Part shown: piece after piece, positions 1-64,000 of the stretch | Position numbering within the stretch: the stretch's first letter is position 1 | Layout of the letters: each line of letters opens with the position of its first letter | Assembly: GCA_949130485.1 (NCBI GenBank) | Contig: OX422192.1 | Span: 4,410,085 to 4,474,084, forward strand | DNA length: 64,000 nucleotides | DNA from: Agelas oroides | Lineage: Eukaryota; Porifera; Demospongiae; Agelasida; Agelasidae | Reading direction: 5' to 3' | Notes under the pieces: model-generated | Told to the model about the DNA's origin: nothing | Database searches by the model: none | Seen by the model: the letters and a program-made list of their open reading frames with translations, nothing else | Made by a program: the position numbers and the translations under genes

Positions 1-1
1 A

Positions 2-241
2 GGTAAAATCACAGAGTCACGTGATCTATTGATTGGGTTGAGTACAGTCAGCCAATGGTATCTGTTGGGCATCTACCTGGGACTTCCTTATTCAACACTA
101 GATGCGATCAAAGCTGACTACAAAGCTACAAAAGAGTGTCGTACCCAGATGCTGATTGAGTGGCAGAGACATGTGACTCCAACCTGGCATTGGTGGGAAT
201 AGGAAGGGAGCGTCTTGCTTCTGAACTTGCTGAAAAATATG
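2..241 (+). CDS. Death-domain exon, frameshifted
   Basis: Frame open from base 2 reads a death-domain helix series: QWYLLGIYLGLPYSTLDAI, then KECRTQMLIEW, the usual motif of short sponge and cnidarian death domains. At about 180-190 the frame runs into a stop (WHWWE then TAG), while the next frame continues with ALVGIGRERLASELAEKYG, the expected last helix. A small indel is therefore implied. The donor at 242 (gtataa) follows phase 1. The true start lies left of the window. Confidence 0.7.
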
Positions 242-459
242 GTATAATTTTCATGGCTCACAGTTTGATTTATCTGCAAGTTAGAAAGTACCTCACATTC
301 CACAACATCTTTTTTGATTTCTACAGGAGTTTGTCTTCCACACACTGTTGATAGCAAGCCGTTGGAGAAATTAGAAGCAAAACACAAGATGGTGAGACAA
401 AGTGTATGTGAACATGTCAGTATTTGTTTTAGAAAATGTTGTTGCATGATATGTGTCAG

Positions 460-1022
460 ACTGCAGGATCAGATTCTACTGAAGTCCAATACCGCAAAGG
501 TGAATTTCAGCAGCTAGGTGGATGGCTAACAGAGATAGAGCAACTTCTGAAGACCTCAAGAGATTCACAAGTGCCTCTGAATGAGAATGTAAACAATCTC
601 GTGAGTGAGCTGACCAAACTTGGTAAGGAGGTACGCAAGATTTCCCAAGACACTGAAAACATTGAATCAGAACTACAACACAGGCAGCGTGATTCTCAGT
701 TGCTTTCTGAAATGCAAAAGGATTTGGCTCATAGTATTGAGAAATGCCAACTGCTTCAACAGGTCACCAACAAAAATGAAGAAGAAATCAAAAGATTAAA
801 AGAAAATGTACAAAAGAAGAAAGAACAACTTCAATCTGCTCAACAGGAAGCTCAAAACATGAAGGAAAAATTGTCAAAACTTCAAACTGAACTAGTAGAG
901 AAGCACGAAGAAGTGAAACAGTTGCAGAAAGAAAAGGAAGAATTGACAAGATCATACAATACTGAGAGAGAGGAAGCCAAGAAGCTTATTGGGATTACTT
1001 TGTCTGGCGAGATGAAATGGAG
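460..1022 (+). CDS. Coiled-coil exon of the DD-Ig-kelch gene
   Basis: A long uninterrupted Glu/Lys/Gln-rich stretch, with heptad-like Leu spacing, runs from about 500 to 985, for example LTKLGKEVRKISQDTENI and LQKEKEELTRSY. It predicts a parallel coiled coil between the death domain and the Ig domains. Acceptor ag at 458-459, donor gtatgg at 1023. The last 30 bases make best sense in a second frame (DYFVWRDEME), which then joins the next exon in phase 0, so a frameshift near 985-1000 is likely. Confidence 0.6.
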
Positions 1023-1097
1023 GTATGGTGTACTTTTTCTGTGCCATGCTTAACTATGATCCAAGTTAATAATTGTTTTGGTTTTCTTTTCCTTTAG

Positions 1098-1445
1098 CAA
1101 CAACTGATCACAACTAAAGAAGAGTCTGAACACAAGTCTCAAACAGATTGCTGTCTGCAACTCACGTATAAGTTACCTCAGTGATCGAGAAGGTTGAAGC
1201 GTTGTCAAGTTCCTTGAAGGAGAAAGAAGCTAAAGAGAATCAGATTGTGAGTACATTTCATCCATACCAAAGCACTCCAAAACAGCTGTCAGATGTAATC
1301 TCACTAACAATTGAGATTGCTGAACTAAAGCAGAGGTTGCAGGAAGCTGAGTTTCAGAGGCAACAAAATATTTTGAAAAGGGAGGCTGCAGTTCAGGAGG
1401 TAGAGGCCAAGAAGAAAGTTGAAATGCAGTTTCACACACATCTTG
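1098..1445 (+). CDS. Second coiled-coil segment (two short exons)
   Basis: After the acceptor tttag at 1097 the frame reads QQLITTKEESEHKSQT, then hits TGA at about 1181. Another frame continues IEKVEALSSSLKEKEAKEN to a gtgagt donor near 1255. A further segment, about 1300-1445, reads LTIEIAELKQRLQEAEFQRQ and ends at a gtaagg donor in phase 1, which matches the Ig exon at 2479. All of it looks coiled coil. Confidence 0.45.
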
Positions 1446-2478
1446 GTAAGGTGTTTGTAAAGCAGAAACTCTTTTCATTCGTACTCAGATAATACAAATA
1501 GATCTACCATGGTTTAGACACCACACACAGATCTATGAAGATTTGGATACCATGCCATGCTGTGACCACTGATATCAGAGAAAGTATTCTGCCACACACT
1601 AATGTATTATTTACATTACTATGAAAGTATCTCTCTTACTTACTTAATTTACAGTATTGAATAATTACCCTCCTAGGACATGCTACGGTATGACCCCAGA
1701 GGACATCTGACACCATCACATGCACTATGTTAATGGACATTCCAAAGACTAGAAACCAGGAGAATGATATATAGTTGGAAAGCTCTGTGGCCTAAATCAT
1801 AGTGGGTACTGGGGGAGATAGATATATGGTGCTGAAGGCATCTGAGTAGTCAAAAGAAACATTCCACGATTTGTGACATCCAAATAGCATTAATTTTATG
1901 ATCGAGGCTGTTGATGGTAATCAACCAAATATAGGCAGCTTCAGCATGGTGCTAAACTTGGCAGGCTAGAAGCTTCTGATGCCACTGAAATGATGGAATG
2001 CAGCAGGTTGCCAATTAACTTGTGTCATCAAGATCACTTGTTGATGTATGTGATTTCACTGATGTTGGAACTTCTCTGGGATTAAAAAATGAATGTTAAA
2101 TGCTACTAATCCCCCTCCCCACCACATTATACCTAAAACCACACAAAGTTACCTTCCTGTTTCCAGTTGCATACTGGTCAATTTTCTCTGAGTTACATGA
2201 CTTAATCTAGATGTAATCAGCATGCAGTCAGTGTTTACACAACCTGCACTCAGTGGTTTCACCATCAAAGTTTCTATGCTTCAGCTTTTTAGATGTGCAA
2301 GTGTCTCCATTTTGTAGTTGTGTGCCCTTCGTGATGCATTTTGCTGTTTGTACACCATTTTCTTTCCACTTTGGTTTCCAAAATAAAGTACTAATGACTG
2401 GTGGCCTGGTTATTTTTTGAAGTGACTTGAAACAGAAAATGACTTTGCATAGCCTAAAGCCACACTGTTTCTTCACAG

Positions 2479-2761
2479 ATGAACCTCCCAAGGTCACTGA
2501 TCATCCAAAAAGCCTGAAGAATGCTGTCCCAGGCAAACCTGTGACATTCACTATCCAAGCCACAGGAACTGAGTGTTTGACCTACCAGTGGCAGCATAAA
2601 ACTGGAAACCGAAGTGAAGGGTGATGCGGAGAGGTTTCCAGGAGCAAACAGCTCAACAATTTCTATCCCCAGTGTGCAGAAATCAAATGAAGGGAGGTAC
2701 TACTGCACTGTTAGCAACTATGCTGGTAGTGCCACTTCAGAATGTGCCACACTCACTGTAG
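2479..2761 (+). CDS. Ig-like domain exon 1, frameshifted
   Basis: Reads EPPKVTDHPKSLKNAVPGKP then LTYQWQHKTG (the tryptophan and YQWQ of an I-set or V-set Ig fold), then stops at TGA (about 2622). Another frame supplies the C-terminal half, SVQKSNEGRYYCTVSNYAG, with the canonical YxC. The break lies at 2600-2625. Exon length (283) is one base off what the flanking phases need, which agrees with a single-base indel. Confidence 0.65.
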
Positions 2762-2980
2762 GTGGGTTGTTCTTGTTGTAGTTTTACTAAAGCTTACTCC
2801 ATTCATATTGCCAAGTGTGATTTACTTGGGCACTCAGAAGGCATTTCAATTCATGTTGACTTAAGTATCTGAGCATAATTATCTCTAGTGAGCATGTGTT
2901 CATTACAGCAACATGATGGTTACAATATACCCCAAAAGCAGCTGAATAATTAATAGTTGCAATTTCACTTCTACATATAG

Positions 2981-3261
2981 CTGAGCCTCCAACAATCACA
3001 ACTCATCCTGAGGACTCAAAAGGTGCTGTCCCAGGCAAACCTCTGACATTCACTGTTCAAGTCACTGGAACAGAGCCGCTTAGCTACCAGTGGCAGCAGA
3101 AGCTAAACATGAGTGAGGAGTGGAAGCCATGCAGTGGTGTTGAGGGTTTTGATAGTGCTACTCTAACTATCCCCAGTGTGCAACCGTTAAATAAAGGGAG
3201 CTACCGCTGTGTTGTCAGCAACAATGCTGGCAGGCAGGCTTCCAAGCCAGCTATACTTGAG
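2981..3261 (+). CDS. Ig-like domain exon 2, intact
   Basis: Reads EPPTITTHPEDSKGAVPGKP, LSYQWQQKL and GSYRCVVSNNAG without interruption. It has the conserved Trp and the YxC cysteine; the first Ig cysteine seems to be replaced, as often in intracellular Ig domains. It is a close paralogue of the exon at 2479 and gives the template for seeing the frameshift there. Acceptor atag at 2980, donor gtaaga at 3262. Confidence 0.75.
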
Positions 3262-4451
3262 GTAAGATGATCTTTAATGGACGCACTGAAAGAAAACTCT
3301 GAGGATATCTGAAATGCCCTAGCTGCAAAAACATACACAAGCAATAAGCATTACATTACTTGTCTAGTAGACGTCTTTCAAAGTGGGAATGCTATAGATC
3401 TACTCACACAGGTTTAATTGAACAACATAGATGCCAGACTTTCTCTCGATCCTACTCTACTGTACTGTACAGATAGTGCTGTTGTGGTTACATGTAACAT
3501 AGCATACATGTAATGTTCTTATTGCCCTGTGGTGACTTCCAGGACATCTTTACTGTGCAGTGAAGTTGTAATTATATAGTTGTTTCCACAAGTTCAGTAT
3601 GTAAAATGCAGCTATTGCAGCTGCTGTTCATTGTGATCGAGGGTACATTGACCACTAATGGGAAGAGGGCATGTAACTGTATTCCCATAAACAGCAAATT
3701 CATTATTTATAGCAAGTAAAACTCTACGGCACCTGCTAGTGCACTCTGTAGAAAATCAGTACTTTCTCATCTATACTTACTGCTAGCACTTACCATTGCA
3801 TGCCATTTTATGCGCTAAGTTTGGCCAGCAAATTTTAATAAACATCATTGGGTGGAGATGGTACAATGGTTCGGATGCCTGTAAACATAATTACTATTAT
3901 TTTGACAAGTCCTTTCTATAATTCAAATTTCTAGAACCATACAGCTCTGCAGCATGCTACTCCATACTGGCCTAGAAGTAGTCAAGTGAAAAGTTCAAAG
4001 TTCTCCTCTTCATAGGTTAAATAAATACGTAATTTGCCTAAAGCACAATGGGAGTAGGTAAAACAGGGGTATAAGCAAACAATATTGCCTGAATCTTTGC
4101 ATCACTAGCACAAGATGTAGTGCATTTTGCACCTTAATGTACAATTGTTTAGTGTGTACTACACTGGATGCTTTGAAGTTTTGAGCCACTCAAGATTGTT
4201 GTCATGCACTGTGCTTCGTGTTTGACAGTTTTGTGTGATGCAATGATTCTGAAAGTAACTGTACCTCGGTGGTCTTGTCTTACTGTTTGTGAAGTAGGTT
4301 GGCTATTAACAGACAGCAACAACAGTTATGCATGCCCTCTTTCTGCTATAGCCAATACATGATATGTGTTTTAAAATATGGTGTGCCAAACGTTCTAACC
4401 ATATTGCTGGTGAAGGACTGCATCCTTTTAATGACACTTCTTGTATTTCAG
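3262..4451 (+). other. Intron between Ig 2 and kelch exons
   Basis: About 1.2 kb of AT-rich DNA between the donor at 3262 and the acceptor tttcag ending at 4451. I see no coding segment or clear repeat in it. The open frame that runs into the kelch exon from 4299 lies in the intron and is not supported as coding. Confidence 0.6.
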
Positions 4452-5393
4452 ATGGGTCCTCTCAGTGAGCTAACATGGAGGAGGCTGGCAGACATGCCAT
4501 ATGCTATGAAGTACCCGCAGTTAGTAGTCATTCATGGGAAGGTGTATGTCAGTGATGGAGGGGTCAGTCGTGTCATACACAAATATCATCCGCAAACAAA
4601 AAATTGGACTGAATTACCAGAATATCATTACTACCAATTTACAATGACAGAAGTCAACCACCAGCTCACACTGGTTGGTGGTTGGCTTTCTGGTGGGACA
4701 AGCAACGAAGTTGCTGTATACTCCACCTCCTGGTGGAAACACAGATGGGAACAACCCTACCCTCCCATGAACACACCTCGCCACTCTCCAGCTGTAGCCA
4801 CTTACCACGAACATCTGGTGGTTGCAGGTGGGTATATCCAAGGTGCTGACATAACTATAGTGGAAATCCTCGACACATCTATCCGCCATAGTCAGTGGCT
4901 CTCTGCCACACCACTTCCTATAAGTGGCAGTCGTATGCCATCCACTGTTTTACATCATACGTTGTACCTACTAGGCGGATCGCTGGGCAAGCAAATACTT
5001 AGTGTGTCCCTCCCTGCCCTTACACAAACTGGCAAGCCACCCACGCAGTGGTGTACCCTCCGCAGTACACCATTGGTGAACTCTGCTGCTATTGCTTTCC
5101 ATGGATCATTACTGGCAGTGGGAGGGAGCCCACATAGGCGTCATAGCTCAGTTAGTGGGACCCATTCTGTTCGGCAGGCACAGTGCCTATCACTTCCACG
5201 CTTACCGACAATCAACACTGCGAAACGAGATGGGTCTGGCTTGCAAGATTACTCCCCCATCTATGTCTATGACCACAAGAATAATGAATGGAACGAGGTG
5301 GGAGGCTTACCTACTAAAAGAGAAAATTGTGCTTGTTGTTTGCTATCAAGCGGTGAGATCCTTGTTGCTGGAGGACGAGATCGTAATGACTGA
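4452..5393 (+). CDS. Kelch six-blade propeller, terminal exon
   Basis: About 313 codons, uninterrupted, with six kelch repeats. Each ends in a GG doublet (YVSDGG, LTLVGG, LVVAGG, LYLLGG, LLAVGG, ILVAGG) and is followed by the W of the next blade (NWTELP, RWEQP, QWLSATPLP, QWCTL, EWNEVGGLP). This is the usual 280-320 residue length for a full propeller, a protein-binding surface. It starts phase 0 after the second Ig exon and ends at TGA 5391-5393. The last blade (NEVGGLPTKRENCACCLLSS) resembles kelch proteins I associate with sponges. Confidence 0.8.
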   Translation: MGPLSELTWRRLADMPYAMKYPQLVVIHGKVYVSDGGVSRVIHKYHPQTKNWTELPEYHYYQFTMTEVNHQLTLVGGWLSGGTSNEVAVYSTSWWKHRWEQPYPPMNTPRHSPAVATYHEHLVVAGGYIQGADITIVEILDTSIRHSQWLSATPLPISGSRMPSTVLHHTLYLLGGSLGKQILSVSLPALTQTGKPPTQWCTLRSTPLVNSAAIAFHGSLLAVGGSPHRRHSSVSGTHSVRQAQCLSLPRLPTINTAKRDGSGLQDYSPIYVYDHKNNEWNEVGGLPTKRENCACCLLSSGEILVAGGRDRND

Positions 5394-5493
5394 ACTAGCC
5401 GAATGGACATGGCAGTTGTATAAAAGTTTTTGCTAAAATATTGTTACCAAGCCATCTCTAATGGTCTGGGAATGAGGTACTGATCTTTATCAT

Positions 5494-5916
5494 TCAAATT
5501 CTGGAGGGAGCCTGAGCAAACCTCACAATGACTGCATTTTTCATACCTTGTGTATTCTTTATTGTTAAGTTGATGTGCATTATTAATTTTTTGTAACCTG
5601 GAATATGTTTTCTGAGACTGGGGAATGATTCACCCAGATTATATACTGTCTTTCCTTGATATTCTGGATGCTGGAGCAATTTCTTTTCAATTTCTCTTAC
5701 TTGTTTTTCAGCTTGCATCTGCTCTTTTGTCAAGTTGTTATGAACACTTTTGAACCAGCTATCAATGTGCGTTTGGCAAGGACTTGGCCTTTTTGTGCTT
5801 GTGATTGCAAGGTAACTAGGAATGGCCTGGGCCTTCCAAGCACGTCTGTCAGTACTAGTCTTGCAAGCCAGATCCAACTTCCGCTGAATGGGGAGGGGTG
5901 TGATGAAGTGTGACAT
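5494..5916 (-). CDS. Unrecognised 140-codon ORF, possible terminal exon
   Basis: An open frame converging on the kelch gene, with a composition unlike the spurious ORFs around it: Lys/Glu-rich helix (MQAEKQVREIEKKLLQ) followed by HPEYQGKTVYNLG. I do not recognise the family. The ATG at 5916 could be the start, or a cattcag acceptor about 35 bases inside could make it an internal or terminal exon whose upstream part was lost when the retrotransposon to its right inserted. No domain named. Confidence 0.35.
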   Translation of the reverse strand: MSHFITPLPIQRKLDLACKTSTDRRAWKAQAIPSYLAITSTKRPSPCQTHIDSWFKSVHNNLTKEQMQAEKQVREIEKKLLQHPEYQGKTVYNLGESFPSLRKHIPGYKKLIMHINLTIKNTQGMKNAVIVRFAQAPSRI

Positions 5917-6404
5917 AAGTCGTGTATTGCATGCATTCTATAGTGTGATCCAATTGTAATGCAGTAATAGTCACATGAGATATGTCACTGTATAGCTACA
6001 TTTTGAAAACAGACATATTTGCAGGAGCAGTAAAATCACTTCAGCTATCCTTTTTGAGATTGAGAGTGGGAGAGAAATGGGTGCACTTTGCAACAGGTAT
6101 AGTTAATGCATCGCGCCACTGGCATTTCCCAATAGGAAATCGGCCAGGAGGCTCATTATAGGGTGTACATTTGCTTGTACAATGTTATTGGTTCAACAAT
6201 TGAGACTCTAATTGAGCTAATTGATAATTTTAGAAAAAATGATGTGTGAAACATGGCTCAAATCACTAAACTCTTACGATATGAATATCCAGGGGATATA
6301 AGGCTATAAATGTACTTAGAGCATACACAAACCATAGATCAAAAAGAGGCTCTGGCTGCCTAAGGTGATACTTTAGAAATGAAATCGAGGAAGGAATTAA
6401 ACTT

Positions 6405-6719
6405 TTGCCTTGTAACAAGAGCTCTGATGATAGACCGTGGGTCAAACTCTGTGCCAATTTCTTTGGCTTTGACAGGGACTTATTTCGTTGTCTAGCTTAT
6501 GTTTCCCCAGAAACTTCATCCCATCCTGCCTCTACAGATAATGTATGGAACCTACTTGAAGAGGAGATTGCTTACTTCTCTACGATTGGTAACATCCTCT
6601 TGACAGGTGATCTAAATGCAAGAACTGGGTTACTGCCCAATTTTGTCAACTATGACACTGACCTATACGTACCTCCACCCCCCGGCTACATCCTATTCTC
6701 AGATAGTCAGAAGACATAA
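6405..6719 (+). pseudogene. LINE endonuclease fragment
   Basis: A 104-codon open frame with the exo/endonuclease/phosphatase signature TGDLNARTG near codons 66-75, preceded by a stretch giving the strand that leads into it. It sits directly upstream of the reverse-transcriptase pieces of the same element. It is truncated by a stop after FSDSQKT. Confidence 0.75.
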
Positions 6720-7749
6720 TTACCAACAGTTATGGCAGAGAGTTGTTAGATTTGTGCATTGCTTCTCAGTTACGCATAATGAATGGATGCATAAATCCAG
6801 ATGGCAGGAGGGGAGCTTATACTTGTTTCACTCCGCGAGGTAACAGTTTGGTCGATTATGTAATCACCTCTGCTGCCTTTCTGGATAATATGTTACCCAT
6901 TTCCAAGTAGGAGATATCTCCCCACCCTCGGACCATTGTCCTCTTTCAGCTGTCAACAGAAACTGGCTCAACATTTCGTCTCAGAAAACTGAATCTCCAC
7001 TCCGGGGAATTGCTACAAGAGCCGTCTGAGGTACTATAAAGAGTTGACCAGAACATAGCAATATACCATGATCATCTTTCAACTCCAATAACTATCATAA
7101 GACAGGTATCAGAAGAGAAGCTAAAAACAGCCTTTTCTTCCGAAGAATTCTTGAGAAACTTATGACAATTACAGAGGAGACTTTCTTACACTCCGGCCTC
7201 AGAATGTGTCCACAAGTCTACATCCTTGTTTCAGTCAAACCTGAAAGACATTGCTGACACTGGGACAAAACATAGGAGAAGCCAACATACCGGTAATTCA
7301 TTCCCACAAAACTCTTGGTTTGACCAAGACTGTAAAAAAAAGTAAAAGGAAGTTCAAGAAAAAAAAGGAAAAAAAACAGACCCAAATAATCCCCAGGGGT
7401 AGGTACCTTTTCTGGAATGAAAGTAGGACATACAAGTCTCTAATTAGGTCCAAGAAACATTGTGCTATTGCCTCCCTTCACTCAGAGCTTAGCTCGCTTC
7501 AGACGAAATCCCCCTGAGAGTTTTGGAGGAGAATCTCCAGAGTGATCAACAGAAAAATTAGTGATGAAGTTCCTATACTTATAGAAGAACTGGGATCTTG
7601 TTTCAAGTCACTCTAAGATGGCTCAGCAAATAATGCTTATGTCAACCCCCTATCAGGTTTTGAAACAGACCCCATACTTGATAACCCGATAGTAGAAGAG
7701 GAAGTAAGAGGTCCCATTCAATCCTTGAAGAATAACAACGCCCTGGGTC

Positions 7750-8296
7750 TTGATGGTATACCAGCGATTACCTGAATTCAAAATGTTCCACACCCACCTT
7801 ATCACGTACATAACGGCCCTCTTCAATAAACTCCTGGAACAGGACATTTACCCAGATGGGTGGAGTGTAGGTTGTATCAAGCCTTTATATAAAAAGGGAG
7901 ATAAGAGAAGTCCTAATAATTATAGAAGAATTACATTGCTACCAATCATGGGCAAAGTGTTCACAGCAATCCTAAGAGATATAGACTCTTGTGATGGGCT
8001 GACCTGAATAGCAAGCTAAATGTGTCCCAATTTGGCTTTAGGCAGGGAAGAAGGACTACCGATGCATTTTGTCAACTGCAATTAATACCTTCAAGAAAAG
8101 GAGAGCTCCTCTCTATGCATGTTTTGTGGATTTTGCCAGAGCCTTTGATTCAGTCAACCACAATCTCTTATGGACAAAGCTTGCCTCCATGGGCTTGAGT
8201 GCAAGAATGCTTCAGAACATGAATGGGAAAGCTATCTCCAAAGTCACTACAAATAACACCTCCTCAATGCCCTTCCCCTGCCGCAAGGGAGAATGA
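7750..8296 (+). pseudogene. LINE reverse transcriptase fragments
   Basis: Two open frames (7750-8007 and 8069-8296) hold RT fingers and palm. FVDFARAFDSVNHNLL contains the first catalytic aspartate. A stop and a frame change separate them, and the second ends in GE followed by TGA where active elements continue with QGCN-like sequence. The second and third catalytic aspartates are not found. Confidence 0.8.
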
Positions 8297-9441
8297 CAAG
8301 GATGCAACATGACTTTTGTAAGGCTTGGAACCTGCAAATACATATTGACAAAACCAAAGAGAGAGTATAGATAGTATCTTGTTAATATACTCACAGAAAG
8401 TGGTTCCTTCAGATCTGCAATTTCAACCCTTGCCAACCAAGCTAGTAAAGCTTTATTCTCATTAATGAAAATAGCCATTTACCAGTCCTTCCCAAAACCC
8501 ACACTGTTATGTCATCTATTTGAATCTTTAGTCTGACCAGTTGCAGAGTACGGCAGCAAAGTCTGGGGACATACACATGCAGAAGAATTAGAGACTCTAC
8601 ACCGCAGATTTTGTAGGTTTGCACTAGGAGTCCCAAGAACAACTGCCAATTTGGTGAGCTGGGCAGAACTCCATTGCTAATAAAAAGGAAATTATCACTA
8701 GTAAAGTACTGGTTGAGAATTGCCAGCGATTGGGATGTACCTGCTCTTGTCAAGGACGCTTATATCTTGACAATGAATAGCTCGTTACATTGAGTCAATT
8801 TCATTAAACAGATTTTAGATGATTCCAGCTTCTCACATGTCTGGTTCCAACCAGCAGATGTAGATCACAGCCAATTCATTGCAGAGCTAGAACAGCGTCT
8901 CACTGACCAATATAAACAGAATTGGGAGAGTGTATTACAAGCAACAACAGGCAAGCTCAGAACATACAAACATCTTAAGCAACACTTCAGGATGGAAATG
9001 TATCTTCATCTTCCACTGCACTTGAGAGTCCCAGTTGCAAAACTAAGAACAAGTTCTCATTTGTTGAGAACTGGAACAGGCCGATACAATTTACGGGTGC
9101 ATGGCTCTTCTTCCTGATAAACGCTCTTGCTGTTTTTGTGATGATGACTCAATTGAGGATGAACTTCATTTTCTTTTTAAGTGCAAACTCTACACATCCT
9201 TACAAGAGTTACAAGAGCTCACAACCCACTGCTGTCTACTGAATCCATCCTTTATGCATTTGAGTGACTTGGGACAAATGGAAGTTTTTATTTCCTCATG
9301 TAATGATAAAAAAGTGGTTTATTTGCACAGTAAGTTCGTCTCAGCAGCCTTTGAACTCAGAAGAAACAGTATATGATACTCATGCTCCCTGTAATGTTCA
9401 CCTGAGTAATGGACCTTCTGGCCTCAATTGTCATTAAAATT

Positions 9442-9466
9442 TAAATAATAATAATAATAATAATAA
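9442..9466 (+). repeat. (TAA)n microsatellite, LINE 3' tail
   Basis: Eight TAA units at the 3' end of the retrotransposon. A short triplet tail rather than poly(A) is usual for L2/CR1-like LINEs and supports a + strand insertion. Confidence 0.75.
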
Positions 9467-9470
9467 ATAT

Positions 9471-10836
9471 AAAATCCTTTAAGAAACACCGTATAAATAA
9501 ATACATGATGATCTGTGCAAACATGACTTTGAGCTTTCTCAGTTAACTGCAGTTGCCCTGGTGTGGATCCAGAGGGGAACCCCCCTTTTGAAGGGCTGCC
9601 TTCGTGTATACTTAGTAAGTCTGCGCAAATGTAACTACGTACCACTACGGCCCTCACTAACCATAGTTTTTCAATGGTGGGAGAAAATGTAATGAAGAAT
9701 AAAGACGAAATATACAGGTGTACTGGCAATAAAAATGTGATACAAGCTCCCTTCCATGGGGTAAAGGTTGGATGTGACTTTAGAATGGAATGAAAGAAAA
9801 GAGGAATGAAGGTATAAACAAAATTATAGGGCACATTTATAAAAACAGGAATGGCCACTACACAGCAGAGGGAACACGACCCTCTGATGTGGCTAGAGTG
9901 ATGTTTAGTTCATGCTTTGGACGGTGGTGAGAAGATCTGCTTCCACGAATACATAGGATGGTGGAGCGGAGGATTGCAAATGATAGACGACAACGGATCC
10001 ATCCCATGACAACCGACTATTGACTTTGCTCCTTCCTGGAAATTCCATCTGCCATGCAGTCTCTTGTAGAACATTGCAGCCTCGCGGCCCATTCCACCTG
10101 TACTAACCGAATACCATAACAAATAGCTAAGAATCCGATGACACACAGTCAGTATTTGTATATCTCAACTCCACAGAGCAACGACTGAATGAGTACAGTA
10201 GCTAGCGAAAATTTTCTCTTCCCCCCCCCCCCCCCCCCCCCGCACCCCACGGCTGCTTGTATTGGACAGGATTTGTCAATGTGACTCACACAGGTAATGT
10301 TACTGTTCCTTGCTGTAGCTGCAAACGTATGGCAAATTGAGGAGGAATAGAAGAAATATCCCTAGGCTCCCCCCACATGGCTTGGCTATGAGGCAATATG
10401 TAGCCTACCTCATACTTGGATTACAAAAATTTCCCTATGATTTTTCCCCACTAGATTGGACAATGAATACCAACATGTAACAAATAGCCTGGCTAGCTGC
10501 TGTATGTAGGTGCGTGACTATGGTGAAGCTTCAGGTGAGGCTTCAGGCCTCTCACAGTAGAATAGTGAATTCAACATGGAGCCTCGAGCTTCAGTTCTCT
10601 CACAGTGGACTAGTGAACATGAAGCATTTATGCTTGTCCTTTGTAACTTCAATCATTAACATGCTGCACTGCCCACTTGCAAACCTTGCATGACTTAATT
10701 GCACTAGTGCAATATCTCAGATTATTAAAAAGCAGTAGAAAATACCATAACAACGTATGTTACACACAGATAAGATACAACAGCATGAGAAAAGAAAACA
10801 TTAGATGTACCACTTGTGATCAGGGAGTCAAAAGTA
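9471..10836. other. Intergenic DNA with poly-C run
   Basis: No gene recognised. The only striking feature is an uninterrupted run of 21 C at 10221-10241. Short open frames here show no known motif. Confidence 0.5.
10221..10241. repeat. Poly(C) tract, 21 bases
   Basis: Twenty-one consecutive C on the + strand (poly-G on the minus). Homopolymers this long are length-unstable and their length in an assembly is unreliable. Confidence 0.9.
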
Positions 10837-11147
10837 TTAGTGAAGGGCAGTTTTCACCTTTTTGGCAAGTTCTGATTGGTCAATATCCTCAAGGAGTTCA
10901 ATCAGAACCTCCCAGGTGGCCTCCCTTCCTTTGCCTTTCAACCAGGTTATAAACATCTCCCGGCAGCATGTAACAACACCGTTCAGTTGGTTGTTTGCTT
11001 CAATGAGCTCAAGAGTTCGACCTTCAGGGTCAAAATCAAGGAGATCTCCTAGTTCCTTCCACTTAGGTGCCACCGACTCAATGATCTTGATCTTTTCTCC
11101 TCTTATGGACTTCATTATTGTCAGCTGGGCGAGTTTTGGCTTCATAG
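10837..11147 (-). CDS. Death-domain terminal exon
   Basis: 102 codons ending at TAA (10837-10839), preceded on the minus strand by an acceptor (ctcatag, ag at 11149-11148) in phase 1. The protein reads APKWKELGDLLDFD, then CCREMFITWLKGKG and ATWEVLIELLEDIDQSELAKK: a complete six-helix death domain with the typical W-K/R-x-L-G and TW motifs. No start exon was found between 11148 and the kinase stop at 15137. The internal ATG at 11145 could start a death-domain-only protein. Alternatively this is an alternative last exon of the kinase gene to the right, whose linker exon 16837-16879 ends in the same phase 1. Confidence 0.7.
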
Positions 11148-11327
11148 CTATGAGGGGAGGTGCCTTGCATTATGTGATACATGCGCATAAGATCAGATTA
11201 ACAGCAGTGAAATAGTCAATATGACTGTAAAAAATGAAATTATATAGCACCTGGCGATCACAATTGTATAGTAGAGTGTAGTTAACTGACGCTGTATGTG
11301 TTACGTACTGTTATCTAATACAAGTCA

Positions 11328-11889
11328 CATGTAGGGATGGAACCCTCAAAAACCAGCCAAACAAGATGGGAACGACACCACAACACATTTACACCATCCC
11401 TACATCTTGTGCCATTTTGCCAACTATGCTTTGTGTTTGTTAGTTGTGTGCATAGCAGGGTTGTGGAAGGCAGTTGGGTGTGTTGGTGGGTATTGCTGGG
11501 TGTGTAGTGCATGTTGATGTGCGTGAAGAGTGTGTATGTTGTGGGTGGATGCAATGTAGATGCTATTGAGCATGGCATGACAGGTATATATTATTTTTAG
11601 TCTGTCTTGTATGCAGAAACTGTGAGCAGTGCTTGGTCTGTATGGTATATTGGGAGTTTTAAGTTATGTTGTGAAATTTTATTGCTGGCAGAATCTAATG
11701 TGGATTGTTTTTTATGCGCAAGGCTGTGGAGTGAGCAGTGCTGAGTACCGTGTTCATTTAGTGAGTGTGAAGAAAGTTTCTTGTTGTGTATAGTTGGCAA
11801 AATGGCACAAGATGTAGGGATGGTGTAAATGTGTTGTGGTGTCATTCCCATCTTGTTTGGCTGGTTTTTGAGGGTTCCATCCCTACATG
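11328..11889. mobile_element. MITE with about 100-bp terminal inverted repeats
   Basis: Left arm 11328-11429 and right arm about 11788-11889 are near-perfect reverse complements (CATGTAGGGATGGAACC outward, GGTTCCATCCCTACATG inward). The core is about 360 bp with no transposase. Non-autonomous DNA element; superfamily not determined because no clear target duplication is visible. Confidence 0.85.
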
Positions 11890-12680
11890 CGTTTTTTATC
11901 ATTGGGAAAACGTTTTTGTGACTTGTTCCAGCTGGGTTTTTTTTAATTGATTTTCAGAAATAGTAAGAGAGAAGAGAGGCAGGCATTGGGAAGGAAGATG
12001 CATGGTCTGTAAAACATGAAAGCATAGAACTGTGTTGTTCACAAAGAACAAAGAATCATCATAAATTCTAATGCTTCCAAATGAAATTGTAAATTTATCT
12101 ACAGGGTTTGGAAGCCCAAGCAAAGCCTCATAAAATCCAAGTGCAAAGCACATGAGTTTTAGTAGGCTTTGCACACAGGCTTATAAATCCCATAGATCCC
12201 AACACTGTGGTGTCAAACTGATAGATACTCACTGTAGAACTGTTGCTGTTATGGTGTCTTACGACTCAATACTACATGTATGTGAGCTCTGTGGGCACGA
12301 AGTCTGCAGAGGGTTTTTGGTGAACCCAATAGAAGTCCACATGAAGTGAGCGAGAGCTGAACAACCGCCAGTTTCTGTGGCCGCCCCCTTTAGTGTGGAA
12401 GTTATTGAATGAAGCCACCATTGACTCGGTGCTACTAGATGCAATTCAAAGACCAAACTATCACTAGGCTGCTAATTGCTGCGTTGGAGGAATATGAAGA
12501 CTCGGGCACAACACAAAAGGAGGATGTTAAGAAGACACCAGCAAAAATGCTACCATTGACTCTAAGTAAACATTGTATGTGTACTATATGGATTTTTGTT
12601 GTAAAGAACTAGCTATAACAAGCAAATTTGAAATGTGAAAGTTGACAATAAAAAATTGAATATCAGTGGCTGGTGTTCTA

Positions 12681-12805
12681 AGTCATATAATCCACCTAGA
12701 TACGAAGTGGTTAAAACACTAGCTGGCAACTTAACACTAGCTGGCAAGGACTAGGTAGTGTTTTAATTATCAAGCATACCTCGTATCTAGGTGGGTTATG
12801 TGACT
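12681..12805. repeat. Short inverted repeat, hairpin MITE
   Basis: Arms of about 25 bp (AGTCATATAATCCACCTAGA... and its near complement ...TCTAGGTGGGTTATGTGACT) flank an inner pair TTAAAACACT / AGTGTTTTAA. The whole unit is a 125-bp foldback. Confidence 0.75.
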
Positions 12806-13726
12806 AGCAACTGACTAGATTACAAAAGACTTCAGCTGTGGTTTAAATGGAAGGGACTGTATTTGCAAACTACATGTGCTGTACTGTGGGAGTCCTCACA
12901 TTATGACGCATACACTTTCATTTACAGCAGCTCTAGCAAACATACCTTATAATACTTCCCCTGGAAACATGCACATCTCCTTTCTATGTTTTGCGTTATA
13001 TACCTGACTTTGGCTGTTGCCGTCCGAAGTTCGTCTTTTAACAGTAAGCTAGTTCTCTGAACACGTGCTCAGTTAACATCGGAGTACTTGGGAATCACTG
13101 AATAATAGTTCGAGTTCTACAATAACGATAAGCAGTGAGTGCAATACCGGTGATTTATGCTGTTTTTTTCGCGTTTTAATCATTGTAATAGCTTCAGCCG
13201 TTATCATGCTAGCCTGGCTGACAGTTACACTGACAGAAGAAAGAAAGAAAGAAGAAAGTAAGAAGATAGACGATTTGCCCGTTTTAGCTACTCACCGGTC
13301 TGGTACTTCAGCGATGCTCTCCAGCAAAGTTAACGGTCCCGTTGCTCATGGAAGCACTCGGTATTGCCTCATATGGCTCAGAGGCCTTTGACTAATCTAA
13401 CGTAGACATTTCGAGTGTGTCATTTGTGCACTTTTATTGTGTCCGTCATTTTTTCCGGGGTCATCCTACATATGGGGTACTACCGTACGCCATAATATTG
13501 TCATGTCTTGTGACACTTTGTGTGTACCAAAATTTTGCCTTTCACATGATGAACATCGATGTGCCAGCTGGTGTTGGTGCTCCCCCAGTCGACACACAAC
13601 TCCATATTTGTACTACACATACTCAAGTACAATGAGATCTTGACTGAATGCTAGCCTCATTCCCAGGCTCTTGTGCGGGCTAGACTGAATGCTTGTGGGC
13701 TGTCCCAAGTGTCCATGGCCTTATGT

Positions 13727-13853
13727 ACTCCTCTTTCCGACACAAAGGGTCACCTTCACTTCCGTGGAATTTAAATCCCCTTGACACCCCTACTTTTTAG
13801 ATATAGCCAGTCGATTCAAAGGGAAGGTGACCCCTTTTGTCAGAAAGGAGAGT
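13727..13853. repeat. Short inverted repeat, hairpin MITE
   Basis: Arms of about 30 bp (ACTCCTCTTTCCGACACAAA... and the imperfect complement ...TTTTGTCAGAAAGGAGAGT) make a 127-bp foldback. No coding content. Confidence 0.7.
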
Positions 13854-15136
13854 GCATCACGCAGATACTGCAATCGTAAAATGATCACTTGGCCACAATG
13901 TATCAAGTAACAATGAACCCCAGAAAGCATCTTTAGCCGTTCCTTAATAATAGCCTAAATGGATTTGCCATTGCGAAAGGTTAAGCAGTGCCACCAGACT
14001 TGACCAAAAATGGGGACGAACTTCTGGTGAATGCCTTGATATATGCAATGGGAGATGAGGTTTATGACATCTTGAGGTCTGTTAAATTGTCTGAAAGTTC
14101 AGTTCACTTGTCTTGTCTTGACTTATTCCCCTGACTGCTCTCTGAATAATATTTGGCCACGCTATCAGTGCTAAAGCTAGACCGTAATCCCACAGAGGTT
14201 AATTAAAATGGGGAAGGCTCATACACAAATGGTTATGTAGAACTTTACAATGTATATCATCTGTTCTGGGGGCAGGAGTTGATGGGTGCTGAGAGGGGAG
14301 TGCTCCTGTTGGTGGAGATGCTACTGCACCTGAAGAGTATGTGGAAACAGATGAACACAGTGATTGTCACAGCTAGTGTCACCGCCTAATTTCTCACACT
14401 GAAATGCTTGCCAAGTTACATATCTTGCCTCAGTTAGCATCTGTAACAAGTCTTCGAGTTGAGATTACTGGTACTTGTAAATACTCTCAAAAAATAATAA
14501 ATAAATCGCAAATAAAGACAAGTTAGATCTTATGAGGTAAAATAACCACATTCAAACATGTCCATTTTTAGCGCAAAAGCACCAAAAAACAACAACTTTG
14601 CGTTGCTATGTAATGGGTTGCTAAAGTGGCCTGACAGTACATCCTTGATGTAAATGTACATGTACATGTAAATTGTAGCTTCAAAGTTGAGGGTAAGGGA
14701 AATTAAATTTATCCATAGTACTTTTGACATCAAGTGTAACAGTATTGTCAGTGATAAACTCAGATAACTCAAAAGATAGTGTGTACTGAAGATTTTATAT
14801 GAAACATGCACAATACAAATATTAATGCACATAAACACATACACAACACCACAGAGTTGTAGCGGTTTTACTTGTTACCAACAATGCTTTCATTTGCATT
14901 GCATAAACGTACCTGAAGTGATTTGCACTCTTGCCAACTGCTCTGGAGTAGAGATAGTAGATTGGGAGGGGCTCTTCAGAGTAACTAGGAACAGGGCAGA
15001 ACTAGGTGACAAGCCAGAGTAAATGAAAAGAAACAGAGGGAAGGTGGAGATGCAGGCATGAAGTGAGGGAGACAATTGGGAAAGAGAAAGACAGAGGAAA
15101 TAATTGGGAAAGAGTGATAGCATAAAGATCCCAAGC

Positions 15137-16041
15137 CTAACAGTAGCCTTCCCTTCTCCCCAGCATACTGAGGATGTCTTGAAGTCTTGTCTCAAGTTCT
15201 GCAGTGAGGGGTCGTTGTGCAGGGTCATTGTGGAGACACTTCTTGATCAACACAACTACTAAGTGCTTCCCTCCCAAAAGCTGTTCAGCTTTGTCGAAGT
15301 ACTGCTCACGTCTTTTAACCTCTGAACGACCATGCACCTCTTCTTTAGCATCAATGTAGGTTGAAGGGAGGAGTGAATGTACTGGAGACTGGTTGATGGT
15401 GAAAAGTGACAGGTGTCCAAATGAAAAGACATCCAGGCTGGGGCCACACTTTGCACTATCACCTTGGGCCTCAGGAGGCATGTAGTCTGGAGTGCCTGGC
15501 AATGAAGTGAAGATTCCTGGGGTTGCTTCCGGGTCTAGATCCATAAGTCGTGCATTTCCAAAATCTGATATCTTTGCTCTTAGTTCTGAGTCGAGTAGCA
15601 CATTGTTCCCTGTTAAATCTCGATGGATTATTGCAGGTGTGTGGCTGTGAAGGTAGAGCAGCCCATTAGCAACATCGCACAAAATAGAGAGTCTTTTCTC
15701 AAGTGCTGTATTCAAATTGGCGGGTTTAAGAAGGTAGGCATGCAGACTACTCATCAGTCGTTCCATTAGAAGCACTGGCATGGTTTCATTCTCTAGAAAA
15801 CACACTCCTTTACACTGGGCAACGGTTGGGTGGTGAACTTGAGTCATGAGGCTCAGTTCTCCAAACAATTTGTTTTTCAATGTTTGCTGATGCTTGTTTG
15901 ATAAAGTTTTAAACACCTTTCCAGCAACAATCTCACCAGCTGATAATAGTTCTATAACCCGGCCATAGGTTCCATTGCCTAACTCTATTCCTGTTGGCTT
16001 GGCTTTCACTGTGTAACGCTTCAGAGCAGTCCTGAGTGCAG
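15137..16041 (-). CDS. Exon 17, protein kinase domain (TKL/TK-like)
   Basis: About 300 codons to TAG. Gly-rich loop GNGTYGRV, VAGK lysine, glutamate in GELSLM (helix C), catalytic loop HRDLTGNNVLL, metal motif DFGNARL, PEA in the P+1 loop, DVFSFG (helix F Asp) and QRPLTAEL (last conserved Arg). All catalytic residues are present, so an active kinase is likely. HRDLTGNN is intermediate between Ser/Thr (HRDLKPEN) and Tyr (HRDLAARN) loops. It matches the tyrosine-kinase-like group I associate with sponges, so substrate specificity cannot be read. The Val before KAKPTG is in frame with the exon start; translation does not begin here. Confidence 0.9.
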
Positions 16042-19000
16042 CTGTTGGAATAAAAGGGAAAAGAATCCATTTTTTTCACTGTTCCACTCTATTCCTCTCT
16101 TTATACATACACACTATGACACTCGGTCCATATTCAACATCCACTGGTTCACTTGTCGCTTTCACCCCTGCAATTCCTTTGATATCAAAACACACACATA
16201 AATGCACAAGTACGCACACACACTTCACGCTTCATCCCACCATCACTCTCCTTCCTAGGCTCCATCCTGGTCTCACTTGCAAACTTTCCTGTCAGTGCTG
16301 AACCACCACCAAATACTAAATTGTTCATTATATGAAAACTCCATTGTGGTGTACTTCTTGAACAAATGAAAACAAAAACAGATGAGGCCGTTGCACTCAC
16401 ACCCTCAGTTGAATCTGGGTAAGCCAGCATTGAGTTGGAACTGATAAGCAGTTCATGTATATGCACATAATATGTTGATGCACCCTCCACATGGCATCAT
16501 ACAAAGATCATGAGCATACTAGACTACTTCCGAATGAAGAGCTACAAGGTGACTTACTTTTGTCCAGTAGAGGGTTTGACCAAGCTTCTTATTCACCTTA
16601 ACATTACCAGTGTGTGCACACTTGGATCGAGATATACCAACCCTGCATTTTCCCATCTAATTTACAGAAACCTGTAGAATGTGACCTAGGTCTAAACTTC
16701 ATGAGTGTTAATTATACATCTGCAAGACCTATTGAAAATATTCAGACACACACACACACAAATATACAGACATGGTCTCGAACCCAGAACCTCGGGTGGC
16801 TGGGTTTGAGACACACACACACACACACACACTCACCAGTTTCTTGAGACTCTTTCTGCCTTCCAGTGGACTCACTTTCCTGCAGTAATCCATCACATCA
16901 GAACACAAGAATACCCAGTAATAGAGTACAGCTCACTCATTTCTAGCAATTTGATCGGTCAATGCATGGTAACTAAATGTGATAGCAACCTCTCAGAGGT
17001 AATCAGGTCGTGGGAGGTAACTATCAGACCTGATAGTTACCTCCCACAGAATGTCCTGTAAACAATAATAGCAATCATTAACAACAATGATTTGTTCTTA
17101 CAAAACTGCATATTGTTATGGCATACAAACAATAAATACATAGACTAAACAGTGCTGGTGCATGATGGCCATTGAAGTTGAACTTTAACTGTCTTTCCTC
17201 TTCACTTCAAGCCGCTGAATTAAGCAGGTTAGCTAGCCAGTGCAGCAAATTATTTGGCTTTAGGTCCGTTAGTTTACTGACTGAGCCTCTGCAATATTCT
17301 ACTGTGTGTTGGCACCACAACGTAACCAAATAGTGTGTTTTTTCCCAGTACTGCAGACTCACCTTCGCATCAGCTGTGTCTTCGTTGCTGCAAATGGTCT
17401 GGTGGTGTTTCAGTTAATTGCACATAAAGTGGAGCTTGTTAGTGGGTGTGGTGGTTTACAGACTCCAGCAGTACTATCGTGGGTGTGGTATACCTTCAAG
17501 TGCATGCACTCAGCGAGAGACAATGTCGCCATTTGACTTAGTCGCCGTTAATGTCACACTGTTTGATAGCTGAATCACTACAGTTTTGCCAAAAATCCAC
17601 CCTTTTCATCATTTTAAATGATATAGCATCGTATTTATAGCAGTTACTGTACTCTAAGTTAGACACTTTGACCAATGAGACCTACACGATTTATGGAAAC
17701 CTTTGAGCCCCAAGTAACATCCTCGCTATGCTTGGGATGCGACAGCCTCAGGCCCTACGGTTTCTAAATTGTGTAGTTCCCTTTGTCTCTGCGTCTACTA
17801 TATAACACTGATGAGGTCTGAATCATTTACTACATACTCTGGATACATCATTCTATACCCACATTGTTGGTCTGTCCCTTAAGCACCCTTCAGTCCACGC
17901 ATCAGAGACTTCTTGCTCCCCTAGGAGTGTTTACTAATTTCCACACTATGAAGAAGTGGGTGCGTAAACTCACATATCCCCACCTAAACTTTAGTCCAGT
18001 CCCTAAAGCAGCTCCTCACCGCCCACTTCATGCATTAAGAGGAGACATGTTCTCCTCAGTCACCAACAATGATAATTCATGTGTGGAACTCCCACATGTG
18101 AAACAAATGATAGCTGTGATGTGACTTGTGGGTGTTTCTATATTGACACCGCAAATACCCTCAATGGTACAGTCTCACGTACTTACCCTCAACATTTTTG
18201 GATCAGTAGCACTCTGGAGGTATGCCACTACTTCCTCACGCCTGAATTCAGCTGCCACATCCAGGGGAGTGTCCTGATGGAAGCAAAACAACAAATTTAA
18301 CAAAACAACACAGCTACGACAAAGTGACTGGCATATGGGCAAGGTGATATACAGCTAATTGTAACACAGAGTCTCAATCTACGCTGCGCTCTACACATTC
18401 CGTGAATACAGGGCACCTTCGTAGGTACTTGTAAATGAGGGTGAGTGATCTCGAGTTGTTCAATAGGAAGAAATTCAAACAAATGGTATACTATGTATGT
18501 GCAAGTAGCTTAGAATAAGCTGTCTGTAAATTAGCCTAATGTAAATCAAAAACTGGTATTAAGGTTTGCAATAACAGTGTAATGTAAACTGGTGTTAGTA
18601 AATCAAGAAACAAATCGAAATGATGAAACCAAAGGAAAGGGAAGCCACACCCACAAAATTACAGGTTCCATGCAAGTACATCACAGCGAGCGTATTTTCT
18701 CCTGTGCTATGGCTCTCTCCCCAGCATCGGCAGTGTTAGTAAGGCAAGGCTAATGTTATTCTCTGTGTGTTCCTTGCTGTGGCAACTACTTTCTTAAGTA
18801 GTTCTTATCATTTACCTGCATGCTGACAGTTGACATCAGTCTTCAGTAGCTAGTTTTCAGTAGTGGGCTCTCTTTTCTATACACTGAACATGTAGCCACA
18901 TGTGGGTCGAATACCTTGGTAAATACAGAGTATCTACTTGCAGCCTGGGCATGCTCGTTGTGCTGGTTGCATCATGAGTACGGAGTGGCACTTTAATTAG

Positions 19001-22000
19001 AACGCTGCAAAGAACGGGAGCTGTCTGACACCAGTACATAACAATGCCGGGGGTCATCTGTTAGCTAAACTAACTCATTGGTTATTACCGTATTTCCTTG
19101 ATTACTTCCTGTGGGTACTATTAATTTCAGACCGAACTTAACCGCGGGTACAATACGAGGGCTGGAACAAAAGGAGGGCGGGTTCATTTAACTTCAGCCT
19201 TGTCCGTTGTGTGCTCCAGTCGTGTGTGCACCATCAAAATGCACACGACTGACATCTTTATACGGCACGTATATTAGGTATGTACAGCACAGTACAATGC
19301 GTGAGTACAGACCGGCTATATAACCGATCTGAGTCGTCCAAGTCATCCTCGTTGCCACAAATGAGTGTGGCTACGTAACTGAGTAGGAACTATTCCTGGG
19401 CAGGGTTAATTTTCTTCAGCTCAAGTGAGCGCTTGTGTGTGGGGCTAATTCAAGAGCGGGAAGAAATCAAGGAAATACGGTATATGTCGCCACTTTGTGT
19501 ATGATAAGGAGCATAAACCATAGGCTGAAGTTTGCCAGCAAAACAAAGCGCGTGGGGAAGCTACAGGGCTAAACAAATTTCACAATGGCCAGCTCTCGGC
19601 CTCTCCAAGTATCACAATACAATAAAAGTACAAAACAGCAATGTAGATCTATACTCTTACCTACATGAGCTCTAGGTAGCATATGTAGCTACTGCAGGTG
19701 TCAGATGCGCACTGAGATTTGCAAATTTGCAATTATTGTGGGCGTGGCTTTCATTTTACCATTTCGTTTGGTTTTTTGATTTCTGACTAGCACCTAATGT
19801 AAACAGCTTCATACAATGTGGTGAGGTTGTCATACCAACTGCACACTGTGTGGATACATGCACTAATTACTTGTATAATGGTTAATTTTGCTGCCGGGTT
19901 TCCAGGCAAAACTGACCTGTGATTCTAATAATGTATTTAACTCACAAGACTTTTGAAATTAGCTACACAATTGTGGAAATCATATCCTATAATCAACAGT
20001 ACTAATATATTGTTAGTATTACAGACTAATTCACGTACTCCATTACTGTCTTTGATGTTGACGTCTGCTCCCTTCTCTACAAGGACTTGTGCTGTACTCG
20101 CATCACCTCCTATAGCAACCGAGTGTAGGGGAGTCATCTGCCAGGTAAAAACAAATTTGAATAACATCCACTGTGTATGCCTAGTTAGCCTAGTATACAT
20201 GTACACTTTCTTTGTGAAATAGCTGTGCATTGTATGAGTACATGCACTAACTGGAAGTGCTGTGAAGTGGATGATTTTGCCTGACTTTCGTATGTTAATT
20301 AGTAATACAGCTAAAAATCTATTTTGATACCGTAATCTCCTGAAAATACGCTCATGGGCAATGAACTTAAGGAGCTCCTCAAACAGGGGGGTGGGCGTAT
20401 TTTTGGGAGTTGTGATATTTCTCTCGGTAATACACCCATCTCACACACAATTAGTCTAGCCCTATTTATGTACACATGTAGTGATTCTGCAATGCTTTTT
20501 TTGTCATGGGCTTGCTTAAGCAATAGCAGCAAATGGTATTTGCCTTATTTTTAGTCCCTCCTCTTGCACAGTGCAGCTTCTTTGGTCCATACAACGGCTT
20601 GCACTATTACATAAATAGGTGGGCACACTTTCAAGAGAAAGACACCCTTTGCAACAACTTCATTCAAAAAAAGGGGATGGGCTTATTTGCGAGGGTGGGC
20701 CTATTTTTGAGAGATTATGGTACTTGGCTATGCCATGCTGAGGTAGCCTAGTATACACCTTATTGTAAAATTGACCCCTTGAAAGTGACTCAAAATTTTT
20801 TGAAGCTTCTCAACAGTGCACTGTAAACAGCCAACACACACCTTAAGGCTGTGGAATGGTCTACAGGCCTGAGAGGCTACGGATTGTATGAGTGCATCAC
20901 ATAATGCATTGTTTATGCTCACTTGACTTCCAGAAGAACTAATCAGTGATATTAACAAGATAATCAAATGATTATATTTTGGTAACTATCATTAACACTG
21001 GATACTAGTCTCCTTGGAGGTACCTGGGAACAAGGCTAACTCATAACCTAATAAGCGGCATTAATCCTCAGTCAGTACTACACTCTCATTCACTTATGTC
21101 CTCATTATCTTTGGTATAATAATCCACAGCCAGTACTGTATAGTCTTATTCACTTACCCCTTCATAATCTTTACTGTGAATATCACCTCCTGCCTCAATA
21201 AGGCATTGCACTGTGTCAACATGGCCTACTACAGCAGCCCGGTGTAGGGGAGTACGCTGATGGTGAGAAATTTGAACATGGTCCACCATGAATGCCCAAT
21301 TAGCCTCGTATACATGTACAAGGTCAGGAATGTGGTAAATTAGCTGTGCACTGTATGAGTACATGCATTAATTGGAAGTGCTGCATAATGAATGATTTCA
21401 CCTAAACTTTATACGCTAATTAGTGATACAGCTCAAAATAACATAATTGTTTTTGGTACTTGCTATGCCATGCTGAGTTAGCCTAGATACACCTTATTGT
21501 GAAACTGACCTCATGAAAGTGACTCAAAATGTTTTGAAGCTTCTCAACAGTGTACTGTAAACAGCCAACAAACACCTTAAGGCGATGGAATGGACTACAG
21601 GCCTGAGAGGCTATGGATTGTTTGGTTTGTGCTCACTTGATTTCCAGAAGAGGTAATTAGAGATTTTAGCAAGATAATCAAATGATTATATTTTGGTAAC
21701 TAATAATCCGCTACTAACTATCATTACCAGTGGATACCAGTCCTTTGCACCCAAACGATTGTATTTGGTAAATAGTTATACAATGAACACTAAATACCAG
21801 TCCCTTTGTAGGTACCTGGGAACAAGGCTAATTCACAACCTAAGTAACAGCATTAATCCTCAGTCAGTACTACACTCTCATTCACTTATGTGCTCATTAT
21901 CTTTGGTGTAATAATCCAGTCAGTACTGTAGTCTTAGTCACTTACCCCTTCATCATCTTCGCTGTGAATGTCACCTCCTGCTTCTACGAGGTATTGCAGT

Positions 22001-25000
22001 GTGTCAGCATGGCCCATTGCAGCAGCATAGTGTAGGGGAGTACACTAATGGGAAACAACCAAAATTGAACATGGTCAATCCACGTGAATATCCAGTTAGC
22101 CTAGTATACATGCATGTTCTGGAATGTGGTGAAATAGCTGTGCATTGTATGAGTGTATGCATGCACTAATTGAAAGTGCAGCATAATGCGTATGCTAATA
22201 CAGCTGAAAAATAATGTATTTTGATACTTGGCTATGAAATGCTGACTTAGCCTAGTATACAGCTGATTGTGAAATTCACCAAATGAAAACGACTCAAAAT
22301 CTTTTGAAGCTTCCCAACAGTATACTGTAAACAGCCAACACACACCTTAAGGCTGTGGAATGGGCTACAGGCCTGAGAGGCTATGGATGGTTTGAGTGCA
22401 TCACATAATTCATTGTTTATGTGTTGTTTTAGTTTAATGTTCGGATCAGTAGTTTAGTTTTACTTTAATTAGGCTACAGATCCAAATTGTTAGTTTAGTT
22501 TCAGTTTTAATGACTAAATCTAAAAAGGGTTGGTATCAGTCCTTTTAATTGTAGTTAACTACTATTTTTGGTGATTTCTAATTAACAGACTAAGGCAGCG
22601 TCAATTTTAGCTTTAGTTTTAAGGGTTCTATGCCTTATTAAATGCATTTTAGTTTTGGTTTTAGATAACTAAAGCAGCACTGTTTATCCATGCTTGACTT
22701 CCAGGAGAGGTAATTAGTAATTATAATCAAATGATTATATTTTGGTAACTATCATTACCAGTGGATACCAGTCTCTTTGCAAGTACCTGGGAACAAGGCT
22801 AACTCATAACCTAATAAGCAGCATTCATCTTTGGTGTAATAATCCATAGCCAGTACTTACCCGTTATTCACTTACCCCTTCATAATCTTTACTGTGAATG
22901 TCACCTCCTGCCTCAATAAGGCATTGCACTGTGTCAACATGGCCTTTTGCCGCAGCCTGGCATAGAAGAGTTTTCTGATGGGGAGAAGCGACCAAATTTG
23001 AACATGGTCCTCCATGAATCCCCAGTTCACCTAATATACATGTATAAGTACTGGAATATGGTGAAATAACTGTGCGTAGTAGTGTACATGCACTGATTCG
23101 AAGTGCTGCAAAATGGATGATTTTTCCTGACTTTCGTATGCTAATAATTATTAGTAATACAACTCAAAAATAATATATTTTGATACTTGGCTATGCCGTG
23201 CAGAGTTACCTAGTATGCACCTTATTGTAAAATTGACCTCATGAAAGTGACTCAAAATGTCTTGAAGCTTCTCAACAGTGTACTGTAAACAGCCAACACA
23301 CACCTTAAGCCTGTGGAATGGTCTACAGGCCTGAGAGGCTATGGATTGTTTGAGTGCATCACATAACTATGCTCGCTTGATTTCCAGAAGAGGTAATTAG
23401 TGGTTTTAGCAAGATAATCAAATGATTATATTTTGGTAACTATCATTAACACTGGATACCAGTCTCCTTGGAGGTACCTGGGAACAAGGCTAACTCATAA
23501 CCTAATAAGCAGCATTCATCCTCAGTCAGTACTACACTTTCATTCACTTACCCCACCACGATCTTTGCTGTGAATGTCACCTCCCGCTCCAATAAGATAT
23601 TTGATTAAGTCAACATGGCCTCCTCCAGCAGCCCGGTGCAAAGGAGTCATCTGATGAGAAGAAACAAATCTGAACATGGTCAATCCATGAATGTCCAGTT
23701 AGCCTAGTTTACATGTACAAGTTCTCTCGAAATAGCTGTGCATTGTATGAATAATTGCACTAACTGGAAGTGGTACAAAATGTGAAATTGAATAAAAGTT
23801 ATGAAGCTTCCCAACATTGTACTGTAAACAGCCAACACACACCTTAAGGCTGTGGAATGTGTGGGATTGAGAGGCTATGGATTGTTTGAGTGCATTACAT
23901 ATGCATTGTTAATGCTCACTTGACTTCCAGTAGCCTCGTACCCAGGCCGTGTGGGAGGAGAAAGACGGCCTGCTTGCGCATGTGCGGCCGCGGCCAGAAT
24001 ATTTCCATAAAACTGTAACGTTTACATAGATTGTCCACATGCAAAATATACAGACAAGACATTAAAGAGTAGTATACGTACAAAGCTGAAAAATGAGCTA
24101 CAACAAAACAATGCACACTCACGCCATTAAATTTGGCAATCGTAAGTGACTCCAACTACGAGACTAACAAGACAACAGCATAGCTACCCCGCCCTGTACC
24201 CAACTCACTGTGTTTATGGTCAAGCACACAAATAAATGACAGCACCTCGTATTGTACTGACTTACAAAAACTAGTTGGTAGCCGCAAGAAAGCATCTTTG
24301 CCTTCATATAGATAGCGATTATCCTCTACATTCATGGAGTTGAAGGTATTTAAATTGGTAAACGGCTGTATCTTTCGATGATACGGAAATATATTGGACA
24401 TATACGTATTGATTTTACCGACAATTTAGAAACGTAAACTGATTCTCAGGTTTTCTGGGAATGATCGCACATGCGCAAGCAGTCGATACCAGGCCTGTTT
24501 TTCTCCTCCCACGCGGCCTGGGTATGAGGCTAGACTTCCAGAAGAGCTAATTAGTGATGATAATCAAATGATTGTATTTTGGTAACTATCATTACCAGTG
24601 GATACCAGTCTCTTTGCACCCAAATGATTGTATTTTAGTAACTAGCTATACAATGAATACTTAGTTATACAGTGAATACTGAATACCAGTCCCTTTGTAG
24701 GTATCTGGAAATGAGGCTAACTCATAACCTAATTAGCATTGTTAATGGGAGATGGGGAGAAAGAAGTAAACAAATTTCAAGTGTAGTCCACCATGAATAG
24801 TCAGCGTACTATAAAATTGGCTGCAAAATTAGTGTATCGAGAGTGATACTTTAAAGCTTATCAATGCACAATCTTCATACAGATTCTGGAATGTGGCGGA
24901 ATATGTGACACTAGTTGGGCATTATACTAATTGTATACTGAATGATTTTTGATTGTGTGATATCCATGCAGACTAATTAGTGATCGCAATCTGACATTCT

Positions 25001-28000
25001 AGTTTGGGAAATCAGTTACACACCCACCAACAGAGGATACCAGTCAGGTACTTGGGAACAAGGTTAACTCACACTTAAACTAATCCACAGTCAGCAGTAC
25101 AATCTCATTTACTTACCCCAAGTTCATCATCTTTGTCATTGATTTTGGCTCCATTTTCAATGAGGCATTTAACTGTGTCCACATGGCCTTTGTCAGCTGC
25201 CCAGTGTAGGGGAGAACTCTGATGGAGAGAAAGAACAAATATAGCATGGTCCTCTATAAATGTCCAGTTGGCCTAGTATACAGCTGGCTGCCATATTGAA
25301 GGTGACAAGCTACTAAATAATGGCAATGTAAATAATAGTTACATTCCCCAGACGGAGTAGCATGAGCCTGAAGGGCGAATGCTGTTCTGTCTGGGGAATG
25401 TAACTTATTTGTTAGATGTTACCCCTAGCAACCCACTGCCACACCCATAACCACGTCCACCCATTCTACTTTGTGTTATTCAAGTACAAAGTTTTGGTTG
25501 CTAAGCAACATCTAACAAGCATTGATACACAGTATACAGCTGGCTGCCATATTGAAGGTTACAAGCTACTCAATAATGGCAATGTAAGCATTGATACACA
25601 GCATACAGCTGGCTGCCATATTGAAGGTGACAAGCTACTCAATAATGGCAATGTAAATAGTAGTTACATTCCCCAGATGGAGCAGCATGAGCCCGAAGGG
25701 CGAATGCTGTTAAGTCTGGGGAATGTAACTTATTGGTTGGATGTTACCCCTAGCAACCCACTGCCACACCCATTACCACCTGTACCCATTCTACTTCGTG
25801 TTATTTAAGTTCAAAGTTTTGGTTGCTAAGCAACATCCAACAAGAATTGATATATACACACCTTCAGACTAGCTGTGTAGTACATGTACTAATTGAAAAT
25901 ACAGGTTGCTACGTACATCCTGAGCTTGACCTGTTTGCAGGTAACTAGGGCATGTTGTGGAGGATACACAACTGGTCAGCTACATGCCCTAGTAACAAGA
26001 ACATGTAGATTTAATGGACATATAAAGTTCAGTCAATAATAATATCATGTACGTTCATACCAGAAGTTGGGTCAGTAAATTAGGTTAGTAAGAATATCAC
26101 TTACCTTCACATAAAAATATTCAGGATGTTCAGGCACTTTTGACTTGGTGTTGATACCTACAGGAGAATAAGTCATCTGATCACTTCACAACTACTGGTT
26201 TACATTCACACAACACTCAGTGAAGCCGTAATCCCAACATTATTACACCCAAAGATGAAAAAAAAAAAAACCCGTGTAATATAATATAATTAACCCAATA
26301 TAATACACAGGCCAGAGGAAGCATTGGACATCCAATCTGAGTTGATATTCGTTAATGGCATGGTGCACTTGCCCCAGGAATGAAACTTTGGTATACCAAC
26401 AATTCTCCCTTCACCAGCTACACCACCGTCACCCCTCACAGTGACTCGCAAAGCGATTTTCCCGCTTAGGTGATGTCATGCGTTCAATATGCCACGTATA
26501 AAACCATTGCTACGTGTATTGATCATGTTACTGTGCTTCAGGCTAACAATACGTGCGTAACGCACGGGCATAAGCTGGTGAAGGCGTGCCTTGCTATTCA
26601 TGATTGATAAACTTATGTCTGGCTCCTCCCTTGAGGGTAAAAGAAGCCTTATGCTAACATAAAGCCTTTTAGCTAAATACCAGTGAACTGCATTTTGATA
26701 TAAACCAATTGATCAAGTTTTTAGATAAGTAGTGCTTACCTCACATCTTGTCAAATATGATCACACAAGTAGCTTGGTCAACATGTGTTTTGAGCTGTTC
26801 ATAAGTAGCAATGAACTGTGTTTTGTTGAAGCCTACTACCGAAGTTTGTACCCTACCCACCACTGAATTCTAATGTGTTTGAGCCAAGGAAAACCTGCAG
26901 CACTAAACTGCTTATGAGCATCTTGGGGTGCGGTTACTTTGCTCATTACACCCCAAGATGCGAAGTAAATAGTTGGAATAGGGAAGAACTTAACAGCCAT
27001 ACAAGAATATGAAAAAATGCCAGGCCAGAGGAAGGATTGAATCTCAAATCTGAGTGCATATTGGTTAGTGCCATGGTGCACCTACCCCAGGAATGAAAAT
27101 TTGGTTCACCAACAAGCGTGGGAAAGTAGTGCTAAATAAGAAAACAATAAACGGTCTCCGTGTCTGCTTGCTCATTTTCCATTTATTAATACAGGTGTGC
27201 GGTAGTCTACCTCACTGATGTGAAGTAGGTGCTATGTAAACTATTAAAGTGCTAAATAGCCTTATTTACCAGTGCTATGTTGCAGTACGCGGTGGTCTAA
27301 TGGTTAGGATTCAATCCTCAAGATTGGGTAGCACTTTTTGTTCTTTTTTTTTCAATCCCTGTATCACAGCTTATGGGCTTCCTTCCCTTGCAGACAATAG
27401 TAAATACATGGCAGTGCTTTCATATACTTTTTAAAGCCTGTACTAAAGGTTATGTAGTCAACTCATGTCTGGCTCCTCCCTTGAACCCAGCAGTGAGCCA
27501 TTCAGCAACCTGCAGCACTAACCTCTTATGAGCATCTTGGGGTGCGGTTATGCTCGTTAGAACTAATGTTAATATGTAATAGTTATTATCTTGCCCTAGG
27601 GATGCATGGTCATTTCACTTTTGAATGTTACACTATAAGTACTGGCAAATACCGTAATTCGCTTTTATTTCGTCTGTAAATTTCGCCAAAAAATATTCAC
27701 GTAAAATAATTTTCGCACAGACCAAATTGATCGAAAACAATTTTACAAGTCGCATGTGGTGGGCATTAATTGAGAATGATCGCACCGCGTGCTGAAGAGA
27801 TGGCTTGCGAAAAGGAGATGGGTTGTTGTGTTAGAGGCTACGACGTATACAAGAATACATGGGCAGCAGCAATTGGGGAATTACTTGTGTGTAGCAGGGA
27901 GCCAACCAAAGTGGGAAAATTCTCGTAAAATTATATTCGCGTAAAATATTTTCGTACGTTTTCTTTGTACGAAAAGTTTTTTACAACGATAATAAAGCGA

Positions 28001-31000
28001 ATTACGGTACAACCAATATCTCACTAAAGTCATAAAGCTTATACATAGGGATGGTTGTTTTATACATATCATGGTCATTTTACATATTGGTGTTAGGGTA
28101 AGTTGAACACCAATATGTAAGACTAGGAAAATGTGATCCATAACCATGCACAACTGCTCAAGAGCTAATATCTCTGACATGCGATGATACATGATGATGG
28201 TATGTGTATGAGTGTTTACATACATTGATATAGCAGAGTACAGCCGATTATAACCTTTTACCTAGACAACAAATAAAAATTTGTGTAAAGGGGGTGGGGA
28301 GGGGGAAGAGGCATACGTTATTCAAAAAGATTTTGTTCTGAAACTTCTGTCTGTACTAATTTGAAGTTACAACTATAAAGTATATCTTCTCCTTACCTAC
28401 ACCCTTCTGAATAAGGGTGTCCACCACTGGATTGGACCCCATGTATGCAGCATAGCACAATAGTCCATCTGCTTCTAGTAGTCCTTTCATCCTCTCACTA
28501 TTCTGAAGAAGCCCCTCCAACTCATCAAGGTGACGGTGGAAGGAGTCCACATCGCGTTGTTCAATGCTTTCTCGGAGTGTCTTCACTAATTTCTCCTACA
28601 GTGACACGAATACACTACAATAAGTTGCAATCAATGGGAGCCTTACAGATGCTGAGTCAATGTGAATATTGGGGCCCTTCTTTCCTGAAGTATTAGCACA
28701 TTGCATGTATGCTGTGGCATAAATATTACTCAATGCACAGGACACATTACCATGCTATGCCAAATGCAACTGTTTTACATGAAAAAAAATTGACAGTTAG
28801 TTAGCTGGCATGTACAAGTTCACACATACACACGGAGCACAATTGCCAGATGCAGTCCAGCCAACTTTCTACCTAAGCACACACACACATGCACCTGAGG
28901 GTCATTTTGGGCATAGCATCCACCAACTCCACTGTTCTGGAGCAAATCCCCATAAGGTGCAACAAATCCTGTAGAATAAATCTGCACGGTGACAGTAAGC
29001 TGGGGAGCCTGGCTCTGAATGCCAATCAATTGCAAGTCACATAAATCAGTCTGTCCTTTAGCTCATAAAGTAGATGCTGGTATTGAGTCAGAGGGATACT
29101 ATTATGGCATATAACTTTTACTCCTAAAATTTCCAAACTCGACACCATTTAGGGTATATAAAGGTGCCATTATCTAGCAACTTTCCCATCAAAATGTGTT
29201 CACTCTGTAGTACTTTTCATGGTTTGATGATTTTAGAGACCCCTAATTATGAACCCTGAACAGTGTATGCTAGCACTAATACCATGATAGAATGGAAGGT
29301 GCCCTAGTGAAGAAAAATTACTGTCAGCAAAAACAGAGGTTACAAAATGCTACGATACAGTTTGAACTCCAACTGAAAATGTTTCAATCAACAAAGCACC
29401 TGGTGACTCATAATACCAGCCGTCAACTCATAATACATGCAAGAGTGATTTTCATGGGCTGTTACTTTTAGAACCACTGCCTAGGGGGGAAAATACGAAT
29501 TTTGTAAGTGGTACATTCTCAGGAGAAATATTTCAAACTTTTAGATGAAACTGAAAAAATACATTACACTAATGAGTACAGTAGTTCAGTTTAGCTGTCT
29601 CATAATACCAGCATCTACCACCATGGTACATACACACTTGCATATAGCACCTAATGGAAAGCTGACCAAGACACCAATTGGTGTCACGGTTATGGCTAAG
29701 CATTATCACGGCCCAGGGCAAATAGCTATCAACTTTGTATCCAGTCTGTGATAAGCTTGGGCTTCCCCTACTGCGATAAGTGGGCTGGTCCGGAAGCCCT
29801 CAAGGGGCAGATTACAGTGAGAGATTACAGCCTGGGTGGTTGTTGATCTCCTCGATCGAGAAAACGACCCATTGGCCACATTTTCCTCTCAACACCAATA
29901 AGCAGAGGCACAGCGCCTCTTAGGTTATAAATATCTTAACACATGTCGAGCTGTGCCGTGTTAGTCAACGAGCAAAGCCAAAGACGGTACACACAACACG
30001 CAGCAGGTAAGCATCCTCCGTATAAACCGGTTACATATAACTTCAGAAAACATACCTAGGTTCAAAATAACATCACGTGAGGTTAATGTATATTTCCGCA
30101 TTTGAGGTTAATTGCATTCCACTTGTATAATCCGTTAGAAAGGGAGATGTGACAATGATTGCTAAATCTACTTTACAAACCTACAACTTCCTGCCAGAGC
30201 AACAACTATTTGAAAGTGCATTAATTATTGTATACAGCCATTTTGAAGTGCAAGAGCAAGTGTTGTAGGTGCCCTTCAATCGTTTTTCATGGATGTTTTC
30301 CGAATTCAAAGTAGATAGCCAGCTAGCCCACCCTTGTACCTGGCACATGAAAAAACCAATGGGCTAGCAACAAGTTGCGTTGGCTCGGTGCGTTGAATTT
30401 ACCAGGACTGAACAACTTGCTAGCTGTAAGACCACCTAGGAATGCACAGTAGATCATGCCCATTTGGGATGAAACCACTTTATAAGCATTCGGCACATGG
30501 GCTTTGTGCGTCTTTTTGCCTTGTGCTTATGAATTGGTTACATTCCTCACAGAAATGGAATGAGGCTAGTAAATAAATACCTTGCTGAGAAAGTTGAGAT
30601 GGGGTAAATGTAGGCCATTGTTGTCCACCACCTTCACTGTACAGTTGCCAAGGTGATGGAATATGATAACCACTTGCATACAGCATACCAGAAGGTTGGG
30701 CAAATACTGCAGAAAAATTGTGATTATCATAGCTGGATGAGATCGGTTCTCAATCTCAAGTCCCAATTTCCTCACTCATTCTGTACTCCAATAGTTGCTA
30801 AATTACACATGTATTGACAAGAGGTCAGATACAAATAAGAAATAGTATTGGCCTTTACATATGAATCTAATCTATCAAGCCAGACCATCTCTCAACCTCC
30901 AGAAAAGAGAGGGAAGGTCTGGCTTGATAGACTAGTGTGTACACATACATGTACACCGGTACTGGTTGCATGGTGATGCCCATCTACAAACTCGTGCAAT

Positions 31001-34000
31001 AAACAATAGGGCAAGTTTCTTACTGGTGAAGTCAAGTACTGTCAATCTTGTGAATGTCTGGGGTCCTGGCTATCATAGGAGAACTTGATGATGAAGTCTA
31101 CTACATTATTTGAATGTGGACCTCTCCCCCCCATGTCCACCTCATATCCACCAGATGTAATTCACGTGATAGGTGTTCCCAGGCTTTCCCCATTCTTCAC
31201 CGCTCTTCCGCTTCCATGTAGTATACTGAATGCGAACCGAAGAGCAAAAAATGGGGGAGGCCTGGGAACGAGGCTATTGCATATCCACATAGCCTTAAAA
31301 ATTATCCAACTACAGTAGCAGTGATCCTGGGTCAATTCCACAGTAAATTCTGAAAAGAATTATCCGTAAGGTACATGAAGGACTTGGATGGTTCACTCAA
31401 AATGGAATTATTTGTAAAGTGAGGCTGGTTGGGGAAAGAGGAAGGGTTGCATGCCGGTGTAGTGTGACTGAGACATACACAGTCAGTTAGCTGTGGTGTG
31501 ACTGTCGTGTGACTCACACATGGTCTGCTTCCTCCCTGATCAGCTGCTGTGTAGTTGAAGGCATATTCACTCGTATTCAGAGAAAATACACTGGACAGAT
31601 GAGGACCAGAAAATTTGAGTCCACAGCAACTTCTGTGGTACACTTACGACAGAACTGTGTGCATGTACTCCCACTCCTGTTTGTTTGTCTCTTCCTGCTT
31701 CACCCACTCCCTCCCTATGTACTTGCCTCGATCCCTTTCTCCCTCTTCTTTTCTATTCTTCCTCTTCTGTTCTCTATCACCTTTCTATCCTCTCTCTCTC
31801 TTCCCATTTTCACACACTCCCCTTTCCCTTGTTTTTGATCATGAGGCTTCATGTATCTCCCTCCTTCCTCCCTACCTCCATACTCATATTTCTTGTGTAA
31901 ATAGTTATGACATGATGAGGGAAGGGTAGACTGTCAAAGTCCATGCTAAAGATCTGTACAATTTACATATGAATCTAGTCTATCAAGCCAGACCATCTCT
32001 CACCCTCCAAAAATGTGAGAAGGTAGACTAATCATGCTGTAAAGGTTCTTAGTATTCATAGTTCACAACTTGTTAACCTGCAACCCTAAAACTGCATTAA
32101 ATACTGAAGCCAAGGTGTTGCTACTGCAAACAGTAGGATCTGATGGGTAGGTACAAAACCTGGACTCTGGACTCTGGACTGGACTATGGACTGGACTATG
32201 GACTGGATTATGGACTCGATTTTGGACTTGATTTTGGACTGAACAGCATTATGTATGAACTAACCTCATGTTTTGGAACTTTCCAGGCCTTTCCACAGTC
32301 CAGTTTTTGATTGCTTCCAGTCGTGTGCCAAAGGTTAGATTCTTATGCATTTTTTCAGCGTACATGGCAGCGTTAAGGCCTAGACAATGCATCGGGAGAT
32401 AGGTAATTGAGCTAGAGGCCAAGTAGTCTCGCAAGCCATATACCCTTGCGAAGAGTGGGCTTGCAAGACTATCAATATTCAAGTGAATGCCCCTACTCAC
32501 TTTGAGACTCAAAGTAGCGTAGAAAGGGGGTGGAAGTGTATTAGCGCGAGTGTACCAAAGTATGTTTATGTGCATGTGTTGTACCCTAGGACCAACTGAA
32601 GGGTCGAAGGTTCAAATGCCACCAGGAGGTAAATCCAATGTGGCTTTGTGCTTGACCCTCCCAGGAAACCAGCTTGATCTCTCAGCACTTCTGAAAGACA
32701 AGAAGTTCATATGATGAGGGAACAAGGAGGGTGCCTTGCAAGCTTACATTACTTTAAACTAAACTAGAATGCGGATTGATACTTGCATGTGCAACTGCAA
32801 ACCATCAGCTGAACGCTAGGAGTCATAGCTGCTTCCAAGTGTGCTTATGCCACTAGGGAGGTTGAGAACCTAAGAGCCCAACAGCTACCCCAAAGAAGTG
32901 GAAGCGGTAGATACCAACACCTACCACAATCACCTAAGTTGGACAATCAGATACATTGCTTCATGATAGTACTATACACACTTCAGTGATTGTGTTCATC
33001 CATGTACTGTGATAGCTCGTGATTTTGTTGTGTTTAACACGTAGTGTGACTTCAAGTTTCAGTCTATCATGCTTCACTTGAGATGCAGTAATGTTAAGAC
33101 ATTGGGCCATTAGGTGTCCCAGAACTCCCAGTAGGATGTGGTACAGACAGGACACTCCCAAGGGTGGGAGTCCTTTGGATGTCCCGGGGACTCCCAATGG
33201 GACTGGGGGACAGACAGGAGACTTGGGACAACTGCCAATAGTGGGAGTCCTTGGGATGTCCTGGGGACTCCTGGTGAGACTGCGGGACAGACAGAACACT
33301 GGAACAACTCCATGGGAATCCTTGGGATGTCCTGGAGACTCCCTATGGGACTGTGGGACAGACAGGACACTGGGACAACTCCCAAGGGTGGGAGTCCTAG
33401 GGATGTCCCAGGGACTCCCAGTGGGACTGGGGGACCGACAGGACACTGGACAACTCCCAAGGGTGGGAGTCCTTGGGATGTCCTGGGGACTCCCATGGGA
33501 CAGTGGGACAGACAGGACACTGGGACAACTCCCAAGGGTGGGAGTCCTTGGGATGTCCCAGGGACTCCCAATGGGACAGTGGGACAGACAGGACACTGGG
33601 ACAACTGCCAATCGCGGGACTGTGGGACAGACAGGACACTGGGACAACTTCAAAGATGTGGGAGTCCTTGGGATGCCCTGGCAACTCCCAGTTGGACTGT
33701 GGGACAGACACGACACTAGGCCAACTCCCAAAACGTGGGAGTCCGTAACAGATGTCCCAGGGACTCCCTCACCATTCAGTGGGACTTGGGATAGTCATGT
33801 AGGGAATGGGATTGCTGTTGGCGTCTCTGTACATGAGTGAAGACTTGAGGCATCTTTGAGAAATAGGGAAGTCGCCACGCATCAGCTATGGTGCAAAATC
33901 TCTGCCGCCAACTGCATTCGGTAAGCTGCATGAGCCTTTCTACACAACTGTTAGCCCTTGTACACTTACTCAGTAGGTGCTATGTAACACTATCCCGAAT

Positions 34001-37000
34001 GTCGTCATCAAAACACAACTGCTAACTATCGTACAATAGGTGCGCACACACCAGCTGCCATTCCTGGCTATCATTCGTAACTGTCGTCATTCAAGCTCAC
34101 CCTAGCTTGCTGCCAGAGCATCGAGTGGTTTGAAAATTTTACTTACACTCTGCATGCGGCCCGCGGCTATCACGTTAAATTACAGCATTAAGAATATACT
34201 GAACAGCGTACAACAGAAAATATACGAAAAATTGCAGTAGAACACACTCCTGCTCACCCCAATAAGTCTATCAATCTCTCACCCTCCAGAAGTGTGAGAG
34301 ATGGTCTAGCAGATGTTATTAGTATGCATGAGTTGCTGACCAATCAGATCCGGGATGGTACAAAACCTGGACTCTGGACTCTGGACTGGACCATGGACTG
34401 GACTATGGACTGGATTATGGACTTCATTTTGGACTCAGTTGGACAGTAAATAGTGTTCTAGAGCTGCTGTTTAAAGAATGCTGGACTGCCAAATGAGTAG
34501 AAGATTGTCCTAACAGTAAAAAACAGATATGTTTGCAGCTATTAGCAAGACTGGCTGGTTGGTTTAAGCCATCACTCTGTTCTTACAGCCTTCCAGCCCA
34601 GCTTGTTGGCAAGGAGTTGCAAGCTTATAATACCTAACATAAGCTTTAGACAGCTAGCTGAATTTCTTGCCTGCCTGTTACAAGGCTTGCTTCTGCTCCT
34701 CTGCCGCGGGTCCAGTGGCTCAGTAGTATAAAGAGCATCTTGCCTAAGCAGATATGCTCACTATACACCACCTCAGCCTCTAGATCAACTACGCACTCCT
34801 ATTCATGACAACTTTGCAAAAAGAGCCAAAATATTTTTGGTGATATATCACAAGAAATTTCTAGCAACTGGTGGTACTTCCTACACAAGAGAGGCAGCAG
34901 TGTGACAGGAAATGACCCACGCTTTTGTACTCAAGTGATGAAAACCTGAGTGGTGGCCTAGGAATGAAGTGTGTACACTTTACGCTGGCTTTTCTAGTAG
35001 CAATAACATGGCACACAAGGTATTCTACATGTAGCAGACCTAAACACCGGGTAATTTCAGGGATGGGCTCAGACAGAGGTAGGTCAAAGACCACTGGTGT
35101 TTTCTTTTTTTTTTTTTATCTTTAGCAAATGTACAATGTAAGTACCTTCATTTTAACATAGCTAGTTTGGCCACTGTAATATCCTGTGTCACCATAGGTC
35201 TCATTTCGTGATGGCAAATGTTTTGGCCCTGTATAGTCTCCATGAATTACCTCTCAGGCATAGTGCTTTAACTGAAGATACTTCAATGATAACTGTATCT
35301 AGCTGTGGTGTCAAACTTCAGTAAGTCCTCTCAGGCTTGGAAAGGCTAAAACATTAGACGAACACATACACTTTTGTGGCTTTTTATTCATTCATTCATT
35401 ACTATAATTTTTTTTCTTCTTTCCACTTGGGGTGTAATCTGGATTACACTTAGCCCTATGGGCAAAAACAACAACAGTGGTCTTTGACCCACCTCTGCCT
35501 GAGCTCATTCCATTTGCCCTGATGACAACTGAAGTGCAGAAGCCACCTGAGAACCCATTACTTTGACCTGCCTCTGTCTGAGCCTATCTCAAAATTATAA
35601 TGTCCATCCTTCACAATTTTTCAATCTGCGGTGTATTCAACACAGGATGTTTCAACAAGTGGACACTTACGTAAGAACTTGTGGGTTAAAGAAGGGAGAA
35701 GACACATCTACACAACAGCACACGCCATATACCAGATATTGGCACTGTATGACATCAGAGCCCCATGTGGCAGCCCTCGCGTAATAACTAATTTGTTGCA
35801 TGACAACCCATTGCAACCCATGCTATCAAAGTGCAGTAATTGGCATGTCTACTATTGCTGTGGTATCTATCAAGATGGCATATACTGGATTTGCATGTTT
35901 TAGAGCTAGTAGAAGCATTTTTATGTGAAGGCAGAATTGTGTATAGCACCCAGCCTCATGAGGAGAGTCATGCAAAGACAGGGTTCCAAAGTTCAAGATT
36001 GATGATACACCTGCACAGTCCTTACCAGAAAGTAGACCATCCATTGCAAGTAGTCTTTGAAGTTGTTGTTGTTTTCTGCCATACTTCTCTATGAAGCTCT
36101 TCATAGTCCCGAGGACATCCCAAAGTTGCCTTGGAACTTCGGGATGGGAAGGACAGCGGGACTGTGATGTCTCTGGTGGGACACGGGAGTCGACTTTGGG
36201 ATGGGAAAGACAGTGGGACTGTGATGTCCTTGGTGGGACATGGGAGTCCGGAGGACATCCCACAGTCCCCTTGGGACTTTGGGATGGGAAGGACAGTGAT
36301 GTCTCTGGTAGGAAATGGGACTCCTGAGGACATCCCATAGCCCCAAGGGACTTTGGGATGGGAAGGACAGTGGGACTGTGATGTCTCTGGTAGGACATGG
36401 GAGTCCCGAGGACATCCCACAGTCCCCTTGGGACTTTGGGATGGGAAGGACAACAGGACTGTGATGTTTTGGTGGGACATGGGAGTCCCGAGGATATCCC
36501 ACAGTCCCCTTGGGACTTTGGGATGAGAAGGACAGCGGGACTGTGATGTCTCCGGTGGGACACGGGAGTCCCGAGGACATCCCATAGTCCCAAGGGGACT
36601 TTGGGATGGGAAGGACAGCGGGACTGTGATGTCTTTGGTGGGACATGGGAGTCCCGAGGACATCCCACAATCCCCTTGGGACTTTGGGATGGGAAGGATA
36701 GTGGGACTGTGATGTCTCTGGTGGGACACGGCAGTCGACTTTGGGATGGGAAGGACAGTGGAACTGTGATGTCTCTGGTGGGACACGGGAGTCGACTGTG
36801 GGATGGGAACAACAGCGGGACTGTGATGTCTTTGGTGGGACACAGGAGTCCCTGGGACATCCCATAGTCCCAAGGGGACTTAGGGATGGGAAGGACAGCG
36901 GGACTGTGATGTCTCTGGTGGGACATGGGAGTCCCGAGGACATCCCACAGTCCCCTTGGGACTATGGGATGGGAAGGACAGTGGGACTGTGATGTCTTTG

Positions 37001-40000
37001 GTGGGACATGGGAGTCCCGCGGACATCCCACAATCCTCTTGGGACTTTGGGATGGGAAGGACAGTGATGTCTCTGGTGGGAAATGGGACTCCTGAGGACA
37101 TCCCATAGTCCCAAGGGGACTTTGGGATGTCCTGACAGGACTCAGGAACAGTGATGCCAAATCTGGACATCACTCCAAGTCCAAGAAGTCTTGAAGGACT
37201 ATGCATGCCAGACTGTGTTCTGACTTAGGCTAACCTGTAACTGCAACAACCAGAGTAGCTGTGTGCTGGTAGGACAAATGGCTCTGTTGTGTGGTACTAC
37301 CCCGTGAAAAGCTCTTCTCTGCAACCATGACAATTTTCTTGAGCTATGAGCACTTCTGTAGGCAGAATAGTTACAAACCTCGTTTTAGCTACATGCCATG
37401 CATGAATGGGCCTTTGTGCTAGGATCTGATGCTTCACTGGTAAGCCTTTAATAGCTACATAACAGTCAATGCTGTAGTGCATTGCTTGCTCACACTCACC
37501 CCACAATGTTGTACATTCCCCTAGTGTGAATCATGATGTAAAAGTAAACCAAGAAAGATGACCAGTAGGTTTAAAACAGGATAGCTGTACAGGGAGAGAA
37601 TGATCACAATGAGTCATACCTTGCTGAAGTTGAGATGAGATAAATGTTGGCTGGTATCCACCACCTCCACTGTACAGATGCTGAGGAGGTGGATAGTGGT
37701 AACCAGATGGTGGGGCAAGTTCTGCAGAAAATGTAATTGCATAGGTTGAATAACGATAGTTTGAATCCCAAGCAATTGGGCCAAGGATTGAGCAGGTATG
37801 ATGTTAACATAGGTTGAGAGGGATGGGTTCTGATTGGCAATCACTTGCAAGTTACACACATTCATCTACTTAGTCGGTCTGGTAGTAGTACATGCATTGT
37901 ATAAGCCCCTAGTAATATCTCTTAATCAACTCACCATCAGTCTTTGTTCTCATGGTTGCACTGGGGACGCTGTGACCCACTGCATTCTCCCCCCTCACCC
38001 GCACAGCATACTCAGTGGAGGGAGTGAGGCCATCCAGAGTTGTGGAGAAGACATTGTGTCTGACCACCTGTGTCTCAAATGAGGATGCAGGATCTGAGGC
38101 TGCATGATACTCCACCAGGTAGGCAGTAATGAGACTGCCCCCATCCTTTTTGCTTGTGTTCCATTGGACAGATATGGAGGTCGAGGATATTGCCTCAACG
38201 GACACAATGGTAGGTGCAGAGGGTGCTAATGTGTGTGTTATAGCAGGCAAGTATTATGGGCAATCTCCCGAAAGTGAGGAGGATGGGTGTTATATAACAA
38301 ATTCTCTAGTAAATACACCCACCACACATGCAATTAGCCCCACAGATGTACACATGCAGTGATTCAGCTAGCCTTTCTTATGATGTGCCTACTTATGCAA
38401 CAACCATAAAGGATATCTCCCTTCAAATTGTTATATAGCTCAGGGCGATTAAGGCATGGGATTTAATTTTTATGTAATGTCAACGTAAATCTCACGTGAC
38501 TAACAGAAGTGGGCTTAACCGTAAAATGCAAGCGAGGTGTAGTGACATTCTACGTCGTGCTCTGCGACTATATCGTTGTGTTACCCTGGTGAATGAACTA
38601 TGCAGCCTGTAAGCTGTATGAAGGACGCAGAAGCGTGGTCTTTATAGGCCGTTCAGCGGTTGAGCGCTTCAACTGCAAGTGACCTTTGTACTCTGTACTG
38701 CCGACCGTGCGTGTGGGAACTGTTTGTGTCGAGGCAGAGCAGAAGAACAACAAACAGAACAATCGGATACGGCTTCAAGGATTGCTTACCATCATAGAAT
38801 ACCAAAACTTTCTGGAAGATGTTAAGCTTGTTGTTAGTGGTGCTTCTGTAGCGTGCGTAGTGTCTCACTGCTAGCCAATATCTATGGTTTTTGGCATCAT
38901 GCAGGAATACTGTAGGAGGCTCCTGGTTCTTCCAGATACTTTCATGTATACTACCTTCAGTTGAATTAGTATAGTAAGTTTGGTAGCGAGCAACCGTCAT
39001 CTTCTGCTCTACCTTCGACAATATATTCTCAAATATTAGCTTAATTGATATTAGTGGTAATTGATAGCCACGCCCACAAATACAGTTTTCATGGTAACGT
39101 ACGTGGAGCTTAGAGCTTCATATATAGCGTACGGTGCCAATTATCGAACGGTACCAATTATCAAACGGAAGAATACGGAAAAATTTCACGCGAATATTGA
39201 GTAGTTTTACGTGAATGTGTAGTAACTGCACGGCATTTAACTTCCGGTCAATGCATAGCGCACTCAGCAAGACAGTTTTACGCTGTTTACCAAGTTTCTT
39301 TAACAAGATGGTGGCAGATGCTTCCGATTTTGCGAAAGAATGGCATTGATTGGAGCTTCCGTTCGTCTAAACCAGTAGAGAAAGTCTAGTAGTTTTGGCA
39401 GCAGCTCTGGGTCTCAGAAACACCCTACTACCTGTGTGTCTGTCCATGGTGATGGTCCATCTTGCTAAGTCTGCCATTTTCTTGTTAGCTGTTAGCTGTT
39501 TATAGCTCTAGTTATTGAATACAGTTGTTTGAACAGTTTCAGTGACTGTATGGCATGCTATATTTGCATGAGTCATGTTTTTATTCGTTCAACTCAGCTC
39601 TTGTGTAATGCCAGGTGCTAGTGTAACAGTATGGTGCAGGAGGCATGGTGGTGTTAAACTTCTTTCAAGCTAAGTGTTCAGAATCTTGTTGCTGTTCGAT
39701 AATTAGTATTAGCACTGTAAAAAATTGGAGGTTAATTTAACCCAGAAAAGGTCATCTCAGTTGCAGTCTGGATTCATCATTCAGTTTAAAATGGGTTACC
39801 TCAGTTGCAGGATCTATACCACCTCCCACTTGTACCACAGTGTAGGGTTACAGTGTTTGTGTACTCAAAGTTCCAATATGGCATGATACTTGCATAAAAG
39901 CACATAAATACTGCCCAAAGGTTAGCCATGAATATTTTTCAGAGTCAATCCAATAATACATGAATATAGTGAGAGTTCCACCCCCTTTTGGCACAAACAT

Positions 40001-41610
40001 GCAATAACAAATTGAATTTCATTTGCAACCCAATTCATTGTTTGCTAGAAACCTGCACTGGACAAGGGGTGTAGCCCTAAACCCTGGCAAAAGTAGGTGA
40101 GCCACTGCCTGGACCTAGATGAATCCAGACTGCAACTGAGCTGACCTTTTCTGGGTTAAATCAACCTCCAATTTTTTACAGTGAGGAAAATGTATGAGCA
40201 GTCGATAATTGGTACCGGTCTTCGATAATTGGCATGATGATATGTCGATATGAAAAAAGTGCTGCTCGTGCATGCTATCACTCGGCTGAAAGGGGTTATT
40301 CAAATCGGCGAGAGCCCACTCTATCGTTTGGTGCAAGAACCAAGTTCCTATGTCGTTCCTGGACTGAGATATGAAGGCAAGTACAAGTCGCGTTCGATAA
40401 TTGGCACTGTACGCTACACAAATCAAGTTTCATCTGGTCTTTCAGATTTCCATACACATTATTGATTTTTATAAATACCTGTGTATCTAGTGTAAAAAAA
40501 AACATGCCTTAGTTCGCCTGAGAGTGCAGCTTATATAATGCTTCTTGTAACATAACTGCATGTACTAGGTGGGCGATACTTTTGAGTGGCCATTAACTCA
40601 AAAATGGGGATTGGTATATTTTCAAGGGTTAGCATATTTTGGGGGATTAGAGCATGCTATTTTATAAACTACTAGAAGATATTACACTTACGTTTTGGTG
40701 CAGGGGGTATTTTTCTTCTCAGTTTTTGTGCTAAAGACTCGTATCTGCCAAGTGCTTGCACAGTGTGTGCCAGTGTCTTCCAGGAGACCTCTGGTGCACT
40801 ATGAAGCCAGAGGTGAAGCACTTCTTGCTTACAACGCTCAGTATCGAGAGGGTAATTCCTCTGAATTTCCCTCAGTGTGGCTGGCCGCAGTCTCAGTTGT
40901 ACCCCCAGTGGGTACCAGTCTTCACCAGCGACCTCACTGAGCTCATTCTCAATCTCCCTCAGCGTCAGACATGTAGACGCAGCTGGTGAGAGAAGATAAG
41001 AGTTGTACAGTTTAGTACAAATGGCACCATTATAAATGGAAACTACAAAAGGAATAAAGCTAAACCTTAAGACTGTCATGAACTGGGCGTGTCACAGATG
41101 TCAAATAAATCATAAAGAGGCCAGTCTGGCATAAAGTGAATGCAGGAGAGAGTCTGACACTCTTGCATATCAAGTTGGTTTTGTACTTGTACTATGTCTG
41201 CCCCCTTACAGCCTCAAGCCTCTTGATGCCAGATTTATCCAGTGGTAGCTACTACAAGTCTAGTAGTACCACAAAATGTTTATGAGTGCTATAAATTATG
41301 AACTGGGTGTGTGGTGGTATTACTCAAGCAATAAAAGACTCATAACGGAGGCGATTGGCAGTCTGACCTTTTGTATGAGCTAGCTGGCGCTGCACACAGA
41401 GTCTACCTGTGTTGACTGTCCTAATTTAGGTCTACGTCTAATAATACACACGGACTGAAGCCAAAGCACCAGCTCAACTTCTACAAAAATTTTGCCTGCA
41501 GCCGTAGAGAAGACTAAATTTCATCTACGTAATGAAATACGGGGATAGGCCTAACATGAACAAGAAACCAATGTCTGAACCAACTCACCCATGCCACCGA
41601 CTTCAGCCAT
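15137..41610 (-). CDS. Death domain - FN3 - ankyrin - kinase gene, 17 exons, 929 aa
   Basis: Joined exons, 5' to 3' on the minus strand: 41610-41589, 40982-40692, 38225-37935, 37721-37620, 30706-30581, 28968-28895, 28595-28397, 26157-26105, 25218-25117, 23650-23552, 22974-22876, 22044-21946, 21256-21158, 20137-20039, 18273-18187, 16879-16837, 16041-15137. All junctions are GT..AG and all phases match (1,1,1,1,1,0,1,0,0,0,0,0,0,0,0,1). The sum is 2790 nt with one terminal TAG. Approximate residues: death domain 8-104, fibronectin III 105-201, Pro/Gly-rich 202-277, linker 278-302, helical 303-368, seven ankyrin repeats 387-614, linker 615-628, kinase 629-929. No signal peptide or membrane segment, so a cytoplasmic death-fold signalling kinase is inferred. 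Expression and the precise exon set are not proven; a further exon in the long introns is possible. Confidence 0.8.
16743..16832. repeat. Two (CA)n microsatellites
   Basis: CA/AC runs at 16744-16762 and 16811-16832. The second abuts the donor of exon 16. Confidence 0.8.
16837..16879 (-). CDS. Exon 16, short polar linker
   Basis: 43 nt: ESESTGRQKESQET, phase 0 in, phase 1 out; acceptor ctgcag, donor gtgagt set in a (CA)n microsatellite. It links the ankyrin cap to the kinase, and its phase also matches the death-domain exon at 11147. Confidence 0.65.
17011..17046. repeat. Perfect palindrome with 17-bp arms
   Basis: TGGGAGGTAACTATCAG, two-base loop, then its exact complement CTGATAGTTACCTCCCA. 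Intronic (intron 15); could be a foldback element remnant. Confidence 0.85.
18187..18273 (-). CDS. Exon 15, C-terminal ankyrin cap
   Basis: 29 codons, phase 0-0: DTPLDVAAEFRREEVVAYLQ then SATDPKMLR. The repeat is shortened after the second helix and lacks the beta-hairpin, as expected for the last repeat of an array. Donor gtaagt. Confidence 0.8.
19087..19482. mobile_element. MITE, TIR TACCGTATTTCCTTGATT
   Basis: Left end TTACCGTATTTCCTTGATTAC and right end AATCAAGGAAATACGGTA are reverse complements about 400 bp apart. Flanks begin and end in TA, as in Tc1/mariner-type elements. In an intron of the kinase gene. Confidence 0.75.
20039..20137 (-). CDS. Exon 14, ankyrin repeat
   Basis: 33 codons, phase 0-0: MTPLHSVAIGGDASTAQVLV then EKGADVNIKDSNG, the most canonical repeat in the array. 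The donor is gtacgt instead of gtaagt. Confidence 0.85.
20330..20720. mobile_element. MITE flanked by TA, TIR CCGTAATCTC
   Basis: Ends CCGTAATCTCCTGAAAATA and TATTTTTGAGAGATTATGG are inverted copies; TA is present at 20328-20329 and 20721-20722. The homologous introns near 22230 and 23180 have the uninterrupted sequence TTTTGATACTTGGCTATG, which is the empty site. A related degenerate copy lies at 38252-38400. Confidence 0.9.
21158..21256 (-). CDS. Exon 13, ankyrin repeat
   Basis: 33 codons, phase 0-0: RTPLHRAAVVGHVDTVQCLI then EAGGDIHSKDYEG. Its last two thirds are almost the same as exon 11 at DNA level, indicating recent unit duplication or gene conversion. Confidence 0.85.
21946..22044 (-). 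CDS. Exon 12, ankyrin repeat
   Basis: 33 codons, phase 0-0: CTPLHYAAAMGHADTLQYLV then EAGGDIHSEDDEG. Acceptor cattag, donor gtaagt. Confidence 0.85.
22426..22680. mobile_element. Small insertion, T-rich, in one ankyrin unit
   Basis: About 250 bp present only in this unit, between CATTGTTTATG and TGTTTATCCATGC, leaving TGTTTAT on both sides. It is rich in TTTAG/CTAAA words, with loosely inverted ends (GTTGTTTTAGTTTA and AACTAAAGCAGC). Non-autonomous DNA element suspected; superfamily unclear. Confidence 0.5.
22876..22974 (-). CDS. Exon 11, ankyrin repeat
   Basis: 33 codons, phase 0-0: KTLLCQAAAKGHVDTVQCLI then EAGGDIHSKDYEG. Very close to exon 13. The usual TPLH has become TLLC, a sign of relaxed constraint in one of the duplicates. 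Confidence 0.85.
23552..23650 (-). CDS. Exon 10, ankyrin repeat
   Basis: 33 codons, phase 0-0: MTPLHRAAGGGHVDLIKYLI then GAGGDIHSKDRGG. It lies in one of the duplicated units whose intron flanks recur at 20.8-25.1 kb. Confidence 0.85.
23931..24532. mobile_element. MULE-like MITE, TIR TAGCCTCGTACCCAGGC, 9-bp TSD
   Basis: Ends TAGCCTCGTACCCAGGCCG and CGGCCTGGGTATGAGGCTA are inverted. GACTTCCAG is duplicated at 23922-23930 and 24533-24541. The related unit near 23385 shows the empty sequence. Nine-bp duplication is typical for Mutator-like elements. No transposase inside. Confidence 0.85.
25117..25218 (-). CDS. Exon 9, ankyrin repeat
   Basis: 34 codons, phase 0-0: SSPLHWAADKGHVDTVKCLI then ENGAKINDKDDELG. 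Canonical ankyrin pattern (TPLHxAAxxGHxDxVxxLIxxGA). Acceptor catcag, donor gtaagt. Confidence 0.85.
25270..25850. repeat. Tandem MITE-like units with nested hairpins
   Basis: A unit beginning near CAGCTGGCTGCCATATTGAA is present at 25282, 25537 and 25604. Two copies contain the hairpin AGTTACATTCCCCAGAC ... GTCTGGGGAATGTAACT (25337-25405 and 25660-25730) followed by a second pair around GTTACCCCTAGCAAC / GTTGCTAAGCAACATC. Non-autonomous element duplicated in tandem inside intron 8. Confidence 0.8.
26105..26157 (-). CDS. Exon 8, short connector
   Basis: INTKSKVPEHPEYFYVK, phase 1 in and phase 0 out, acceptor ctgtag, donor gtaagt. GINTK with exon 7 completes the hairpin of the first ankyrin repeat. 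It bridges to the array of phase 0-0 ankyrin exons. Confidence 0.65.
26308..27345 (-). repeat. tRNA-derived SINE-like copies
   Basis: Copies at 26308-26402 and 27021-27113 share CAGGCCAGAGGAAG...ATGGTGCAC...CCCCAGGAATGAAA. On the minus strand they contain GAGATTCAATCC, close to a pol III B box. A + strand head at 27288-27335 reads GCGGTGGTCTAATGGTTAGG then ATTCAATCC, an A-box/B-box arrangement. Neighbouring blocks (CTGGCTCCTCCCTTGA, GAGCATCTTGGGGTGCGG) are also duplicated. Confidence 0.45.
27653..28008. mobile_element. MITE, TIR TACCGTAATTCGCTTTTATT
   Basis: TACCGTAATTCGCTTTTATT at the left, AATAAAGCGAATTACGGTA at the right, 355 bp apart, with further inner inverted blocks (TTTTCGCAC, CGTAAAAT). 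The flank is TA on both sides, suggesting a Tc1/mariner-type MITE. In intron 7. Confidence 0.85.
28397..28595 (-). CDS. Exon 7, helical segment leading into ankyrin repeats
   Basis: 66 codons: EKLVKTLRESIEQRDVDSFH, LDELEGLLQNSERMKG, LLCYAAYMGSNPVVDTLIQK. The last part (LLCYAAYMGSNPVVDTLIQKG) fits the two helices of an ankyrin repeat, so this is probably the capping repeat. Acceptor ctgtag, donor gtaagg, phase 1 out. Confidence 0.75.
28596..30580 (-). other. Introns 5 and 6 of the kinase gene
   Basis: Apart from exon 6 (28895-28968) I see no coding segment. A small inverted pair GGGCTTCC / GGAAGCCC lies near 29760-29800. Confidence 0.5.
28895..28968 (-). CDS. Exon 6, linker
   Basis: GFVAPYGDLLQNSGVGGCYA then QNDPQ. 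Enters in phase 1 (acceptor ctacag) and leaves in phase 0 at a weak donor (gtgcat). It may be a decayed third copy of the Pro/Gly linker. The weakest exon of the model by splice signal, but the phases on both sides need it or something equivalent. Confidence 0.5.
30581..30706 (-). CDS. Exon 5, Pro/Gly/Tyr-rich linker
   Basis: 42 codons: FAQPSGMLYASGYHIPSPWQ, LYSEGGGQQWPTFTPSQLSQQ. Class 1-1 exon with acceptor tgcag and donor gtattt. Homologous to exon 4 although 6.9 kb of intron with two minisatellites lies between them. Confidence 0.7.
31174..31275. mobile_element. Short TAGCCTCG-family MITE
   Basis: GTTCCCAGGCTTTCCCCATT at the left and AATGGGGGAGGCCTGGGAAC then GAGGCTA at the right are inverted. 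Same end words as the MULE-like elements at 23931 and 41678. Left terminal bases diverged; TSD not seen. Confidence 0.65.
31660..31880. repeat. Pyrimidine-rich tract
   Basis: About 220 bp of C/T-rich + strand (runs such as CCCTCTTCTTTTCTATTCTT). All three + frames are open over part of it simply because it has few A. Intronic; not coding in my view. Confidence 0.6.
32157..32243. repeat. GGACT-type microsatellite, copy 1
   Basis: Degenerate repeats of CTGGACTCTGGACTCTGGAC and ATGGACTGGACT. An almost identical stretch occurs at 34372-34446, both starting after GTACAAAACC. Confidence 0.8.
33150..33770. repeat. Minisatellite A, about 76-bp unit, about 8 copies
   Basis: Unit built of GGGAGTCCTTGGGATGTCC, GGGACTCCCA, GTGGGACAGACAGGACACTG and GGACAACTCCCAAGGG. 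Because the unit length is not a multiple of three and lacks stops in most frames, long open frames appear on both strands. Lies in intron 4. Confidence 0.9.
34372..34446. repeat. GGACT-type microsatellite, copy 2
   Basis: Second copy of the microsatellite at 32157-32243, again preceded by a foldback of the 30871 family. Confidence 0.8.
34709..34790 (+). repeat. tRNA-like SINE head
   Basis: GGGTCCAGTGGCTCAGTAGT then ATAAAGAGCATCTTGCC resembles the 5' half of a tRNA with an A box. No convincing B box follows, so I treat it as a SINE relic and not a tRNA gene. Confidence 0.35.
35060..35510. mobile_element. MITE with about 33-bp TIR
   Basis: GGCTCAGACAGAGGTAGGTC..AAAGACCACT near 35064-35096 is the reverse complement of AGTGGTCTTTGACCCACCTC..TGCCTGAGCTC near 35476-35507. 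A further end fragment (TGACCTGCCTCTGTCTGAGC) lies at 35565-35584. Intron 4. Confidence 0.75.
36095..37135. repeat. Minisatellite B, about 83-bp unit, about 12 copies
   Basis: Unit landmarks: GGGACTTTGGGATGGGAAGG, ACAGCGGGACTGTGATGTCT, CTGGTGGGACATGGGAGTCC, CGAGGACATCCCACAGTCCC. Several units are shortened by 30-40 bp. A 444-codon minus-strand frame and shorter frames in the other phases run through it because the unit lacks stops. It shares GGGAC/GTCCC composition with minisatellite A, 2.3 kb away in the same intron. Confidence 0.9.
37620..37721 (-). CDS. Exon 4, Pro/Gly/Tyr-rich linker
   Basis: 34 codons: LAPPSGYHYPPPQHLYSGGG then a YQPTF...SSQLQQG ending. Class 1-1 exon, acceptor tgcag, donor gtatga. 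It is a clear paralogue of exon 5 (same PSGYH, LYS-GGG and SQL-QQG landmarks), so the linker grew by exon duplication. Low-complexity, probably disordered. Confidence 0.7.
37935..38225 (-). CDS. Exon 3, fibronectin type III domain
   Basis: 97 codons with the FN3 pattern: PSAPTIVSVEAISSTSISVQW (B strand Trp), ITAYLVEY (C strand), TTLDGLTPSTEYAVRVRGEN (E-F strands with the L..L.P.T.Y.V.V signature), VGHSVPS. Both borders are phase 1, the common symmetric class 1-1 of FN3 exons, which favours shuffling. Acceptor attag, donor gtgagt. Confidence 0.85.
38791..39021 (-). CDS. Possible alternative first exon of the kinase gene
   Basis: An ATG-led frame (MSKVEQKMTVARYQTYYTNS ... FQKVLVFYD) on the gene strand inside intron 2. 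It ends at a consensus gtaagc donor in phase 1, the phase needed to enter the FN3 exon at 38225. Spliced so, it would replace the death domain with an unrelated 77-residue N-terminus. I do not recognise the sequence. It could equally be a chance frame or a transposon relic. Confidence 0.3.
39125..40416. mobile_element. 1.3-kb inverted-repeat element with a nested MITE
   Basis: Ends TAGCGTACGGTGCCAATTAT and ATAATTGGCACTGTACGCTA, with more inner copies of the CCAATTATCGAAC word on both sides. Inside it lies another element, 39713-40183, with ends CACTGTAAAAAATTGGAGGT and ACCTCCAATTTTTTACAGTG-like. Both are in intron 2 of the kinase gene. Confidence 0.8.
39713..40183. mobile_element. Nested MITE, TIR CACTGTAAAAAATTGGAGG
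   Basis: Left arm 39713-39780 and right arm 40115-40183 are inverted over about 65 bp (including AACCCAGAAAAGGTCA and GCAGTCTGGATTCATC). About 470 bp in total, no transposase. Confidence 0.85.
40692..40982 (-). CDS. Exon 2, N-terminal death domain
   Basis: 97 codons: TLREIENELSEVAGEDWYPL, GVQLRLRPATLREIQ, CKQEVLHLWLHSAPEVSWK, LAHTVQALGRYESLAQKLRR. These are the six helices of a death domain, with the conserved W and the SWK..L motif. Acceptor ag at 40984-40983, donor gtaagt at 40691-40686. Death domains pair with other death domains to build signalling oligomers, so this is the probable recruitment module of the kinase. Confidence 0.85.
41589..41610 (-). CDS. Exon 1, start codon
   Basis: ATG at 41610-41608 gives MAEVGGM, then the donor gtgagt (41588-41583) in phase 1, which completes an Ala codon with the CT at the head of the death-domain exon. 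Chosen as the start because consensus donor, phase and ATG agree and no upstream coding exon was seen. Confidence 0.65.
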
Positions 41611-41677
41611 ACTTCTCGGCAACCCCCCCAGATCGTAGCTTATATTGTCACGTGACCTAATTGCTCCACGTCTAAAG
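41611..41677 (-). promoter_or_regulatory. Kinase gene promoter-proximal region with E-box
   Basis: The 67 bp between the start ATG and the MULE-like MITE. Contains GTCACGTGAC at 41647-41656, a perfect CACGTG E-box with flanking symmetry, and an AATATAAG-like word nearby on the minus strand. Promoter activity is inferred from position only. Confidence 0.4.
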
Positions 41678-42146
41678 TAGCCTCGTCCCCAGGCCCCACC
41701 CAAAAATCGGGAAAGGGGCCTGGTGTCACTTGCAAACTTTCTCGTATGTGCTGAGTCAGCATATTATGTAAGAATTACATGCCTTACGTGATCACGTGGT
41801 AGCCAGCTACTGTTGACGATGGCATTACAGAGGAGATAAACAGATCTTGCTACGGAGCGACTACAGACAAATCTTGTGAGGCAAGAGTAGTAGCCTAGCA
41901 AGCGTAACTACGCTCTAAGTTTCTGAAATCCGAGGTTTCTGAAAAGTCTGCTTGCCTCGTTCCCATTTTCAAATGGTCTTGGAACGAGTCTACTACTTTC
42001 ACGTGTCAAGAATTTAGTAATTGGTAATGGGCGAACGTGATTCCTCTACTCCAAACGAAGACTGCTGACACAGCACATACGGGAATTTTTGCAAGTAACA
42101 CCAGGCCCCTTTCCCGAGTTTTGGGTGGGGCCTGGGGACGAGGCTA
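41678..42146. mobile_element. MULE-like MITE, TIR TAGCCTCGTCCCCAGGCC, 9-bp TSD
   Basis: Inverted ends of at least 60 bp (TAGCCTCGTCCCCAGGCCCC and GGGGCCTGGGGACGAGGCTA). CGTCTAAAG is duplicated exactly at 41669-41677 and 42147-42155. No transposase. Confidence 0.9.
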
Positions 42147-42610
42147 CGTCTAAAGTACCCTTCGGGACTGAGCAAGCGCTAAACGCGGAGGTTTACCACG
42201 CGCTTGGGGCATGTAGCTACTCCAACACAGCGCACATCTCTGTATGAATCACTGCTTCATGTCCTGCAAACATAAAACACTCGAATCTGCAGCTCCGTCG
42301 GACAGTCTGTGGCAGTGTCTCACATACAAAGGCTGATTCCGAAGGGAAGGGGGTGTCCGAGAAACGACCACATGATGAATCGCCTTAGTTACAGTCCAGT
42401 TCAGTAGTTCCGCTAGCGGCCGAATTTACATACATTTTATTTACACAGGAAATAAGTACAAGGGACCCATCCGGTCAGCACGGATTGAGCGACCTAAATA
42501 AGCGCTATTTTCAACTCGAATTTTCTTGAGAACCGTGTGGACCACAGCAAAGCAGTTTATGCTAGACGGTAGCTGAAAGCATTGTCTTTCAAACGAATCT
42601 TGTTATAAAC

Positions 42611-42718
42611 ATGCAGAGTGAAGTGCTGGGTTTTAACAACGGGAAATATCAGACTCCTCCAAATCGCGAGTCAGCGATGTCGTCACAGAAGCTACTGCAG
42701 ACACCCAGCTCACAGCAG
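42611..42718 (+). CDS. Possible first exon, 36 codons, unknown protein
   Basis: ATG followed by QSEVLGFNNGKYQTPPNRES and KLLQTPSSQQ, then the donor gtatgg at 42719 in phase 0. Composition (Ser/Gln/Pro, polar) looks like a real disordered N-terminus, but I found no second exon downstream on the + strand. It lies inside the 3.1-kb inverted-repeat element, so it may belong to that element. Confidence 0.3.
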
Positions 42719-43386
42719 GTATGGACTGTTTGTGCCCACATATGTTTAGTACATGGGTGGAAGGCTTCACAGGTCTGATTTGGTCTGTGTCTTTAGTTTA
42801 GTTAGGTAGCTAGAGACGGTGAAATTTTGATCAATTTTTAATGTTTACTGTATACAGCTTGAATGGTATTGACTGCTGTTGTATGGGGATAAAATACTTA
42901 CAAGTGTAGTAATTCATCAATTTCTCAGTCATCCACCTCCAGACACTGTCAAGGGGTAGTCAATCGTAAAATTATGTTGCCTGAGAAGCATTTGGGACCA
43001 GGATCAAGATTTTTGATCGGCAAAAATGCGCTTGAATGCTTGATTGTTCCCTTCCGAAGCTCTGGACCATTTCATTACTGTAGCTCAAAGGCCAAATTGG
43101 CAGCCGTGTGTTCTTGGTATCCTTGATTCGTTGATTTTGCAGTTCGTATAATCAGCTCTTAAAAAGACGATCACTTCATTCCATTCTGATCCCGGTTGCA
43201 AACGCTACTACAGGGGAAATACAAGTGACTACTTCTTCACTGTATCTCATTCTCTTCACCTTCACGTTCTGAACTCACCTCCTAAGGTGTTGTATATATT
43301 CAGAATTTGAGTTTATCTATTTAGCTAGCCTCATAATCAGGCTCTTCCCGCTGAAAAGGGAGAGAGCCTGGTATCTTATGGTAGAC

Positions 43387-43788
43387 TAGTCTCGCAAGTC
43401 TGACCCACTTCCACAAGAGAAGGGTAGGGTCTGGTGAGCTGCGTATACAAACCGTGTCCTGCCGCACCGTACAGTGCGGTACAATCACATTGCAGTATTT
43501 TGTCACATGACACATTACGTCACTGTTTGAGTAGCAATAGCCGTCTTGAAAATGGTGAAAGAGAGCTAGGACATCTTTTCTGCTACTGTAGGAACTGTAA
43601 AAACACTTCGACTATACTTCTCAGGGAGCTTGCTTACTCCACAACAGGTAATTCAAGAGTGCATTATTTGAAATTTGAAATCTGATTATGTCATCCAACT
43701 AATTGCATTCCGGTGGGACACTGCTTGTATACGCAGCTCACCAGACCCTTTCCTTCTCTTGCAGAAGTGGGTCAGGGTTGCGAGACTA
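43387..43788. mobile_element. MULE-like MITE, TIR TAGTCTCGCAAGTCTGACCC, 9-bp TSD
   Basis: Inverted arms of about 70 bp, outer words TAGTCTCGCAAGTCTGACCC and GGGTCAGGGTTGCGAGACTA. ATGGTAGAC is duplicated at 43378-43386 and 43789-43797. Inserted beside a remnant TAGCCTCATAATCAGGC end at 43325. Confidence 0.9.
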
Positions 43789-44337
43789 ATGGTAGACCAC
43801 ACAGGGATGGACTGACCAGGATACCTACACACATTCAAGCATAAGCGCTCTCAAGACTACTATAGTTTCTTTTGAGTGGGTATGGCTTTAGTGTGTTACC
43901 TTCATGTTTGTAGACAGCGATATACACTGGAACTAGTTGATTTCTTGAGTCATTGTCAACAACTTAGACAATAACTATGCTAGCTTACAATGCTCAACAA
44001 ACAACATTTCTGGCCATTCTGCCAGTCAGGTGCCGTATACTGCATACTTGGGAATCCACTGCACTGTCTACATTGCAGTTCATGGCTGTTGTAACAAATT
44101 ATTTTTATGCCATTGTAGCAATGCATACACTTGCCATGATCACAAGTTCTGAGATGCATGCAATTAAGGTGTATCTACCTTGTGTGTACCCTTGACATCA
44201 CACACATGATAAAATGTACCAGGCTGTCTCCCTCCTTAGCAGGGAGAACCTGCAAACAAAGCTACTTTGCAGGTGTTCGTGTGGAAATTTTAAATATGCA
44301 TCAGCAGATGGTCCTGTGCTGCTCCCTTTTAATGTTT

Positions 44338-44816
44338 TCAATGAGTCTGTTGACTAGCATTGGGGATGATGAAAAAACTTCTCCCTTTTCCAGGCCGTAC
44401 CCGACAACTGGGACAAGGAGCAAACAGGCTAACACCATGGTGGAATTCGTTGCAGTAGATTGAATGCAGAGGTAAGCCGTCCTCAAAATTTTCATTACTT
44501 TCATTCCAATTTAGTACCTTCTTCAACTCCTTAATTGTTCCAATTGTCGTCACCTTTACACCAACCTTGAGGTAGCCTCATTCCCAGGCCTTTTTCACCT
44601 CCAGTGTTTGATAACTTGCAGGGAAGGCTTGGAAACGAGGCTATCTTGGGGTGTATTCACTGGAATGAAACCTTCGTTATACTCTTCACCACAGGCCTGA
44701 CAGATACAGACCGTTCCAGCTACATCTGGAGCCAGTTGGAGAAGTATACCTTTGCTTGGCCTCCAGTTTACTGAACGTGCATAACAGTTGTCATTTTCAT
44801 TGCACAATGTGTACAT
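44338..44816 (-). pseudogene. Cys-rich coding remnant split by a MITE
   Basis: Two minus-strand frames: 44816 downward reads CNENDNCYARSVNWRPSKGI ... TVCICQACGEEYNEGFIPVN, and 44553 downward reads IGTIKELKKVLNWNESNENF ... HGVSLFAPCPSCRVRPGKG. CxxC pairs in both suggest zinc binding. A TAGCCTC MITE (44573-44643) separates them, so they may once have been one exon. Family not recognised; likely part of the surrounding element. Confidence 0.4.
44573..44643. mobile_element. Very short TAGCCTC-family MITE
   Basis: TAGCCTCATTCCCAGGC and GCTTGGAAACGAGGCTA ends in only 71 bp. Flanking 9-mers ACCTTGAGG and TCTTGGGGT are similar but not identical, consistent with an old 9-bp duplication. Confidence 0.7.
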
Positions 44817-45659
44817 TCACACCTGGATAGGCCTGGCTGGCCCTGAGTGCTCTAGCCTTTCAGATTGGAGTGAGATCGGCCATGCTGAAGATTAATCAAT
44901 TCAAGCACTTCGACTTGATAAATATTTTACAAGTACTTCAAATGCTCTAGATTTAATGATGGCATTAGTGAGGATCTGTTTATGTATTGTAAATTCTGAA
45001 TTACATAATAGTAACTGTATTTGATGTAGATTACCATGTACATTCTTAATGAAATTTAAGTCATTTTCTATGAGCTGTGGTAGCTAAACTAATACGTAGA
45101 CACACTTCTTTAGTTCATGCAAAGATGTTGTACCAATCCCCTTTCAAATGATCTCACTTCTGATGGAATTCTGTTTGTGAGCTGGATTTGTGCAGTAGAA
45201 ATGTGTACCACATCAGTTAGTGAATATTTTGACCATAGGAAGCTTTACTACTCATTTAGCCTGTTTCTCTTTGGTGTTTGAGTGGGTTGAAACCTGAATA
45301 GAGGACTTGTCGCTTGTCAAAACTGTGAAAACCGCGTGTTCATAGACCGTATAGTTCCTGAGAAAAATCAAGTTGAAGTTGCCGCACATTTGGGTAAGTT
45401 GACCGTTCATTGACAAGAAGTGCTACTTCCGCTTTACGCGCCAGGAATTAAAATACTACGCTAGCGGAACTACTGAGTTGCCATAACTTTTGCGTGGTTA
45501 TGGTGGTCTCCGACGGCCTCAGAAGCACTCTCATATGGTCTAAATTTATGCCCCCAGACCCCCTAGAATGCTGTGCGTTATACGTGAGCAAAAAAATTCC
45601 GCGCGCTGCGCGCGCCGCATCACCTCACCAAACCCACTCTGTGTGTGCCCCCCCCCCTT

Positions 45660-46170
45660 CTTCAACCTCTGGATCCGCCCCTGCGAGATGTTATGGTGCA
45701 TCAGACAGTGGCGTAGCCAGGATGAACAAGTTACGTGGCCACAGCATGGGCACACTCATGCAGTGCGTGCACAAGTTACGCGCATCTGCTGGTGACCTGG
45801 GACAAAACAGGCAGACAAATAGACAGCAGACAGACAAACAGACAGGCAGACACCCTGAAAAATTTATACACTCTGAGATCGCATCTCAAGCCGTTTTCGG
45901 CCACCAAGTTACCATTCTTCGGTCTTACCTGTATGCTCGCTTCAAGTCCACATGAAACTTGCGCTCGCACTGCTAAAAACTGATCTTTGACCTTAGCTTT
46001 CTACTTTCTCTATTTTTTTGCCCCGGCTATTGCCACCGGATAACCGGTGGCGATTACCGCCACTGAATGGCTATTGCCACCGGTGTCATAGGTGATATTT
46101 CTCCCCCGGAGCCAGCGGTCTAAGGATACGGCCTCCCCCCCCCCCGGACTTGCTGCACTAGGACGGAAAC
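45660..46170. repeat. Fragments of hAT-like MITE ends
   Basis: CCTCTGGATCCGCCCCTG (45666-45683, inverted CAGGGGCGGATCC), CAGTGGCGTAGCCAGG (45705-45720) and CTCCGCCCCTGG near 46168 are widespread terminus words of non-autonomous hAT-type elements. A GC-rich CGCGCGCTGCGCGCGC palindrome lies at 45600-45615. Ends are not paired well enough to delimit one element. Confidence 0.4.
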
Positions 46171-46686
46171 TCCGCCCCTGGCGTGAAATCTCCGGGTAAT
46201 GCGAAGCGGGCTGTCTACTCGTTATACGACAAAAAGGCCCAAAATACTCCTACAGTCAAGCTTTTGTGATGGCTTACAGTGCAACAATCTGACGCAATGT
46301 GACGCAAAATCCACTGTGCCAAGAAGCATGGGCGTGAAAGCCAATGTGATGAAGTGACTACGCGTCGTGGCGTCGTTCCCAGGGCTCACGCAACGTTTTA
46401 GCTTGCGCGTAGAATAAAGCCTGCAGCTAGCATCGGGAATCGTCTTGCTGGTCACACCTCTGGCCAGCGACATGGTTGAAGAGGGCAAGGATCTCGGGGA
46501 CCTAGACAAACGACTGCATGCATGGTCGTGGTAACGCAGGCCTGAGAGAAGACTTTGCTTTCTCATGTAGCTAGCTACAAATCGGTAGTCACTGTAAATG
46601 ATTAGTATTTCACCGATTGTTGTCATTCTCTAAGCAACAGTTAGAGAGTAGATGTATAACCTATACCCTTGGCCTACATACAAGTA

Positions 46687-46895
46687 CTCCGCCGGAGGAG
46701 ATGCCCTAGGACAGGAGCTCCGGCGGAGGAAACGTCCTAGGATAGGCACTCCGCCGGAGGAAATATCCTACGGCAAGAGTTCCTGTACAGGGGGAGCTCT
46801 CGCCCTGGGGTAGGAGCTTCTGTCCTAGGACAGAATCTCCGGGGGGAGATAATATCCTTAGGACGGAAGCTCCCCCGGAGCTACTGTCCGGGGGG
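46687..46895. repeat. GC-rich tandem array of palindromic sites, 31-bp period
   Basis: CTCCGCCGGAG or CTCCGGCGGAG recurs at 46687, 46718 and 46749, each followed by a CCTAGGA-type palindrome; the pattern then decays into CTCCGGGGGGAG, GTCCTAGGAC and TCCTTAGGAC words. Every unit is therefore two small palindromes. Not coding. Confidence 0.75.
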
Positions 46896-46914
46896 AGGCC
46901 ATGTCCTGTGACAC

Positions 46915-46995
46915 CGGATCGGTGGCAATAAAGCCACAAACTGACTATTGACACCGGTCGGTGGCACAATAGGCCACAAACTTACTATTGACACC
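46915..46995. repeat. GACACCGG..GGTGGCAATA short tandem repeat
   Basis: Three partial copies of TATTGACACCGGTCGGTGGC..AATA..CCACAAACT. Similar TATTGCCACCGG words occur at 46024-46090, so the two blocks probably derive from one repeat. Confidence 0.6.
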
Positions 46996-47639
46996 GAAGA
47001 TGGGCGGGTGACTTGATCACGTGAATGCTACACCTCTCCACGTGGCCAAGCCGCACACGCGGAGATTGCGGATCTGCCTGGCGGCACAAGATTCCAAGTT
47101 AAAGTTGTGTCTTGCACTGTCTTGTGAGAGGTGAGTCTTAATTCTTCTCAGTGTATAACCTCTACCTTTTACCTACTGTAAAAACGGAGAAATGAAGTAC
47201 CAGCCTAGGCCCAGCCATATTACCTCATACGGAAATTATGATAAAACTGGAAGCAGGGAAGGCTAGTGTGGTATCATGCCTATATCTGTCCTGTCCCAGC
47301 TGCAAAAATATTGTAGCTCCAATCAGATTGCAGTAGTCTTGAGGCTAGAATCTCATTGGGCTATTCCATTTATTAAAGATACACCCCCATAGAAGAGTGA
47401 ATTTGGGTATACCCTCAAGACTTCAATTAATTTTGCAAAAAGCCCTCAAGACTTTAATTGATTTTGAGGAATTACCCTCAAGACATATTAAAATTGCATG
47501 TGACCCTCCGGACGCTATTAATTTTGGCCACAAATACCCTCAAGACAAATCATCATCTCTTCTATCCTCTCAATGTGTGTGGCGGTTAGATAGTGTCTAG
47601 ACAATAATCTTACTTTGTATGTCCCCTTCCATTCACCAT

Positions 47640-47995
47640 TTTGGTATTTTGACCCTCAAGACAGATAATTTGCTGGTGAGATACCCTCGGGACAATAATT
47701 GTATGAGATTTTGACCCTCAAGACAGATAATTTGCTGGTCAGGTACCCTCTAGACAAGATATTTGACCCTCAAGACAGATAATTTGCTGGTCAGGTACCC
47801 TCTAGACAAGATATTTGACCCTCAAGACAGATAATTTGCTGGTCAGATACCCTCTAGACAGCAATTGTATGATAGTTTGACCCTCAAGACAGATAATTTG
47901 CTGGTCAGATACCCTCTAGACAGCAATTGTATGATAGTTTGACCCTCAAGACAGATAATTTGCTGGTCAGGTACCCTCTGGACAATAATGTTGCT
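47640..47995. repeat. Left subterminal tandem array, 50-62-bp units
   Basis: About six copies of TTTGACCCTCAAGACAGATA..ATTTGCTGGTCAG..TACCCTCTAGACA, with spacers of two lengths. Preceded at 47410-47545 by degenerate CCCTCAAGAC words. Confidence 0.9.
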
Positions 47996-48395
47996 GCACC
48001 CTTCCCTTTCCATCCACTATTCTATCCACTATCAGACAATTTGTATCTCCCAAACAAACTCTTACATTAGTGTGCCAATACTTGACCTGTTGCAAAGCCA
48101 AACCTGTTTTTTGCTTTCAAGCTGGAACATAACAATGTCATGACAAACGAACACAAGAATAAACCACATATCAACAGATAAGTTATTTGTGACTAACTCA
48201 ACAAACTTAATTGTATTATACCCAAATATTTACATGAGGGGAGACAATAACAGTTTTACGCTACCGTTAGAGAGTGATGGCAGTAACTCTTCATCATAGG
48301 TTTAAAATTGGTTCTGACACATAAGCAATAGTTAGCATATCCATTTCTTCACAGTGCTTGTGTACTGTACATGTAGCTACATATAGAGGGACTAA

Positions 48396-48875
48396 TTGAT
48401 GCTCGGACACTTAAGAAATGTTGCGCTCTTGTTGCGTGCCCTGAGGTCCAGCAGACATAAAAATTGTAGAATAAATAATAATAATAATAATTGTAAAATT
48501 CAATTCCAAACAGTCTTCTACCAGGGATTTAGCAAACAGAATATTACATCTGTTCAAGCACCTATCCTCGGAAAAAAGATTCTACTCGTGGACAAGTGTG
48601 ATAATCATGTATTATATTGCATCGCTAGCCAAATTTGGCACTTGCTGCAGCATGGTATCGGCTGTAGGCAAGGCCAATGGAAGGGCAAGAACTTTGGTAT
48701 TTCCTTTTCAGAGGAGGCGGCAAAAAAGATACTCCATGTTTTACAATGTATTTTCAGATGTGATTTTATATTTCCGCGTACTACAAAAGTTTCGGGTATC
48801 AAAAAATATCCCAGCGCCAGTATGTCTTGTTGCTCTGATGATCTGGCACAGCTGCTACCATGCTTAGATCTTTAA
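48396..48875 (+). pseudogene. Decayed transposon ORF, unknown family
   Basis: 159-codon frame ending ASMSCCSDDLAQLLPCLDL. The DNA from about 48390 to 48960 is clearly homologous to the reverse strand at 53210-53780, where another frame ends CMSCCSDDLSLLLPCLDL. The two copies differ by indels that change frame, so both look like relics; the protein is not recognised. Confidence 0.5.
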
Positions 48876-49870
48876 AATCTGTGGTCAGAAAATTTATCAG
48901 TCCGAGAATAATTTTTTGCCTCTACCATCCTGACCTCCACCTGGTATCTCCTATTTCCTCTCTTGACCAGTGTACCTTATCATCTTAGAACCAGTTTGTG
49001 TTATCTGTCCAGCCAGGGTGTTGTCAGAAGATGAAAGCTTATTCATTCATGTGTATAGGAGCTCTGTCATCATTCTCTTTACCTTGTTTAATCTAACAGT
49101 GTAATCAAAGGCTGAAATAAGGTATGGAGGCCAGATTGACATTTTATGTGGAGGGGTAGTCCCATGCTGTTGTGAAGCAAGACAATTGTCAAGTGAGCCA
49201 AATAGAAAGTTGGAGGTAAACAGTAGATATCCTTTCCTCTGGTGGATCTGTACCATGATTCATGGTTTTCCCGACAACTATTGAACAGTAGTAAGCAACC
49301 TTACACCCTAGAGTTGATGCACCCATGACACCTAGTCTCAACCAGACCCCCCTCCAAAGAGGAAAGCTGTTGGACTCCGCTAAGCCTTTGAAGTCGCTTG
49401 CTGGGCTTCAGTAAATTGGAGGTGTGCTAAGTAGGTCTGTAAAGGTGTGATGAGTAAAGCTAAGTGGTTTGCGGTGAGGAAGCCAACTCAGTGAATGTCA
49501 CATTGTTCTGCAGGCTATCATCGATAGCCTCACAGATGCACCAATGCTAAGTCTATAAGTCCTCTTAGTGGACGTTAGCATACAAGTTCTCAAACATCTC
49601 TGCACCATGTTTCTGTACGGACATAAATCAATTAATAATGTCACCTAGCCAGCCCATGAGATATATGTAGCCATTCTTATGCACACTTGATGTAGCTAAT
49701 ATCTACTTTAGAGGTCACAACCTTTCTGACTGTGTACATGACAGGATTGTAGCAAAGCTCAGTCTCAGTCTTGAGCTACAGACTCCAAGGAGCTACTTTC
49801 AAGTCTACCAGTGGGGTTCTTAGAATGCAATATTATTCCCTCGGGCTTTGCCGTCATGAATGCATTACAA

Positions 49871-50248
49871 AGTACACACTAAGGTTTGCAGGTTGGTTGA
49901 GGGATCCTAGCTGCAGAGAAGGAAGTCACTCATGCATGCATAATTAAATAATGGCAGGCTTGTATCAAACAGCACTTGCCATTATTTAATTTATGCACAG
50001 GAGTGATTTGCAACCCTGTTGTTACATGTACTGGTTTGGGAATAAATTATGTGCTTCCACATTACTAATGAGCAATCTACCTTCACTACACTATCCATGC
50101 TCCTTCACTGAACAGAGCGACTATAGGGATTGTGAAACAAATGGTACACTTATTTTACGCCTGCCATTATTTAATTATGCATGCATGAGTGACTTCCTAC
50201 TCTGCAGCTAGGATCCCTCAACCAACCTGCGAACCTTAGTGTGTACTC
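49871..50248. mobile_element. MITE with about 85-bp TIRs
   Basis: AGTACACACTAAGGTTTGCA..GGTTGGTTGAGGGATCCTAG at the left is inverted at the right (CTAGGATCCCTCAACCAACC..TGCGAACCTTAGTGTGTACT). About 378 bp, nested in the 4.5-kb element. Confidence 0.9.
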
Positions 50249-50659
50249 AGAAATATCCAATTCCACTAATTGCACTGATTGATAATGTAGTATAACTCAC
50301 CGCTTGCCACTTTCAAGTATTCTATTTTGTTGTATATAAGACTAGTGGGCAGTAGAACTTTGTTCAGTAACCTTCAAGTATCACATGCACATGCACTCAG
50401 CCACACAATGTGAAATGGAGTGGCTGTTTACTATTTCAGCAGGATCAAGTCATTTAACACTGTCAGTGGTTTTAACTGCTGAGCCACTGGGCAGTTGCCT
50501 AAAGAGCAAGTCTCACAATCATAGTGTTGAGTAACTGGGTGGTTGCATCATTTAATAATGCCATCTTGGAGTAAAGTAACTGCTGAGTCACTAGGTGGTT
50601 GCATAAATTATTATCTGCAGTGATAGTACTGTAGTACACCTTTTTATGCAATTGATTGA

Positions 50660-51007
50660 TAGGCCTTGGTAGATTATGCTCGAACTTATACCCATTATTC
50701 TATCCCATAATTTTTTACCTAATGTTCTTTTCAATGCACCTATTATTCTCAATTATGCTAACTGAATTTCACACGTTCGTATGTATATACAAAATGACAA
50801 TCCAAAAGTAGTTACAGTTAGGTGATTGTATTCTAGCATTACTGAAAGTTGTATGTAGTCCTCCCAAAGAAAATTCTTGCTGTGAACAAAAGTAACTTCT
50901 TAATGGGATCTGATCTGGAAAATTGGCATATTATGCAAGCATAATTCTTGATGCTCAGAAGCACCTATTATTCCCAAAATTATGCTAGCATGATCTACCA
51001 AGGCCTA
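50660..51007. mobile_element. MITE, TIR TAGGCCTTGGTAGATTATGC
   Basis: TAGGCCTTGGTAGATTATGC at 50660 and GCATGATCTACCAAGGCCTA ending at 51007 are inverted. Nested in the 4.5-kb element. Confidence 0.8.
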
Positions 51008-51170
51008 TAATGATTGACCCTTTTATGTTAATAATATCCACACTCATATGCATTAACATCCACAATGATCCCCTTCTGATGCTACATCCAGTGGTGTAGG
51101 TCTATGGGCTGTGATGGGATATCCCCTGATGTAAACTAACACATATCCACAGTTATCTGACTCATCACTA

Positions 51171-51270
51171 TAGTAATCGCCTGTTTGATGCAATTAGTAT
51201 CAACAGTAATCGCCCCTCTGACGCAATTAATATCCACAGTGATCGCCCCTCTAATGCAATTAATATGCAC
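51171..51270. repeat. 33-bp tandem repeat
   Basis: Three copies of AATCGCCCCTCTGACGCAAT..TAATATCCACAGT, part of the right subterminal region of the 4.5-kb element. Confidence 0.75.
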
Positions 51271-51447
51271 AGATGACCATTAGGACAATAATTGTAGACT
51301 TGACCAACCCTCAAGACTATGACCATCAGGACAATAATTAATGTAGTCTTGACCAACCATCAAGACATCAGTTACCTAGGCAACATATAAGAATGTTGCT
51401 CATATCTCTCTTCTACAAAGATGTTGCCTAGGTAACAGGTTATATAA

Positions 51448-51513
51448 TAGTTATATCCCTCCCTGGGGTGTGGTCTTGCACAAAACAACCACCTCCCAGG
51501 GAGGGATATAACT
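51448..51513. repeat. Hairpin ATAGTTATATCCCTCCCTGG / complement
   Basis: ATAGTTATATCCCTCCCTGG at 51448 and CCAGGGAGGGATATAACTAT ending at 51513 form a long stem. A second pair TTACCTAGGCAACAT / ATGTTGCCTAGGTAA lies just outside (51371-51437). Confidence 0.85.
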
Positions 51514-51528
51514 ATTAACACTCCTCAG

Positions 51529-51850
51529 ATGACCATTAGGACAATAATTAATGTAGTCTTGACCAACCATCAAGACTTCATTAACACTCCTCAGATGACC
51601 ATTAGGACAATAATTAATGTAGTCTTGACCAACCCTCAAGACTTCATTAACACTCCTCAGATGACCATTAGGACAATAATTAATGTAGTCTTGACCAACC
51701 CTCAAGACTTCATTAACACTCCTCAGATGACCATTAGGACAATAATTAATGTAGTCTTGACCAACCCTCAAGACTTCATTAACACTCCTCAGATGACCAT
51801 TAGGACAATAATTAATGTAGTCTTGACCAACCCTCAAGACATAATTAAGA
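51529..51850. repeat. Right subterminal tandem array, 66-bp unit, five copies
   Basis: Units start at 51529, 51595, 51661, 51727 and 51793: ATGACCATTAGGACAATAAT..TAATGTAGTCTTGACCAACC..CTCAAGACTTCATTAACAC. Sixty-six is divisible by three, so open frames of 137 (+) and 128 (-) codons run through it; these are a by-product. Confidence 0.95.
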
Positions 51851-52619
51851 CTCTTCTATGGGGGTGTATCCTTAATAAATGGAATAGCCCATTAAGGAGA
51901 ATTCAAATTTCCACCAGCAGTGGATATTTCATGAAGAGCTAGCTGACTAGTCATGCCCAGACCAACAGGGTCTGGGCACTACACTGCTAACATGATTGGG
52001 TCACATGCTGAAAGCCAACTGCACATTCATCAATTAACAAATGCAATGATCCGAATTTGGCCTGTGCAGACTATCTTTCCATGATAGTCTGGCCTGCAAA
52101 ACTATTATCATACGTCTAACTCACACTAATGTATGGGAGTCAATGGGGAAGCCTTAATTGCAGCTGCACGCAGTTTATGAAAGGGGTGCACTAAGTTCAC
52201 AACATCGGGTGCCCATGACGTAATTGCAATTACATCACCACAGAAGAATGACCTTTGTACCGAAGAGCTACGAGATAGAGCGCAACTAGTCAAGTCACTG
52301 GACGAGGTCAGTCTACCACTTAGAAAAGCTAGATTCAGTTGCTCATTTTCAGGTAGAGAAAGGGGACTCTGGAGCTGACTCTGGCATAAAATTTCACCTT
52401 GGGAGGCTGTTCCAGTCTTGGATGAAAGTCCATGCTGACGATCAGCCTGGTATGCTTTATGAATGCACTACCTGGAGCTATCTGCAAGTGAGCTGTATAC
52501 TGCTGAAGGAGGCATATGCAGCTAATGCTAGAAATGATACAAGTAGAACCTCAGGTGATTCTGACAACTGCGGCAGCTTCAAGTTCACATACAAGGCAAT
52601 GAGTGATGTGGAAGTCCTC

Positions 52620-52685
52620 CCCCTCCCACATGCACACACATGCACGTACACACACATGCACATGCGTACACACACACACGCATAC
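52620..52685. repeat. (CA)n-rich tract
   Basis: CACACATGCACGTACACACACATGC-like alternation over about 65 bp. Confidence 0.8.
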
Positions 52686-53292
52686 GAGCACCTATGTTGA
52701 TGAGACTTTTTTCCTAACATATGACACACAAAAATGTAGCCTTGGTGCCAGGCCCTTGTTTAGCTTTCCATCACTTTCAGTACATACTGCAAGAAACAAA
52801 ATGCAGTCTGAGAGCAGGGCTACACCAACTCTTCATAAAATTAAAGGGAGCATAATCAACAGAACTATTCTGGTGTTCTATTGCTAGGTCACACAAATTA
52901 GGAACTCTGATCTAGAACTGTCAGACGTAGACTGCAGACTCTCCTACACCAAACATCCTAACAGGATGATCCTCATTTTCAGTACTTCTCCCTCTTGAAC
53001 TGTACAGAATTAAAACAAAGGGAGTGGAAACAAATTAGCCATGCCTAAGGCCTTCATAATTGGATCAAAGACCTAGTTTACGTCACATTTGGCATAGTAA
53101 GCTATAGGCACTGGATGTGTGAGCCTGCATACAGGGAAAACAACCTAAACTTCAGACTTGTAGGTGTTCTACAAAAATTTGACACAGTCAGAGAAGGTAT
53201 TTTTGTTAGAACTGGTTTTGAACATCTATATATTTATGCCAACTAGAGGCGAAAATTTATTCTTGGACTGATACATTCTCGGATCCCTGACT

Positions 53293-53938
53293 TCAAAGAT
53301 CTAAGCACGGTAACAACAGTGACAGATCATCAGAACAACAAGACATGCAGGCACTTGAATAGTTTTTGATACCCGAGACTTGCAGTACGCAGGGATAGAA
53401 AATCATGTCTGAAAATACATTGTAAAACAAATAACTTTTTTCTGTCTCCTCTGGAAAGGAAAGACAATAGTTCTTGCCCTTCATTAGCTTTGCATATGAG
53501 CCCATACCATGCTGGTGTTACAAGATTTGGCTAGCGACGATACAATACATGGTTATCAGACTTGTCTGCTAGTAGAATCTTATTTTCCGAGAATAACTGC
53601 TTAAATGGATGAAATATTTCATTTGCTGAATCCTGGGTAGAAGACTGTTTGGAGTTGAATTTCAGATATGTTGATTATCAACCATTAGCGCAACTATCCT
53701 ACAGTTCATATGTCTGCTGGATCTCTGTGCGCGCAACAGGAGCGAAATGTTTCTTAAGTGTCCGAATATCAATTAACGCCAGATCAACTGTGGCATTGAC
53801 CTTTGCTACATCAAAAGTGCTGTATCTGAGACATTGCCCTAAATTAAGAAAACTGTGAATGGCATTCAAGGTGGTGCATTTCACATCACAAATTACTTCA
53901 AGATTCTCAACAAGCAACAAAGTTCGAGATCGAGGCAC
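53293..53938 (-). pseudogene. Decayed transposon ORF, homologue of 48396-48875
   Basis: Two minus-strand frames: 53938 downward (LALIDIRTLKKHFAPVARTE then IQQTYEL stop) and 53505 downward, ending CMSCCSDDLSLLLPCLDL. DNA alignment with the + strand at 48390-48960 is strong over the whole stretch, including AGATTCTACT, CAAGAACT and TTTTACAATGTATTTTCAGA words. Coding is broken by stops in both copies. Confidence 0.5.
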
Positions 53939-54354
53939 AGATGTGAGGCTTTTAAATGCTTAATAACCATCAAGTGTCCAATGCAGATCCCACTACTGTT
54001 GGTTGAGGCAGTTTCCAAGGGTATTTCACTATATCTGGACCTAACAAATTATACAAGTCAGCATGGACTTTCATCTAAGACTAGAACAGCCTCCCAAGGT
54101 GAAATTTTATGCCAGAGTCAGCTCCAGAGTCCCCTTTCTCTACCAAATAAATAAACAACTGTGAATCTAGCTTTTCTAAGTGGTAGACTGACCTCGTCCA
54201 GTGACTTGACTAGATACGCTCCATGTGGTCTATCTCGTAGCTCTTCGGTACAAAGGTCATTCTTCTGTGGTGATGTAATTGCAATTACGTCATGGGCACC
54301 AGATGTTGTGAACTTAGTGCGCCCCGTTTATAAAAAGCCGTAGTTGTTACTACA

Positions 54355-54610
54355 AGTCACGCAAGAATCTGTATCAGTACTGCAAGTCACACGATAATCC
54401 GTATCAGTTACTGCAAGTCATGTGCGCTGTGTCTGACCGTGCAATGAAATCGAAGGTTCGTATAATAAAATCATTATCACCATAGTACCAAGATATACCA
54501 GAAAAAATATCACTTGTTTGTCGCCGTTGGCCGTGCTGTGCACTCGTAACAATACGGATGGCAACAAACTCGTGATATCTTCAGTATAGCTTTGTACTAT
54601 GGTGATACTT
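54355..54610. repeat. Short direct repeats and a 135-bp foldback
   Basis: TACTGCAAGTCAC..GAT..CGTATCAG words repeat three times at 54355-54425. From 54474 to 54608, ATCACCATAGTACCAAGATA at the left matches the complement of the right end (GTACTATGGTGAT). Confidence 0.6.
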
Positions 54611-54619
54611 ATATAGTAT

Positions 54620-56755
54620 CTCGCAAGCCAGATACATTCTGTTCTGCAGCATTGATTGCTTCCGGCTTATGTCTCACAGCCATTACTAGAAGAGATCGAT
54701 GCTGCTGAATGGAATGAGTCTCAATTGTAAGACTAACATGGCATTTATTTCTATCTTACCTGTCGGGTTCACACTTGAAAAAAACAGTCAGTTCATGAAT
54801 GTGATTTCGCAGACACTGATTCCCATATGGTAAAGGGATTTTAACTCACCATCCCTCCAGCTGAATTCTGAGGAATGAAACTATAAGACTTTGTGAAGAA
54901 AACGAGAAAAGTTTGGGAAGTTGCTTACACTTAAGGATAATTGCAGTGGAGAAAGTGAGCTCAGTGATGTGAAATTGGCACCTCCAAGAAGCCTTTCATC
55001 AAGGCAAATTAAGACAAGGTGATGTCATTGACAGAGATTGTACTCTTGGATTTACTGCTTCAGACCCATGAGTTAGACTTTAAAAAGCTCCTGAAATTGT
55101 GCTTAATTATTGATGGAACTTACTATGACAGTTCCAACACTGGTTGCAGTATAAAAGTACATGTATTGGCAGCATTGTGAGTGAAAATGTGTTGGATTAA
55201 GAAGAAAACGTCAGTAGCTACACTCATGCAATACCAAGCAAAGCTCATCTAGCCTGATGTCCAGCACCAAATTACGACAGCAGTATCTACACGCTCATAC
55301 ATCATATGCAATGGAAAGACCCTACAATGGTCACCTACAGTGAGGTAAATGACACTTGCTCTTGTGTGTAAGACACCGTGCAATCACATCCTTCTTGAAC
55401 CGTACCATCCTGGGAAGATGTCGTATAAGTGTTCAAAGTATAAGGAAAATACTTCCATGGACTTTGAATGTCATATGGTTTGCACAAAATGTATGGTCTG
55501 AATGTATTCAATGTGATGTAAAATTTGCTTGATGAGGTTTTGAAACAAGTAAATAAGCACGTTGCATGTAGTTGACCTCTGCTATGTACCTAGGGTCATA
55601 GCTAATTGCTCTTGACAGTGCCCTCTGGAAATCAAATTATTGATGACTCAGTCCGGTATGCGAATTTTTATCTGACGCACACTTTTTGGACTTAGTCTCA
55701 GCACGTAAGTCAATATTCCTTATACTGCGCATGCGTGGAGGGGCGGGGTATGGCAAGAGCAAAAGGCTACATTTCAAGTGCGAGTTTGGCAGGAATTATA
55801 TGATTAGACCCATGCAAAAGATGGCTGTCAGCTACAGAAAGCAGAAGCTCCACTTGTTCTCCTGCAGAGTTTTCTTCTTGTTGCTCTTGGCATCCAATAG
55901 TGACTCCTTGTGCTTTTCAGCACACTCTGATAGCAATCTGCTGCAGAGCCCAGGGTGATAATGGATGCAGGGAGTCTTGTTGCAATGGTGTGGTGGTGAT
56001 CAGTGGCCCACTGTTTGGAGGAGTAATGGCAATTGTACAACTAGTGAGTGTCACTGCTGGTGGGACACGAAAGATATGACAATAGTATAAAATTTGAGCG
56101 GAATACTACAAACTTGAAGAGTGGAGTGTGAGGAACGAAAAATAGAACAAAAAACTCTGTGTCTAGAGTCCCAGTAATGAACATTAAATTCTAGGAATGA
56201 CAAAACTCATGACAGCAAACACCAATTTTAATGCAACTAGTATCAGTTGATCGTTAAAAGAGCTACAAAGTGATAGCCATTTCATTAGGCTGTGCTTTAT
56301 GCTGTTGCAAAAACAAATACAAACGCTTACAGTATCAGTGCTGGTACTTTAAAATATTGTGAAGTGAATTTTACTAGCTGCAGTGCCTGTACTAAAAATA
56401 TTGTTCAGATCTTATTGTATCGGTTGGTCCATGTTATGAAACTTGTAGTCAAGTCACTGTATATAGCCGCTGAAATTCAATGTTCACCTAAACAATAGAA
56501 CAAAGTTTTGCTATGCTCAGTTTCCAATGTCCTGGCTAAAAGAACACAGTACACCTCCTGGAGAATGAAAAGAGGTGCTGGTATAAGTTCATATATCTTC
56601 TTCTTTAGGCAAACATGGAATGCATCCTGGCAGCTGAGCGTCCTGTGTACAAGATAACTGATAAGCATGATGTAAATACACAATGTACTGCCATATACTC
56701 AATTTGTACCTTCCATTACATAGCAAGCACAAATAACTATAATTTACTTGTTTAT
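54620..56755. other. Interval with coding-like fragments only
   Basis: A stretch near 55060-55180 reads FKKLLKLCLIIDGTYYDS on the + strand, which looks like a coding relic, but no exon structure or family could be assigned. A GCGCATGCG word lies at 55728. Otherwise nothing recognised. Confidence 0.35.
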
Positions 56756-58366
56756 TTTAGGAGGAGGCAGTGGAAAAAGCACCAAAACCCAACCCAAGAC
56801 TGTTACTTTTTTTCCGTGTGAGATGCTAGCTCTGCTGCAGCCTGCACCAGTGTGTGACATCAACAAGGTAAGCACAATCCGCTGTGCAGAGCAATGTCGT
56901 ATAGTGCTCAGTCAGTTGTGCAAAGCCAAAGAAAACAATAGAACAAAGGTTTGCTATGCTCAGTTTCCATTTGGCTTAGTGGACTACAAAGGCCTAAAGC
57001 AATCACAGGCACATCATGAAAGTGTTCACGAAAGGCATGTTACAACAGAAGAGATTGAGTGGTTCAAGATTTGTCGATCCACGTTTTCCCGTCACAAACC
57101 TGTTTATGTAAGTAAACTATAAGCCTTAGAAGCTTACTTTCAAGATAAAGTATGGACCAAGACAATCTCAGAGAAGGGAAGGCAGCTTAGAAATCTAGTT
57201 GCATGGAAGACGATGGGCCACAGATAGAGAAATCACAGCCATATTGGACATACTTAACAAGCAGCATACTGATGCTCTATACTTTTCTGCTAGACCAACC
57301 CGGTTCATTTATGCATTCAGTGCACTTAAAGAGAAGGTACGTTTAGTAAAGGATAGTGACATAAAATTGAGGCATTTGTATGTTGCAATCAATGTTGGGT
57401 GTTCACCTGAGAGTGGATATTATGTGGCTGATGGTAACAGAGATGGATGTTTGCTTTGCTCTGTATTTGCTGATTTAGAGAAGTGTAAATATATATTATC
57501 TGATGGGTGAGAATATGGGAAAATATTAGTCATGTTGCTCTACGGGAAATACTATTGGCGCGTATACTAGGTATATAATAAATGTTATTATATGGAGATG
57601 CACTTTGATGGCCTCTGCCCACAAACTTAGAGGAAGTGGTTAGACCAAATATCAACAAGATAGAAGAAGACCTTCAAGTTGATTTGTGGAATAGTTTAGG
57701 AAGTATTGCTGTTCTTAATAAGCCCACAAAAGAAACTCATGTTTGCAGTGGTTGTCAAGTCTACCCTTTTCAGACATGTAACAATGTATGTGGGTAGTCA
57801 CAATGGTCATGGCAGCAATACTAAGTAACTGTCAAGAGTGCTGGCCTGGAATAACTACTTCCCACCCACAACATGAGTGGTTGCTACATCCTTCTGACTA
57901 CTCAGATTGCCTGCGAATAACAATCATGGATTGGATAATGAAGGAAATTGTTGACATTGGCATACTAAGTGAAGATAGGTGCCATGCTAACATTCATGAT
58001 GCCACAAGCGCTGCATTCAAAACACACGAAAATGACAACATGCAAACTGATATTGGTATCAATGACGATTCTAAATGTAGATAGTGACTCAGACGATTTT
58101 GAAGATAATCACAGCAGCAAAACAATGAGCAAAACTAATATGCCAGTGCTTTTTCATTCATCAGACTCTGAATTGGGTGTACATTGTATCGTTAATGAAG
58201 GAAACATTCAGCAACTCCTTCCAGAGGGTATGACTACAGGTTTTCACAGATTCAGTCTAAAAATGCTGACTCATTTAGCTTTTCATGTGAATTTAAGATA
58301 AAACTTAAGCCAGAACAGGAGGCTAGAAAATGGGTTAACGAATACAATGAGAAAACTAAAGAGACA

Positions 58367-58831
58367 ATGGTATATGAACATAATAGGAAAGGCAGTGGAA
58401 AGCATGTAGTTAGAAAACTATTTTTGTGCTGCCATCATAATCAACGGCAGATTGGAAAGCACAGTAAAAGCACTAGGCTACTCAAAACAACATTCAGAGA
58501 ACACAGTAGTAAGCACACTCACTGTCCAGCACAGATGAATGTTACCATTATCTCCAAAAGTGGCAAATTAAATAAGGAATATCTTGTAATGGTAAACCTC
58601 AAACATGACCACAACCATCCAGTTCATGCGTTGAGATTTAGATCTATTGCAGAAGACACAAGAAAGAAGTATTATGAGTTGTTCAAACTGGGACATTCTC
58701 CTGCCAGTGCGCACTTAGAGTATGAAACCACACTCATTTTAAGAGATTCTCTAAAAGCGAAATGGGATCTGATCAACCACTGGTGCTGGCTATATGCACT
58801 CCTCTCATGGCCAGGGTGCATGAACATGTAA
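58367..58831 (+). pseudogene. FAR1/WRKY-like zinc finger part of the MULE
   Basis: 154-codon frame with KLFLCCHHNQRQIGKHSKST, HTHCPAQMNVTIISKSGKL and LKHDHNHPVHALRF: the C..C..H.H spacing of the DNA-binding domain that precedes many MULE transposase cores. It runs out of frame after LKAKWDLIN. Confidence 0.65.
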
Positions 58832-58943
58832 AGCAGGCAGGCGAAATCATGTTTGTAGATTCCTCATCCTCATTAGATGATTTTATAACCCCATCTTCAT
58901 ACTGTCTACTTCATCTGCAGCTGGAGGTCTGCCACTAGGGGTT

Positions 58944-59438
58944 GTGATCACTTCAGGGGAAAGTTTAAACATCATCTTTGAAGCAATGACTACACCAAAG
59001 CAACTATTTCCAAAGTGTTCATTTGGAGGCAAAATGGACCCTGATAACATCCTAACAGATGACTGCAGTCCTGAAAGGGAAGCATTAAACAAAACATGGC
59101 CTTCTGCTAAATTGCTTTTATGTGTGTTTCATGTTTTACAAAGCATGTGGCGATGGTTGTGGAACAGCAAAAATAGTATAGACAAAGATGACAAACAGTA
59201 CCTAATGGAATGTGTAAGGAAAGTAGTTTATGCTGAAAATACTGACAAACTGGAAGCAATGTACCAAAGATTCAAGGAGGATGCAGTTATACGAAAGTAC
59301 GACAATTTCAAGAAACATTTGGAAAGTTACTGGGAGCACTGTGGTGAGTGGGCTATATGCTTCAGAGATCAAACCTTACTTAGAGGAAACAATACCAATA
59401 ATTATGCAGATTCAAGGGAGTTAAAGCATACAATTTAG
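58944..59438 (+). pseudogene. MULE transposase core
   Basis: 164-codon frame. SGESLNIIFEAMTTPKQLFP then DDCSPEREALNKTWPSAKLL, CVFHVLQSMWRWLWNSKNSI and KYDNFKKHLESYWEHCGEWA match the DDE core and helical insertion of MULE transposases. Ends at a stop where the next domain should follow. Confidence 0.8.
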
Positions 59439-60380
59439 TGCAGCTGTTTGAGTTCATGACAGTCACTTTTGAACTCTACTATGAGCGCCATCATCTTGCT
59501 GTTGCTCATAATAGATATGTTTTAAGGGACTAGGAGCTTCAAAAGTAAACATGAGTGAAATTAGGGAATCTGATTCTGAAGGTGTGTACATAGTTAGAAG
59601 TCAGAGTCATGATGGAGTGGAATATGAAGTAGATAATACTAGATACAAGCAGGTGGCATTGTACAGGGAAACCAACAGGTGAGCCATGTAAACACCAGGC
59701 TGCAGTAGCTAAGAAGTATAACTTGTCATCAATAAACTACATACCATATTTCAGTTCAGAGGGAAGATATGCATTGCAGTGGGAGTTGAAAATGCTGGTG
59801 ATAAATTGTTCTATGGTAGTTTCAATGATGGAAACTTATCCAATGATTTTAGTGGTGGGTGTGAGGAGAAAAAGGATACACATGAAGATGAGGATTCACA
59901 TCATGATGAGAGAGCAGCCAATTTAGATATAATGGTAGGGTTGTTGGAGGAGAATGATGCGATAAAACAGCTCAAGGAGAGAGTAATACAGTTGCGAAAC
60001 GATTTCATATCAGATATTAATAGTAAAATTGAACAAATGGATACACAATACCTTAATGGCCTTTGCAAGTTTTTTACTGTCTATACAGACACTGCCAAGA
60101 AATTAGAACCAGTAACCTCAGCAACTCCACAGCTGTCCTCTCTACTACATACATTCAGAAAAATCAACCAGCAAGCACCACTATTGCAGGAACCAGACGT
60201 ATCAAGGTACAACCTACAGCTATTGCAAGGCGCCGAGAAGGTATAGCGAGAGGAAGTCAATATGCATCCTCAGGAAGGCCCCCTAAACACAAAGCTTCTG
60301 CTGAAGACTGCTATACACAAACAAAACTTGGTAAACAAGACCACACAAAAAGGAAGCACAGCCTTAGTTTGAATGTCTAA

Positions 60381-61374
60381 TTAAATCAGCCAAACCCCTT
60401 CAAACATGGGCAGGGACATTGACATATTCGGACACCCATTTACAACTAAACACTTTGTACATGAGAATGTTTAGCTTGATGTACTCAACTTGTTATAAAT
60501 TAGTAAACATTTACTCATAAATTATTGTAAGCGAAACTCATACTGAGTGCAAACCAGTTGCAATGGTGATGAAACAATACAAGCTACAAGAACACAGTAA
60601 CAAAGTTCTTCACTTTGGCTCAGTTAAGAATGTTAGAAATGTTATGTCAGCCATAAGCTGGTTCAATATGGTGTGCATTTCCTGTATACAGTGATACAGT
60701 GCAAGTGCTTTTATTGAATGGATCATACACTGACCTTGCTGACAGATTCACAGTTTGTGAGATAGTGTACTTCTGTTCACCCAGCAAACAGAATTTTGCT
60801 TCCCCTTTTGACTACGCAGCACATCTTCATCATTGCTGCTGTCAGAAACCTCCAATGTTTGCCGCTGAACTGTAGTTTAGGGCTGCAACTGTACTGTAAC
60901 AAATAGTTACCAACAATTTTGGATCATTACCGGATGGCTGTTACCTTGTCTTATAGTTACCTAAGCCTGATCAACATGATTCCTTGCTACAAGAATATTC
61001 ACACCAGCACACAAAGTTAATAATCAGTGAATGTAGGCATACAGTTACTTGTTACAATGTATCTGTTATGATGCCGTTAACACTAGCTATTATATTATTC
61101 TGTACATTGTCTATACGAACTGTCTCATGTTTTTTAGTCACATGATTTTGTAAGAACCTGATGATCTTGTATGTGACAAGAAAAGGCTGGTAGCTGTGTT
61201 GTTACATTTCAAGCACAACTTTACTTTCAACTACAAGATAGACATGCGTTTCATATTTCTAAATGGATAGTCACCTTAATTTCTCAAAGGCTTTTTTAAA
61301 AGCCATTTCACCAAATGTACAAAAGACCTTTCACCCATGGCGTCGAGTTCAAGGTTCACCCATGAAGCTCCGCT
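60381..61374. other. Interval between MULE and CXXC frames
   Basis: AT-rich, no gene seen. A short hairpin AAAGGCTTTTTTAAAAGCC lies at 61286-61304. Confidence 0.45.
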
Positions 61375-61605
61375 TTAATGCGCATGCGCAGTATGAGAAC
61401 ATGGACTCGTGTGCAGAGCCAAGTCACTGAGACCTGTGCACTTTCTGCTCCGACATGCTTTCTTTTTCGTTCCAGGCCCACCAAAGTATTTCATGTCAAG
61501 GCATTCTGCGCTTGTGCCGCAGTTTGGCTGCTGACATCCGGTACATTCCCCACAGCGACTTCTGGAACGTTTTCGACTCACCCTCACTGTCACGAAACAA
61601 ATTGA
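61375..61605 (-). CDS. CXXC-type zinc finger ORF
   Basis: Reads SRKRSRSRCGECTGCQQPNC then GTSAECLDMKYFGGPGTKKK and ACRSRKC: the CXXC zinc finger (CGxCxxC...CGxCxxC..DMxxFGGPG...C...C) that binds unmethylated CpG in MLL, CFP1, KDM2, TET and DNMT1. One ligand is changed: CGTSAEC where CGxCxxC is expected, so the second zinc site may fail. The frame is open upstream to about 61665 without ATG; a ctccag acceptor lies near 61617. Ends with TAA at its 3' side. It may be an exon of a host gene, or the tail of the transposase on the same strand to the right. Confidence 0.7.
   Translation of the reverse strand, partial: SICFVTVRVSRKRSRSRCGECTGCQQPNCGTSAECLDMKYFGGPGTKKKACRSRKCTGLSDLALHTSPCSHTAHAH
61379..61390. 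promoter_or_regulatory. TGCGCATGCGCA palindrome (NRF1-like site)
   Basis: A perfect 12-bp TGCGCATGCGCA, the consensus of NRF1 in animals and common in CpG-rich promoters. It overlaps the 3' end of the CXXC frame, so its role is doubtful. Confidence 0.35.
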
Positions 61606-62349
61606 GATGTGGAAGTTACTGGAGAAATTTCTTTGTGAGGAAAAATATGTGTGTGCTCTAGACTGAATGTATCAATCTGTACACATACATGTGAGTAGCT
61701 GATCCTCTTGTGGTTTTCCAATGTGGGAGGGGCTGCTTGCTGGTGGGGACTTCAGTTCCTGTTGGAAAATGTTAAAAGATAATGCTAACTGCCACCCAGG
61801 CCTGCTAAACTTGAAAGCCACACAGCTATGACTACACATTTCAGTAGTGGTTTATACCACCGCTTTTGTGCCTATTAGGTGTTCTGAGTCTTCTCACACA
61901 CAAAGTCATAGAACGTATTGTGGTACAAAATACTGACTTACTAGGACTCTCAGTGGTTGTTTTCCAGTAATGTTCGTATCATGCATGGGGACAGCTTGGG
62001 AACAAGGCTACTTGCACATACTGGTATATACTCTCTACCTTGCGCTCGTTGGTAGCTTTTCGTCCCACTCTGTTACGGTAGGAAGCATCTAGTCGAGGTC
62101 TCGCTCCCTGTTTTGTTGGTAGTGCTTTGTACTGAGATATGTGCTGACTCAATCGTTTGTACTTTAGCTAGTTGAAGAGCTCTTTCGGCACTGCTGGTAG
62201 CTTTGGGACGAAGGACTAGACCCTATTTTGGAACACATTCACAATACTTCCGTTGGAGTGATTGTAAATCTTCTGCTAGGTTTTATAAGTTTCCAATCAC
62301 TTCCATGTTGAAGGAGAGTGATTCAATCTCCTTCAGTGCAATTCTGATT

Positions 62350-63930
62350 TCACTGCCACTTGTCTGCAGCCTTTAGTTGATCCACAGCATGAAGATAATG
62401 GTGATCAGCTGGCTCCTCAGGAAGATTGTAGTTGGGAGGTGCATTTGTGCAATCTCTTAACAAATCAAGAAGCAATGCAGCCTGGAGATCTGACAAGCCA
62501 TGTTTTTTCTCCATCACCCATCCTTCCCAAGCTTGTTCCCTGTGAAATTCACAGAGGTAGACCTGGGTTTTGGGGAACAGCTTGTTGATGGCTGCTATTT
62601 CAACATCAGAGTAGTGTGTGGTGTAAAATTGAGGCTCCCATTTTGGGTTCCATGACTTCAAAATGGATAAAGCCTCATATATACAATCGGCGGTCTCTGA
62701 TTGAATAATAAACTCAGCCACTACCGAGTATGAGACATTGGTCCTCACGCACACAAAAAACAAGGGAATGCTGTACTTTGTTGTCTTGTATGTGGCATCC
62801 ATTAAAGTGACTGTGTTGCCATAACGGGTCAACAGCTCTTTCTGCCAGTCTTCCTGCTGAATGTATAACAGTGTTTTTTCCACTGTCTGTTCACTACAGG
62901 TTTTGATATCAGCTGTTTGTTCAGTTTGTGAGGTGCTGCGAAATGGCCGGAAGAAGAAAGATGACTGGGGGTTGTCTTTTTTTCACTCTTCGATTTTCAG
63001 GTGTAAGTTTTCTTGGTCATACTTTGACAGCTCCAGTGCTCTTTTGGCCTTACTGACATGATTGTGTATGTCTCCTAAATGTGGCTTCCTCCCCAGTTCT
63101 TTACGAGGTACTTGTCAACATAATGTCTCGAAGAATGCTTAATTTCTGATGTGTCAGTGATTCCAGCTTCAACCATGTCCACAATCTTTTGAGAAATGGT
63201 GAGATGTAATTTCTGTGTATAGACTCCAGCCTGACCTGTTGGGTGGCCAGAATGTGCTTCTTGTTGTGGCAGGGATATGAAATATTTCATTGTTGTTTTG
63301 ACTGGCCTCTTTGCTTCAAGTTCCGTCTTAATCATTATCATTTTGATTTTTTCCTCTTGCAGGCACCTCAGCTTCCATTTGGACAAGCTCTCCCTTTCTC
63401 CTTGGCTAATCACAAACTCCGGATACAGAGTGAAAGCTTTCACCTCAACATGAGCATTGCACCCAATTTTGCGGGTGCTTTGCAACCAGAGGCATTTCCC
63501 CTGCGCTGGTTTTTGCTTGAAGTACTTTGGCCCGAACTGACAGTCAAGGAGTTTTTCTTCAGCTACTGAGAATGGAATGTTGGTGAAAGTCTTGCAGCCC
63601 TCCTTCTTTTGCCAGTAAATCCTTATTTCCTAAGAATTCAGACACAAAGATTTTACAACTGAATGACAATGAAATGAACTATATGAGTGTATTATATTTT
63701 TTAATATTTACCTCAGATGTTTGTGTGGTATTTCTAGCGTCATTCTCTTTTTCTTGATCTGTTCCAACTGAAGCATTTGTCCTGGACTTCCTCACGCCAT
63801 ACGTTGTTACAGTGGCCATGCAGTTTTGTGATAGCACTGCCTTGTAGTCATCTACAAAACCCTGCTAGTACTGGCCACATACTTCGAGGTTATGATCACT
63901 AGCCCACTTGGGCTTCTCCATGGAGTGTAA
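62350..63930 (-). pseudogene. CaRF (ALS2CR8)-MULE transposase, broken copy
   Basis: Exon 1, about 63930-63712 (MEKPKWASDHNLEVCGQY, TAG stop, then VDDYKAVLSQNCMATVTTYG), donor gtaaat; exon 2 from 63629 (acceptor cttag), phase 0 to phase 0. Exon 2 reads FGPKYFKQKPAQG, TRKIGCNAHVEVKAFTLYP (the CaRF/ALS2CR8 DNA-binding part), then the transposase core: QKELLTRYGNTVTLMDATYK, PLFFVCVRTNVSYSVVAEF, YLCEFHREQAWEGWVMEKKH. Defects: TAG in exon 1, a frameshift near 63095 (KNWG to RKPHLGD), TGA after LHLKIEE near 62970, and a stop at 62350 before the SWIM part. Related genes are known as calcium-responsive transcription factor-like; here no function is expected. Confidence 0.8.
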
Positions 63931-64000
63931 ACGGGAAGAAAGAGCGCTGAAAAGCACTGTGGGTAGCTAGAACACGAGCTCGTACTCCACCACGAGGAGC

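What the first reader, a model, noticed from the sequence alone, without database searches (positions are those of the whole stretch)
15137..41610. A 17-exon gene joining death domain, FN3, ankyrin repeats and a kinase
I joined 17 minus-strand exons by hand. Every junction is GT..AG, every phase fits, the sum is exactly 930 codons, and no frameshift occurs. Death domain plus FN3 plus ankyrin plus kinase in one polypeptide is not a standard metazoan architecture I can name (RIPK4/ANKK1 have kinase then ankyrin; IRAK has death domain then kinase). Here the order is death domain, FN3, ankyrin, kinase. It would couple a death-fold assembly module to a repeat sensor and a kinase output, a plausible innate-immune or cell-death receptor of a sponge.
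Basis: partly seen in the sequence, partly recalled or inferred. Interest (0 to 1): 0.85.

Follow-up and report, generated by a model that had tools for sequence, protein, structure and literature searches.

The report
Death-ankyrin gene with a swapped-in kinase
This animal gene joins a cell-death signalling domain, a fibronectin-like domain, ankyrin repeats and a protein kinase, and it belongs to a gene family whose output part seems to be exchanged like a cassette: a GTPase in some copies, another domain in others, a kinase here.

Summary
The 17-exon model is exactly as described: 2790 nt, 16 introns all GT..AG, 930 codons including the stop (929 aa). Pfam finds Death, FN3, ankyrin and kinase. 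Paralogues in the same genome support the joints: FN3-E7 recurs at nine other loci, Death-FN3 at three of these, E7-x2 at 14 others, and exon 1 is conserved in one. What follows the x2 exon differs over 16 loci: a Roc GTPase segment (6), a second FN3 (7), a kinase (2, one being this gene), nothing found (1). In the x2-kinase intron, sequence down to 16257 matches Roc-COR paralogues and sequence from 16067 matches kinase loci elsewhere, so the exon-shuffling junction lies within about 190 bp. They may give a C-terminal Death (1049 aa), an isoform or a relic, because both donors leading to them are weak. The likely product is a cytosolic Death/ankyrin sensor with kinase output, inferred. Parts are known kinds (TNNI3K, DAPK1, IRAK); the combination and the exchangeable slot are a new variant. 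No transcripts were available.

The parts
41589..41610 (-). exon 1 (start codon, MAEVGGM..., ends in phase 1)
   Evidence: in the C3:1.866 Mb paralogue (L037) a start codon with the same leader and a phase-1 donor sits upstream of the Death exon, flank 77% identical over 198 bp
40692..40982 (-). exon 2, N-terminal Death domain
   Evidence: Death 27.2 bits, cut-off 22.6; family profile matches FADD Death domains at E 4e-4; closest paralogues 80-88%
37935..38225 (-). exon 3, FN3 domain
   Evidence: fn3 E 8.5e-15; eleven other copies at 80-86%
37620..37721 (-). exon 4, Pro/Gly/Tyr-rich linker unit 1
   Evidence: similar exons before E7 at C21
30581..30706 (-). exon 5, linker unit 2
28895..28968 (-). 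exon 6, linker unit 3
28397..28595 (-). exon 7 (E7), cap of the ankyrin array
   Evidence: 26 other copies in the genome (5 with stops) plus one partial; dN/dS 0.32-0.53
26105..26157 (-). exon 8
25117..25218 (-). exon 9, ankyrin repeat
23552..23650 (-). exon 10, ankyrin repeat, 99 nt, phase 0-0
   Evidence: exon plus intron units tandemly duplicated
22876..22974 (-). exon 11, ankyrin repeat
21946..22044 (-). exon 12, ankyrin repeat
21158..21256 (-). exon 13, ankyrin repeat
20039..20137 (-). exon 14, ankyrin repeat
18187..18273 (-). exon 15, last ankyrin repeat
   Evidence: region homologous to five C3/C21 loci and to L044
16837..16879 (-). exon 16 (x2), ESESTGRQ..., phase 0 to 1, left edge of the output slot
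   Evidence: same frame in five paralogues; 17 sites in family context in the genome
16067..16257 (-). exon-shuffling junction inside the x2-kinase intron
   Evidence: family homology up to 16257, kinase-locus homology from 16067
15137..16041 (-). exon 17, protein kinase as read to the TAG stop; may instead end at 15169 (phase-1 donor)
   Evidence: (catalytic residues kept); donor scores
14249..14329 (-). family linker exon, phase 1-1, right edge of the output slot; use in the transcript uncertain
   Evidence: found at five other family loci after the variable module
10837..11147 (-). C-terminal Death exon with TAA stop, phase-1 acceptor; use in the transcript uncertain
   Evidence: Death 34.8 bits; 81% to the Death after Roc-COR at C3 2.0 Mb, 85% to a Death exon 5.9 kb after a kinase at C3 1.34 Mb

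Best explanation
One gene of a family built as a front half (Death, FN3, linkers, ankyrin array, x2 exon), an exchangeable output slot bounded by phase-1 introns, and a back end (linker, Death). In this copy a kinase exon occupies the slot that holds a Roc-COR GTPase block or a second FN3 in relatives. It arrived by recombination inside the x2 intron (junction mapped to 16257-16067). Likely working, inferred: the protein is cytosolic; ankyrin repeats bind a partner or ligand; Death domains cluster the protein; clustering lets kinase domains phosphorylate each other and downstream adaptors, as in Death-plus-kinase proteins such as IRAK4 and RIPK1 (recalled). Shown: gene structure, family, slot, junction, intact catalytic residues. 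Inferred: single transcript, location, ligand binding, signalling. Unresolved: whether the kinase is the last exon (929 aa), is spliced on to the second Death (1049 aa), or is skipped in an isoform (758 aa).
For: Order table over the genome from exon searches. x2 is followed by a Roc segment at 6 of 16 loci, a second FN3 at 7 of 16, a kinase at 2 of 16, nothing found at 1 of 16. Second kinase-tailed locus C3:9.117-9.128 Mb with E7, ankyrin exons, x2 (phase-1 donor) and kinase exon (phase-1 acceptor). Junction map. The kinase exon starts at the same phase-1 acceptor in relatives L045 and L046. Linker exon: 6 hits in the genome, this one plus five, each downstream of the slot module in a family locus. 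Back Death exon 81% to that of the C3 2.0 Mb paralogue, whose front Death is 88% to this one. Kinase residues GxGxxG, K41, E61, HRD, N146, DFG kept in 4 of 4; dN/dS 0.24 and 0.35. No membrane-like stretch.
Against: No RNA data. The donor that would carry the kinase on to the back Death scores poorly in this copy (TCA|GTATGC, -3.2; 61% of 4054 minus-strand GTs in the window score at least as well), though L045 and L046 have better ones there (3.9, 5.2); the linker donor is also weak (-1.0). So the back end may be a relic. Only 2 of 16 slot loci hold a kinase; the two kinases are 39% identical, so may be separate captures, and the second locus shows no front Death or FN3. The C21 copies show none in the 26 kb read upstream. 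The linker exon was found at only 6 of 16 loci, and back Death exons are of at least two types. The closest kinase relatives (72-75%) have no E7 or x2 nearby by my probes. Several Roc copies (C3 1.38-1.46 and 8.99 Mb, C9) have no x2 match. The ankyrin exons of the C3 2.0 Mb and C8 copies were not read, and the C3 2.0 Mb E7 is only 55% alike.
Confidence: 0.75

Rival explanations
1. Kinase is terminal: the protein is exactly the reader's 929 aa, and the linker and Death exons downstream are relics of the ancestral Roc-COR-type gene cut off by the kinase's stop.
For: Weak donors at 15169 and 14249; stop codon present; the second kinase-tailed locus (L044) ends in a stop with ATTAAA shortly after it (sequence printed).
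Against: The back Death exon is still open and scores 34.8 bits, and a kinase-Death pair recurs at C3 1.34 Mb. Homology of the kinase exon with L046 ends at 15159, before the stop. No AATAAA or ATTAAA within 800 nt after the stop, only three weaker variants.
Confidence: 0.45
2. Full cassette exchange: kinase exon 16041-15169 is spliced to linker and back Death, giving Death-FN3-ankyrin-kinase-Death, 19 exons, 1049 aa.
For: In frame at every joint; linker and Death exons are where family loci have them; the Roc-COR block is entered in phase 1 and the linker exon after it starts in phase 1 at L032.
Against: Donor score -3.2 and linker donor -1.0; no linker or Death match in the 3.6 kb after the kinase of L046; no AATAAA or ATTAAA within 800 nt after the Death stop either.
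Confidence: 0.3
3. Kinase skipping: the main product goes x2 to linker to Death (758 aa, no kinase), and the kinase is an alternative last exon.
For: All three exon edges are phase 1, so skipping keeps the frame.
Against: No transcript data; the linker donor is weak.
Confidence: 0.15
4. Two or more separate genes: Death/FN3, ankyrin, and kinase parts are neighbours by chance.
For: Large introns (6.9 kb after exon 4) and no transcripts. Eleven ATG-to-GT stretches in the x2-kinase intron could in principle be start exons.
Against: Same order at many loci; the kinase reading frame has no ATG before its glycine loop and needs an upstream exon; only 795 bp separate it from x2.
Confidence: 0.07

Closest known systems
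TNNI3K (cardiac ankyrin-repeat kinase)
   Same: Ankyrin repeats before the kinase; best solved relative of the kinase profile; domain layout read in PMC8232738 passages
   Different: TNNI3K has a coiled coil in front and a serine-rich tail; no Death or FN3 is named in those passages
DAPK1
   Same: Kinase, ankyrin repeats and Death in one protein; its ankyrin-ROC-COR-Death part matches the Roc-COR paralogues here (PMC4917528 passages)
   Different: Its kinase is N-terminal (recalled) with a calmodulin segment; this gene has no Roc match and its kinase follows the ankyrins
IRAK4 / Myddosome kinases
   Same: N-terminal Death and later kinase (recalled); IRAK4 is among the top kinase matches
   Different: No FN3 or ankyrin array in IRAK (recalled)
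Amphimedon Death + TRADD-N proteins (Kaur et al. 2021, PMC8195603, passages read)
   Same: Sponge expansion: Death-like domains in front, variable C-terminus including ankyrin repeats or protein kinase
   Different: Those carry TRADD-N; none was detected by Pfam here
Brown-algal ROCO genes (PMC11378527, abstract read)
   Same: Repeat units each on their own exon, exon shuffling, Roc-COR, proposed immune receptors
   Different: Leucine-rich repeats; no Death and no kinase exchange in the abstract

Membership tests
In-genome Death-FN3-ankyrin-x2 family | Death, FN3, E7, ankyrin array and x2 exons in this order and phase | tested here: met
   other members have all or part of the front
In-genome Death-FN3-ankyrin-x2 family | linker exon and Death exon after the slot | tested here: inconclusive
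   present in the DNA; use in mRNA unknown, donors weak
DAPK1 | N-terminal kinase before the ankyrins | tested here: not met
   kinase at 648-910, ankyrins before it
DAPK1 | Roc-COR between ankyrins and Death | tested here: not met
   37 Roc matches, none on the window's contig
TNNI3K | ankyrin repeats followed by a TKL-like kinase | tested here: met
TNNI3K | coiled coil in front, no Death or FN3 | tested here: not met
   Death and FN3 are in front
IRAK | Death then kinase with no ankyrin or FN3 between (recalled) | tested here: not met
RIPK4/ANKK1 | kinase before ankyrins (recalled, also in the finding) | tested here: not met
Amphimedon TRADD-N proteins | TRADD-N domain | tested here: not met
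   no such Pfam match at E <= 0.001; Pfam may miss divergent TRADD-N
active protein kinase | glycine loop, Lys, Glu, HRD, DFG residues | tested here: met
   4 of 4 sequences
active protein kinase | phosphorylates a substrate | not testable with these tools
   needs an assay

The most novel reading that the evidence does not exclude
The family is a working output-cassette system: a Death-FN3-ankyrin sensor and a terminal Death flank a slot closed by phase-1 introns, into which the genome repeatedly drops a GTPase, an FN3 or a kinase by intron recombination, so that one recognition front can be coupled to different signalling outputs. This window holds a kinase insertion with its junction still readable.
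Probability: 0.35. Interest if true: 0.75.

Novelty: new variant of a known kind. Interest (0 to 1): 0.52.

Why it matters
Exon shuffling in early animals is usually inferred from finished proteins. Here donor, acceptor and junction can be compared in one genome: front half from the family, kinase from elsewhere, join inside one intron. If the slot is used as proposed, it shows how a lineage without adaptive immunity can re-wire one recognition module to different outputs, and it gives a direct test of how Death, ankyrin and kinase modules came to be combined.

Tried and rejected
Separate-gene reading: rejected as main view because of conserved order. An extra exon at 36106-36025: rejected, no acceptor precedes it and it abuts a minisatellite. 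Roc remnant in the window: none on its contig. Structure of the kinase exon from one sequence: useless (mean pLDDT 34.4). Structure of the Death exon: mean pLDDT 66.8; the best PDB matches are FADD Death domains but none is significant (E 0.42 and above). The A1 profile search put an engineered TPR protein above FADD, and another among the FADD rows, with a short match that I take as chance. NCBIfam kinase matches are far below cut-off. Species: not identified. Hit coordinates suggest about 23 large contigs (C23 is 6.76 Mb; C24 onward not measured), and Eunapius fragilis has 23 chromosomes but 218.91 Mb (PMC12616128, abstract start in the listing); Dysidea avara does not fit (575 Mb, PMC12909245 passages). 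Literature: seven searches on the architecture; no title, abstract start or passage that I saw described this domain order. Only open-licence PMC papers were searched, and most listed papers were not opened. From PMC6208332 I saw passages only: sponge Death, ankyrin and kinase genes respond to microbial signals.

Full report
OBSERVATION. Seventeen minus-strand exons between 41610 and 15137 join with 16 GT..AG introns and matching phases into 930 codons including the stop. Pfam finds FN3, ankyrin repeats and a kinase well above cut-off, and Death just below it in the joined protein (22.1 against 22.6 bits) but above it for the exon alone (27.2 bits); Death is the only family matched in the six family Death exons scanned. 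A profile of those six matches FADD Death domains in the PDB at E 4e-4.

IS IT ONE GENE. There are no transcripts, so I used paralogues in the window's own genome (259 Mb, 141 contigs). The E7 exon just before the ankyrins gave 29 rows: this gene's own E7 and E8, one partial copy and 26 other copies, five of these with stop codons. FN3 exons at 80-86% number eleven besides this one. One search placed Death, FN3, E7, x2 and kinase matches on the chromosomes. Its input was 27 of 29 E7 rows, 19 of 150 Death rows (the best 16 plus three weaker C8 rows), the best 20 of 54 FN3 rows, 16 of 17 x2 rows and ten hand-picked of 133 kinase rows. FN3 is followed by E7 within 0.6-2.2 kb at nine other loci, and Death precedes FN3 by 0.4-0.5 kb at three of them; in this gene the gaps are 9.3 and 2.5 kb. 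In the C3:1.866 Mb paralogue the start codon, leader and phase-1 donor of exon 1 are there too, in a flank 77% identical over 198 bp. Compared exons show dN/dS of 0.32-0.53 in ten of ten comparisons (one Death, five FN3, four E7), and the kinase exon 0.24 and 0.35 against L045 and L046, with L044 too distant to give dS. In the two regions read in full, ankyrin exons follow E7 at all five loci. The front is not constant: C21 copies show no Death or FN3 in the 26 kb read upstream.

THE SMALL x2 EXON. The 43-nt exon 16 looks like a weak guess, but five paralogues carry it in the same frame. Its start pattern occurs 17 times in the genome with up to three mismatches, against none for the reversed control; 16 of those lie in family loci and the 17th, on C1, has three mismatches and no neighbour among my probes. 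A second pattern adds one site, at C3:9.125 Mb. That makes 17 sites at 16 loci, since one locus holds two copies 235 bp apart. Fifteen of the 16 have an E7 match within 15 kb upstream (for C3:9.125 Mb).

WHAT FOLLOWS x2. At six loci it is a Roc segment; in two fetched copies the long frame carries COR-A (E 1.3e-10 and 9.8e-12) with a Roc match below cut-off. At seven it is a second FN3 of 65-70% identity. At two it is a kinase: this gene and C3:9.117-9.128 Mb, where E7, ankyrin exons, x2 and kinase follow each other and both edges of the x2-kinase joint are phase 1. For that locus no front FN3 shows within 1.5 kb and no Death or FN3 row lies within 100 kb upstream on its strand. At one, C3:10.276 Mb, my probes found nothing. 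The kinase search scored 131 of 558 candidates, so further weak kinases could be missed. The two kinases are 39% identical, while this one is 72-75% identical to kinase exons at six loci on C8 and C3 that have no E7 or x2 nearby by my probes. So the two may be separate captures. Conversely several Roc copies (C3 1.38-1.46 and 8.99 Mb, C9) have no x2 match.

THE JUNCTION. In the intron between x2 and the kinase, window sequence from x2 down to 16257 matches the introns after x2 of Roc-COR paralogues on C3 and C21, in pieces with gaps between, at 68-93%; one short piece also matches L044. From 16067 down to 15159 it matches the kinase locus L046 at 82%, and from 16021 to 15174 L045 at 80%. Neither set reaches across, and the stretch between matches nothing else fetched. 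The junction is therefore within about 190 bp inside an intron, the classic footprint of exon shuffling. Upstream of the kinase, L045 and L046 have an acceptor at the corresponding place in the same phase.

At 14329-14249 lies an exon, phase 1 to 1, that matches the exon after Roc-COR at C3:1.819 Mb (53% aa, 77% nt). Genome-wide it has five other matches, each downstream of the slot module in a family locus, after FN3 (three) or Roc (two). At 11147-10837 lies a Death exon with a phase-1 acceptor and TAA (34.8 bits). Its relatives include the exon right after the linker of the C3 2.0 Mb paralogue (81%), and one 5.9 kb after a 73-75% kinase exon at C3 1.34 Mb (85%). The closest of all, 87% at C3:9.07 Mb, has no family neighbour upstream that I found. 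It is only 28% like the Death exon after the linker in L032, and at four other Roc-COR loci the Death exon that follows is of the front type, 50-52%, so back ends vary too. Splicing kinase to linker to Death is in frame and gives 1049 aa; skipping the kinase is in frame and gives 758 aa.

AGAINST THAT. With a donor matrix made from 17 donors (the model's 16 and the linker's), the kinase donor scores -3.2, which 61% of 4054 minus-strand GTs in the window match or beat; the linker donor, left out of its own matrix, scores -1.0; the corresponding kinase donors in L045 and L046 score 3.9 and 5.2. No linker or Death match lies in the 3.6 kb after the kinase of L046. No AATAAA or ATTAAA lies within 800 nt after either stop, only weaker variants. 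I cannot decide; my weights are in the rivals.

HOW IT MIGHT WORK. The joined protein has no membrane-like stretch. Catalytic residues are intact. The ankyrin array grew by duplication of exon-plus-intron units (for example 826 bp at 78% and 383 bp at 91%). From knowledge of Death-domain and kinase families I infer: ankyrins bind a partner, Death domains cluster, kinases activate each other. None of this was tested. The kinase specificity is open; it has HRDLTGNN rather than the HRDLKxxN usual in Ser/Thr kinases (recalled), and TNNI3K is described as dual-specific.

KNOWN OR NEW. Ankyrin-then-kinase exists in TNNI3K, and kinase, ankyrin, ROC-COR and Death in DAPK1. Kaur et al. 2021 describe in the sponge Amphimedon 357 TRADD-N proteins, most of whose architectures have Death-like domains in front and a variable C-terminus including ankyrins or kinases (PMC8195603, passages). 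A sea anemone protein with kinase, Death, TIR and Roc/COR is reported in PMC5094078 (passages). So the theme is known. I did not see the exact order, the family, or an exchange slot with a readable junction in the listings and passages of my seven architecture searches, and I rate it a new variant of a known kind.

Noticed in passing
window 33150-33731 and 36136-37129: Minisatellite arrays (units of 45-165 bp) in the 6.9 kb intron after exon 4; the long open frames there, up to 447 aa, are repeat artefacts.
   Followed up: yes
window 4293-5393, + strand: Open frame with kelch repeats (Kelch_1 E 5e-15), a neighbouring gene on the other strand.
   Followed up: partly
window 62353-62982, - strand: MULE/ZSWIM-type transposase fragment.
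   Followed up: no
G000 C3:1984642 and C3:1984877: Two perfect x2 starts 235 bp apart in one locus, perhaps a small tandem duplication.
   Followed up: no
whole genome: 150 Death-exon matches among 150 scored of 870 first-look candidates, and 133 matches to this kinase from 131 scored of 558 candidates: very large expansions, counts are lower bounds.
   Followed up: partly
window 13.5-12.0 kb: Stretches about 81% identical to pieces of L041 and L026, likely dispersed repeats.
   Followed up: no
C3:1341136-1348211: Kinase exon pieces (73-75%) followed by a Death exon (85%) on the same strand without E7 or x2 nearby: perhaps the kind of locus the kinase came from. Its DNA could not be fetched.
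   Followed up: partly
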